Assembly (NCBI RefSeq): GCF_008831285.2 | Contig: NC_045146.1 | Coordinates: 23,825,703-23,889,702, forward strand | Direction: 5' to 3' | Length of the DNA: 64,000 nucleotides | Origin: Nymphaea colorata | Lineage: Eukaryota > Streptophyta > Magnoliopsida > Nymphaeales > Nymphaeaceae | Part shown: positions 1 through 64,000 of the stretch, piece after piece | How the letters are laid out: the number at the start of each line of letters is the position of its first letter | Position numbering within the stretch: position 1 is the first letter of the stretch | Program-made: the position numbers and the translations under genes | Notes under the pieces: generated by a model | Database searches by the model: none | Told to the model about the DNA's origin: nothing | Seen by the model: only the letters and a program-made list of their open reading frames with translations

Positions 1-761
1 CTTTCATTATCAGTTTATAAGAAATACTTTTAAGAAAGAGGCATAAATATGTGTTTTTAATTAAGGTTATCTTCCTTATATTTAATGACTAAGTTTGTTT
101 ACTTACACCGTTGATGCAATTAATTAATATTTATCACACTAGAAAAACACTGAAATTAGAGAGATAACTTTCACAAAAAACATTACAATACTAACAAGAA
201 CACACTCAAATTTCAAGTAACTTTGTTTTAGGGTGCTTTTGTGATGCCACCAACAATTTAAAATCTTAGTGTCAAAATTTGATTTATTGGCTCAACGGGA
301 TTGGGCTTGGCTGAGTCGGTTTAAATTCGTGCTGGATTTGGATCCCATCTTGTAGGAATTGAATAGAACCGACTTGCTTTAAAATCGATAGTGTAAATAA
401 GTTTTGATCTCAGTGGGGTTTCAGCTTTTGTATGGACTTAGATCCAGATGGGCAATTGGACGCCGACTCAAACCCAATTAGCGCGACCCGGTTTTATTGA
501 ACCTCGTTTACTGGATTTGGCCCATTTGGGTTCACGAAATAGTTCTAATCCATTGGGCATTATCAGAGTCTCAAATATGGGGCTTTTATGTTTCCCAACC
601 CACTTGCCAGTTTAGATCCAAACCAGGCAATTTAGGCCCAGGTCCAGGCTTGGCTTGGGTATTGCAACAGAGTCCGACCCGTGAGAGAGCTCCCCTTTTT
701 TCCTGAGCGTTCACAGTGGCGAGAGAGAAGAGAGGGAGGGAGAGGCGGAGACCGGGAGGAG
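1..761. other. Upstream region of MIC60
   Basis: I see no gene here. The stretch ends in the purine-rich 5' leader of MIC60, full of GAGAGA runs just before its ATG. A pyrimidine microsatellite (CT)n lies just inside the first intron at about 884-906. No TATA box stands out. Confidence 0.5.
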
Positions 762-3700
762 ATGCATCGAGCTCTGCTTTTCCGCCATTTCAGGGGAAGA
801 ACTCTCGGGGCTTTGGATGGCGTTGCCCATGGAAGAACCGCCATCAGTCGCCAAATCGAACCAGCGGCTTATGTATGTAACCATCTCTCTCTCTCTCTCT
901 CTCTCTTCCTCCTGAATTCTTGCTGATAGACACCTTCCAACGACGCACGTTTTAGATGTTTCGCTGCTGACAAATGCGGGACATGTTGATTTTTACTGCT
1001 TCCTTCTGTTTCTTGTTCCTCTGATACATATACGATCGGCCCCTTATGCAGCTATATATTTATTGACTAGGATATAACTATATTGTCCATTGGACATGAT
1101 TTACATGACGAGCTTGATATGAGGAAAATGAGCTGTTTTCGTGTAATGAAGTGATTTCCTTTTTAAGGGGATTTTTCTTTTCCCTTTTCTCCGGACAAGC
1201 AAGATAGGATGGGAGATGGAAAACCAATCGCATTACTAGGTATCGATTGATGCGGTTCGAATTGTATGGTTTTGACCTTAACCAGTCCACTTGCGACAAC
1301 AAGAAAATGGGGCGTCTGCATGTTGGACAACCAGAGTGCATCATCTTTCTTTCTTGAGTAATTGGATCCCAATGAAAATTTAAAATGTGGTACTGCAGAT
1401 AAACCGAAGGATGTGTGGAAACCCTGAATTTTCATCTGGTTGTTGCTCGAGTGAAGCTCTGGATTGTACTCCCTGGTCATACATTGCATCAATTGTCTCA
1501 CCATTGAATTGGTGATCCTCTTGACCTTACATTTTTGTTCCCCGATTGGTGTGCCCTACCTTTCTAGGGGGACATTTTTATGTCGATTTAGGTTGATCGC
1601 TTGCTTGGTTGATCGATGTCATTTATTTCGGTCTCTCTGAGGAATGCTAATTTGGTGTCGTTTGGATGGAAAAATCTCACATTGAAGACTGTCGCTGTTT
1701 CTCTTGATATTTCGTTTTGTTCTGTAACTTTAAGCGGTATCATCAGCCTGAAACGCCAATGAGCGTGAAGAGTCAAGTTCGTCTAGGTGTCTCCTTTATG
1801 TACTATTGGATTGTATGGCATAAAGGATGTGTTTCCAATAGGCAGACCTCAGAAGAGAAATTTCAAATTATTAAGTTAGCTATGAAGAAGCATGAAATTG
1901 GATGCTTTGAATATGTCTATAACAATTGTACATGCATATCTATTCACATGTGCCAGAGGTGGAACCAGTAACACGAGGAGGGGGGGGTGGGGAGGCACAA
2001 TTTTTTCACAAAATTCTCAATTTAAAAAAAAAAAATTAAACGTTGGAAATTTCAGGAAGGGATAGGACCCCTAGGCCTCCTGATTTGCCTCCCATGTCTT
2101 CCTATTTGTCATTATATAGTATATTAATAAGTTTATTAGGTTGTCAAACCAGAGTAAATAGAGACTAGGTGGTTGCACACCTAAATTGATCAAATAAAAT
2201 AGGGCAACTATGAAAAATGCAGTGATCTCACTGCAATCTTATTAGATTCCTTAATGAAAACAAATAAAACACAAGCTAGTATAGTTTGTATGTTCTTTAT
2301 GTGTGTTATTTATTTTAACATGTCGTGGCAACATCACAAACATATCCAGTTCCTCTGTAGATATGTGCTTGGACATGCATGCACATTTATTGTCAATAGT
2401 TGCACATGTTTTGACTGTTCTGATATATTTCAAGCAGATAGCTTCATCAGTCTCTTCAAGCAAGCAATTTTCAACAGCATCTCGACATAACGTATCTGCA
2501 AGCACTTCTCCACCTGAGAAGCCTCCGAGCTCAGGAAGCGGAGCATTAATTCTTGGTAGTGCTGCTGTTGCTGCTGTTTTTTTAGCAGCTCATCAAGCTG
2601 GCTATATAGAATTACCTGGTAAAAGTAAAGTTCATAAGTCACCTGACTTAGCCATTCCTGGCACTACAAACCAAAAACCTGAAGATGTGGAAAATGGGGT
2701 AGAAAACCTACTCATACCAGAGCGTGGTGAGGACACAGATTTGGTTTCTCATGAGAAACGGGAGAATGTTGCAGTCCAAGGTACTGATGAAGAGCCTGAA
2801 GTTACTGAGGCAGTCATCACAAGTACAAATCATACGCATGGGAGCAGTTACGAAGGTGAAAGTCAACAAAAAGAAGGCACAAGCATTCAATTTTCAGAAA
2901 GCTTGCCTGATACATGGAAACAAACTTCTTCTGAAGATGATCTATTGCTGAAAAATAAGGTTCCTGCACAGAGCCCATCTCAAGAAGGCACCTCTGATAT
3001 CTTTAAGCATGAAAATGAAGCCAGTCAAGAAGACCTTAATGTTGAAGTTGAACATGAAGCCAAAGAGAATTCTCAGGTGCATGAAAGTGTGCTTCAATCC
3101 GAAGAGCCAGTTTTGCCCCAAGTTTGTTTCTCTTTTCCCTTTGTTCTGATGATACATATATTTTTTAAGACATTTTGTTCTCTGCAATTGTAGAGTCTCA
3201 TGAATTCACTTATGCCTTTTGCTCCTTATGTTTTCTTTGGTCGAATATGAAGTTGTTAGTTCACCTATCATCTTCGTCGTTTTATAGTGCATTGAAATTT
3301 CTTGTGTTTGCTTTCTTCTCTGCAAATATTTAAGCATTTCTATTTGTATCATGATGGGGTTGCCTCTGAATATTCAAATCCATCAATTCTCGTGTGACCT
3401 CAAATTTTCTTCTTTTCCATTTTCAAAACAAAATTATTATACATTATTTTGCTTGGAGAATTATAGAACTGATTGATGGCAATACTGAGAAAGAAGACAA
3501 GTAAATCAGAGGTAGACTCTGAAATTGGTTTTCCCTTACGAGCTGGGGAAAAAAGCGAAACGAGTTCTGTGCCAAATTCTATGGGAATTAAAATGCTTGA
3601 TAATACATGTTCTGTATCATATTCATCATATGGAACGTCTGCAGCAAAAAAGCTGCAGCTATCTTTCTCTGGAATGAGATTACATATAAATTGTCATTGT

Positions 3701-6700
3701 CTGATGGCATATTTGGTTCCCAAATCATTCAGTTGGTCCTCTTCTAGACTGCTGTTGTAAGCAAAGCATAATACAAAGCAAAATGAAATGATAAATACAT
3801 AATTTATTACCTGAATCAACTACTTGAAAACCATTCAGGTGAAGCAGATGGTAGAATGTAATGTAATTACTCATACACTACACATCTTTTCCAGTAGGAC
3901 CGTAAAGCTACATGATACAAGTAAAGCATCATGAGAGGGATAAGCAAACTGGTGTCCCTGTCCATAGTATGATAAGATGGTATGCAATTAGGTTTTGGTT
4001 AGAGTTATAGTACTCATATTGCATGTAAGAGAGAAACTATATGGTGGTCTACTCTAATACATCAGTTCGGCTGGAGGTCATGTAACTGTCGCTCCAGGAC
4101 TTAAGAGTCAGGGCACTTCAGGCTATCTGATGGAACCATGCATCAGTAAGGTCAAGCAACTTGGTGACAGTTGATTTTAAGTTTTTAATCTTATATGTGC
4201 TTATGTGTGCTTTCAGTTGTTGCTCCTTGAAGATGGATGGTGATATGTGTCCACTGTCCATCTTGATGATGGTACTACGACCACTTAGAACTTATATCAA
4301 GTACCCACTAAACTACAAACAGACCTGGTGGGACCATGCTAGTTCCTCTTGTTTTACCTTCCTGAAGGTGATATCTGTGATCAACTGATAACAATGACGA
4401 GTTTATAACTGGGACCTGCTTTCTGTGGTATTTCACTGTCTTGTTGACTAATGTTGAATATCGTATTTACTTGATTGTCTTTGCTCCCTGTCTCTCTCTT
4501 TTTGTCCTGATGCGATGTGCTTATACAGGGTAGAGAAGACGAATCAACTCACAGAAGTCTGGAAGATTCTCTTTCTGATGACTACCTTCTTCAGGATGAG
4601 AGCTCTAAGCTCCCCTTTCCAGGGAACCATAACCAGGAGGTTACTTTACCACATGAATTTTTACCATTTTTGTTTGTTTCCTTATTGGTTTAGATGGTCT
4701 AACTAGATGCTAGTCACAGGTGGAAGTTCCTCTACACGATCCCAATAAAGATGCTTCTAAAGATGAAAAGCTAGTAGTAGACTTGATAGAAGCCATTCAT
4801 GCTGCTGAAAGAAAGCAAGCTGAATCAGATGCTAACATATTTTCTGAAGAAAAGCGACTGTTGGAGGTTGTTGAATTTGATTCTGAAGCATACCATGTTT
4901 TGACAGTGTTTCTATCAAATTTGGTCGTCTACTGCATGTAGTAATATTTAATGTGTGTAACATCACATATGGATGTCCAGGAGAAGTATAAAAGAGAACT
5001 AAAGGATGCTTGGGCAAGGGAACTTATGTATGCTGAAGAGGCTGCAAGCTTAAATAAGGTACAACAGGGCTTCTAAGTTGATAATCCTATTCATGTTTGC
5101 AGATAATATGGTCTTTTTTTGTGCTCATCTTTCTCTTCAGTTGGTCATTGTGTAGATTTCAGATACATTAGTGTGTTGTTTATACGTGTATAACCATTGT
5201 GTGTTGGTTGCGCGTATAACCATTGGCTTTCTTCTGGCTTCTTATTTATTTTTGTTAATATTTCTAGCTATCCATGCATTCGTTCATAACTCATTTTCAT
5301 TTTCTCCATCATCTTAAGTGGTCTAGGCTGATCAGTATATGCGCATGCAGGACAGGTTTAGACACGAAGTAGGATTTTACCATAAAATTGCATTCTTGTA
5401 GATGGGCTGTGATGCTGAATAGTTGTGAACGCTGGAATATGGGCATTTACAATGTCATGGATGTTTTTAGTTTGAAGGCGTGTTCAGCTTGTTTTTCATT
5501 TGTGTCTTGTATTCTGCGGGTAATTCTTAGCTTCAATCAAGAAAAGAATCTTGTCCTCCAATATCAGGCTTATTTTTCATATACATTTTGAACTAAAAAT
5601 TTTGGCTTCTTTTTAATCAACTATATGTTGCAGTTTTGTGTGGTTACTGCATGCATGGAAATTTTAGGTAAAGGTTGTTTATTTTTGTTTTTCTGGTGAT
5701 ATGTGAATTTGTTATTTATCGGCAGTTTGTCTGTTGCGATTTTGTTACCCATACATGGACTTATTGTACTTCATTGCTTTTTTCCTCCTATAATTAATGA
5801 AAATGTCTTAATATTATATTCTATTACATTTTCTGTGCTTCTTGTGAAAACAGTGGGTTACCTTTTTGTTAAAAGTGAAAATTTATGTAAATTCCTTTGG
5901 CACTATGTTAACAAAAGTGAGATTTTTTCTATTAGAATTAAACTGTTTTATCCTTGCTTCCAGGTAAGAATTGAGGGCAAATATCGTGGGTCTTGCCTTT
6001 GAATTTCTTTTTTACTTTTACTCAATTATGAAGATTAATTCCGTCATTAGCTTTTGTGCTTCTCGTTGTTTTGATGTGATCATTTGCTCAGGAGCTGAAC
6101 AAAGAAAGGGTAAAGTCATCTGCTTCAATCAAGTTGCTTGAGGAGAAGGCAGAGGAGAAGCTAAAGGTTGAATTACAGCGAAAGGTGGGCTTTCTGTCCT
6201 TCATCGTCTGCCACCAATTTCCCTCCCATAGAGTATGCTTATGGATTTGTTGGATAGCAGCAGGATAAATTATAGCACTTTTACTGTGAATAATATGTAA
6301 GGAAATGTTCAGGTGGAAAGCCTTGAAAACTTCATATGGAGGAAGTCAGTTGTCCATGGGAGTAAAAATATTCTTGATCTATGGATTGACTTGACTTTGC
6401 CTTTATTACAGGAAGAAGAAGCAGAATTGGAGTTGAAAAAAGCGAAGGAGCTTGCAAAAGCAGAAATAGCAGCAGCAATTGCAAGTGAGAAGTCATCCCA
6501 GCTAGAGAAACTGGCTGAGGCCAATCTTCATGTATGGCTTGTTGTTAATGCTATCTTGTGTCTTTGCTTGTGGTTTTGAAGTGTTATTTTCCCTTTTCTC
6601 ATTCCCAATTTCTTACATACTGTTTATGAACATTGTTCTTATCCGGAATTAGAATTTAGCAGTGTAACTGCATCCTTTTCTTGGGAATTCTTTCTAATTC

Positions 6701-8612
6701 AAAAGGAATTAGATATGCTTTTGTTATTTTGAAAAACAATTCTGGAGATTTATATCAATTTGCATTCTTTTAGATTAATGCTTTATGCATGGCATTTTAT
6801 GCCCGATCAGAAGAGGCACGCCAAAGTCACTCTGTTCACAAGCTTGTCTTGGTAAGTGTTTGTTTTTATGAATGGCATCTTTTGTGGTTAACCCCAAGAA
6901 AAGGTTTTGGTAGTTTTTTTACTCTTTTGTTATTGACTATACAGGGAATTCTTGCTTTAGAAGATGCGTTAGCAAAAGGCCTTCCAATTGGGAAAGAGAT
7001 ATCTTCTCTGCAGACTTCTGTAGATGGCATTGACAGAGACTCGTTTCTAGATCTGGTGCTTTCATCGCTTCCAGATGAGACATTGAAGCTTGGTACATAT
7101 ACACACTTGCAACTAAATCAAAAGGTAAATGTAATGACAGGATGAAAATATTTGTCTCCTTTCTGGTTGTCTAGTTTGCTGGTGACACATGCGTGCAATC
7201 TTTCTCCTTTTCTCATGAGATTATATAATTTATATTCATGATAGGAACTGTAAATAGGATATTCAAACAACTCATTGATCTACGCTTGATAAGCAATAGG
7301 TAATCAGGCCATCACATAGATGTGGATAGCCTTAGCAGAAAAATATGCTATGAAGTCTATCCCTTTGCTTTCTGGCGTCTGATATGTGTAAGCAGAATGC
7401 TGGCAGATACGGGTTTCAAGCAAAGCTTCTTAGCACATATCATCCACAAAACGTAAATGCATTTGGTCCAGACAAAACGAATCTTCACAGAGTCTTAGAC
7501 TTGTTGAAAGAATAGCTTCTTTGCATGTGTCACAGGATCAATAATGGTTGTGGACCTAGAAGGCAGCAACTGAACTCCTATCTTGGTTTCAACATATTAC
7601 CTGCTAAGTTGAAAGCTGCATTTTCAAGGAAATGTAATCCCAAAAACAGATTCCAAACTCTTGTTTAAGAGATCGTACCTTTACAGAGAGTGATTGTCAA
7701 TGTACTGTGGAAATATCTGAGATCCTTGATCAATGTATGCAAGTTGATTAGATCAAAATTTTTACATTTATCATGTGCTCATATTCAGTCTAAAAGATAA
7801 TCTATGGATAGTTCAATATCAATTATTCAGAGAAGATATGGCTTCATCAAATAACTATTGGTATCTGCAAATACATGATTGCAAGCGCAGCGCACAGATG
7901 CAATTTCAAAATGGTATTGGAACCTGAAGAAGAAAAGAAACATCAGTTTCTAATTCTTTTAAGCCAATTATGTAAATATGAGATTTTGAATAGCTAACAT
8001 TCTTGGTGGTGGCATATTTCTGCATTAATCCTTTCCCTTTAGTTGATTTTTTTGAAAAACTTAATTTATATTCGTAATTCATCCTTAGATAACTGAGATG
8101 GCTTTTGTCTTAGATGAGGTTTTTTCCAAAAGAGTAAATAATTCTTCTTGCCTCACCAAAGTTTGTCATTTCAAATGTTAGTTTGAAGCATCGAAAAGAA
8201 CACTGCAGCATCTTGCACTTATACCAGCTGGTGGTGGTGGTTTGCTAGCACATTCCTTAGCTTTTGTCGCATCTTTTCTTAAGGTATTGCTTAACTTCTC
8301 TTTGTGACTCTATGCCCGTGTTGTTGATTAACAAATAGGACCAATCCAAAACTACTTGTATTGCTGATCTGTTTGCAGGTGAGAGAAGATACTGAATCAG
8401 GAAAAGGTATTGAATCTGTAATTAGTCAAGTGGAGAGATTTTTAGCAGAAGGGAGACTTGCTGAAGCAGCGGAGGCATTGGAGCTTGGTGTGTCTGGTAG
8501 CCAGGCAGAGGGGCTTGCATCTGAGTGGGTAAAGTTGGCAAGAAACAGGGCAATAACAGAGCAAGCACTTTCATTGCTCCAATCATATGCTACCGCTGTC
8601 AGTTCTACTTAA
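762..8612 (+). CDS. MIC60: MICOS complex subunit MIC60 (mitofilin)
   Basis: Inner-membrane core subunit of the MICOS complex, which in this family shapes crista junctions and, in plants, contacts the outer membrane. Eleven exons join in phase: 762-872, 2438-3121, 4529-4639, 4720-4866, 4981-5058, 6092-6184, 6412-6531, 6774-6851, 6945-7124, 8182-8283 and 8379-8612, giving 645 aa, close to the roughly 650 aa known in plants. The start MHRALLFRHFRGRTL is Arg-rich like a mitochondrial presequence. A membrane segment follows at about residues 73-91 (GALILGSAAVAAVFLAAHQ), then an acidic linker, a charged coiled coil (exons 4-7) and the C-terminal mitofilin domain, including VERFLAEGRLAEAAEALELG. The first intron is about 1.6 kb. 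A candidate poly(A) signal AATAAA lies near 8997. The family call is firm; the exon 1 to exon 2 join is the least certain. Confidence 0.9.
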
Positions 8613-9049
8613 ATCTTGAAATCTGATGTGGGAATGTTGCCATGTACACTGTCATTCTGTGAGCACCATCCCTTTTCACCTAATTCTTTTTGCTGTCTTT
8701 GTACCTTGAGGGAGATTCCCCTCACACGAATCTTGTCAATTTTGCACCTTTGGCCTTTAAACTGCTTTGGAGGTGGAAAAATCCAGCTGCAGGTACTCCT
8801 GCTTTTTTTGGTCATTGTGTCCACACATTCCAATTAGCCACTCATGTGTGCGATAGAAATACAAATGATTTTGATGTCGAGAGAAACTTGTAATAATGTA
8901 CTTGCATGGGAAAAAGGAAATGGGCTCTTCAACATGGGGAATGAAACGGAGGCCTTTTGTTATGTACTTTATGTTAAAAGGAGGAATATGTGGATGAATA
9001 AAATTCTTGCTGACCTTGATGCTTCTGAGCCTTCCAAATGGTGATTGAG

Positions 9050-12000
9050 CACCGAAAGATCTTCTGTACTTTGAGCATTGGCTTTCTACAATCCTCAGTT
9101 TTTAGTTCCTCTTTCGTCTTCTGTATCCCCTTTTGAATTGGCCATCTGTAAAAGTTAAATGTTTGCACCATGGCTTTCACCGCCATACATATTTATGTTA
9201 CAGAATATGACGAATTCTCTCCGCAATCTAATGATCCATTTGTAGTCACATATTTGTAAGAGGTATTTCGTCCTTTTGTAGCAAAAAATTGTGTCTGAGA
9301 ACTTTCTTAATAAAGAAAAGCACGAACATTATCCATTTTAACAGTGACTGGGTAATTCGTGAAGAACAGCAATAGACAGACTCTCTTGCATACGGCGTTT
9401 CCGTTTTGTGTTTTAAGTAAACTTATTTCATGATAAAATATCTACTTCAGCTAACTTTTTTTTTTTTTGGTAATATTCCAAAGACATGATTTCTAGTCGT
9501 CGGTCCTTGCATAAAATGGACAAAAATCGTTTGGTCCACTTCATTATTTTTCCTTGATACGACATATATGGTCATTATCCATTTGTCATCATTTTGTCCT
9601 ATAGATATACAAACTTATCTGTCAAAGTTTTAAAGCCAGATGACTTGACGTAGCTGGAACCATGGAATCGGCAGTGCTATCCGGCGAACATGCTTGGCGT
9701 GATGTGACACACCAAAGTTGTTTTTCCCGTCGGGTATCATCGACCACCTTATCGCTTGTAGTTCAGATGATAATACAATAAGGTAGAACATTTTCAGTAA
9801 GAAGTTTACTCATCCACATATTGCTGAACGCCAAGTGTTGAATATTTTCAATTTTCTCGCTTTTTTGTAAATTTAGGTTGATGGTATCATTTTTGAAATG
9901 CCGTAGTACAACGCGCGTCGAGGCTTCTTGGCGATCCAAAAATCAATGACTTAAGATGCGATAAAATTCTTTTTGATGCTAATAGTATACATTTTGGTCT
10001 AAAGATGTAAAAAAATAGTCAATTTGTAGGCTGTTGATAATGTTGAACACACATGAAGTCAAGCCAAGACAGTTTGCATGGTAGGATCTACACAAATACA
10101 TATATAATAAATTAAAACTATCACGTATATTTGAGTATAATTTTATGTTAATCGAATATCCTAATCGTGAATATTCTTGAGGAAGCCAATTGACAAGAAT
10201 GTACTGGAAAACCAGAGTGTACTGGAAAAACAAAATGGAAAAACAATGCATATTTTTTATAACCTAAATGTTTTAAAAGGACATAAAACTCTGCAGCTTA
10301 ATTTTTTTTTAATTTATAAAATCCTAATTCAAACACACTACATGTTAAAAAGAAAAAGATTTTTAAAAGGTTTCGGAGTATGAACTTAACATTAAGTAAA
10401 TTAGTTTGTTTCAGAACCAGAGTTGCGTGATGAACAGGTGAACTTACTGTCCCTCTCTTCAACTCAAGAGTAGCACTAATCATTGGGCTTTCTTTGGTCC
10501 ACCAGCTTGACCGACTATAACCCTTCAGTAAATTAATTTGTTAAAAAATAGATTTAATATTTCGTTAGAGAGACAACAGACAGGAAATGTTTGACAAAAT
10601 GGGTGACAAGCTGTCTCCCAGTACAAGAACAGCAAAAACAATAAAAAGGCATGGAAGAGAGCGAGAGATAAGCGGGGTAACGTCCAAAACACAAGGAAGA
10701 TGCATGTCTCTACTAAGGACGTAAGAAAATAAGCGAATAAGCTGTAAACATCTCTGGAAACCAGGTCATTGCGCGTTGCCACACTCACCATCAACAGCTA
10801 ATGAACCAATGACAATTGAGAAAACGAGTCAATGCTTGTACAGAGCGAGAGGAAGGGGAGAAGTCGAGGGAGGGTAACGTGATTGCAGAGAAATTCTGAT
10901 GCTGATGTGATTGCTTTGAAGCCAAGTTTGTAGCTTCCGATGACGAATTTGTATGTATTTATTAGGAATAACGGTTGGCACAGCCTTTACAAGCAATGCT
11001 CTCGAAGCCTACACCGGGAAAAAGTTAGGCACCTCTTCCCCGCAAGTCGGTAGTCTCCCTAGAACTGCTGTCAATTACTCACTTTGGAAGGAAGACACGG
11101 AAATTAGTGATCAATGGCACCCAACTGATCTACAGCTGTAACTTTTGTTGACAAAATTAAAATCTTTCTTTGGGGAGCTCAGTTGAATGCCAACCATCGC
11201 CATTATTTCCCCAACGACGAAGTGAAAGGTAACGCCACATCTGATTCAAGCTGCTATGGTGTGAATGCGCGTGCTTTTCTGAGGAGAAAAGGAAAACTTT
11301 CGTCAGGAATTTCGGTGGTCTTGATATTTGTTGGTACATGTACAATGTTCCATTTGAGCATATCTTAAAATTTCAGGACTTCAAATTGGGAAAATCTTCC
11401 ACAACTCCAGGTAGCTTTATTCTTGTAACTCTTGGCGGTGAAGGCTCGTTCTTATTCATAAAAGAATATCGAACTCCACAATTTTTCCCATTTAAAGAAT
11501 GGTTTTAAAACGAATTTTCCACAAAAAACACGCTACGTGTTGATGTTTTACATTTGCCCAAATTACTGTGTATTACGCAAAATGAGTAGTTGATGGAAAC
11601 TTGCAACATATATTTTGCTTGTTCGCACAAAGTTAACCGCCTTATTGAAACGTTAGATCGTGATTACACTTGGAAGCCATTGGCAGAAATCTTGATCAAT
11701 CTGATCTCGAGACAGCGGCTTCCGACCCAAGCAAAACATGCTAGGACAAAGTTATGAATATTGGAGCATAATTGCTCGCGTCCCCACCAAGTCTGTTTGT
11801 CGGCCTCTCAAGAAATGGATCCCAATTCCGACGCTCTGTTCATTACTCGATAAAATTGTTAGTCGACGACAAGCTATTTACCCAAAGACGCTTAGCTTTT
11901 TAGTTGCACAAAAAGAGGCAGTGCCTAAGTTTGAAAACTTTTCATTTATTCGCTTCTTTTGTCTACTTGATACAGTTAAAAGCAAAATATTCGAACACGA

Positions 12001-12590
12001 TGCACATGTTTTCGTTGAAAGCATGTTCTTGTAAAATATTCTTAATAAATTGCTTTCCGAAATTAAAATGTTCATAATAAACCTACATAAAAGCTATTAA
12101 TACATGCGAACTGTCTTCCATTTTTTAGTAAGAGGATTCACCTGAACATTGGCAAAGGGGTAAAGGATTGTTCCAATGGAGACGTGATCGTGTCCCTACT
12201 TCAATGGCTACAACTTTGGTACGATACTCTTGCTTGGCATGGAGGACAGATAAGCTTGACTCCTCGGTCCTATCTGCTCATCAATACGCACGTAATTAAA
12301 GCAGCGCCATTTTTTTTCCAAATTCCTATTCGATGCTGACTTGTTATGAGGGACCGCCATATCTATAATCATCACTTCCACTCTCTGTTCCAGAGTCCTT
12401 GTCTTTTACGTTCGTCTCCTTTGTCTAGCTCTTTATTTTAAGAGAAAAACTGGGATCCCCACCAAACACATGGCCATCTGTAGCCCACTGTCATCTTAGA
12501 CCACCTTCTTTTTTAAGAGGGGAAAGGCGAGGAACATTCTGCAATCTTTGGTTCATCGAGAGCAGGACCTCCTCTGTCAGAAACACCAAC
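9050..12590. other. Intergenic, no gene recognised
   Basis: About 3.5 kb between the MIC60 3' end and expansin-like A. Short open frames on both strands show no family resemblance, and none pairs with credible splice sites to extend. The base composition is mostly AT-rich. The last 200 bases should hold the expansin-like A promoter and leader, but I see no clear TATA box. Confidence 0.5.
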
Positions 12591-14105
12591 ATGGGATTCT
12601 TCTCTTTGCTGGGCGTCTTCCTTCTTTTCCTTTGTTCTTTATCCATGGCTTGTGATCGATGCGTGCATACTTCGTCTGCTGCTTATTATTCTTCCGCTTC
12701 TGTTCTGTCAGGTTTTGCTTTCTGTCTTCATATTTCACTTGCTGTTCTTCCAATTTTTCACTTCTCGTTAGCTCCTTTCGTTCAAGTCTAAAGATACTCG
12801 TTTTTTGTTCTCTTTTATCAGTTGGGGCTTGTGGATATGGACCTTTAGCTTTGGATTTCAACGGAGGATATGTTGGGGCAGCTAATTCTAGTTTGTTCAG
12901 GCAAGGAATTGGTTGTGGAGGATGCTTTCAGGTATGCATTGGTCTGCTAAATCTGAAAATTTGTTGGTCTGTTGGCTCCCCATGGATCTTTATGTTAGGC
13001 AAACCTCTGTGGCTCATATTGATCAATTTACAGGGTTGTGTGTTAAAGATAAGGATTGAATTTTCTCTTAACCATGGTCTATCCAAGATAGGAAGGATAG
13101 GAAAATGAGAAATGTCTTCCTTACCCTATAGAGCAGAAGAAACTCATTGATGGTTCATTGGTTCATTGCAAGAAACTCATCGATCAGTTGGATTTTGGAT
13201 TTAATTTTTATATTGTTAAATGGGCAGATAAGGTGCAAAAACCCGAGGTTATGCAGCAGCCGTGGGGTGAAGGTGGTGTTAACAGATAATAATTCTAACA
13301 AAGAAACCGGCTGGGTGTTGAGCAATAAGGCGTTCATGGCTATGAGTCGACCAGGAATGGGCCTGGAGCTCAAAAAACTAGGCATTGTGGACATTGAATT
13401 CAAGAGGTAATGAAAATTTGAAATGGCAATTTCCACCACTTTTTCTGTGTTTCATTTGGTATTACAGACCGGGTTGTCTCACTTGTTATGACAAGCGAAT
13501 TTTGCTTGGAGTACTTATAATTTCATGGCAACTGCTGACAGCAGAAAACTATTATGGAATTAACAGTTCTAGGCATGTTTAAATACGCAGGATACCCTGT
13601 GATTATGCAAATAGAAACCTAAGTGTGCGAGTGGAAGAGAGCAGTCAGTACCCACATTATCTAGCCGTCAAATTCCTATTCCAAGGTGGACAGACAGACA
13701 TTATGGGCGTTGATATTGCTGAGGTACTCTCTCTCTCTCTCTCTCGATACGGGAGGTCTCTTACCATGACAGCGGGATACAGGTGGATCCTCCAGATACT
13801 TGATTTTGCAAATGAGAAACCAAAGAACTTGCTTAAACCTGATGCTTTCTTTGCAGTTGGGATCTCCAAACTGGACCTTCATGACGAGGAATCATGGAGC
13901 TGTGTGGGAGGCTAATCGTGTTCCCTATGGTCCTCTGCAATTCCGGTTCGTGGTAACGGGTGGTTACGACGGAAAATGGATTTGGGCAAAACAGAGTGTC
14001 CTTCCGGCCAACTGGAGACCTGGATCGGTCTATGATTCTGGTGTTCAAATTCATGACATTGCGCAGGAGGGATGTCCGCAGTGTGATGACAGCAACTGGA
14101 AATGA
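12591..14105 (+). CDS. EXLA: Expansin-like A protein
   Basis: Secreted cell-wall protein of the expansin superfamily, EXLA branch. Exons 12591-12711, 12822-12931, 13228-13406, 13591-13723 and 13857-14105 join in phase to 263 aa, the usual EXLA length. A signal peptide (MGFFSLLGVFLLFLCSLSMA) is followed at once by the EXLA hallmark CDRC. The double-psi beta-barrel domain includes GACGYGPLA, GCGGCFQ and RCKNPRLC. The C-terminal CBM63-like domain includes SPNWTFMTRNHGAVWE, LQFRFVVTGGYDGKW and the ending EGCPQCDD. The HFD catalytic-type motif of classical alpha and beta expansins is not seen, as is normal for EXLA, whose wall-loosening activity is unproven. It is convergent with ISPF. The start is fixed by the signal peptide and a leader with no closer ATG. 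Confidence 0.93.
13724..13745. repeat. (CT)n microsatellite in expansin-like A intron 4
   Basis: A TC-dinucleotide run begins directly at the 5' splice site region of intron 4, right after the GTAC donor. Confidence 0.9.
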
Positions 14106-15525
14106 ACTTACAATGTAAATACTGTAAAGCTTGCACCAGTTCAATACTAGTTTCTTCTTCATAAACAAAAACCTTATACTGTATCACGGGAAAGCAGTTG
14201 GTAAAATATCAATTTTTATCTGATACAGCTGTTATGATATCAACTTGTTTTCCTACCCAATTAAGGGTTACTACCCGCACGAGACCACAAGATAAGTTGA
14301 AAGCGGTCGATGGTTGTTTTGTTCACTCATCCATTCAAGATAGGTGTGATACTTTTTCTTCTTTGGTTGCAATTTTGAAAGTTCTCAATTCTTTTATAGA
14401 GACAAGCTTCTTTCCCTTTTTGTTGATATGAAGATGGGTCGAACAGAATAGCGAATAGCGGATGAATGAACGCATTCATAGAAAGGATTCCCACCTTTCT
14501 TCCATTGTTACATAATTCCATAGAAGATACAGGAAACCATGGATAATGTAAGAACCAAGGCAAATTGTTCTGAAAAATATGATATTAGCATCGGCAATGG
14601 ATTCGACAGAACATTTGTGAAGCGGGAAGCAAATGAGAAACAAAAAGCAAATTTTAGAAAACAAAACCCAGCTTAACTGATACCATGCTCAATCAAACAT
14701 AGCAATCCAGTATATCATAAATAGCGATCAGGTCTGAGGGTTTTGTCATTTTCTACCATTTATTTATGATCATTTAAGATTTGACGTGTTGGGGCTCTGA
14801 GTGACTCCCTAGTACATCGTTGCTCGGGAGGCCTGCTTATCAGTTTGGCTCTGTGCAGGAAAAGACATCAATAATGTCAAACCCATCTGATCCTTCCGTT
14901 CTGACACCTTACACTTGCCCCTACCTAACCGCCGGCGCTAGGGGTGCTTGAAGTTTTGGACTCATTAGACAACTTAGAGAACCGATCAAATTCCTCAAAA
15001 AAAAAAAGATCCATGTCATTTGACGTTTTATACAACTTACACCAGGAACCTCAGACAGGATCCGGACGGTGTGTCAGAGTACTGTTGATCTACTAATAAA
15101 CGAAGGAGTGTGTCCAAAGTTGCATTTCACATTTCAAAACAGTGGATGATCCAATCTGCACTCTTAAATGTCACCTGCTTTAACCAGACTGAACTTACAA
15201 TTAAGTTGGCGCTTCGAAGTTTTTAGGCCCATCTATCTGGGTAGACTCGGGAAAATACCAATTATTACCCGAGTCAAAAGCAGAACATAACATCTAAATT
15301 GATCATTTATAATTGGGATATTTACTACAAGGCAAAAAGCCTCAGGATACATGAATACAAAACCATCTCCCGAAGGATAAACATAACCAAGAAGTCAGGG
15401 AGAAAACGACCCCACTCTTTTCACATTAATACTAGCTGCACCCAAATGTGCATCTTCAAGGGACCACAGCAGAACGATTGCATCATAGGGCTATAAATCT
15501 ATCTATCTGGCCATGTCAAGGCAGA
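14106..15525. other. Intergenic between convergent EXLA and ISPF
   Basis: Holds the two 3' UTRs and about 1 kb of sequence without recognisable coding content. I see no repeat with clear ends. Confidence 0.5.
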
Positions 15526-18270
15526 TCACTTTCTCATTAAGAGGACTACAGTGTGGGCAGCGATGCTTCTATTCTCCCCAAGGCTGTCAACTTTCTCATG
15601 AGTCTTTGCCTTAAGATTGACTACAGATGGATCAGCCCCAAGCAACTCACATAAGTTGGCACGTATAGCCTCCTTGTGTGGGCTCAGTTTTGGTCTCTGC
15701 AGTATCAATGTGGCATCTAAGTTTCCAAGATCATAACCTGCCTCATGCATAAGCCTGACCTGAAAAACCATGATAACGAGCAATAAATGAATACAACAGA
15801 AAGAAAAAGCAAAAAAGAAAGGGACATCTATCCTGCTGAAAGAAAGAAAAAACTTCCTATTCAACAATAAGAACACAGTTGGAATAGCAGCCGAGCAGAA
15901 TATGATTTCAAAAACCAAATTGATTTTTCAGATCTATGCAGCTAAAGTCGCAGCACCACAACTTCCAACTACCAGTGATGAATGAACTATTAGACTTTAA
16001 TGTCTTCCATAAAGTCGAGCAAACATGCGTTTACAACTTCTCTGTTGCATCCAGATGCATTCTTGAGTCACAAAAATACAAAGACTGCACTGTCAAAATT
16101 TGCCTAAAACTGCAAAAAATCTCCAGACCTATAGTTAATGTAAAGATATTCAGTACGCTATCTCTAGCGTTATTGTTAATGTGAAGTTATTCACTGTGGC
16201 TTATAGTAAGCCCCACCTACCATCGATGTGAAGTTGTTCTGTAAAGCATAAGTAGATGGTTTTCAATATTTTATAAGAACGGATTGGGTGAAGTCTCCTA
16301 TTTTGTATACCGGAAAGAGGAATGATAGATCAGGTTCAGTGATTTCTGATGACCATGTTCAACAAATAAAAAAGAAAATGAGGGCAAATGCAGATACTGC
16401 GACAGAAAACTTCTAGTACAGAGCAGAGCAAAGAGCCAACACACACATAAAGTCACTCCTGAGACAAATGGAGCACGTCTGTTTGCATAAATTATTTTAA
16501 GAGAGCGAGAGAGAAAGAGGGGTCTTCAATCAATAATTGGAAAAAAAGGATCAATCTGTTGTCCCTGAACCACATTTATTACAAACCCTACCTGTATTCA
16601 GACCCCAACTGCATACCGAAAGATAAATTGGCATTGTTTTATAAGTTGTATGTTATTGACTTATTCTGATAGTTATAACAAATTATATAACGTAAAAATA
16701 GGACACCTAGCAGTAGTCTTGCTGATTGGTCAAAAGTTGTAGTCACCGAAAATTTCTTTTACCAGGATACACAACACTAGAAAAGAAAAAAGCCGTAATG
16801 CCTCCATAGAAGGTCAGAAGAAACAAAGCAATCAAATGATGGTTTCCACATCGCAGATGGTCCTATAGCTATCTCATGGAATGACAAAACAGCATTATTA
16901 GTAACCAAGAACAGTAAAGAAGCTCAATGCACATTATAAATTTATAACGACAATAAAAAATTCTCTCATGAAGGGATTAATGTGGATGGAGAGGCATACA
17001 GCTTCTTTCACAAAGACTGATGATGCTGCACCACGCCATTTAGGATCACTGTCAGGGAAAATCTGACCGATGTCCGGAAGTCCCAAAGCTCCCAAAATTG
17101 CATCGACAACACAATGCAACAGCACATCTCCTGTAATTTGAATTCCCATCAATACGACAGTTGTGGCAGAATTGCTTATCAGATTTAGTTAATGGTGAAT
17201 TGAAAAGGAAACAAAGGTTGGCATCATTGACAATATTGATGGAAACATGAAACCCGTAGCTTATTTACTTCTCTTGGACTTCCATATTAGAAGGATAAAT
17301 TTCTAAGAAAATGGACTAGTCTTGCTCCTGCAATCAGAATTCACAATCCCAAACACTTAGAAGAACAACAATAATAAAAGTAAACCTTTTCACTGCAGAC
17401 TCTATCTCCCCCACCATGGAAACCAGCGAAAAATTCAAAAAATACAAACAAAAATAATTTCTAAATCACGGTTACGGCTGCACCTCTAGTATAAAATTCC
17501 AAACTTTTTTGCAATAACTCGAAGCATGAAGCCGAAATTTCGAAACATCAAGGAACAATCAGACCAAGAATTGTCTCACGTGCCTAATCAATCCGCTATG
17601 TCAGAACAAGTTCCACATTCTCAGCCGTATCCCCACAGCAGAATTGCATGAAAAGAGAGACTGCAGATGAATATTACAAATCAAATAATCCCCAAACGGA
17701 TGAATTGACAGAACGCCAGAGAACCATTACATAACAGAATCCCAGTTGACGCAATGCCTGAGGAGAAAGAGCAGATCTTCAGAGGACCACAGCCTTACCA
17801 TCTGAATGAGCTTCGCATCCTCTGTCATGAGGGATATCGACCCCCCCTATAATCAACGGTAGGCCTGGCTCCAGCCTATGAAGATCAAACCCATGGCCGA
17901 CCCGAAAAGGAAGCGAAACACGGGGTCGGCTTCCGCTTCCCACCTTCGTCTCCGCCTCGGCCCTGCCGTCGGTGGAAGCCTCGGTCCTGAGAGTAGCAGC
18001 GGCCACCCATCCCCTTCTTGCAGAGGTGTTCGTGAGGTTAATTGGGGAAGCATCGAAAGAACTGAACGAAGACCCAAAGTGCCATCAGAGTCAGAGTTAA
18101 ACAATACGAAGAAGGGAAAGAGAAGCACAAAGGATTCGGAAGGGTACGATCACTTACAGCCTATGAGAAGATAGGAGCATGTTGGGGGCAAGCCCGGAGA
18201 GGGATTTTCCAGTAACCTTCACCGGAAGCGTAGAAAAGGAGAGAGCAGACGCAGATGAAATCGTCGCCAT
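15526..18270 (-). CDS. ISPF: 2-C-methyl-D-erythritol 2,4-cyclodiphosphate synthase, plastid
   Basis: Plastid MEP-pathway enzyme that converts CDP-ME 2-phosphate to the cyclodiphosphate MEcPP with release of CMP. Four exons on the minus strand (18158-18270, 17799-18061, 17000-17130, 15526-15759) join in phase to 246 aa. The first exon encodes a Ser/Ala-rich transit peptide starting [15 protein letters not shown]; reading only the second exon would miss it, because an in-frame stop precedes the core there. The catalytic core has [12 protein letters not shown] (metal ligands Asp97 and His99 by homology with the bacterial enzyme), AHSDGDVLLH (third ligand His131), [13 protein letters not shown], and the C-terminal [19 protein letters not shown] that lies at the CMP site. 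No key residue is missing. The last intron is about 1.2 kb. Confidence 0.95.
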
Positions 18271-18271
18271 G

Positions 18272-18306
18272 AGAGCGAGAGCGAGAGCGAGAGCGAGAGA
18301 GGGAGC
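18272..18306. repeat. (GAGAGC)n purine repeat in ISPF leader
   Basis: Tandem GAGCGA hexamers lie just upstream of the ISPF start codon on the minus strand, so the transcript leader would be CT-rich. Confidence 0.85.
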
Positions 18307-18773
18307 GAGACTGTAAGGCGCGGAATTTTCTGCCTTCCACAGCCGCCCCTTACATGTGGGAAGTAAATAGTTCGGTTCCAGATCAGCCCAGCCCGAAGCC
18401 CACCACTAAGTTGAAATGTCGACATTCAGGTTCAAATCGGATATCTGGCCATATCCGAAACCTTCTCGCATTAGTAGTAGGTTTCTCGTCAACTAACCTC
18501 CTCGGATCACGAAACCGACTTTGCATTGACCATCTGAATCCAAATCCAAATTGTGTAATAGCCGTCTCTGGCGACTTTTGACCAGTCAAATTTCAAATAT
18601 TCACTTAATTATATTATTTTTTTAACAAAGAAGTCCTTCAAAAGCATCGACGACAATGGGATGAGAAAATATTCACCTATTATGTTGTTTCGGGGCAGTG
18701 TTTTCAGGTTGGTAGATTCTGTGGCCGATTCTAGAGTCCCACATTTCATGTTCAATTGTTCTTTTATATTGTT

Positions 18774-18800
18774 ATATATATATATATATATATATATATA
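18774..18800. repeat. (TA)n microsatellite
   Basis: An uninterrupted TA run in intergenic sequence upstream of ISPF. Confidence 0.95.
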
Positions 18801-19529
18801 ACAATTTTAATATGTTTGACCGATTGCAAGTAAATCAATGAATCAACCAACGAATCAGCAGCCGCACCAATTCGGTTCATGAACTGATTTTTGTAAAGCT
18901 GGTTCAGCTTAGTTTCTTAGAATGGACTTTTGGTTAGCGATATCGCATAAACGAAGAGTGGGATGGGAAAATGTTCAATTAAGTTGGTCCAACTTGATTC
19001 TGTTCTCTTTATATGATGCGGGTGAGATAGCCCTGTAAACGGTTCAAACTCGAGCAACATTCTTTAGATCGGTTTACTGTACAAGTCCAAATCGATGAAT
19101 TGGATTCTCACTTGGACTCTATTTTTTAAACCATATCTGATTCCACCACCATAAGATCTGACGATCATGCATAATGGAGTCAGATCTTTACCATATCTGG
19201 TTGATATTGGGTTTGGATTTGGTTTGGTTATGAAATTGCATACTTAAGTTGGGTCTTATTGGTATTTGAATTTGATTTTGTTTAACTTATCTGATTAAAC
19301 TAATTCAAAGTTGAATCCATAATTGAATATATCTGATCCATTTACTTCCCTAAGTTAGGTCCCTGCTGCTAAGTTTGAGAACAAGACCATGCATGATTTG
19401 AATTGTTCAACTTGTTATCCTCTACATTCACCACTTACCAGCTGCACACCAATTGCGAAGTATAGTTTCTATAGCCCAAGTCATTGGCTACTTGCAGAAT
19501 GATTTGGAGAAATTGTAACATATTTCCAA

Positions 19530-19844
19530 AGTTAGTACCCCCTGCCCTGGGGCCTATACTTCATAGAGGGGTTGACACCCACAGGAATCGAACTAGCAAC
19601 TGGTTACATGTCAAGCATTAGCCCAACTAGCAGGGCGGAGCCAGAGATTTTATGCTCAATATTAGAGATGACCAAGGGCACCAAATAAAAACAACTAAGT
19701 AACTGAGTGGCACTAATATATAAATTTAGAAAAATAATTTGGACAAAACAGTATGTATATATATAGATTTTATGGCACTGTGTGGGCAAAGGCCCACACG
19801 TGCGCACAATTGGCTCTGCCCTGCCAACTAGTTACACCAAACCC
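19530..19844 (-). mobile_element. tRNA-derived SINE-like unit, interrupted by a MITE
   Basis: Read on the minus strand it begins GGGTTTGGTGTAACTAGTTGG, then CTAGTTGGGCTAATGC (A-box-like), then AGTTCGATTCCTG at about 19584-19594, which matches the pol III B-box GTTCGANTCC. A 193-bp MITE (19631-19823) sits inside the A-box-like part. The 3' end is not sharply visible. It could instead be a decayed tRNA-like repeat of another kind. A related unit lies near 63.5 kb. Confidence 0.55.
19631..19823. mobile_element. hAT-type MITE, 193 bp
   Basis: The ends are CAGGGCGGAGCCAGAG and GGCTCTGCCCTG, forming an imperfect terminal inverted repeat. It is flanked by a perfect 8-bp duplication CCAACTAG at 19623-19630 and 19824-19831. 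An 8-bp duplication with a CAGGG-type end is typical of hAT elements. There is no coding capacity. It lies inside a SINE-like unit. Confidence 0.85.
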
Positions 19845-20262
19845 CTTTGCGCGATCCATATACTTGAGATCTTCATATTTACTCTTTTATACTTGCAAAA
19901 GTACTATTTAAAAATATTAAGGGGTTGGTATGCTCTTAAATTCACAAATTTAAGTTCCTCAAGATTTAAGATCGAAAGGAAATTAGAAGTAAAGCAAACA
20001 GTCAAGAACCCTATATGTCCGATGAATTTTGTTAAAAGATCAGCTTATTGCCAGTTTTATATACTGGATTGAGCACAGCCATCCCCACTTCACAACTCGT
20101 ACAAACATTATTACTGAAAGAGCTTGACATCGATAATTCAAACAACCTTCTGACATTGACGATCTTGATTCTATTTATGACTCAAAATCATACAAAGGAA
20201 ATCGAAGGAATAGAAGGGGCACCACCAACCAAGTGAACACACTTTATTAGCCTAAAACTTCT

Positions 20263-20784
20263 TCACTTTATAAGTGGAGAAGATGCGGCCGTTGCTGCAA
20301 CACCATCTTCAGTTTTTACAAGAGGATCCTGCATACAGATATAAGTCAACAGATTCAAATGCAAGATGTATATAAAAAGCTGAGTGACAAATTGACAATA
20401 ATCTTTCCTAAAATGTGAAAGATTAAAAGCATGCCCACGTGAAACTATCAGACAATTTGAATATCGATTCATAACAAAAGACATGCCTATAGAGAACATG
20501 TACGTTTCTTCTGGTATTAAAAAAAAGGAGCTAACTATATATAAAAGCCTAGCAATTATGGAGCAGAGGTGGCTCCAACAAAATAAATCAATAAATACAT
20601 GAAATTCAGGAGAATCTAAGTTGTTTCTGCTTTCTTTTTTGACAAGAAATAAAAGCTCCAGGTGAGTCCTTACCATCATATGCCATTTGAGGATGACAGG
20701 ATTATAGAATCTGAATACGACTGCAGATTGTGGTGAAGTTAGTTCTGCTGCTGCCAAGGTTTCCAAATTCCAAGGCGCGGCACT

Positions 20785-20785
<1 letters not shown>
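20263..20785 (-). CDS. Possible last two exons of an unidentified gene
   Basis: On the minus strand an acceptor-like TTTTAG near 20785 opens a frame reading AAPWNLETLAAAELTSPQ, and later VVFRFYNPVILKWHMM, to a good donor (ATG|GTAAGG) near 20675. A second acceptor near 20329 opens DPLVKTEDGVAATAASSPLIK with a stop, in a compatible phase. I recognise no family and cannot find the upstream exons; a CT/TA microsatellite lies directly upstream. It may be a real small gene or chance. Confidence 0.25.

Positions 20786-20788
<3 letters not shown>

Positions 20789-20861
<73 letters not shown>
20789..20861. repeat. Compound (CT)n(TA)n microsatellite
   Basis: About 38 bases of CT dinucleotides run directly into a TA run. 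Confidence 0.95.
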
Positions 20862-21544
20862 TGATGATCTATGTACTAGAAAACTTCTATATTCACGAAA
20901 AACTTTCATGACTTAGTTATAAGATTGGACATAGCATCTCTAAATCTAACGTGTTAATAGGACAGTATCCTGAGTGTAGGAAGAGAGGAAGGGACAAGGA
21001 TGACCTACCCTTTAAGAGAATAAAGTCTCTGTCAACTAGCCAATCCGTGCATGCAACTAATTTGATAAAAGCAGACCAACTTAAGAAAAATAAAAAAATG
21101 CTCTTCGTAAAAGCATGACCAAAATTTCTGAAGCAATGGTTTCTATAGGTAATGTAAAACACAAAACGCAATAGACACACGGAGTCTCTGCAATGATGCT
21201 GAACATTCTAGTTCGTCCACAGAATATACACATACATAGACCTTAAGGCAATCTACACACACACATATATCTCAGAATATGAGTAAAACTAGTTCTGTTT
21301 TGAAACTGATTTTCTCAGATTCCTATGCCCCAAGATTCATGACTAGTATTATAATGGAAAGAATAGAGAGCAAAAGGAAAAAAGAAAATGGTGAAGGTGA
21401 GAAACTTAGTCTTAAAATGAAACTGGCTGAATGTATTCCGCACCCCTCCCTGTCTCCGTGTATATACACACACAGACACACAAAAATAGATGCAGGAGAA
21501 GTGGCTCATGATGCAAGAAAGAAAGATGAAGAGAAGAAAGATTA

Positions 21545-21895
21545 TCACCTATTGCAGTCCATATAGGTAGAGAGCGCGAATGGCAACTCGACATGGCATG
21601 TGCTTGGGAGCTCTTTAACAGCAGCTTCCTTGAGGTTGTGGATGCGCCGTGTTGCATGTCGGATGCAGGTACATGCCAGCTCCTTGTCCTCATGAGTTAT
21701 CAGCAAGCTGCGAAGGCGTTGAAGGCCCTCACAGCAATCAGGGGAAGGCGCACTCTCACTTCCAGTCATGTAAGACACGCATTTGTGCAATGTCATGACC
21801 ACTTCACCACAAGTCAGGTCAGCCTGGAAGCTTGGCTGAACAAAGAGCTGAACTGTTAGGAAAATTAGCAGCACCAGTGCTGTTGCTTTCTTCAT
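21545..21895 (-). CDS. LTP: Type I non-specific lipid transfer protein
   Basis: Small secreted lipid-binding protein of the plant nsLTP1 class, 116 aa in one exon. A signal peptide ends at about residue 25 (VQLFVQPSFQA). The mature part carries all eight cysteines: C29, C39, C54-C55, C75-x-C77, C100 and C114. This gives C-x9-C-x14-CC-x19-CxC-x22-C-x13-C, the type I pattern, so the four-disulfide, four-helix fold should be intact. The central DCCEGLQRL and ACTCI are typical. Many LTP1 genes have an intron just before the last codons; an AG|GTGATA here could serve as such a donor and would change only the last residue or two. A TATA box lies 73 bases upstream. Confidence 0.93.
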   Translation of the reverse strand: MKKATALVLLIFLTVQLFVQPSFQADLTCGEVVMTLHKCVSYMTGSESAPSPDCCEGLQRLRSLLITHEDKELACTCIRHATRRIHNLKEAAVKELPSTCHVELPFALSTYMDCNR

Positions 21896-21967
21896 CTTTG
21901 TATCAGACCTTCTTCTTCTTCTGTGAACTTGTGTGTGTGTGTATGTGGAGACTCGATGAAGGTGCTA

Positions 21968-21973
21968 CTTATA
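21968..21973 (-). promoter_or_regulatory. TATA box of the LTP gene
   Basis: On the minus strand the sequence reads CTATAAGTAG, 73 bases before the LTP start codon, a normal spacing for a short plant leader. Confidence 0.6.
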
Positions 21974-22041
21974 GCTGGCAAGGGCACAAGCTACAAAAGT
22001 CATTTTTGTGGTTGTGTATGCCATCATCAATTTGTTACTGA

Positions 22042-24409
22042 AGATTATCCTGTATGAGAAAAAATAAATATCAAATCAACAGACATATTTTCGGTCCTAC
22101 CATGATTTTCCGACATATTAGATGGTCAATTTTTAGTAGTACGGTAGGTCTATGCTTCCAGTTTTCTTTTTCTTATGTTAAGCAGTATGATCCGCATATA
22201 TGAATTTAGCTTCTTTGTCCGTTTACTCAACAATAAACTGGCTGAAGAATGATCAAGCATTTGAACTCATATGAATATACTGGAGAGATGTCCCTGATAA
22301 TTTGAACACACATGCACACACACACACACACGTATGTATATAACCACATTTTTTGCGCAGAGACTGGCAAGGCATATTGGTGCACATACGAAAAAACAGA
22401 CGTTTATTTTATATTGCACTAAATGCTTTTATATATGAAGTTGTGTAAGTATATGAAAATTATGCAAAGAATTCCCAAAAAAAAAAAAAAAAAAAAGACA
22501 AGTGGAGGAAGTTTCTGCCCGCCGGTTTGCACCAAAGTATGGCAGCCACAGACACATCACTCCGATCAGTGGCGAGGCGAGTAGTCCTTTTTATTATATA
22601 AAGCCATTAACAATGTCCACAAATTTGAAAAGTTCATCAGATTGATCATAGCCAGAGAAGCAGTGGGTAGCACAGTAAAGGACAGATCTGAGCAAATGGG
22701 GAAGGAGGGTGACACATCTGCTTACGTCGGCACAGAACTTCCAGGCAACCCTCATGCTTCTCTTTGGCATAACAATTTTGGCAACATCGAAGGTGGACAA
22801 ATCTCACCATCCTTTCCCCAACAAACTCGTTCATCCTTCTCTACTGTGACCTTGGCTCACCAGACTGCCAACTGCTAAAGCATGACGGATCGGATGTATC
22901 CGGCTCTTCCACTTGACTGAGCGCCAATCAAACAACTTGAGTGATACAGATCCGTGGTGCTCTTTATCTTTAGCCCTTCTCGTTTGAAAGTAAGCACAAT
23001 GGTTATTCTGCAGTAGTCCAGGATCATCCAGTTTATTTCACAACTTCTCTAATAAAAATTACACTTGCTGGTAAAAGCTATCAAGTCGGCACTTAAAATA
23101 AACTTCTGTTAACATAAGAAACAAAAAAAGGTTAGCTAGAAGAACGGCAATATAATTTAATAATAAAAGGTAGCGTTGAAAAAAGATTGCAACTGGCGTT
23201 CATTTTTCAGGTTATAGGAATTTCCCTTCAAGTCCTTATTTGAAAATTTTCAAATTGGCCTCTGTTTTGAAAACTGTAGACAAAAGGCAATCCCCAAATA
23301 AAAGATTTTTGCAAAGAGATTATGGGCTTCGACCAATCGCATAGAGATTTTCACATTAAAAGCGGGAAAAAGAGAAACGCTTGTAAAATATTAGAATTTC
23401 ATATCAAGTTGGCATTTCGAAAGGAAGAGGTTTCATCCCCCAGGAAGGCAATTCTCTAGGAGTACATCCAATGGTCCATATCCAGAAATTTCACAAGTAG
23501 TTCATATTCGACGTTGCTTTTTCCTGTTTCAAATGCCAGTAGGGGATGATGCTCCCACTAGTCATGGATAATGCATCATTTCAGCTGGGCGTACAGCAGT
23601 GAACCGCGTGAGAAAAAGAATCACCCCAGAGTTCGGCCACCGGAAAACAAGTCCATTCAACCAAGAAAGATCCATGCAGGCGTCAAAACATATATCACAA
23701 TGCATAAAAAGTTGATGATCATGTGTTTCATCACATTCATATGCAAACATTTACTGGTAAATGTCATAATATTAGAAGCATGTTTGAACTTTCTTGGAGT
23801 TCCAAACAGTTGCTTTTAGCTGTAAAAGTAAAACTGATAAAGTGTTTCATTATCTCCGAACAGTCTTATTCAATAACAGAGGGAGGAGTCTAATCTTAAA
23901 TTAAACCAGATCAAGGATAATCAAATGGCCATGAAGAGAAATAAGCAAATGCAAAACAATCCATGATACCACAAGTAATTACCAGAGCTCAAGTTACAGG
24001 CAGCAGCAGGAGAACAATTTAGTAACTTGGAAAATAGGGTGATTGGTTGCATAATAACAGCAGAGGGAACAGCACAGACCATGTAATTCTTATGGCTACG
24101 TGAAGCACCCCTTGACATTCCAGAGAATTCAAGGCAAACCAGTTTATACATACGCAGCGAATTCCTCAAACCACAGCCTCCAGATGATGGAGGCAAGAAA
24201 GGTCTTCACAAGGAGGTTTTGGTATCATCAATTACATCTCAAATTACAAACTAAGGATAGTAGGCAAAGGAAGAACCCGTCCAAGCAAATCAGGACTTCC
24301 GAATTCTCACCATTGTCCCAGTGTGTCCCAGAGTTAACCCTGCACAGGCTCTCACCCTCTACAGATAGCAATCGAGTCACGATTTCTCTTCAACCGAAAA
24401 AATTATTCT
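22042..24409. other. Intergenic, no firm gene
   Basis: Contains a short CA repeat near 22310, a poly-A tract near 22480-22496 and only short open frames. A minus-strand frame at 22594-22800 is not convincing. The right end is likely the 3' UTR of the acidic-protein gene. Confidence 0.45.
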
Positions 24410-25045
24410 TCATTGTTTACGCTTCTCTTTCTTCCCAACTTCTACCTTCATTTTACTCTCAGCTCTATCATCATCGCTTTCGTCATCGTCATCGTCATCG
24501 TCACCATCGCTACCCTCATCCTCTTCATCACTTCGAGAAGAATCAAGACGAGCTGCGTCCTTTGCCCACTCCAACAACTTCTGCACCTCGCTGTCGAAGT
24601 CCTCGTCTTCGCCACAACCATTGCCAGCAGCCACCGATAACGAATCCATGGGCTGCTTCATTGCCACATCTGCTTCCCCTTTCATCGGACCCTTTAGAGC
24701 TAAGAACCTGGCAGATAGCTCCGCACCGAAGACGTCGCCCGACTTCCCGTCCCCAATTTGACCACGCTTTTCCTCCGATTCATTACACGCTGCGGAGGGA
24801 TTAGGTTTTTGCGCGGACGGGACTTTTAGTGCCGCAAATCTTCGATCGAGATCGGCGTCCAGACCAGAAGAGGAAGAATGGAGACGATGGGAATTGACGT
24901 TCAGGCGAAGGAAGACGTCATCCTGAGCGACGCGGAGGAGTTCCTCCACCTCATCGACGTGGCTCCCGTTCATCGGCTCTGCCCATTCAGGGATAGGCGC
25001 AGAATCAGCACCGCCGGTGGCTTTCTTTCCCTTTCCCCTTCTCAT
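24410..25045 (-). CDS. Acidic protein with two MIM1-like motifs, unknown function
   Basis: Single-exon frame of 211 aa starting MRRGKGKKATGGAD (the likely ATG at 25045; the same frame stays open a little further upstream without a better ATG). A helix-like stretch DEVEELLRVAQDDVFLRL is followed by two copies of a similar motif: DADLDRRFAALK (residues 63-74) and GAELSARFLALK (107-118). Then comes DSEVQKLLEWAKDAARL and a highly acidic tail with a run of seven Asp, ending in basic KKEKRKQ. The two motifs resemble the MIT-interacting motif MIM1 (acidic-x-x-L-x-x-R-L/F-x-x-L-K) of ESCRT-III proteins, and such motifs also occur in animal ANCHR/ZFYVE19. That link is inference. It looks like a real plant gene because of its CpG-rich, stop-free length and coherent composition. 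Confidence 0.7.
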   Translation of the reverse strand: MRRGKGKKATGGADSAPIPEWAEPMNGSHVDEVEELLRVAQDDVFLRLNVNSHRLHSSSSGLDADLDRRFAALKVPSAQKPNPSAACNESEEKRGQIGDGKSGDVFGAELSARFLALKGPMKGEADVAMKQPMDSLSVAAGNGCGEDEDFDSEVQKLLEWAKDAARLDSSRSDEEDEGSDGDDDDDDDESDDDRAESKMKVEVGKKEKRKQ

Positions 25046-26029
25046 TCCCTTCCCCGTTCGAGGGCTCGCGGCTTGCCACAGCAAGGATCAGGTGTGAATT
25101 GTGGAAACCACGACGGTCGGAATCGAGTTGGTTAAAGTCAAGGGCATGTTAAGCCAATCCAATTCTCAAACGAATCTGCAGAGACAATGGCATGTTCATG
25201 ACCGCGACACGAACAGGATTCACAGACTTTCATTCAGGCCAGGCCATTACAAGCCTAGCGGAGCCAACGATGGCTTTCCATGTTTGCTTGGGCGCCTAAC
25301 TTTTCTTTCAATCCTCATTTATTCAACCCAAGTCATTTTTTAGCCCAAGAAACGTTCAACTTTTTTTTGTGCAGCAAAAGACATAAACCCGTAGCTGCAT
25401 TCCTAAGGGCCATCGCCACTCTCACTACACCATCCGCTCTTCCTGGATTGAAAAAAGAATCCGAAGTCCAATTTTTCACCAAATCCAACTAACGAGAAGG
25501 ATTTCTTGCATTTGTTGTCGCCTATTATTCAACAGCTTATTTCTTTTTTCAACTGGATAGCTGCAACGTTCTATCCAACGGAAGTCCATATATCATTTTA
25601 TAGTTTTTTTTTTTAATATCTAAAAGGATATAACTTAATACATGCATACGCTAAAAGGGAAAGCCCTTTTGACTTTCCCAAGGAGGCTGGTGCAATGTGT
25701 TGAGCTGAGGATGTCAGAGTTCTACCAATTCGGATTTAAGTAAATATTCGATCGGATATTTAACCATCTTATCCGATCGGATACGGATTCAGATTCAGTT
25801 TTAAGTAAATATTTGATCGGATACTTAACCATCTTAACAAGTATATGCGAATCCAAATTACAGCTTGATATCCGAATGTGAACTGTGAGTTGCTGAGTTG
25901 ATATCCGAATTCGAATTACAGTTGATATCTGAATCCGAACCTGTATACACCAAACACCAACTTAAAGTTATGATATAAAAATAATATAAACTGTATATGA
26001 AGGTATAATTAAAGCACCAACTAAACATT

Positions 26030-27245
26030 ATATCTTAAATAATGTATTTATTTAATTAAAAAAAATAATAATAATCTTCTATAAGAAAATTTCAATAAAA
26101 TTAGTATTTTTAAGAATATGAAAATGAATCACAAATAGATATATTTAATATGAAAAAAGTCTTGAACTCATAAAAAAGTTTTAATTTATGAAATTAAAAA
26201 TTATTTATTCAATCAATCAAGTAAATCATTTTGTATAATCATATAATATGTTCAAAAGTCTTAGATATTTCATATATAACACATAATTCACCAATTTAAA
26301 AACAAAAACATTAACTATTAAGAAAACAACACATTGTTTGATTTAATAAACTATCTTACATATCATTGGAGTAATTATAAAATTTTATGTAAAGAATAAT
26401 TATTGTAATAAAGGTTAGATGATTTATAAATTATTTTATATTATTAAACACTCTTTTTATGTGTGTAACACAAATTATTTTAATTAACTCAATAAAATGA
26501 GAAAAAATTATTAAATAATATTTTTTTAATGATAAATAATATGGGTCATCATCATGAAATAATAGTTTACTCATTTTAAAATATATTATTAGTTATAAAT
26601 AAACTAATTAATGTTCAATGTTCACAATTTTAATAACGAAAGCATGAAAGCTTCTTCACCATGTATTTTAGCAGGAAATCTTAAATAATATATTTATTTA
26701 ATTAAAAATAATAAAGAAAACTTCAATCAAAAAATTCAAAAAAAAGAGAATTTTCAAAAATATGAAAAAGATACTTTTTAAAGCTATAAATTTTAATAGA
26801 CTGCTATGTCAAATTAGTTTCAAGCATAATTATATTATATATTTAAAAAAGTAAAGGTGTCAAGAAAAACTATTGGCATGTATGTCACGTATGAAAAAAA
26901 AAATTGATAGCAAAAAATATACTTTTTTTAAAGCTAACTTAAAATAAAATATGTTTTATAATAAATAAAAAATCTTAAACGCATTATGATATTCATTTTA
27001 GTTGAAAGCTTGTTCACTGTGCATAATCTCAAATAAATATATTTAATATAAAAAACTGCTAAACTCATAATGATAATGATATCTGATATATCATTGAACA
27101 CCCTTTTTACGGATGTAAAGCAAAATATTTTAATTAACTCAATGACATGAGTAAAAATCATTAAATAAGATCTTTTTTTAATGAGAAATAATATGGGTCA
27201 CCTAATTTAATAATTTGCAATAAGTAATCATCATCAAATAATAGC
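26030..27245. repeat. AT-rich diverged tandem duplication, period about 650 bp
   Basis: Two blocks repeat in the same order. One is TTATTTAATTAAAAA-type sequence near 26040 and again near 26690. The other is ATTTTAATTAACTCAAT followed by ATAATATGGGTCA near 26475-26550 and again near 27125-27200. This is a segmental tandem duplication within the 5' part of the hAT element. Confidence 0.7.
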
Positions 27246-27759
27246 TTTTTTATATACGATATACTTACTAGTTGTTTTGTTGCCAGAGTCAAACTATAAT
27301 TTTAAAATTTTAAGTGAAGCCAAAACATAATTTTTAAAATTTTTTTTAGCAGTGAGTCACCCTAACTGTTTTATTTTAATGTCTCATCCGCGTCGCATCA
27401 AGTCAGGTGCGCACCAGACATGGGTGCGGCTCCGACTCACACCCGAGTCCAGTTAGAATGTCATATTATTAAATTACTTACATTATATGTGTTGTTTTGA
27501 AATTTTTCTATGAAATACAATTATTCAAATATGTTATATACATTAATAACTAAATTGTAATAATAATATATACATGCCTAAAAATACTAATAATAATAAA
27601 ATAATATTTACAATTTTCAACTAGCTTTAGGTTGGACGAAATTAAAAAACCATAGTTTTTCCTTTAAGTTCAATTTAAGTTGACCTAATTTAAAATGAAA
27701 ATTAAGCTTCCCGCCCATTTTGTTTGCTTGTAAAAGCAATAGTTTCTATAGGCTGTTAA

Positions 27760-28217
27760 ATGAACGTTATTGAAGATGATTGGTGTTGTTTCTTTTTTCC
27801 TACGGCCCAACAAAAAAACAAAAAAAAGAAACAAAAAAAAAAGAAGAAGAACTGCTTGACGTTCTTCCTTCCCTGCACCGAAGATTCCAAGAATAACCCT
27901 TGCCATTCTTCCTCTCTTTTCTTCTCCCTCTCTCTCTCTCACACAAGATTCGAAGATTTCGTCCTGAAAGCACTCACCCTCATCGTCGCCAACTCACTAA
28001 GGTAATGTTGTCCAGGCCTGTGGTTTTGATGTATTGCTTGCCGTCTGAGGGAACGACATCTACACTCAGCGCAAGTGGGATTCTCATGGTTCGTCTGGCC
28101 CCCATCCTATCGGACTCATTTTCCTCGAATTCTTTTTCCCTTCTCTTTTGTGATTTTAATTACAGACTCACGTTTTCCCAAGTGTGGGATTTAGCGAATG
28201 GTCCCCATCCCACTTGA
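27760..28217 (+). other. Gene-like leader or captured fragment inside the hAT element
   Basis: A less AT-rich island in very AT-rich surroundings. It has a pyrimidine-rich leader-like stretch, CTCACTAAG|GTAATG resembling a donor at about 28002, and an open frame including VLMYCLPSEGTTSTLS. I do not recognise the product. It could be the transposase 5' leader or a captured host fragment. Confidence 0.3.
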
Positions 28218-28246
28218 ATGTATTTTATCGTTTTCTCTTTCCCTAA

Positions 28247-30500
28247 ACAACGAAAGGGGTTGGAGAGTTCTCAACTTTGTTATGGTTGAAACACCTCATA
28301 CAGGAGAAAAACTTGCATCAGTCATCAAAGATTGTTTATTAAAATGGAACATTGATCGCAAGTTATTTTCAATTACATTAGATAATTATTCGACAAATGA
28401 TATCATGGTTACAAAATTGATAGAATGACTTCTTGAAAAGGATGCACTTGTTTGTAATGGAAAATTTTTTCAGGTTAAATGTGCTGCTCATATTTTTAAT
28501 TTGGTTGTACAAGATGATGTCAAATAAAAAAGTGATGTGATTGACAAAATTAGAGAAAGCATAAAATATATTAAGGTATCTCCAGCTTGATGTTAAATTT
28601 TTGATCGAGCAGTGCGTCATGTCAAAGTTACTTGTGAGAAAAAGTTGTGTCTTGATGTTCCAGCTAGATGGAACTCAACATTTCTTATGCATGATATAGC
28701 TTTACAATATAAAGAAGCTTTTGGTCGTTTTGAAGAACTTCATTTCAGACCGACCAAGGATGAGTAGAAGAAGACTACTATTATTCATAACAGTTTAAAA
28801 GTATTTTATGATGCTACTAATGTCATTTTTGCAGTCAAATGTCCAACTTCCAATATCTTCTTTAAAGAGTTTTGTGAGATAAAATTGGAAATTGAAAAAA
28901 TGTGTTCAAGTTCACATATTTGTCTTTCAAATATAGCAATGAGGATGAAAACAAAGTTTGACAAGTATTGAGATATATGCAATTTAATTTTAACAGTTGC
29001 AATGGTATTTGATCCTCATTATAAGATGAAAATAATTGAGTTTTATTATAGGTAATTTTATAAAGATGAAGCATATGAACTTGTCTCTGCAATTAAGAAT
29101 TATTTTAGTGATCGTTATGATGAATATAAAGCTACTTATGCATTGAAAACGCTCTCTGTTGGTAAGCCTGGGCACCGGGCCGGGCCGCCGCCGGGTACCT
29201 GGTACCCAGCCCACCACGGGCCCAGGCCCGGGCCTTGACAAAAAGGTTTTTGGGCCAAATTCATCGGGCTCGGCCCGGCCCGGGCCTGCCACTGTGATCG
29301 GTGCCGGCCCGGGCCTGCCACTGTGATCGGTGCCGGCCCGATAAGCCCAACATGGGTTTTTTTTTTCTTTAAAAAAAATGAACTTAGAGAATTAGGAACT
29401 TAGGGTTATGGGTTAGGTTTTCTTTTCCTCTTTTCGTTTCATTAAGAAATTTCATCGCCGCGAGCTCGAGACTGCCTCCTCCAGTCCTCCAGTCTTCCTC
29501 ATCGGTCGTCGCCCCTTGGCTGCCTCCTCCGGTCCTCCCGTTGGTCGCCGCCATCGCACAGCTGCTCTACTTGCTTCATCGTCGGTTGCATCGAGTGCTT
29601 CTCCTCCAGAGGACTACTTTCTACTGGTTGGTGTTGTTCTTGTTTTTGTTATTTTATTAAGTGCACATGGTTTACGTTCGTGCTCATTTTTTGAGTGAGC
29701 TAGAGGCTAGCAAGTAGCAACCCGCCTCAAAGCCCATCCCAGCCCGCCCGGCCCGTTAATAATCGGGCCGGGCCGGGCCTCGGGCATAAACCGAAGCCCG
29801 AGGCCCGATATTACATGGGCCCGGCCCGGCCCGTTTAGAAACGGGTCGGGCCTCGGGCCAGCCCGTTTTGAATGCCGGGCTTTGATTTTTTCATTTTTAA
29901 CGAGTCGGGTCGGGCCGGCCCGGCCCGATGCCTAGCCTAATCTGTTGGTAGAGGTTACATTGTTGATGTTCAGAATGATAATGATGCATCTAGTTTTACT
30001 TTTGATTGAAGTTTCTTTTAATAAGAAACCTAAAACAAGTGCACTAGATGACTTTCTTGAAGAATCATCACAAAGCCAACGCACAAAATCAAATTTAGAG
30101 ATATATTTGGAAGAGTCCATTTACCCAAAAAATAATCCAATTGACATTTTGATTTGGTGGAAAGTCAATGCACCTAAATACTCTTTGTTATCTAGAATGG
30201 TATGTGATATTTTGGCTATTCCTATATCAACTGTTGCATCAAATTCAACATTTAGTACATGTGGACGTATTCTTGATTTATACAGAAGTAAATTAGGTTG
30301 CAAGACCGTGGAGACTTTGATTTATGCACAAGATTGGTTGCGAGATAAGGCTGAAGGTAATTTACTTATTATTAATGTTTTTAAACATATTTTTGTGTTG
30401 CTTATTTTATTTTTTTGTTAGATGATTCCGATTTGCCTACACTTTTACTTGAAGAGGAAGCACCATTTGCATCTGCATACATTGAAACTGGATCATAAAT
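28247..30500 (+). pseudogene. hAT transposase remnant (RICESLEEPER/Ac-like)
   Basis: The left part has VETPHTGEKLASVIKDCLLK followed by WNIDRKLFSITLDN, a stretch typical of plant zinc-finger BED/RICESLEEPER hAT transposases. The right part has the C-terminal dimerisation region: IDILIWWKVNAPKYSLLSRM, then DILAIPISTVASNSTFST, then KTVETLIYAQDWL. In-frame stops lie between the pieces (for example about 28426 and near 28767), the N-terminal BED finger is not visible, and a 778-bp element interrupts the gene at 29163-29940. It is not functional as it stands. Confidence 0.85.
29163..29940. mobile_element. Nested non-autonomous hAT-type element, 778 bp
   Basis: It is flanked by a perfect 8-bp duplication TCTGTTGG at 29155-29162 and 29941-29948. 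The left end TAAGCCTGGGCACCGGGCC and the right end, read in reverse, TTAGGCTAGGCATCGGGCC form an imperfect inverted repeat. Both ends are strongly GC-rich with GGGCCGGGCC arrays, unlike the AT-rich host. The middle holds a leader-like segment and an unidentified 60-codon frame. There is no transposase, so it was moved in trans. Confidence 0.85.
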
Positions 30501-31755
30501 TAGAGGTATATATTCTTTTGTATTTATCTGTTTTCATTGCATCGATTAAAACGTACAATTATGTGTTATGTATGTTTAAGATGTTTATTTAATTAAAGTT
30601 TTCATTTGCATAATGCAGGTTAATTTGATATCATTATCCTCAGGACCTTAATATATTATCAACATGGTTGAAGTATATATCCAAAAAGAAATGTCATATA
30701 TATTGAAGGCATTGAAAGAAAAATTAGAAAAATTTTGCAAGCTTGGACTATATGATTATTTTTTTTTTATTATTATTGAAAGTGTGAAAGATGACTCGTC
30801 TAGCCTCTTGTTGCATCAATGAACAACAACCAAGTACAATTTTTAGAAATTTATATTTTTCATTTGACAGTCCAATTTGAACTAGTGTGATGTTAATTGA
30901 CTTTCATAGTTCATTTAGTGTGATGTTAATTTCAGATTTGGATCAGATTTATATATGACTTAAAAGTCAGAAATTGGATTCAGATACAACTTAAAAATTG
31001 AATTCAGATTAGATTCAGATCGGATTCGGATATAACTTAAAAGTTAAAATTCAGATCGAATTATGGTATAACTTAAAAATCAGATTCGAATATTAATATT
31101 CAAATTCAGATCGGATTCAAGTATAACTAAAATTTGGATTTGGATCGGATTCAGATATAACTTAAAAATGATATTTGGATCAGATTCAGGTATAACTTAA
31201 AAATCGGATTCGGATAGGTTTCGGATATTAAAATTCGGATTCGGATCGGATTCAAGTATAACTAAAAATCGGATTCGGATATGGTATAAAAAAAATTTCA
31301 TCCGAATTCGAATTCTAATCCGAATCCGAATATATGAATATCCGAAAAATCGGATATGATAAAAGGTATATCCGATCTGAGTCCGATCCGTTGACATCCC
31401 TAGGTACGGGCCATGGGAGTGAGAATACTGGCCACAAGGTTTTATACAGCCAAGCATACAACTAAGTCACATGTTCGATGTGGTTTCCTTGTGTTAAAAA
31501 TGAAAACATGTGAAGCTCATAAGTTCTTCATCCCTATAAAATAAAAGGGGCTAACGTATTTAACTAGAAAGTTCAACTGGTTCTCATTTCATAGTTAGTG
31601 CATGATCATCAGTACACTGACGATCATGCCATGGAAATACATGCAGCCCTCGCGTATTGTATGGACACCAAGTGACCTGATCTCAGTTGGCTTCCATTGT
31701 CAGCTCCCACCAAGAAGACACTCTACAACTTTCAGTAGGTTTTGGTCAGGAAACA

Positions 31756-34700
31756 CTAGCTATTTTCAGCAAATCTGCCCAAGTCCTGCAGTTGAATAAA
31801 AATGAACATATCATGTAAATAATTAAGGCACAAGATTGCAATAATCTACAGGAAGCTACTTCAGGAAGAGAGCAAGAAGTTTCAGTAAGACCACCAATCC
31901 AGGTACAACGATTGGCTTGTATTTAGACCAAAACAAAGAACTGACAGCCAATCAACAGAAAACAAATACTGACCAGCTCGGTAAAATCAAGAATTCTCCT
32001 TAAACTTTCAACATCGTCCACCTTTTGGACAACTTCCTGCCACCATGCACTGTCCCTTTTGATACTGTCAGTGTTTGGAATGGATGAAAATGGCTTTTCA
32101 TCTGTTTCACTGAGTTGTAAATTGAAATTGTTATTTGCTGTTTCTTCCTTTATATTGCCTTGAATCGTGTTGAAACTATTGAGGCTACGGGGGATCACAT
32201 CATAAGGTAGTGGGTGCATAGGAGAACGATAACCTGATGAAAATCCAATTTCAAGTCAAGCAGGGATAAGCAAGAAACAGCACAACCACATGATATCACA
32301 AATTATCTAGAAAGGTGAGCTGCTTCAAGTTTCTCACCCCGGCACTCAGGATCATGGCACTTCTGGTAGTAGCAAGACCTTCTGAAATCCACAACATACA
32401 TCACTGTGACGAACACAGAAGGCAAGTCACACAAAATATTTACCTAACATACTGATATCCTAATGATCTCGATGGTGAAATTGAAAATTTTCCACTAGCT
32501 CTTCAATAGCACATGAATTCCACAAAATGGTGTCCAAAAAAGTTAAGGCACAACTAGAACATAAAGCCATTTCAAATTGCATGGACAAGCATGTGAAGAC
32601 AGCTAAAGAGCTTAATATCTTACCCATGTGTTATGGGCAATCTTCTACAATTCAGCAAGCACTGTGTACAAGAGTGGGACCAGGCCAAACCCAAAAAGTA
32701 GGCGAGCCATCACGCTCTGAGGTCTTGATTTATAGTTCAAGAGCTCATTGTCTTAGGCACCGTCCACAGGCAGGCAAGAGTGGAACCAAGCCAAACCAAA
32801 ACCATGGGTGACCATCATGCTCTGAGAATCAATTTATAGTTCAGGAGTTCATTGTGGGGACCATCCACAAGAGTGGCACCAAGCCGAAACCAAAGCATAG
32901 GTGACCATCCTGCTCTGAGATCTCGATTTATAGTTCAAGCATTGTCTGAGACTCATGCTGGAAGAAAACAAAATATGCTTGAACGTTACAGAAATGGAGG
33001 ACTGGTTCAACTTTTATCTGCCAATGACGATGTAAGTCCAGACAGCTTGCAGTATGAATCAAAATTTCTGGCTTATCCTGAGAGGAGAAAGGTGCTTTTA
33101 TTTAATGCTTCACCATATACCAAACTTAATCAGGTTCAAACAACAATTATCAATTTTTGTCCTGTCCAGGCAGGTGCCAAAATTTTATCATATTGATAGT
33201 GCAAGTAACCAGGGATCTGTGCTTTTATAGACAGGGGCGGAGGGAGGGGAGGGCCCGCCTAGGCCATGGCCCCACCCTAATGAATTGAAAGAAAAAAAAA
33301 ATACATTGTAAAAGATAAAACCTCTGTTTGGCCCGCCCCTGAAAAAAATCCTGGCTCCGCCCCCTGTTTATAGAACCATGTGTAGAGTATAGAAATGTGG
33401 AAAGTTTACTACCTGCCCAACCTAGAATGCTAGAACAGGTCAATCCCTAAGCTTACAAGCATGTTTAAGACTAGCAGTGGATTTGGATTGGTGGTTCAGT
33501 AGTCATGACGTTGAGTTCATTTCCCCCACAAGGAGAACTAAAATTGGTTGCATCCAGTCAAACCAACATTAGCAGGCAGGTCTCAGAAATTGGACAAACT
33601 GGTGTGAAATACACAAAAACCTACGGTCTCAAAATATTAATTAAAAAACTGACAAATTCAACTGCCATAGGAGAATAGAAGCAACAAATTAATATGCATA
33701 CACCGACAGACAAAATCATACTCCAGTAGAAATACAAAAGATTCATGCAAAATTCATATGCATGAGCTTAATAATTTAGAAAGTTCCACATCCTATAAAA
33801 ATGACCGAAAGTGCAAAAATCTGTGTAAACTAAGCAACAAATTCCATTATTGTCTACAATTATATCCATAGACAGAACATGCTCATCAACATCTCTTTAG
33901 AGGAACAGACGAACATAAATCTTGCTCAAACCCCGCCATTTTCCTTTCAAAGATCCTAGCCGCCAGTAAATAAACACAATAAGTTTAAATTACAACAAAT
34001 TCTAGGCATTTGATGTGGTCAGGTAAAACATACAGTCAGGGCAACAAGCTAAGTAACATAATGCACCAGGAAAACCATGTACTCAGACAACAGACACTTC
34101 ACTTGGAGTAAATAACAGAGGCAATAATTCCACACCAGATGGTACTATAGTTAGCATAAACATCTTCAAACAGAATGAAAACTGAGTAGAAGCAGAAGCA
34201 GTATGTCCCAAGAAGTACCATGGTTACTTTTATGCTGTCTACCTATTCTTTCACAGAATCTATTTCCAGCAATGTTGTAAACCATCAAATCATAATCTGA
34301 AAACCAATACCAGCTCCGTATCCATCCTGTCAGATGAATATTAGACTGAAAACAGGGAACTTCTACAATTCAGTCAACATAAATAAGAAAAAGCAATAGC
34401 AATACAATGAAATCTTTGCACTGGATACATCCATAGACACTCCATTATATGTTGACAATATCAGAAAATGTACAAAAAAATTCACTTCAAACCATTGTAT
34501 GGAAAACCAATATATTAAGGCACAATAATCATGTTTTCTAGGTCCAAAAAGAAAACGTATACCACAAGAATTTCGAAATCACCAACATTGTCTCACAGGG
34601 TCAAGTTTCATTTACACCTTAAAAACTGAAAACCAGGAACCAGCATTATATCATAGAATCTGCAAAATATGTTTGCCATATATCTTCAAAAGTAACAGAG

Positions 34701-37700
34701 AACAACAATTTTCTGGACAGTTATTTCTTAGTTCAGGAAGACAAGCAATGATCTTCCTAAAGTATCAGCTCAAACAAATAACTTGGGCAATCTTATTTAT
34801 GTGCATCTCAAGAAACAAATGGTTTTCCAATCTAAATAAACACAAGAAGAAGAAGCTGCAGTTAGATTCCATTCATGAGACAGATTAGCACAAGAAGATA
34901 GGATATTATTTTCCTTCAAAACAAAAATCGAGAGGTCATATGGCCTGCATAACATGAAAAAAAGAAAATTGACTCTTCAACTCCTTAGACATGAACAAAG
35001 AACCCAAGGTCCCAAACTACAATATCTGATTTAGTACAAAATGTAACACAACTTGAAGCCTCTTTCATAGTACAAACATCTAACTTCTTTATGAGGCCCT
35101 GCAGTGCCAAATTTCAATGAAATCTTTTCAATAAAATATATTATAGATATACCTGAAAATCCCCCTTAGCATCTTAAGTGAAAAACAAAATGCAACAAAG
35201 TTGTAAGACAAGAAAATGCGTCTTATGTTACAATTATTCTAACTCTTATATAGTGTATAACCCTGCAGGGTGCCAGTTGTTGACAGCATGGAAACTATAC
35301 AAAGTTTAACTTTCTGTGTGGTTTCTTAACGTTTCTTTACCAACAATTTGAGGTTGGAACATGGATAATGTTGAACGTAAATGATTTACAAATGGATAGA
35401 TACCTTTTGACAGCTAATCCTCTTGATAGTACGATGGTAGCAACGAAGATTCTAAATATGCAAATGTCATAGAAAAAGCAGGGTCAAATTGGCAACAATT
35501 GTCAGCAGTTATTTAGTTTATAAAAATATGCTTTACCCAAATACATTGATAAATATCTGAACGTAAATATTGATGTTCAATTGTTTTCATTTTTCAACCA
35601 TTTTGTCAGTGCTAAAATGTCAGTGATTTCAAAAATTGTTTTTAGCACTTAATGTAACTAAATATGACAATAATTTGAAATGGAACTAACAAAAGTATAC
35701 AAGGAAAAAATAGAGTTGATATCAGTGATGAGACCAACCATGGACGCTGCTGTTAGATACCATAGACTCAATAAATCTGTCCAATGATATAAAAGGTGAC
35801 TTCCCTGACAAGTGTTCCTTAGGCATATCAGTTGTGAAATGGCAAGCCGTTAACTCTTGTGAAATATATGAAGCTGGTTCACGGTTACTGTTTTCCTAGC
35901 ACAATAAAAACATTAAAAGGGATAAGAATTAGATTAAAAATCCTCATCATTGAAAAAAATCTTAAAGGGTTGATTTGAAGAAGTACTGGTTATTATTGGG
36001 TGTCCATGTGGATGAAGGGGTCTTGATTGTTCATGCCAATTACAGTTTCTTGCCAAACCAAAAAACTTGGAGAAAACAATAAATTACTTACCTCCAAATT
36101 AAAAGTGAGTAACTCCTTACAGTTGACATCCATTCGACATATCAAGGACTCCATAAATATCTGTTGCTTGCTCTAGAAATTTGAGACCATGGTTAAAAAA
36201 AAAAAAGAAACATCGATTATTAACAAATTAACAATCCCATTATAAGGACGTGATGGACAAAAAAAAACTACCAATTGGAGGAAATAATACAATTCCCAAG
36301 CAACCAACTTCAAACAAAAGAAATCATTAAGTTGGTTCAATACATGCATCAGGACAAGAAGCTGCAAGCATTGAACACTTATCCACCAAATATGGTTGTA
36401 GAAATTGATACCAAAGGGTAAAATTTTAAACTAAGGCAGTGCACCTAGTCTCATACTCATCAATTGACATAATCATTATGCCCAAGGCTCATATTTCTTA
36501 CGAGGTAAATGATAAGACCACCTGAATTATACTGTTATCCCAAATCAAGAACTAGGGGCAGTATTCATAGCAAGGCATTCATGCAAAGGTCTAGAAGAAT
36601 GCATACCAGTCTCCTACATTATGTGTTGGAACTTGGAACATGCAGGGTACTTTGTTTATTTATCTTGTATCAGGGTCAGAATTCTTCAAGGACTAAATGC
36701 AAAAGCCAGGAAGCAATACATAGCAATTGGATAACAATATATATGCTAACAAATGCACCAAGAACCACAGGAAGAATTCCTGGTAAGGACAGCAAAAAAG
36801 GCAGATGAAATGTAGAGACATGACTGTAACACATATGACATATCACAACATGCAGGGTTTTTAAATCACTTTGATGTATCAGGATCACTTTCCATAGTCT
36901 TTTCCTTCTTGCTAAGAATCCAAGTATACAAATATGAGTTTTTCCCATGAAAGAGCAAGATAATCATTGCAGCATCCTTGCTTAGCTCTATATACAATAT
37001 TCTTCCCCTTTATAATCTCAAGCTTTTCCCAACAAAATTAAGGTATAACCTCATGCTTGAAATTATATTGTGCTGACAATACAAAGGGAAAATCAACACA
37101 AACCCATCAATAGATTTGCATGAACCAAGAAGCTTTCACAACACTCGATATTCTCAGTACGCTCCTCAAATGCATACATGAATAAGACAAACTGAATGGA
37201 GGAAAAAATCTCATTTCGTAGAAAACCAGAAAGGACATACAAGCCTGTACGCAAGAAGAGGTAAAGCCTCAACAAGCGAAATCAGGTAGAGGAAAATCTA
37301 GCAATTGAGCTAGCTCCAACAGCTAGAAATCTCAGAGCTAAGCTCATTCAGCCACTTATTTGGCTGAAACAAAGAAAAATGAAAAATAGAATAATGAAAA
37401 ATACAAATCTAAAGTAAAGCAATTGGAAAAGAAAAATAATACATGCACGTGCATGCAAATATATGTCATCATGTACACTATGTATGCATAGCATCTGCAT
37501 GTATATAGATACAAATCTGAAAGTGCACTATGTATGCATAGCATGTGCACATATATAGATACAAATCTGAAAGCGCACAAACACATATGTACATAAACAC
37601 ACTTAAAAGATATCCAAGCATATCTGTTGAAGTCATCAACAAATATCACGTAGTTAAAGAATCCTCCAGAAAATACAAGAGGAGTGGGAAATTAACAAGT

Positions 37701-40700
37701 TCAAAAGGCTTCTTGACACACAAGCTTGTATTAGGCAAAGGCAATGTCTTCATTCTTCCCATAATGCAACCACAACAGTACATATTTGTTTTGGCTTATG
37801 CAATTATTGTCCTTACCAAATTATTGCATTTGAAACGGCCAGTAGGCAGCAGCACTGACTGTTTCCCTGCCTTTGAAGAGAATGGTAAGCGAAAACATCG
37901 ATTACGAGAATAAACAGATTTATCCAAGAAAAGCTGAGTCGAAGATTCAGATGAATTTGCATCTTTTGCAACATACAGTTGATTAAATCTTGGATCCTTG
38001 AGTTTCTCACAGGTAATTCGTGAGCACACCTGCAGCCATAGAAAGCAATTGGCAAAATAAAGATATCACTTCATTATGTGATTTAGGCCAGAAATATTCA
38101 TAGCTCACAAAATAAAATGCAGATCGTGAATAGTGATATCTTAAAGAATTCAAGAACAAGCACCCAAATCATAAAGAAAGAGAGAAAGGGGGAGAGAGAG
38201 CGAGCGAGCGAGCGAGAGAGAGAGAGAGAGATCTTCTGCAAGTATTTGTTGTAGACCATATTCAAGGAGAACTACTTTCCTTGTAAATTACTGACTAACA
38301 TGGATTAGAAAAGCATGAAAACGGAATATCGAATAAAAAAATATAAGAAAAGGAAACAACAGACAAAACAAACACAGGAGAAGAAAGAAAAGGCCAGGTG
38401 AAGGAAAACACAATGCAAAAAACATTGGCTCAGATTTAGAGCCAGGAGGAGAGTTCTAAGATCTAGAAAAAACAAAGCAAAAAACCTTACAATGTGTAAC
38501 CTCTCAAGTCTCACCTATGTTTCTCAGTTAGGCAGTATTTAAAAAAGAAGATCACAAGAACGAGTTATAACCACAGCAAGCAAAAAAAATGATCTGTTAT
38601 ATATATGGATAAGTTTGATATACACCGAACAAAAAAATGATCTGTTGTAGACATGGATGAGTTTGATATATACCAAACAATAAAATAAAAAAATAATAAT
38701 AAGACTAACATATTACAAACCGGCAATCCAATATTAGCATCTCTAAAGGCATTTAGCATGGTTTTCTTTTTTCATTTGGCTACAGTACAAGAATGACCGT
38801 TCTTTCACCACAAACACTCACCTCAGCAACAAATGCTCCGACATGAGAGTTGTCTTTAAAGGCAACATATGGTATACGAATAATCAGATGGCGTGAAAAT
38901 TTCTCTGGAAGAATATCAAGAAAATCAATTTTTATTCCTACATACAACACAGGACACTAAGGCAAAATAAGTGCGCATAATGAATAAATATGCCAAATAA
39001 AGAGAACAAACACAATAAAAATTTAAAACTACTCCCCATGATACATAAACACCGCAAATGACAGGCAAAGAAGTAACAGTGTCATGGGAAATAGCCAGGA
39101 GAGTCCATGATGTGCAACTGAGTCCTCATTATCCAGGTTACAGTCAATGAACAAGTTAAGAAACATAAAGTGTGAGTAGTGGCAGAGGATTACAGATAAT
39201 CACTGATATTGATTTTGAAAAGACCTTCGCTTCAGTAAAGTTTAATCAACCTTAATCTCCACATGAACTCTCAAACACTGGCCACTGCTAAGAGCAGTTC
39301 CACACATCAACCAGATGTAAACAAATTTTCCCCTCACAGGAATTAGAATAAACTATTTACATATGAAACTTGCTGTGTTTAATGTGAATCAAGGCTATGA
39401 AAAAACATGCCCGCCAAAGGAAACTATTTACCAAATCAACAACAACTATCAGCTATGTCATTAGGCATGTGTTAGGTGTCGGACCCTGGGGGTTGTGGGC
39501 CCAGTTCAGTAGGGAGTCACAGGTTTGGTCCTTCAGGGCTGAGCATGCATGTTTGAGTCTGTCATGTTAGGTAGATGGATCAGGTGGACAATAGGAGATA
39601 ATAACCCACCCCAGTCAAGTGAATCAGAGTATATAAGGTCATTAGGGAGTTAACCCCAATTATGAATGAATACCGGAGATTACTGTGAAGGCTGGGCTTT
39701 CACTGGAGCAGAGTGTGTGAGTTAATCTTCCCCTGTTAGTTGCAGATGCAGGCTAATAGCAGGACAAGAATGAGACAATGGAATTGTCCAAATGAAGTCC
39801 TCAATGATGAGGCCCTCAAGCAATTGCATTATCTTTTTTCCATTGAAGTACTAAGTTAATAAACAAGCTGTTTTTTTGTTGTAAAGATGGTACATAGTGC
39901 ATTTGACAGTTGATTATGCAGCATTTTCTCAATTTTTTGGTATTTGCTACTAGAGAGGGTACAGTTTCTTTAATTCTTCTTGACTTGTAATGCTTATAAA
40001 AGATGTAACAGGCATGTGTTTTATCTTCTTAATTATCTGATACCTCCTTTGTCTATTTCTTCACCTTCTTTCTCAGTAATTATCAGAACTGAAAGATGTG
40101 TCCTTAGCAGTTAGCACACAATGATCTACATACACAACAAAATGGACATACTTAATTACCGGTGCACAGTCAGGTGTCTGCACACACATACTGATTGATC
40201 TATATGGTGGCCTCATAAATATGGTGCAGCAGATTGTCAATTTTAACAAGCAAACATATGTAAGTTACTATGAAGAAAAGTAAAAGCATAAATCTAGCAA
40301 CCAATAGATCCAGAATACCTCTTCTATAACTTTTAGAGGTTGACAAAAGAGACCTAACTTTTGTTATGTAAGCATGCACCAGTCACATGCTCCAAGTGGC
40401 TAAGTTGGAGAAAATTTTCATCTAGTTCAACTTTAGAATTGATCTGAATAATCATAAAGTGAGAATATAAAAGATACTTGCCATGCCAAGAAATTTAACG
40501 GAGAAGTGCAAGTATTTTGCAAACAGAATAGGCTCGCTAACTTTCATCAAAATCCTTCACAAGAATGAATAACAGAATTTTTTATTAAATAGAAGCCAAC
40601 CTTGGGTGGAAGAATCAAGCTCCACAACCCAGTCATGCTTGCAGCAGATACCATATGTGTCATGGATGACTTCAAAAATAAAAGACACTAAAAGATCAAC

Positions 40701-42689
40701 CATATGCACACCATTATGCTCTCTATTCACTTGTGTATTAAACTCCAAATCAAAGTACAGGTGGCAAGGCAAACCCTGGAGAATGAAAGAATGTATAAAA
40801 TTACTAAAATATGCTGTCTCAGGAAAGAAATGAAAAAACTTGGAACCAACCAAACTCATCACTGAGACACATTTAATAGCAAATTTATTGTAGGGCAACT
40901 AAGATGATTCAAATTGGATTAACAGAGAAGCACCAACAGTTTTTTCACTGAGAGAGAGAGAAGTTTACTACTACTTTCCAAGCCTTTTCCACAATATAAT
41001 TAAAGTACGTGTCTGCTTTGCCTGAAAATGATTGCAATTGAATATGAAAAAACCTGATTACACTGACAGAATGTGAAATTGTGAGTGCATGAAAACTATC
41101 ATTTTTATAATCCCTTTTCATTCCATGGGATATCATTAATACTAAAGAAAAAGAAACAGAGAAAAATTATGCAAGGCCATTGATTGAGATGTTGCCACTG
41201 TACAAAGATAAGAGAAGTAATTGAGCTCCACACATTGGTTCCATTCCAGATACATTAGATCCATTGCCACTTCAGTTCTACCATGATCAACACATCGACC
41301 ACATGTGTTTGTTAACCAAAGCTAATCATCAAAGCATAACACAATTCCCCTTTCCATGGACTTGACAGGGCAGTATCTCTAAACAACTAAAGGAGCATGG
41401 AGTAGTCATGGATGGCGCTATCCATGCTTAGCATGCATTCAACCCTCTCTATCAAGGGAGCTGTGGTGATCCGGTTTCAGATTGACACACTCAGAAGTTG
41501 GACACAGGCCATACAAGACACTGAAAGGACTAAAAGGGACTAGCCAGTCTGGCTCAGTCCAAAGTTGGTTGAATGTTGATAAATAAATAAATACATATAT
41601 TTTTATGGAAAATATAAAAAAACACATATATCTATAGAAAGAACGTCCATACAAGTTTACAGGTCAGGGTTTAGTGGACAAACCAATGACTAGGCTGTCT
41701 AATTTACTAGTCTGGCCAACTGGTCACTGGTTTGAAACACCACTTGGTTGATAACCAGCTCAACTAGCTAATCGGCTGATTAGTTAGGATTTTGCCAACT
41801 AAGGTACTACTTGGGATTTTGACAACCAAGGTATAAGTAAATATTGAACCACATAGTTGCAAAAAAAAAAAAGAAAAAAGAAATGGGACATATAAAAGAA
41901 GCACAATTAAGCATCATACAAGGGATTTACAGTTTACATCATTAAAATTACCATGATTGACAGTTTACATCATTAAAATTACCATGATTGACAGTTTACA
42001 TCATTAAAATTACCATTTAAAGAGAAGAACCAGATACACTTACCCCTTGAATTACTTCATAATGATGACGAAATTTTGAATCCATGCTCGAGTATCTGCA
42101 CCATCAGGAAGCAAAAAGAAACTATTCAGCAAAAATCAAAAGCCCAAATATGATATTCGCCCATTGCAAGTAAAATCAGAAAAAAGTCGCAAAGAATAAT
42201 AACGACCTTTGCCAAAACTCCTCATAGGATGACACAAGAAACCTCCTTTGTCCACTTAAATGATCCTGATAACTAAAAACAGAAACATCTTCATGGCTAT
42301 CAGCAAATTTGATTGCATCATCTTGTCTTGGAAAAGTAAGCCAAACACCCCTCCTACAAAATAAGAGTTACTTATAAGCTGTATAAGTCAACAAAGGAAC
42401 CATATGTAAGAGAGCAAATTGTGAAAAGTGAAAACCTCTGATGTTCCAAATAGGTGAACATATTAATGCATGCCCCAATAAGGTCAACAACTGTCCAACA
42501 CAGTGTGAATGTGAAGTACCTTATGATCAGCTCAGTCCTTTTGCTAAGATCACCAGTATCATTCAATAATCTCAACAATTGATGTGGATTTTTAGCAGGT
42601 GCACCAAGTGGTGATCCATAGAATACGCCTGGAGAAATTTGCTTGAAACCCCTATTCAATTTCCTTGACATGCTTGCTGATGAAAAACC
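31756..42689 (-). CDS. PRIMPOL: PrimPol, DNA-directed primase/polymerase
   Basis: Archaeo-eukaryotic primase (AEP) that in this family re-primes stalled forks and bypasses lesions in nucleus and organelles. Twelve minus-strand exons join in phase: 42520-42689, 42207-42353, 42044-42095, 40601-40775, 38822-38904, 37817-38029, 36092-36160, 35739-35895, 34219-34326, 32338-32403, 31974-32233 and 31756-31785, giving 509 aa plus an unresolved N-terminus. AEP motif I is CHLYFDLEFN (DxE metal ligands), motif II EKFSRHLI (SxH), and motif III QLFLDKSVYSRNRCFRL. The UL52-type zinc-finger region is FCERIGRQHKSNH plus YYQKCHDPEC. SYQDHLSGQRRFLVSSYEEFW and HHYEVIQ match the plant family. No catalytic residue is missing. 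Long introns carry a solo LTR, a MITE and tandem repeats. If translation began at MSRKLN in the first listed exon, the length would be 503 aa. Confidence 0.93.
32672..32950. repeat. Three diverged tandem copies of a roughly 100-bp unit
   Basis: Units starting near 32672, 32777 and 32870 share GAGTGGNACCANGCC, ACCATCNTGCTCTGAG and TTTATAGTTCA. They lie in the PrimPol intron between the exons at 34219 and 32403, just before an exon-like fragment on the opposite strand. Confidence 0.8.
32945..33135 (+). pseudogene. Exon-like coding fragment of unknown origin, antisense in a PrimPol intron
   Basis: An open stretch on the plus strand reads ETHAGRKQNMLERYRNGG, then LVQLLSANDDVSPDSLQYE, then SKFLAYPERRKVLLFNASPY, ending at a possible donor CAG|GTTCAA near 33135. 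Composition and residue use look like a real protein, not chance. I do not recognise the family. An open frame at 32527-32660 on the same strand (KTAKELNILPMCYGQSS) could be an adjoining piece separated by the tandem repeat. Confidence 0.4.
33232..33366. mobile_element. hAT-type MITE, 135 bp
   Basis: The left end CAGGGGCGGAGGGAGG and right end GGCTCCGCCCCCTG form an inverted repeat. The perfect 8-bp duplication TTTATAGA lies at 33224-33231 and 33367-33374. It sits in a PrimPol intron and its ends resemble those of the MITEs at 19.6 and 63.3 kb. Confidence 0.9.
33470..33560 (+). mobile_element. Possible tRNA-like SINE fragment
   Basis: GGTGGTTCAGTAGTCATGACG resembles an A-box and GAGTTCATTTCCC a degraded B-box with near-normal spacing. 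No ends or target duplication can be drawn. Confidence 0.3.
36092..36160 (-). CDS. PRIMPOL: PrimPol exon 7 (small exon)
   Basis: A 69-base exon chosen because it is in phase on both sides, has AG and GT borders, and encodes MESLICRMDVNCKELLTF, which fits the spacer after the FRLPFSSK segment. It is less conserved than its neighbours, so it is the exon most in need of transcript support. Confidence 0.65.
37476..37575. repeat. Two tandem 50-bp copies in a PrimPol intron
   Basis: CACTATGTATGCATAGCAT and ATAGATACAAATCTGAAAG occur in both halves with few differences. The period is exactly 50 bases. Confidence 0.9.
38196..38230. repeat. (GAGC)n/(GA)n microsatellite
   Basis: Purine-rich tandem run in a PrimPol intron, between the exons at 38822 and 38029. 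Confidence 0.85.
38582..38678. repeat. Two tandem copies of about 49 bp in a PrimPol intron
   Basis: AAAAAATGATCTGTT and AGTTTGATATA with an ACC(G/A)AAC end recur at a 48-49 base spacing. Confidence 0.8.
39470..40010 (+). mobile_element. Solo LTR of an LTR retrotransposon
   Basis: A 541-bp unit with ends TGTTAGGTG and GATGTAACA, that is the TG...CA form with a short inverted TGTTA/TAACA. It is flanked by a 6-bp duplication GGCATG (39464-39469 and 40011-40016); five bases is more usual. A promoter-like GTATATAAGG lies at about 39630. No internal region or partner LTR is present, so it is a fossil left by LTR-LTR recombination, inside a PrimPol intron. The nearly perfect flanks suggest it is not very old. 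Copia or Gypsy origin cannot be told from the LTR alone. Confidence 0.75.
41929..42016. repeat. 31-bp perfect tandem repeat, 2.8 copies
   Basis: The unit begins ACAGTTTACATCATTAAAAT and repeats at 41929, 41960 and 41991 without a mismatch. It lies in a PrimPol intron, starting about 28 bases past the donor of the exon at 42044-42095. Confidence 0.95.
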
Positions 42690-44029
42690 CTGGAATGGAT
42701 GCACTTCACAATTAAGGGCAAATAGTTCCCCAAGTAACATCAATAGAAAGAACAGCCAAGGTATTGTCCAGCAGCTTTTTTGTTAGAAATACTGTTGCCC
42801 ATGTTACAACCTCTCATGTACTAACCTGACCGTACACCAACTTTTATCCAGTCAACTTGAGAGGACCATCAAACCACTGCTCATATTGAAAAAAATGGAA
42901 TTATACTATTACAGTTAATAATACCAGGCATTCATTCAGTGCCATGGCATTTTGTCATGGCTTTGAGGAACAAGGCCTGCCTTGTCAACTTAGGAGATCC
43001 GAGAAGTTAACACACTGTCAAGTTTCAACCTTTCAAAAATGTAATTCTGAAGAAGGTCATGCCCATGTTGATACCTGTTGGCACTGGTACTGGAACATGG
43101 AAACAAGTCAAACAGTTTCTCTTTTACCTAATCACACTCTACCTATTGGCTGTCATGTCGGTTCATTTTATCCAGTTTTAAGATGGATACAGTTATGTTC
43201 ATTCCTTCTTATATGATAAAAGTAAAATGCATATTCATATGCTCATGAATGCATACATTAGTGTGAAAAAATATATTCAAATTCCAAATAAAGTAAGTGC
43301 AACAACAATTTCCACCTGAAACTGCATACCTCATTGGCACCACATTAAATTACCAAAAGCAGTATCAAACCTGAATTTTCATAGGCCATTGAAAAATTAA
43401 TAAGGTCCACATGCGAAGGTTAAGTAACATCATTCACAACTCAAAAATCATTCTGGGGATTCCCAAGTTCTAAATTCAAGTCAACCTGCCAGCCTTCTTA
43501 TACATGTAAGAATGACAGAATTATGGAACCAGAAAAGAACAAAGGAGATGCTGGAAAAAACAGTCGTTTACTCTTCTTTTTTTTTTTTCTCACACAAGAC
43601 ATATTTCAACATACAACCATATACTAACAAAATTATTCTCCGAACAAGAACGGCTGCTAATGACAGTCCAAAAGAGTTTGAGATTGTGTTTGTGAAAGCA
43701 AAAGATATGGACAAGCAAATAGGTTGAGAGCTAGATGTGGCTTGCATGAGATTTGGCATGTTTGTTTTAAGATGTTTGTTAAATATTTTCAATTTTGATC
43801 AAATGCTTGTTATAATAAATTTAGTAGGAAATTCAAACTTTCATCTTTTATTTTTTTAAATCAAAATGCCCGAGATATTCTTGAGAAAAACAAATTTCCC
43901 AATTAATACTTGAAAAATTGTTGACCAATAAAAACCCAAGAACAGTATTTTGACAATGTTTTGTCAAAGTCAAACAATTTTGTCGACCAATTGATCGTAG
44001 CAGCAAGAGCAACCAACAAGTCTTTCATT

Positions 44030-44740
44030 TCTTATAGAGGTATTTTAGACTATGCATGATTTTATAGTCTAGCCATGAAATTGAAAACTTATCATCCTCC
44101 ACTATGTTCTTGACCTCAAGCAAGCGCCCAAAGAAGACCTTGATGTAGTCTTGAATAGAGTCGGTCTGTGACAACCACCAAAGTGCTTCACAGGTTTGTC
44201 ATGCGATGTTTACAAGCAAGAATTGGTGTTTGAGTTCTTCTTTCAACTTCTCCCAATTAGAGGTCATTGCACAGTGCACACAGAAGTTCTCCTTCCAATT
44301 TGTTTTCCACTAAAATTGTCATCATGCAAATACATGTCTGCAATAGTAACTTGGTCTACTTCTGGAGTTGGGCAGCCTTAAATCAGTGCAACAAGTCTCT
44401 ACAGTTTCTTTCCCCACAGAGATCTTTAGGTTATGATATCTTTTGCAGAAGAGGCTCATCCCATCATCAGCACCAAGAACTTGCTTAAGGGTGCATCCAC
44501 ACCTGGAGCTCCAGATTCTTCTCAAGGAGTTTTGCACTATGGCTGTCATGCCTCTGTTAGTCGCAGTGCAATGCACCTCCAAGTTTCCTTGAAGGTCTAA
44601 TCTAAATTCCCACAGCATAAACCCAACTTGCCACTCTAATCATGTCTTGCGAGACCTCGATGTCTGAGGCACTTCTTCATTCGAGCCTATGGTGGCTCCA
44701 CAACGAGCCTAGTCTTGGCACCAAGCCAGATCAGCTACAC
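44030..44740 (-). mobile_element. Ty3/Gypsy retrotransposon gag fragment (fossil)
   Basis: Minus-strand reading gives gag-like stretches such as SQTDSIQDYIKVFFGRLLEV, preceded by a charged region resembling the N-terminal gag of plant Gypsy elements. No LTR, polymerase or integrase region is visible nearby. It is broken, a partial and probably old copy inside the long interval upstream of the PrimPol exon at 42689. Confidence 0.5.
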
Positions 44741-45111
44741 AACAATGTCAATCTACATACCTCTAGCTACTTCTGGAGCCTTTTGCATAGTAAGTGAGTG
44801 ATTGAATTCCCAAAGGTCTGCACACCTTGGCTGAGCCTTGGTCCATGTTACACATGCCACTCCTTGCAAGAAGATACTTTTCAACATGCACTTTGTTTTT
44901 GAAAGTCTCAAAACAATTATTTGATATTTTGATGAAGTTTGTCGCAAGCTTTTCAATATCAATCGCCAATCGATTCTATTACCCAAAACTAATAGAGCAA
45001 AAAATAAAATCTGGTAAATGCAAGGAAGCTCAATTACCATGGTCAGCATGTTGTATAACATCTGAAGATCCAGTTCAATTTTATGTTGTACTTGCAAAAT
45101 GATCAGTTTCA

Positions 45112-46796
45112 CTATATAGATGTACATTGTACACAAACAAGTGCATGACCTTCAACTTCTTTTGGAAGCAGTAACTCTTCAAATATAGCCAAATTCAAAC
45201 TGATACCCACATTTTCCATCAGCAGAAACTTGTCAGTAATACCATCATCCCTGTGTTGTGTCAAAATAGGTGAACAGAGTTGCCCAGATGGAGAAGCTTC
45301 TGCACATGAAGTACACAAAGTAGCATGAACTGTCTCACGTTCAGAAAAATTGTCTCTTCTATACAGCAAATATTCTTAAGGAGAAAATGAACCCATAACT
45401 TTCACACCTTATATGCACAAAGAGCATGTATTTGTGCAGGCATATTTATGATACAACAGAAAAGGGTCAAACAAATGCAGCAAATTTTCCACTTCAAAAG
45501 GGCACTGAACATAAGAATGTACACATTTATATAAGAAACTACACGTTTTAGCAGATAGTCTAAGGAAATAACCTTTTCATGCCAAATTACAACGAGGGAA
45601 CAAAAAACTACCCGTAAAAATCTAGAATAAAGAAGCTATTCAACATTTTTTTGTTTTTGTGTGGTGAAGACAAATTGGAAAGGCTTATGGTTTGCCATCC
45701 ATCAACATCATACGAAGCTTGAATAGATCCCATCAACCTTAGAGATACGACTTTAATGGTTATAGTGTATGACAGAAGAATATCAAAGAACCTATAATAC
45801 AGTGGCCTGTGAGTAACTTTAGACAGTCACAATTAATTATGAACACCTGCATGACACATCTTATATATAGGGAAATACAAATCAAATGACTAATTCAAGT
45901 TATAGAACTCAAAAAGTCAAACTATCTAACGCAGCTCAAGCAGGGTAACTGAACTGCATTTTTTACCATTAAGAAAACTATTGACTTCATGGGCTGTTTC
46001 ATGGCTAAATTTATGAAAATTTAATACTGAAACAATGACTTGCAAATTATAAGAAAAAATAGATCTTATCTTGAAGGGAAAAAATAAAAAAAAAATTGTC
46101 TATTCAAAGGCAAGGGAGCCACAATGGAGTAAACAGCAAATCCAACAGCTGGCAGTTTACAGTTCGGGACAAGTTGGTGATTGTGAAACTGAAGATTCTG
46201 CCGATCACTAAATCTGCCACGAATGTCTCTTACGTAATCAAGTAAATTATGCCCGTTATGGGGAAGAATCTATTACTTTAGGATATAATGTAGCATGCCA
46301 TCCAACGACGGCGATCAGGACGATGAGAAATAAATCTAATAATACAACTAAGTGAAAACAAAACGCCACACTTCTTCCCCGGTTGTCCCCTACTTCCATA
46401 GTCCAAACCAATCATCTTAACCTAATATCCACAGGCTTCCGAAATTCACACCACGAATCTATCTGAACTTCACGATTCAAGAAAGGAAACCCATACCGAC
46501 ATAAATAACAAACCGTCCTGGTGAATCTAGACCTCCCAATTGCTACATAAGGATCGAGAAAGCACAAAGAAGCAAAACATCGATCAATCCAATCGTCGAT
46601 GAGTTCTTCCCTTGCCGAAAAAGAAAACAACCATCACGGATCGCGATCACGACGAACCAAGCACACAAAAAAAGGCATCCAAGAATCGCAAGAAGACAAG
46701 GGATTCGAGTTATCGATTCAAGATCGAAAGAGTACCCGGCTCGGGATCCCCGTGATTCATCGCCGGCTCGCCCATGGCGCCACCTTGGCCGTCCAT
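45112..46796 (-). CDS. Provisional 5' exons of PrimPol, or a separate small gene
   Basis: Minus-strand ATG at 46796 opens MDGQGGAMGEPAMNHGDPEP with a donor after 46736. An acceptor with a pyrimidine tract before 45374 continues in the same phase into RRDNFSERETVHATLCTSC and further, and the frame stays open to a stop near 45112. Several in-phase donors (for example after ALVC near 45130) could join to the PrimPol exon at 42689. I do not recognise the sequence. It may be the variable PrimPol N-terminus or an independent transcript. Confidence 0.45.
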
Positions 46797-49700
46797 GACG
46801 TCAGGAAGTGCAGCAGGGAGGGTCAAAGGAACGTTTCATCGTTCAAAAGAACGACGCGGACGCAAGATGATGAAATAGGCGGGAAGAGAGAGATGCGGCC
46901 TCTTTATAACGGCATATGGTTTTTGGACCAGTTTTTGTTCGCACAACTTGGATCGAACCCGCCTTTCACTGTTTTAAGTGAGGGGAGAGTGCGAGACCAA
47001 CTTTAGGGAGTACTACTGGGTTTAGCTAAAACACAGTTTTTTCTAATACCTGGTTTTTAACTACGATCACTCTAAATTAAAAAAAAAAATTATTGTATTT
47101 TACTTTCACTCAAACGAAATCCTCATTTATTTATTTGGCTTTAAATTTTAAATTTTAAGTTCAATTTTAAACCCAAAACAAATTTGCGACTATTGAATCC
47201 AGAACCCAAACACAAAATTGAGGACAAATTGAATCAAATATGAATTCAAAACAAGACGGGAGTTACTCAAAATAAAATGGACCACTTGTTTGTAACAAAA
47301 ACTTTTTTGTTGCATATCTTAAATAAAAAAATGTTTGACGGTTCTTATATAAAAACTTTTTTATTTATTTTATTTTGTTTATTTAAGAAAAACTCGCACG
47401 CCCACGCGCTGGCGCGCGCTCTCGAACGCGGCTTCGCGCGCTGTGCGCTGCAGCGCTTCCCCCCACCCCACCCAATTGCTGAGCGGTCAAAAACTACTCG
47501 TCCTTTTCAGGTGTTTCCTAAACTGAAGGCATCAATACCACCTGGCGCGCGCGCAGCGTCTTCAAATTCGTGCCTTCCATGGTGCTCATCGTCTCTTTCC
47601 AACTATGACGGAGAAGTGCATAAAGGTAGATTCGTCCTCCTTTTTTTGTTCCCTTTACTTATATTTCTTGTTTTTTTGACTGCCTGTCCTTCGTTTTCTT
47701 CATTTTCCGCCGGCTGTATCGACTTTCGCGTTAATTCTCTTCGTTCTCGAATCGGCTTCGTTGTGGTTTTTTTTTCTTATCTGGAATCTTTTTGTTTTGC
47801 TGTGATTTTGAAGCGAAATTCTTCTCCGCTTTGCTGTTTTCGGAGGTAAATTGAAGAAAATTCGTACTTGGAAAATTTACCGATCGATCCGTCCTTTTCT
47901 CACCTGAATTCATTTGTTTCATTCAAATAAAACTCTCGGTCCTTCACTTTCTTTGCCTCTCTTGGAGGTGGGTTGGGCTGACTTCCTTTTAATGGTGTTT
48001 GGTGATTTTTCTGTTTAGTAAATGCTTTTACTTCCTTAGGTTGGAGAATTTTGACTTCATTAATTTAGAATTCTGGGCATTCTTTTGATAAGTTTCTGAA
48101 GGTTTTAGACGCTTCATCAATTTCTCACCTATTCGCAGTCTTAGCTTTTGCTTCTTCCTGTTTTCTCCTTTCTTTGGTTATCGAATTGAGTAGGCGCCTT
48201 TCTGCAACACTTCCTTTCTGACAACTTTGGCTGGATTTTTTTGCTTATGAACTCGAGCTTCTTCATTTCCTTTTAAATCTTTCCAGGTTCCAGCTTTCCT
48301 TTTTTTTTTTTTACTTTTTCTTTTCATTTATCACGTTTTGTGTTTTGTACCCTAAACCACTCCAAATTTTGATGAAAAACCACACTCTCTTGGGTGGGCA
48401 TTGGGCATTAGCCCTGCCCACACCCTAAATGGGTGTTTGCACGGGCCAGTCTCACTTAATGAAAGCCTATTTTAAAAAAATAAAATTATTTAAAAATATT
48501 TAAAATTTATATAAAAATCTTGTTAAATAAAAAAAAATCAAATTTTGAGTTTTTACTCCCAAATTCTATATAAATACCCCCACAATCTTTCTTCTTGGAC
48601 ATAACTAACCCTTGGGGAACCTTTAGTGCTCTTTCATTTGAGGATTTAGAGTTTTTCTTAGCTCTTTTTCTTTATTTCTCTCTTATTCTCTTCCAACCTT
48701 GGAAGCAAACTTCTTCAAGAGAGCACAAGAATATCTCTTAAAGACATCTCCATCACCTTGGACCTTCACCAAGAGCAGGCCTAGGATCATCCAAAGAAGG
48801 AGATTCATTTTTCAAAATCATTATTGTTAGAGGTATGTAATTGACGTTTCCATCTTTTTTTTCCTTACATTTTTTATTCTTCATTTCCCCATGATCATAT
48901 AAGATACCTTTCAAATCTTCACCTTAGTGTCAAAAATTATTCTTGAGTACACCAGGAGCATAAAAAAGTAAAGTGAGTTTTCATTTTAGGATTAAAACAT
49001 GTTTCTCTCTTCTCTTGGATGTTGTTTTGTTTTTAAATGTTGTTCAATCATTGTTGATCGATTTTTCTCATTTATATATTAATGAACGGTGAGAATGAGT
49101 GTTTGGGGTTAAGATCTCTTCATTTTTATGTTGATTTTGAAGTTGGGGTTTGTCTAATTTGGGAAAGCCATTCACGAATATGTACATATTGAAGTACATT
49201 TTCATGTCATTTTCACGCTTAGTTTCTTTCTTAATCACATGATTAAAGACCATAATGAATGTTTTCTTACGTTGTTTTTCGTTTTATGAATGTTGATTTT
49301 CTTCCATACCCAATGGTAGAAAAAAATATATTATCTTGTAACAAACAATTATGATTTTACGTTAATATACAAAATATTTGGAATCATATTTTCCAAAAAA
49401 AATTCAAAAGTAAATATCATCTCCAACGATGCATTGGAGACTTAGCTTAGACTCTTGCATGAGTCCAAGATCCTCTCCGACCCACATAAAAATTGAAGTC
49501 AGATATTTTCAAGTTATTTCTTGATTTTAACTCTCATTGAGATATATACGTATATATATGTTATACGTATACATGCGCATGATTTATCTCTTTTTGTCAT
49601 TCTTTTTTTATGATTTAACACATTCTTTTACAAACTCTCATATACGTATACATGAATATATATATGTATATTTGATTTTAAAATCTCTTTATTTTTTTCT

Positions 49701-50467
49701 AAATACTATACTCTATCTAGAATGAAAAAAATGTTTAAGTTAAAACGAAATGCATCAAGGATAAACATAACTTTTGGATTGATTACCTCCGATAAAAACA
49801 CCGAAAACAGTCAATCCTCGTATGGACAAGCGAGTCCCTTTCTTTCTCATTTCAAAATAAAACTTCATTTTTCTAGAGCACTCTAAAAACAAAAAATTTT
49901 TGAGAATGCCAACACCAACCCTCCTACATTTTATTTACAAAAACTTGGTTTACATGTTTACCTAAACATAAAAGCAATTTCATAAAAACTCATTAAAAAA
50001 TTTGGTTTTCACAAAAATTGGTTTATGAAACGTGTCATTTGAATAAATCAGGTCATACATTGTAGCTCCTAATGTTCCTTCTAGTTGAATGGAAGACCAT
50101 TATACAAAAGTGAAACTTAAAATTTTCATCAGTATAAAATAAGAAAATGTGGGAAACATGTCTTTTCCATATTAATGACATGACACAGCAAACAAGTCCG
50201 GAAGCCGAATAAAGCAAACCAACCACTTCTAGGTCCCCCCTCCAGCTCCTTCTCTCCATGGCTTTCCTAATTTAGGCGCTGCTGATTTATGGTTCAGGTT
50301 TGTCTTGTTGAGAAACTGTCATCTCAACATGCTTTAACTTTGTCTTGGAAGCGCATCCTACGAATCACGATGCATTTCTAACACTGAGGACCTTAGCTTT
50401 CTATCTTTCCAACCCTTTTTCTTCTTTCAGATCGATTCTGTTCATCTTTTTCGTCGTTGGTGTCTCG
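46797..50467. other. Intergenic between PrimPol and CHX
   Basis: About 3.7 kb. The first 150 bases hold a leader that would serve a minus-strand gene. A GC-rich island at about 47395-47570 has ACGCGCTGGCGCGCG-type sequence and could be a promoter or leader in either direction. From 48.3 kb to 50.3 kb the sequence is AT-rich with TATATAAATACC near 48570 and TATACGTATA-type palindromes near 49550-49670. I see no credible protein-coding gene, though an upstream CHX exon could lie here. Confidence 0.4.
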
Positions 50468-53400
50468 ATGGGCTGCGCTACCCAGGCAGGTGCAATCGTG
50501 TTGTTAGGCCAGGCAATTTCCGTCCTTCTGGTGTTTCAGGTGGTTCACTTCTTCATAAAGAGGATCGGGCAACCTCGAGTTATCTCAGAGATTTTGGTAA
50601 GAATCAATTTATTGTTCTGCATATGTGCATATTTTACCATGGGGACAGGTATTTATCTCGAACAAATATTCATGCTTTACTAATGCATTTGTCTTTATGC
50701 AAAAGAACATGGAATTGGGTAGGCATTCAATTGATTCTAACCCGAATTATGAAGAAAATGTGGTAAAAAAATTGTCAGATGTATCGAAGTCCTTGAATTG
50801 TCTCAATTCCGGTTCTTTATGGTTTGAGCATTTTCATTATGTTGCCATCAGAAAGCATGGTAACAAGTCTACTTGGGTATCCCTCTTTCTGATGGGCTTT
50901 TTGGTGGCCTGCACTTAAGGGTTTCTGAATAAAGAAAATGTTGCATCTAGATGCGTCGATTAGGGTTTATCTTTTTGGTTCCCCTGGAACCTTACATGAC
51001 TGTTGTGCATGGCATTGTTTAAAACTTGAATTCTTGTTGGGTTGTTCAAATAAGATGGTAAAAAATTTGATAGGCTTTTATGATCATTCAGTTGCTACCT
51101 TATTTGTGTTTAAGGTCATTTTTTTGTGAAAGCTGGCATGTGATTACATCTGTATGGTTAGATAAGAAACCAATTTGAAGAGTTAATTATGTACATCAAG
51201 AAGCCCTACCGACATATGAGGTGGCCAACTTCAGCATTGGCACTTGAATTTAGTTCCCTCTAAAGCAGAACATGATTAAATTTTAATTTATAGATACCCA
51301 CTTAGAGTCTAGATGTATCGTTATCAACAAGGATTATTAAATTATCTAATCTATGATGAATATATAAAACCCACTGTCATCATTTCAACAACCTTGAAAT
51401 TCTTGTGCACAGAACATAGAACACGCATCCATTCTTGTAAAATTGGACATAAGGATGCAAACAAAATTAGTGTTAGATTTAAAGAAAAAAAGTTGTACAT
51501 TTATAAAATTTCATCAGTTGGCATATCATCCAAATTAAACGTCGGTTTTGTTCTGTTTAGTTGTATACGTGCCCAACTTTTATGCAAGTCTATTGAACTT
51601 GTTACGGTATGTGTTGCGTTCTATCATTTGAAAAGGAATTGTACTTTTGGGACACCACCTTATGCTCTTTCCACAAAGTTACAAGCCTTCAGAAGTGCGA
51701 AGGTGGACGACCACTTAAGCTTCTGAAATATTTGCTTCCGAATCAATGCACCGGCAACTAAACATTCATGGTCTGTGGATGGTGCAGACGGGTATGCTGG
51801 TTGGGACGGTGCTAAGCAGGATTGGGCCTCTGGGTGGTGAATTCGAGGGTGCCTCACGGGAGGTTCTGGGCGGCGTCGCCAAGATAGGGCGCACCTTGTA
51901 CATGTTTATGATTGGGTTGGAGCTGGAACCGGCGTTCCTGTTGCAGAGCAGCAAAAGGGCGTCGCTAATCATGGTCAGCACCCTCTGCGTCTCCACGGTT
52001 ATCAGCCTCGCCTTCACGCCGTTGGTGATGGACACATTGCAAACGAAGATGGGCTACTCTCGCTTCGTCTTCCTCTTTACTGTCATCATCGCCGGCACCA
52101 GCGCCCCCACGGCCGTCAGGGCTGCAGCTGAGCTGAAGCTCGCCACGACAGACATTGGCCGCCTGGCCATCACCACTTCCATCCTCAGCGACATGGTCGT
52201 GCTCTTACTCGTCGGCATCAACCCCGGGCCGTCATTAGTCGTGTTTTCGGATATCGTACACGACACTTGCTTGCTCGCCATCAGCCTGATTTCTACACTG
52301 TACGTCTGTCGTCCGGTGCTCACGTGGTTGAACAGGCGGAACCACGGTAGGGAAATAAACAACTTCCAGTTTGGCGTCCTCATCGTGGGGCTTCTGTGCC
52401 TGACGATGGGTGGGAGCGAGGGATCAAGCGAAGAAATCTTCTTTGCCTTATTTATGGGGCTGGCATTCCCGAAGACCGGCAAGCTGGGGAGGTCGGTGGT
52501 GAGGCGGATGCGGTCACCGGTGCACGAGCTCCTGCTGCCGCTGCTCTTTGCTTACGGGTCGATGCAGGCGGACGTGAGGAATATGCGTGGGAGGGACGTG
52601 GGGCTGGTGTTCGCCACCGTCGTGCTGTCACTGGTGGGGAAGATATTGGGAACCACCTGTGTCTGCAGGCTGCTCGGCATTCCATGGGCACAGACCACCG
52701 TTATGGGACTCCTGCTCAACGTCAAAGGTCAGGTGGATCTCATCATTCTCAGCCGAACCGTCAGCAACGACGTAAGTGATTTTCTTTCTCTCTCTAATTA
52801 TTCTAGTGGCAGAGCCAGCCAAAAATTTCTGGTTGACGGGCACTCCTATTTCAAATTTTAAATTTTTTAAAAGGGGATTAATATGTTAATGAGAAAATAA
52901 TTAGCGGGTATATTAAACATGATGTGTAGGTTTGCGTGGGCAATTGCCCACACATGCCTACTCCACTGCTCTAATATATTAAGTTGATCAGCTGCTACTT
53001 TTGATTCCTTTGAAAAGCAAATATGAAATGTAACAAGTTCAAAATGCAATACGTTGTTCTGCTTAAACTATAACCAGTGCTAACTCAATGGTTAGGCCTG
53101 ATCTACAGAAAGCAGAGCAGGAGGTACTCCTAGTGGCGATAATCAGCGCCATTATCAACACAGTGATCACACCCCCTATGGTGATGGCAATTGTGAAGTT
53201 CGAGCGGCAGAGCATCACCGGATACAAGGCGGTGGGTCTCCAGCTGCTGCCGCCAGAGTCCGAGCTGCGCATGCTCACGGCCGCCCACATGACCGCCTCC
53301 CTCCCTTCCCTCCTTAGCCTCGTGGAGGGCATTCGCGGCCCCTTCGCCTCCCCCACCTCCGTGTACTTCATGCAGCTCATCGAGCTCACCGACTCTAATG

Positions 53401-54407
53401 CTTCTACGCTCCTGCAAGCCGAGCGCGAGAAGCCCTCCTCCCTCAGAGGTAGGCCCGTCAGTTTGGATCCCGCAGATTCATCAGTCAATGCCGCCGCCGC
53501 TGCTGCCATTGCCGACGACGAAGAAGATGAGAACTCAGGCACGACCTTGGCCTCAGAGACGAGGCAGATCGGGATAGCGCTAAACAGCTTCAAGCAGGCA
53601 ACGGGCATCTCCATCCGCCATGTCAAGGCCATCTCCGGCTTCTCTAACATGCACGAAGACATCTGCAACGGTGCCGAAGACCTCCGCGCTTCCCTCATCA
53701 TCATACCGTTCCACAAGCAGCAGATGGTCGACGGTGGAATGGAGACCGTCAACGAAGGCCACCGCTCGGTGAACGAGAAGGTGCTTCGCCACGCCCGGTG
53801 CACCGTCGGTATACTAATAGACCGCGGTCTGGGGCTGGCAGCCCAGGCTCCGGTGGCGCCTGGGCTGCTCTACCAAGTGGGAGTCCTCTTCTTCGGCGGG
53901 CCCGACGACCGTGAGGCCCTGGCCTATGCAGCTCGGATGCTGGACCACCCAGGCGTGAACCTGACGGTGGTGAGATTTCTACCCAGCAATGACGAAGACT
54001 ACGGGAAGGCCCTCGAGATGCAGGCAGCGATCGAGAACAAGGTGCTGACGAAAATCAGAGAGCATGAGAGAGAGAGAGCGGACGACAATAACTACGTTGC
54101 GAAATTTTACACGCGCTACGTCGCAGCCGGCTCGGTCACTTACCTGGAAAAATATGTCGCCAACTGCGTGGAGACGGCGAACGCGATGGACGAGCTGCAG
54201 GGTACGTACCACCTCCTGGTGGTTGGGAAGGGGAGCAGCGAGGGGACGCCTCTGACGGCGGGGATGGCAGATTGGGTTGAATGCCCCGAGCTAGGCCACA
54301 TTGGCGACCTGCTGGCGTCGACGGACTTCGGCTACCCAGGCTCGGTGTTGGTAGTCCAGCAGTGTAGGAACAACGAGAACGCGGAAGAGGAAGACGATTT
54401 TGCTTAG
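50468..54407 (+). CDS. CHX: CHX-family cation/H+ antiporter
   Basis: Monovalent cation:proton antiporter 2 family; plant CHX proteins move K+ or Na+ against H+ at endomembranes or the plasma membrane. Exons 50468-50596, 51788-52771 and 53109-54407 join in phase to 803 aa. The membrane part includes IGQPRVISEI (family signature), GTVLSRIGPLG, MFMIGLELEPAFLL and TTSILSDMVVLLLVG, which keeps the conserved Asp of the transport core. The cytosolic tail has the usual IIPFHKQQMVDGG and VGVLFFGGPDDREALAYAARM. The exon 3 border at 53109 is chosen because earlier AGs put a stop in frame. The first usable ATG gives only about 30 residues before the signature, shorter than the usual 60-70, so an upstream exon may exist. 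Intron 2 holds a MITE. Confidence 0.92.
52803..52969. mobile_element. hAT-type MITE in CHX intron 2
   Basis: TAGTGGCAGAGCCAGCC at the left and CCTACTCCACTG at the right make a degraded inverted repeat of the GGCGGAGCC type seen in the other MITEs here. CTCTAAT occurs on both sides but a clean 8-bp duplication is not visible, so the ends are approximate. Confidence 0.6.
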
Positions 54408-55047
54408 AGAACAGACAAAAAAATTGAGCTTGAGCTTGTCATCTCAGCTCGTTTCTTGAGCATTCTTCGGTGGTTCGGCATCTGGGATCATTGGTGGCAG
54501 AAGCTCGTTCGGGCTGCAAATGCTGCAGGGCGCAGGTCATTGAAAGATGAGACAGACTCTGGGTGTTCCACCAGCACCAGAACTTGTCTGAAAACTGATG
54601 GCGCCACAAAAGATATCACGAAGAATGGCAAATAGCTTCCTCTTGTGTATTATTTACGGAAGCAGGATTGAGGGTCTGTGGTGGTTGTATTTGACACAGA
54701 TTTTGTACATTTCATATACATAAAAAAAAAAGAGAGGCAATTGGTAGTCATCGATTTATCTAAATCTAGACACAATTGGCATATCTCCATATGAAAGTAG
54801 CCAAAGAAAAAGCTCTGTTGACCCCGCCAGGAAATTTATATGAAAAGTAGCTACTACAAATTTTAGCTTCAAAAACATGGAGCTGTAACTACATAGAAGA
54901 GTGGAACATACTAAAGCTGCGAGAAAAAGAAAACTGCAGAACATACAAATTTAGTATAGCAAGTTTCGGTAGACTATTATGAAAGGGAGTGTTGCGTCAT
55001 ATCTGAAACTTCTGTGCATCACACTCCAACATGGAACTTTCAGTTCA

Positions 55048-58000
55048 TTATTTCGGAAACTTCAATGCTTCAAACCGTGCTGCAAGAGAATCATAATCCG
55101 GCAACTTGGGATGAACGTGAGGAAGGGATTTCCGTCTCCCATCCTGCAGATCTTCCATGGCAGGTGGGGTTGATTTCATCGGATCAGTGGACAATCGAGG
55201 CAGTGATGGAGCAGGTCTGCTGGGTGGCCCCGATGAAGGGCTGATCTGACGGCTATTGTATAATTTATGATTGTTGAAACTATTGGTATAGCCAGATTCA
55301 CTTTCTTCCTCTGTTTCATCTCCAGAGGAAGCATCAAACCTTGGACCGGAGGAGCCGTTGCTGTTCGTTTGAGGCAAGTTGCAGCTGTGCCTTCTAAGCA
55401 ACTTCTTATTGACTAAGCGAGCAGAACTCTCTTCATCACTTGAATAATGCATGTCGTCCGGATTTCGAGATTCGTTCCCTCTGCTGCTCTGAAGGATGCT
55501 GTCACCAACTCTACGATTATAGTTCTTTGGAGCAATGTAATCAAGTTCAGAAGCATCTGACGTGAAAGGCTCAGTCGGAATAGGCCTGTTGCTGCTGAAT
55601 TCTCCACTGTTCCTCCTGGACTCAGATCGCAACTGAGAAACTCTTTGATTGAACTGATCTGTGCTCTGATTAGCGAGAGAAGCAGCAGAATGTGCAGCAG
55701 CAACTGCTTTATCAGCATACAGGGCTGCAGCATGAGCAGCTAAGGCTGCGCTCTCAAAATATTCAACCTTGGTATTCCTGCTAGCACTACCAGCAATGGT
55801 TTTAGCACACGGAAAGGGGAAGTTTATGAAAGAAATGACTCTCCAAATTACAGAAGCTACCTGTCTGGAGGATGATTAATGAAATTATCGTCTGATGTCA
55901 CGGTTTCTGCAGACAAATTATTAGCAGGACGGGGAGAAAGAATGTGGTCCGGTTGTAAAAGTTTTGCTGGCATACTATTCTCAGGGTTACGAGAACTGTT
56001 GTGATCTGATAGCACAGCCTTTGACGGCATATTGTTTGCGTGATGGTGGGAGATGTTATGATCAGATGGCACAACCTTTGCTGGCGTACTATTTGCACTC
56101 TGAAAGCGAGTTGGACCTTCCTGACATGTATGCAAAATTTAGAAAGCAGGAAATTAAAGAGTAAGAATCCATCCAGAGAATGACCATATGTGGGAAAATG
56201 GCTGACAAGAAAATGTTTATTACGTACAAGCGCATCTTCAGGAGGTTTGAGTAGTTCTCTCTCCGTTGCGGATGAATCCCATTTGACCTGATACTCTTTG
56301 GCTATTTCCTGAAGAACCCTCAGCTTAGTCTCTCCGGAAGGTGCCTTGACAGTCAGCCTCTCGATTAACTGTTGGAAACAATAAGGATCGTCATCGCTTC
56401 AACCACTAGATACCACTACCAGAAAACAACTAATCCCAAATGTAATTTGTTTCTTATACATTTGGACCTTCACAACAAAGAGAGCATGAAGCTAGATGAA
56501 CACATGGGAAGTCAATACCACATGTTTCAAAGCCAATCTGAATGGACATAGATCAGCAGATTTCAAATTGATCGCCAGTCTATTTCAATATTGTTTCAAT
56601 GTTTTCCATCAAAAGAGTAAGTGCCAAATAACTTGTTCATATTGCAAAACTTTCAACGTTCTTTAGAGAACTTACAGAACGGTTCACGCCACAGTCTGGA
56701 CGCAACTCAGCTGCCCCAGCAACGAACTCTTTGCCATATTTCTTCTCAACAAGTTTACTTATTTTCTGGAGTTCAGGAATGTCAGCGCAACGAGGGGCTG
56801 CGAATATTAAGCTGGAGATTCCTTCCTTAAGATCAATGGGACATCCCCTGGTAATTGGTATCAATTGAAGACAACATTAATATGATTGAGTTCTGTTATT
56901 TTGAAGTCTAAAGCAGAGAAAATAACGAAACAAACCTTTGTGATTCGATTACAGACAAGCGGGCTATGACAAGCTCACAAAACAGCTCAATGATCTCATT
57001 TGCTGCCATAATATTTTGTTCTCTGATCACATGTTCCACCTATAATGCAACAAATGCAATTAGTGATTAAGCTGAATAAACAACAGAACCCCGTGTGTTT
57101 CACCTTCACAGTCTTCCTGTATGTCCACAATGAAAACACCCTCTTTCTGAAATATAATGGGGAACCATTCATGTTCGATAATGGCGTTTTACATGCCGAA
57201 ACCACTCAGAGACAGTTAACGTAAAAGCAGAGAACTCTCCGAGCTTGGGGTTGGGGGTTGGGAGGGATGGCATCTTATTATAGTTCACAGAAACAACCCA
57301 GTTGCCAATGATGGAAATGGCCCCTAAGGATCTATCAGTAAGCCAACCTGTGGCATGATTTTTCAATGAGTAAAGAATATCGATTTATCTTGCTCTGTCG
57401 GAAAAATTTTCCTGTTTCTTATCCTTGGGGCAAAGGGATGCACACTGCAGGCATTGTAACTCGGAGGATTTAAAGCGACGAGAACTTATCAGGAAGAAGA
57501 AGACGATGGTCTTCGTTCGCATATGCTCATATGGCATATGAGAAGGAAAAGTATTTGGAAATCTCCCCGTAGAAATGGCTGCTAATTCCCCTGATGGCTA
57601 AGCCAATTTTGGAAAATCTCGTAAAATTAACGTTCTGTAACATTGTCCCTTTAATTCCTACTGAAACACAGTAATCGGTCCGACGGGTGACACAATGACG
57701 CACATTCTGAATACAGCACGAATCTGTGCTTTCCTAATCTGTAAACAGTAATCGAAAGAGAAAAAGGGAAAAGTATTAGATCGGTTTGAAGCATTAATAC
57801 CCGAATCCTGGCGCTGGTTTCCTGCCCGGACTCCAGGAGCATGGCTACATCGCGCTTCATCTGCTTAAGCACCGCACTACGCTTGTTCCTCAGCAGCTTT
57901 ATCCTCGAAATCGCAAGCTTGATTGCCGTTTTCCTAGCAGCAAAACCCTCGTCAGGAAGATGAAAGGCGACAATAAACCCCCCAAAAGCAAAAAAGAAAA

Positions 58001-58053
58001 TATCCACGCTTCTTTTCTTACCATTTCGACGAGTTGAACCCCTTGAAGAACAT
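55048..58053 (-). CDS. ISTL: IST1-like protein (ESCRT-III regulator)
   Basis: IST1/Vps4-associated regulator of ESCRT-III in multivesicular body sorting; plants have several IST1-like members. Seven minus-strand exons join in phase: 58022-58053, 57801-57933, 56936-57039, 56676-56847, 56228-56368, 55861-56120 and 55048-55786, giving 526 aa. The N-terminal IST1 helical domain has WKTAIKLAISRIKLLRNKR, DVAMLLESGQETSARIR, ANEIIELFCELVIARLSVIE and GCPIDLKEGISSLIFAAPRC, and closes with AELRPDCGVN and VLQEIAKEYQVKWD. A long, Ser/Asn-rich, disordered region follows, with an Ala-rich stretch (ESAALAAHAAALYADKAVAA). The protein ends LPDYDSLAARFEALKFPK, a MIM1-like tail that would bind MIT domains. The start MFFKGFN matches the short first exon of the family. 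It is tail-to-tail with CHX, 640 bases apart. Confidence 0.95.
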
Positions 58054-58599
58054 GGCTCCTCAAAATCGGCGTCTGAGAATCTCTGCGCCGAAGCAGAGAA
58101 GAAGGATTTTAGCGAGGGAGGAAGAAGACAAGTCGGTGCCTCCGAGTCCCTCCTCTGCGCCCGTTTCTTTTCTTTTCCAACGGTCACTAAAAAGAGTTCG
58201 AACGGGCAGAAAAGTGTGGGTCGGTTGCTTTTGATTGGGACCCTCCTGACTTCAAGTCCCGTCCGGATCGGGTCCCGAAATGTAAGCGGTTCGAATCGAA
58301 TTTGGTGTTTCGAGCATGGACATTGTTGGGTCCCGGCTAGTTATTTGGATCCTGGATCAGGTAATACGAAAATCTGAACGTAAGATCTGAGTTACTGGTT
58401 CTAATGTCACATCAGCATTTGGATCTTCTGTAGCCAACCTGTCATGGGGAAGTTTATAGGTAGCTCTTGGGTCTCTTGAATATAAGAAAAACTTATTTCA
58501 TGTTGAATATAAGAAACCTAGGAATAGTTTAGGAGACGAATCGAACTTGGATTGATATTTGAAAAAACTACTTCAAAACAGTTAGACGTGAAAAAAATC

Positions 58600-59000
58600 C
58601 AACAACTAATTGAGAAATTGGATCAGATTCGGGTTTAAGAATTGACATGTGATCAGATTCTAACTCTAATTTATTGTTAAATAAATATCTGATCAGATTT
58701 CGGATTTTAATTTTGGATTAGTTTCAAATAGTTGTTTGCATGTCCAATATCTATACATGTTGAGAGTCAGTTCTCAACATAGCATGTTGCGGTTAAGATT
58801 AGGTTGTGTATGTTAAAAGTTAAATTCTGATTGAGATATGAATCTAAAACTCCGATTCAGATATGATTTGAATTGTGAATTTAAACATCAGATTCAGATA
58901 TAGCATGGACTTTTCTTCATTTATACTGAAATCCAAATTTGAATTCTGAACATGTGAACATCTGATAAATCGAACATAGTAAAGGGTACATTTTAAAATC
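58600..59000. repeat. GATTCAGATAT-type repeat cluster
   Basis: Diverged copies of GATCAGATT and GATTCAGATAT recur, very like the subterminal arrays of the hAT element at 25.7-31.4 kb. It is probably a remnant or short derivative of the same family. No ends are visible. Confidence 0.4.
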
Positions 59001-59954
59001 ATAACATGATAACTCAAAAGTGCCGGTCACCCTGGACACCCAATTGGGGACTTGATTTCAGCTTATCTCTAGATAGATGAATCAAGCTCTCCCCTACAAA
59101 TTAAACTGCCAGTTGAGCTATATGATGCTTGGATTCATTATTATCTTTTTTTAAGAGTTTGAAACAAACTCAGACATGGATTTAGCGGGGAAGGGGCGGA
59201 GAGACACTCAGATGGGGTCTTGATTTGGATGTGATTTGGAATGCTGATTGAAATGCAAATTTAGAAGAGTCTGATTTAACAAGTGGGTACCTGATCATAA
59301 TTTCCTTGAGGTATTTTAAGTTTTTATATTCAAGAAAGATTTGTTCATAATTTCAGGTGAACAAGGGGTGAACAAAAGATTAACAATCCACCACTAGGAA
59401 AGAAGCAGGAAGGCCTCTCCATTCTCTTCCTCTTCGTCTTTGAGGTTTTGAATTGCATGTGAACCAGTATGGTACACCAATGCGATCCTCCCAAGTATGA
59501 AAAATAGCAACCCATAATTGCGGAGGGACTTGATCAAGGGAAATTTCTTGAACGGAGCCAATTAAGCCAACGAAATTCCGACTGCATGCGACCGGTAGAG
59601 ACTAATGACTTCAATCCACAGGGCAAATGAAGTGAAAGTAGAAAAGGAAAAGGATTTATTAGAACTGGTCACCTTTTCATGTGATACCAAATACAATACA
59701 GAAAGATTACATCCCAAAGAGGAGAAAAAATTTTGGTTTCACAACCATCCAGTGCTCTAATCCAGCTCTCAATGTTAAAAAACAAACGGGAAGAAGAAAT
59801 CGAATATATTAAGAGGGAAGATCAGGTGGCTCCATTGGTGGCGCTGCTAAAATATTGAAACACCATTAGAGTCCACAAGTTTTCACTGTCTCGCCGCTGG
59901 CAAGAGACCAGCCTCGCTATATAGTGCGCACTTTGAACATTTGATCCTTTCTGC

Positions 59955-60311
59955 TTAAAGACAAACGCCGGGAGAAGAACATGTTAGAGAAACCAGCGCC
60001 TGCTCGACCTGCTGCGAAGGGTTCCTGTTGAGCAGAGAAACTATATAGTCCATCAGCTCCCCTTCACAAGGAAGCCTAAGGGGGCCATGCCCATCCAGCC
60101 CAAATTCTTCTTCTGCCATACCCAACAGCTCTTTGAAAATTGGGTGATTCAAGTACGTCAATGGAACCACATACCTCTTGCCATCAACTGCATAGACTGC
60201 AAAATGGCCCTTACTGTACCTACCCAACGTACTCTCATCTTCTATCTCCACCTTTCTACTCTTCTTGGCCAGCCACTGCCATTTTCTGGCGATTTCAAAG
60301 AGAAGGACCAT
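59955..60311 (-). CDS. SAUR: SAUR-family auxin-responsive protein
   Basis: Small auxin-up RNA protein, 118 aa, intronless as is usual. Family members promote acid growth by inhibiting PP2C-D phosphatases at the plasma membrane. The start MVLLFEIARKWQWLAKKSRK is the basic amphipathic N-terminus of the subgroup with an IARKWQ motif. The SAUR core reads KGHFAVYAVDGKRYVVPLTY, LNHPIFKELLGMAEEEFG and GPLRLPCEGELMDYIVSLL. The frame is open 23 codons further upstream, but the TATA box at 60401-60406 would place transcription start around or downstream of that upstream ATG, so 60311 is preferred. Confidence 0.95.
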   Translation of the reverse strand: MVLLFEIARKWQWLAKKSRKVEIEDESTLGRYSKGHFAVYAVDGKRYVVPLTYLNHPIFKELLGMAEEEFGLDGHGPLRLPCEGELMDYIVSLLNRNPSQQVEQALVSLTCSSPGVCL

Positions 60312-60400
60312 CTTGGAGCTAAGAACTGGCAGAAGAGGGAATAAGGGGAAGCTGAAATTTAACATTACTGGGAAGGACAAGAATAGTGTGGGAGGAGTGA

Positions 60401-60406
60401 TTTATA
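60401..60406 (-). promoter_or_regulatory. TATA box of the SAUR gene
   Basis: Minus strand GCTATAAATCACTCC, 90 bases before the chosen start codon. TATAAAT is a near-consensus plant TATA box, and it helps decide the start. Confidence 0.75.
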
Positions 60407-60599
60407 GCAGTGCAGATGGGCTGGCTTGCAGAAAAGAGAAAGGGTGGAGGCGGTGGTGTGACATGTGAGTCTGAAAGATGGTGAAGGGTGGATTTTGTAT
60501 AGAATGATGATTGGGTGCAATGTAAAGTTGTGCAGTGAAACTTTGAGAGCGCTTTTTCTAAAGTTTCTTTTTTCAAAAATCTTAGTCTTACACGTGCAT

Positions 60600-62181
60600 G
60601 AAGCCGCAGTACGTCAGATCCTGCAAATCTAGCAGTCTTAGATCCTTTTACTAGGGTATCTGGATAAGATTTTATAGGTCATTCAATCTTGGGAGCTTTT
60701 AGTTGTTAAATTTTTTGTTCCCATAAAAATCCTACTTGCAGATTCAACTAAACCCATCCAAGGTTAAACATCTGGTTCATGAACTATGAAGAACGCATCC
60801 ATAACGTTGAATTTGGAAAAGAAGCTAAGAATTAAGTTGACTTTTGAAGTGCAACTGCATAATCTCATTGCAGTTTCATTGAACGGAATCTATTGTGACT
60901 TAATTGCTATGTAGAGTTGATGGGGGCTTGAGAAAAGAAAGTGTGCGTGTGTGAGAGAACAAGGCTAACAGTCTCTCATCTCATCCATCAGTTGGGGAGG
61001 GGCTTTCATGTGATGCTCTTAAATGGGCTCCTGCTTTTCTTTAAATTGATGGGCTGCATCAATTTGTGTGGCCGCTTTTCTGAAAAAGCAAATTTTTTGG
61101 CTTTGATTGTACAGTAGGATATGGTTTCTCGCTTCTTCTCTACGGATTCGTTTTTATTTTCTTTTGTTTTGTCTTATTCATGTTGTGATCTTGCATCCAT
61201 ACTCTTTGAATGCTTTGAGGTTTGTTTAATAGAAGTTCCTTTTCGCTAAGCTCGTTTAATCGAAGTTCTCCTCTCTGCCGTCATCTTTTTTATGGGTAGA
61301 GATTTGTGGTGTGGGACAAACCTGAAGAACAAAAAAGATCTGGTGGCTTAAGAATATGTTACTCTGCCTAAGAATTACAGATATCAGAAAAAAAAAAAAT
61401 CTCTTATTTTAAAGTAGTGGGTTTTTATCCAAGACTCTAATTCAATTTGTGCAATGGCCTTGCGACACAAATACAATTTCATAGCTTCTCTTTTCTCTCG
61501 AATAGATGAAGAGTTTTTCATTTGATGAGATCTTAGATATCTACTTTCATTAAATGCAGTTCGAAAACAATTTTCACAAAACATTTTTCTCCATTGGCAT
61601 GAGATGGCACAAAGTGTTTCTCTCTACAAGGTCAGCTTGCTTCAACCTCCTGGTGTTGACTCCCTCATAATCTCCTTTGGGCTGGGGGTCCTACTCACTG
61701 ATCCAAAACTATTGCATGACTTATTCTGTTGGGCCGCATTCAAACTCAAAATAGCGTTAAAGGGTCTGACTTTCACCTTATGAGCAGGTGTCTTCTATGT
61801 TGTTGTGTCGAATAAACTACCAGTCACTTATTGTGGTTGTGTCTAGTGTCTCAAGATCTTTATGCACTTACTTAGTCTACGTCTCGCATTGAAGTTATAA
61901 ACATATTTACAGTTTGGGACCTGAACCATGAACCAGCTAAAGTGAAAAACAACAGGAAATGACGTATCATTTGGAGAATTTAGTTGTTTACGTTTTGATG
62001 GGCCATTTGGAACTTCAGAAATGATATTATTTATAGGAATAAGTTGTCTCCGTTCAGCGCATGACATCCTTTATTTTGTATGATGTTTGATTAATTTATC
62101 ATAACTTATGGGAGAATGGTAGTATCTTCATCTCTTGTCCAGGTTCAACGTTTCTTTGGACTTGTGTTAATGTTATTCTCT

Positions 62182-62214
<33 letters not shown>

Positions 62215-63320
62215 ATTAACATGTTATTACTAATAAAATAACTGTATAACATGTCACTACTAATCACATAAATGTAGAAACGAACTAATAACGAACCGGA
62301 TTAAAAGAACAATTGTGTGCTTGGCTCCTTTTTCTTTGGTACTGTTTTGCCGTTCCAAATCCTACTTAATTTTGATCCCCTGTTAAAGTTACTAATTCAT
62401 TATATGTTAATGACCATGGATCTCAGTTAACACCCATTATAAGCAAGTTGATTGCGAATGATATGTTCATAGGTTTGTATTCACCAGCATACTCCAAGCT
62501 AATTTTGTCAAACTTTTACTCTAAGTCACGTGTTGTATGAATACTGTGAAGTGGATACAGATACACCGATTTTAGAAAATTTGGGTACGAGGTGTGGCAA
62601 TGTAAACATATACTTATACATATAACAATCCACAAGAATATCAAAATTAAAGATAAATGAAAGAAAAATATAGAATCTTGATGGAAAGAGAAATAAAAAA
62701 GAAAATCAAAATCAAAATTAAAAAGATTAAGTCTAAAATTATAAATGTTTTAAGTTTTAAGATACAGATGTACTTACCTGTGTCTGCGTATTTGAGTCGT
62801 CATACTCGCAGATCAGACTACAAAGTTACAAACATCTTCCCTGTTTCTCCTCAACAGTGCGTTTCCTCTAAAGCTTATCAGTCAATGCTAAGAAAGTGCA
62901 CTATTCTCAAGAAAAAACAATACGAACATCACTTTTTCTTTTGTAACTCTTAGTCAGATAGAAACAAACTTTCTTGCTTTTTCAATTTCATATGTCGCAT
63001 TCTTGTTCATAGTTAGTACATTGCCATTTACTGATATTTGGGGAAAGCGATATCTGTGGGTTAAAGGAAGATGGTTTGCTCTTACAAAAGCGAAGGCCTT
63101 ACCTCCATCCTTTTGGTTTTAACATGGTACCCCACGCACGTGGAGATCCTTACAAGGTGAGGATACTCACTAAAGTGCAAACGGTTGTTGCAACTAAATC
63201 TACTTTATCTCATAACTTCATGGATTTCCCCGCTCTCACTATACTAGTACACACAGATTTCACTTTTTATACTAAGCAATAAAAAGTAACCGAAAAAAGA
63301 ACTGTTTTTTTAGTCTTAAA
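60600..63320. other. Intergenic, no gene recognised
   Basis: Only short frames of biased composition are present. A compound (CT)n(CA)n microsatellite lies at about 62178-62212. From 62.58 kb to 62.76 kb the sequence is nearly all A/T/G with AAAATCAAAAT-type runs. Confidence 0.5.
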
Positions 63321-63704
63321 GGGTTCGGCCTAGCTGATAGGGGCGGAGCCAAGGTAGGGTCCTGCATGGGCTTTGGCCTTACCTCAAAAAATTTTTTTAC
63401 AATAATTTACATGTAAATTTCAAAAAATTTCACTTGTTTTATATAAAAGTTTTGAAAAATGAATATTTTGGCTCTAGTTAAAATTTAGAAACTTTAATTC
63501 GGCCCCCCTCATAAAAAATTTCTACCTCTACCCTTGTAGATAGCTGGTTGGGTTAGCAGTTAGTATAAAACCAGTCGCTGATTCAACCCTTCATGCGAGC
63601 CTAATCAAACACAAGTCCTAGGAGCAAAGTACTACCCTCAGGATTGTATAATGAGTGGCAAGCAATAAAGTCTCTCAACCTGACTTGTAGTTATCAGAAA
63701 AAAA
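63321..63704 (+). mobile_element. tRNA-derived SINE-like unit, interrupted by a MITE
   Basis: The left piece is GGGTTCGGCCTAGCTGAT; after the MITE it resumes TAGCTGGTTGGGTTAGCAG (A-box-like) and GCTGATTCAACCC (B-box-like, about 63577-63589), ending near an A-run at about 63698-63704. TAACTAGTTGGGCTAA in the unit at 19.5 kb aligns with TAGCTGGTTGGGTTAG here, so the two are probably one family. Confidence 0.55.
63339..63540. mobile_element. hAT-type MITE, about 200 bp
   Basis: The left end AGGGGCGGAGCCAAGG and right end CTACCTCTACCCTTG are a partly degraded inverted repeat of the GGGGCGGAGCC family. The likely 8-bp duplication is TAGCTGAT (63331-63338) and TAGCTGGT (63541-63548), with one mismatch. 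The last few bases on the right are ambiguous. The interior is AT-rich and non-coding. Confidence 0.7.
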
Positions 63705-64000
63705 GATGTGTTGTTCTTCAGACAAACAAGCGATTTAAACATATTTGAAAATTTTCTGTCTGAAAATTTCACCTACTAAAAGTCTATGCATGGCAGCGTG
63801 TTCTTATCCGTTGGACAAATTTTTCCTTGTTTGTGTGCAACGGGAGATCAAATTAAGTTGATAAAAAGAGAAAGAAGAAGAAGAAGAAGCAAGGGGAACC
63901 GCTACTTGCCAAAAAGAAAGCCTTCATATGTGAATAAACTTCTATAAAGATTTGGAAATATTTAGAAATTTTTCTCATGAAATTAGTTTTCTTCCATGAG

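Follow-up and report, generated by a model that had tools for sequence, protein, structure and literature searches.

Two tRNA-type heads carrying hAT-type MITEs

The window, by which we mean the whole 64-kb stretch of DNA analyzed here, contains two loci at which a short hAT-type MITE lies inside a SINE-like unit. At site 1 the MITE (m1, 193 bp, 19631..19823, minus strand, the strand being set to match the second MITE) has inverted ends CAGGGCGGAGCC / CAGGGCAGAGCC that match at 11 of 12 positions and show the C/TAGGG start expected of a hAT MITE. It is flanked exactly by two copies of CCAACTAG (19623..19630 and 19824..19831, plus strand; CTAGTTGG in SINE orientation), identical at all 8 bases, making this a clean insertion. 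A scan of the 64 kb for an exact 8-bp repeat with inverted ends (10 bases, at most 2 mismatches) and a hAT-like start gave m1 as its one match, against a mean of 0.1 in Markov control sequences (n = 20), although the scan is incomplete, having missed an element at 33.2 kb (m3) whose two ends are one base out of register.

Ends of the CAGGGGCGGAGCC type occur in plant non-autonomous hAT elements such as Petunia dTph1, and the 5' end of the second MITE (m2, about 199 bp, 63338..63536, plus strand), TAGGGGCGGAGCC, agrees with CAGGGGCGGAGCC at 12 of 13 positions. Its 3' end, ...CTCTACCCTTG, is degenerate and is followed by TAGA. The putative target-site duplication consists of a left copy TAGCTGAT (63331..63338, plus strand), whose last base is the first base of TAGGGGCGGAGCC, and a right copy TAGCTGGT (63541..63548, plus strand), which stands four bases (TAGA) off the 3' end at 63536; the copies agree at 7 of 8 positions. 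With the same slack, a match this good arose in 353 of 20000 random pairs (1.8%), and under a looser search in 10.8% of 20000. The preliminary description had given both MITEs 8-bp duplications. This holds at site 1, where the copies are exact and abutting, whereas at site 2 we infer a duplication from a 7/8 match and disturbed ends, and it does not abut the canonical ends.

When the inserts are removed, both loci carry a related tRNA-type head of about 60 bp, identical at 39 of 60 positions (65%) with 0 of 1000 shuffles as good, and at both joined (empty) sites the A and B boxes have a tRNA-like spacing of 44 bases. Taking TRGYNNARNNGG as the A-box consensus, the best register at site 1 is TGGTGTAACTAG (19828..19839, minus strand, 1 mismatch), which without m1 pairs with the B box AGTTCGATTCC (19584..19594, minus strand, 1 mismatch to GGTTCRANNCC). 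At site 2 the A box to the left of m2, CGGCCTAGCTGA (63326..63337, plus strand), becomes CGGCCTAGCTGG once the empty site is joined (1 mismatch), and a second register, TAGCTGGTTGGG (63541..63552, plus strand, 2 mismatches), is intact 3' of m2, with the B box GATTCAACCCT (63580..63590, plus strand, 2 mismatches) 39 bases away.

Resemblance between the loci is confined to this head. Compared whole (280 and 290 bases), the joined sites were equaled by 78 of 2000 shuffles, and the SINE tails and upstream flanks are similar only at shuffle level, so that of the tRNA-like units said to be interrupted by the MITEs it is the heads of about 60 bp that prove related, not the tails or upstream flanks. 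A blind scan would have been weak evidence, as 18 of 200 random 64-kb windows score at least 37 against the site-1 head, which is what the two 75-base heads score with each other; the match counts nonetheless because the MITE had fixed the position beforehand.

The site-1 unit is about 304 bp long without m1 and one duplication copy (19348..19852, minus strand) and is bounded by a candidate retroposon duplication, GATCCATTTACTT (19335-19347) / GATCCATATACTT (19853-19865), matching at 12 of 13 bases. Among 1500 random stretches, 22 held a repeat of this quality; the length of 13 had been picked after the repeat was found. No poly(A), poly(T) or simple-repeat tail was seen at the candidate 3' end, which is itself defined by the repeat alone. 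At site 2 no adjacent flanking repeat was found, and within the window no second unit with the same tail was seen, the two units having only the head in common. We infer SINE status for both units, with moderate confidence for site 1 and weak confidence for site 2. True tRNA genes were not detected by ARAGORN in the window, nor at the joined sites at default settings. Relaxed settings without introns gave a score-35 unclassified match over the site-1 head and a score-37 match on the opposite strand at site 2, and with introns allowed scores of 153 and 35 (site 1) and of 35 and 79 (site 2, the 79 on the head strand); these matches were given no weight. Rfam, applied to the window with the inserts in place, returned no match at its gathering threshold.

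Site 2 could instead be no SINE at all, with m2 lying next to a tRNA-like stretch that is very old or arose by chance. The missing retroposon duplication, the 7/8 MITE duplication and the silence of ARAGORN and Rfam would fit this reading. The head homology and the shared box spacing count against it, as does the finding that a comparable box pair (A with at most 1 and B with at most 3 mismatches, 40-48 apart) occurs in just 26 of 2000 random 120-base stretches, and we consider it very unlikely.

Further heads were sought and rejected. A stretch near m3 (about 33.5 kb, minus strand) scores 34 to the site-1 head, a value reached by 53 of 200 random windows, and at 41.7 kb a tRNA-like stretch reaches 30 against the site-2 head, which is background (136 of 200). 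In viral contigs, a non-plant collection, one pattern retrieved 22 stretches (at most 186 bases viewed of each) scoring 28-37 to the site-1 head, 16-base seed included, and no SINE was seen among them; three further patterns in viral contigs and one in genome contigs gave no matches, these being non-plant collections that do not address copy number.

Kinship of the MITEs and the origin of the two insertions

Five hAT-like elements were recognized in the window, one of them weak, and two of the five lie in SINE heads. The third, m3 (135 bp, 33232..33366, plus strand), has an exact duplication TTTATAGA (33224-33231 / 33367-33374), and no tRNA-type head was detected around it. The hAT-like MITE m5 (165 bp, 52804..52968, minus strand) has a duplication CTCTAATT / CTCTAATA matching at 7 of 8 bases, plus 4 additional bases on its left side, and sits in a presumed intron, read by eye, of a CHX-type antiporter gene. 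A possible head at its flank was discarded: the score of 24 to the site-1 head (9 of 500 shuffles) was the best of 12 tests and fails correction for 12, the left half of the head is absent, and some 30 bases upstream there is a presumed splice donor. The weaker candidate m4 (1954..2357, plus strand) has a CAGAGGTGGAACCAG end and a duplication ACATGTGC / ATATGTGC (7/8, 3 extra bases); it is not clearly similar to m1, m2 or m5, and weakly so to m3 (8 of 500 shuffles as good). The window also holds a hAT dimerization domain in the frame at 29936-30421.

Kinship was assessed by local scores over the 10 pairs of m1-m5 in both orientations, giving 20 comparisons. The nearest relative of m1 is m5 (score 49, z 7.0), followed by m3 (z 5.6) and then m2 (score 40, z 4.7), and the nearest relative of m2 is m3 (score 46, z 7.5); both nearest relatives lie outside SINE heads. 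By sequence, m1 and m2 apparently belong to different subfamilies.

These comparisons bear on whether one ancestral SINE already carrying a MITE was copied, the two sites being its diverged descendants. The main point in favor of such a composite is the similarity of m1 and m2 as whole elements (global z 5.2, equaled by 0 of 1000 shuffles; the alignment has a gapped length of 221, and 122 of its 171 aligned columns are identical). The two are also alike in length and share their orientation relative to the head, and by eye the site-2 left flank CTAGCTGA resembles the site-1 duplication CTAGTTGG at 6 of 8 bases. Against it, the heads are 65% identical, while the tails, the upstream flanks and the interiors of the MITEs match no better than shuffled sequence, and each MITE is closer to a copy outside SINEs than to the other head-borne one. 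By eye, the composite would further require 7 bases to have been gained at the right junction and 3 to have been lost at the left one. Because tails, flanks and interiors are at shuffle level and the best MITE matches lie outside heads, a composite lineage is disfavored and appears highly improbable. The earlier proposal of two separate insertions is supported, the registers of the two duplications also being 3 apart.

Insertion at the A box

That the two duplications lie 3 bases apart in the aligned A-box strings, as first described, was confirmed: the strings were found, that of site 1 only with m1 removed, and the offset is 3 columns. The duplications cover the last 4 bases (site 1) and the last 7 bases (site 2) of the best A-box register, placing both insertions at the 3' edge of the box. 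At site 1, m1 moves the best A box 201 bp further from its B box, and the filled site leaves that register with no B-box partner at 30-60 bases; the wider distance may weaken pol III promotion. With a second pattern (TRGCNNAGTTGG), the box beside the site-1 B box scores equally in the filled and empty states, at 5 mismatches for A plus B, and both sites retain a weaker A-box register at a usable distance from the B box (TAGCTGGTTGGG at site 2). The idea that the MITE disables the promoter it enters is uncertain at both sites.

It had also been suggested that these MITEs prefer pol III A boxes. In such a scenario this hAT group would favor the boxes through the sequence TARCTRGTTGG or through DNA kept open by TFIIIC, and SINE heads would be recurrent targets. 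MITEs of apparently different subfamilies in related heads, 3 columns apart, are what this would predict, and there is a precedent in Dada, another DNA transposon superfamily, which targets the tRNA A box (PMC3706591, PMC8869645). Set against this are the sample of two, the different registers at the two sites, unlike the fixed Dada site, and the lack of a motif common by eye to CTAGTTGG, TAGCTGGT and TTTATAGA. Two insertions into one head of 53-61 bp would moreover fall within 3 bp of each other with p 0.11-0.13. Three of the five recognized elements are found elsewhere than in heads (m3, its duplication exact; m5 and the weak m4, both with 7/8), which amounts in part to what the preliminary description had named as evidence against its proposal. 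A preference is therefore not established, and we regard it as unlikely.

Our favored explanation, which we think probable, is that of ordinary nested insertions with a suggestive coincidence, in two diverged SINE-type copies with a common tRNA-derived head. Non-autonomous hAT elements from two different subfamilies, presumably mobilized in trans by some hAT transposase, would each have inserted separately into one of these copies. Each insertion would have duplicated 8 bp at the 3' edge of the A box, with an offset of 3 alignment columns between the two. Their close positions would be mainly coincidence, perhaps aided by accessible DNA, which hAT elements tend to enter. Pure coincidence is strained, as with insertion spread uniformly over 64 kb two of five elements would seldom land in heads, a point reasoned and not computed; the feature was picked after the fact, which tempers that strain.

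A broader claim, which we judge quite unlikely, is that a plant hAT lineage has a transposase which, whatever the MITE subfamily, repeatedly targets the 3' edge of pol III A boxes in SINE heads, making the lineage a hAT equivalent of Dada. If true, SINEs would serve as dispersed safe harbors and MITEs would erode the reservoir of SINE promoters; a real preference would give DNA transposons a direct route to silencing SINEs. We know of no hAT element that targets pol III units in the manner of Dada, and a preference, if real, would be the first such case. As it stands, the pair of nested insertions poses a cheap and sharp genome-wide question.

Comparison with known systems

By description, m1-m3 are like dTph1-type elements in being short and non-coding, with an 8-bp duplication and the terminal motif, though interiors differ even among the three. 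The two units resemble tRNA-derived plant SINEs in having boxes A and B 44 bases apart and, at site 1, a candidate 13-bp flanking repeat; they differ in that no A/T tail was seen at the candidate site-1 end and no same-tail copy in the window. The SINE-Finder box-A motif, printed as [GA][CGA]TGG in PMC8825457, is fitted by GCTGG of joined site 2 and is one base off ACTAG of site 1. Among the matches listed in our literature searches, titles and abstract beginnings held no report of hATs or MITEs preferring the A boxes of SINEs; searches with sequence strings returned, by title, no plant or hAT transposon paper and one on human Alu elements.

One parallel lies in Dada, whose target is given as tRNA nucleotides 8-13 inside the A box, with 6-7-bp duplications that lie at nucleotides 8-13 in many families and with true tRNA, snRNA and 5S genes as hosts (PMC3706591, PMC8869645). 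Like Dada, the elements described here are DNA transposons with duplications in a pol III A box; unlike Dada, their duplications are of 8 bp and in two registers, the hosts are SINE-type heads and other members of the group lie elsewhere, so that they do not qualify as Dada-type. The retrotransposons Ty1/Ty3 and Dictyostelium TRE are likewise targeted to pol III genes, upstream or downstream of the tRNA gene (PMC5911963). Our two MITEs share with them an association of mobile elements with pol III units, and differ in lying inside the promoter boxes and not beside the gene.

MITEs in tRNA-type heads

At site 1, a 193-bp hAT-type MITE (m1, 19631-19823, minus strand) with ends CAGGGCGGAGCC and inverted CAGGGCAGAGCC has the target-site duplication CCAACTAG on both sides (19623-19630 and 19824-19831), and its host is a tRNA-type head, the start region of a SINE-like unit, on the minus strand. 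The window was scanned for hAT-like inverted ends bordered by an exact 8-bp duplication, and this site was the sole match, against a mean of 0.1 matches in 20 Markov sequences; the scan was incomplete, overlooking a further MITE (m3) whose ends are one base out of register. At site 2, m2 (63338-63536, plus strand) begins with TAGGGGCGGAGCC at 63338 and ends with CTCTACCCTTG at 63536, followed by TAGA. Its duplication (left TAGCTGAT, 63331-63338; right TAGCTGGT, 63541-63548) is degraded: it has one mismatch, one of its bases also belongs to the element end, and 4 extra bases intervene. An equally good match was found in 353 of 20000 random pairs given the same slack, and under a looser 24 x 24 search in 10.8% of 20000. 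The preliminary description, two MITEs with duplications in tRNA-like units, thus holds to the base at site 1 (an exact 8 bp), but at site 2 with one mismatch and displaced ends. Four extra bases separate canonical end and duplication in both m2 (63536-63541) and the hAT-like m5 (52800-52803), and three do in the weaker candidate m4; these could be imprecise ends, repair or wrong end calls.

With the insert and one duplication copy removed, the heads of the joined sites share 39 identities over 60 aligned columns, beaten or equalled by none of 1000 shuffles, local and global alike; in an earlier run on 75-base head cores, 0 of 5000 scored as high. The whole joined regions match less well (78 of 2000 shuffles as good), and neither the 150-base tails (local z 0.0, global z 1.2) nor the upstream flanks of 80 bases (z -0.3 and -0.8) rise above shuffle level. 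Since the heads match and the tails and flanks do not, sites 1 and 2 look, from their sequence, like two different units with a common tRNA-type head. The pol III A-box consensus is TRGYNNARNNGG; each head's A box has one mismatch to it, the B boxes have one or two, and A and B lie 44 bases apart in both. A comparable pair (A at most 1 mismatch, B at most 3, 40-48 apart) occurred in 26 of 2000 random 120-base stretches of the window. SINE structure criteria came from excerpts of PMC8825457. At site 1 a 13-bp candidate for a retroposon duplication, matching at all but one base, lies at 19335-19347 and 19853-19865 (null 22/1500), and the candidate 3' end it sets has no A/T tail; no adjacent retroposon duplication was found at site 2. 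The anatomy of MITEs in heads is real.

One lineage or two

Compared as whole elements, m1 and m2 show kinship (global z 5.2, none of 1000 shuffles as good); 122 of the 171 columns aligned between them are identical, in an alignment 221 long with gaps. This kinship is located in the ends, because the interiors, trimmed by 45 bases per end, score no better than shuffles (global z 0.65, local z 1.6). All pairs of the five hAT-like elements were compared, each in either orientation (20 comparisons). Here m1 matched best with m5 (local 49, z 7.0), inside a presumed CHX-gene intron; next came m2 when ranked by score (40, z 4.7) or m3 when ranked by z (31, z 5.6). The best match and closest relative of m2 within the window is m3 (46, z 7.5), whose duplication, TTTATAGA, is exact and which lies at 33232-33366, outside the SINE heads detected. 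These separate affinities, with modest margins, point to two subfamilies and separate insertions, and the earlier claim of two insertion events is supported. The region of m4 (1954-2360), with a CAGAGGTGGAACCAG end and a 7/8 duplication (ACATGTGC / ATATGTGC), is a weak candidate for an older hAT-like element; it is unlike m1, m2 and m5 and weakly similar to m3 (8 of 500 shuffles as good). In 12 comparisons with both heads, no head was seen in the empty sites modelled for m3, m4 and m5; the best of the 12, at m5 (9 of 500 shuffles), was lost after correction.

Pfam matches were obtained in 6 of 10 reading frames scanned in the window, two of them to a CHX-type cation/H+ antiporter and the others to an auxin-responsive protein, an expansin, a lipid-transfer protein and a hAT dimerisation domain; this gene content points to a plant, and probably to a flowering one. 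The antiporter gene is split over 51719-52861 and 53067-54407, and the apparent intron between (region 52772-53100) contains m5 (52804-52968), a relative of m1. The dimerisation domain belongs to a hAT transposase remnant (29700-30421) adjoining GCCCGGCCCG inverted repeats at 29746-29851. A 31-bp tandem repeat at 41924-42016 has three nearly identical copies, the first being GATTTACAGTTTACATCATTAAAATTACCAT.

Insertion position and the pol III promoter

As first described, the duplications lie 3 apart in the alignment of the heads (columns 15-22 at site 1, 12-19 at site 2), and they overlap the 3' edge of the best A-box register by its last 4 and last 7 bases respectively. Given two insertions at any place in one 53-61-bp head, the chance that they are at most 3 positions apart is 0.11-0.13; for a 300-bp SINE it is 0.023. 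An A-box preference of these hAT MITEs may be hypothesised from the 2 of 5 elements that lie in heads in this one window, but both MITE groups also enter other DNA, since m5 and m3 are located elsewhere.

The proposed disabling of the SINE promoter is uncertain. At filled site 1 the intact A box is moved 201 bp further from the B box of the head, and at a distance of 30-60 bases from that B box no A box with at most 2 mismatches to TRGYNNARNNGG is left. With the alternative A pattern TRGCNNAGTTGG, however, the B-adjoining sequence is equal in filled (CCTGCTAGTTGG) and empty (GTAACTAGTTGG) states, at 5 mismatches (A plus B) each, because the duplication restores 8 of 12 bases. Filled site 2 still has TAGCTGGTTGGG (2 mismatches) 39 bases from its B box. 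In passages of the review PMC4090602, yeast TFIIIC is reported to bind boxes at varied distance, and a changed distance alone may have minor effects. Given these weaker registers and this tolerance of spacing, promoter loss at both sites is possible but unproven.

Comparison with known targeting

Retrotransposon targeting was compared on the basis of PMC5911963; an Au SINE study (PMC5787218) and an Arabidopsis TE review (PMC7385966) had no bearing on the result. A known parallel is with Dada DNA transposons, which according to PMC3706591 and PMC8869645 make 6-7-bp duplications, many at tRNA nucleotides 8-13, within the A box. Although Dada is another superfamily with a fixed target site, it shows that A-box targeting by a DNA transposon exists.
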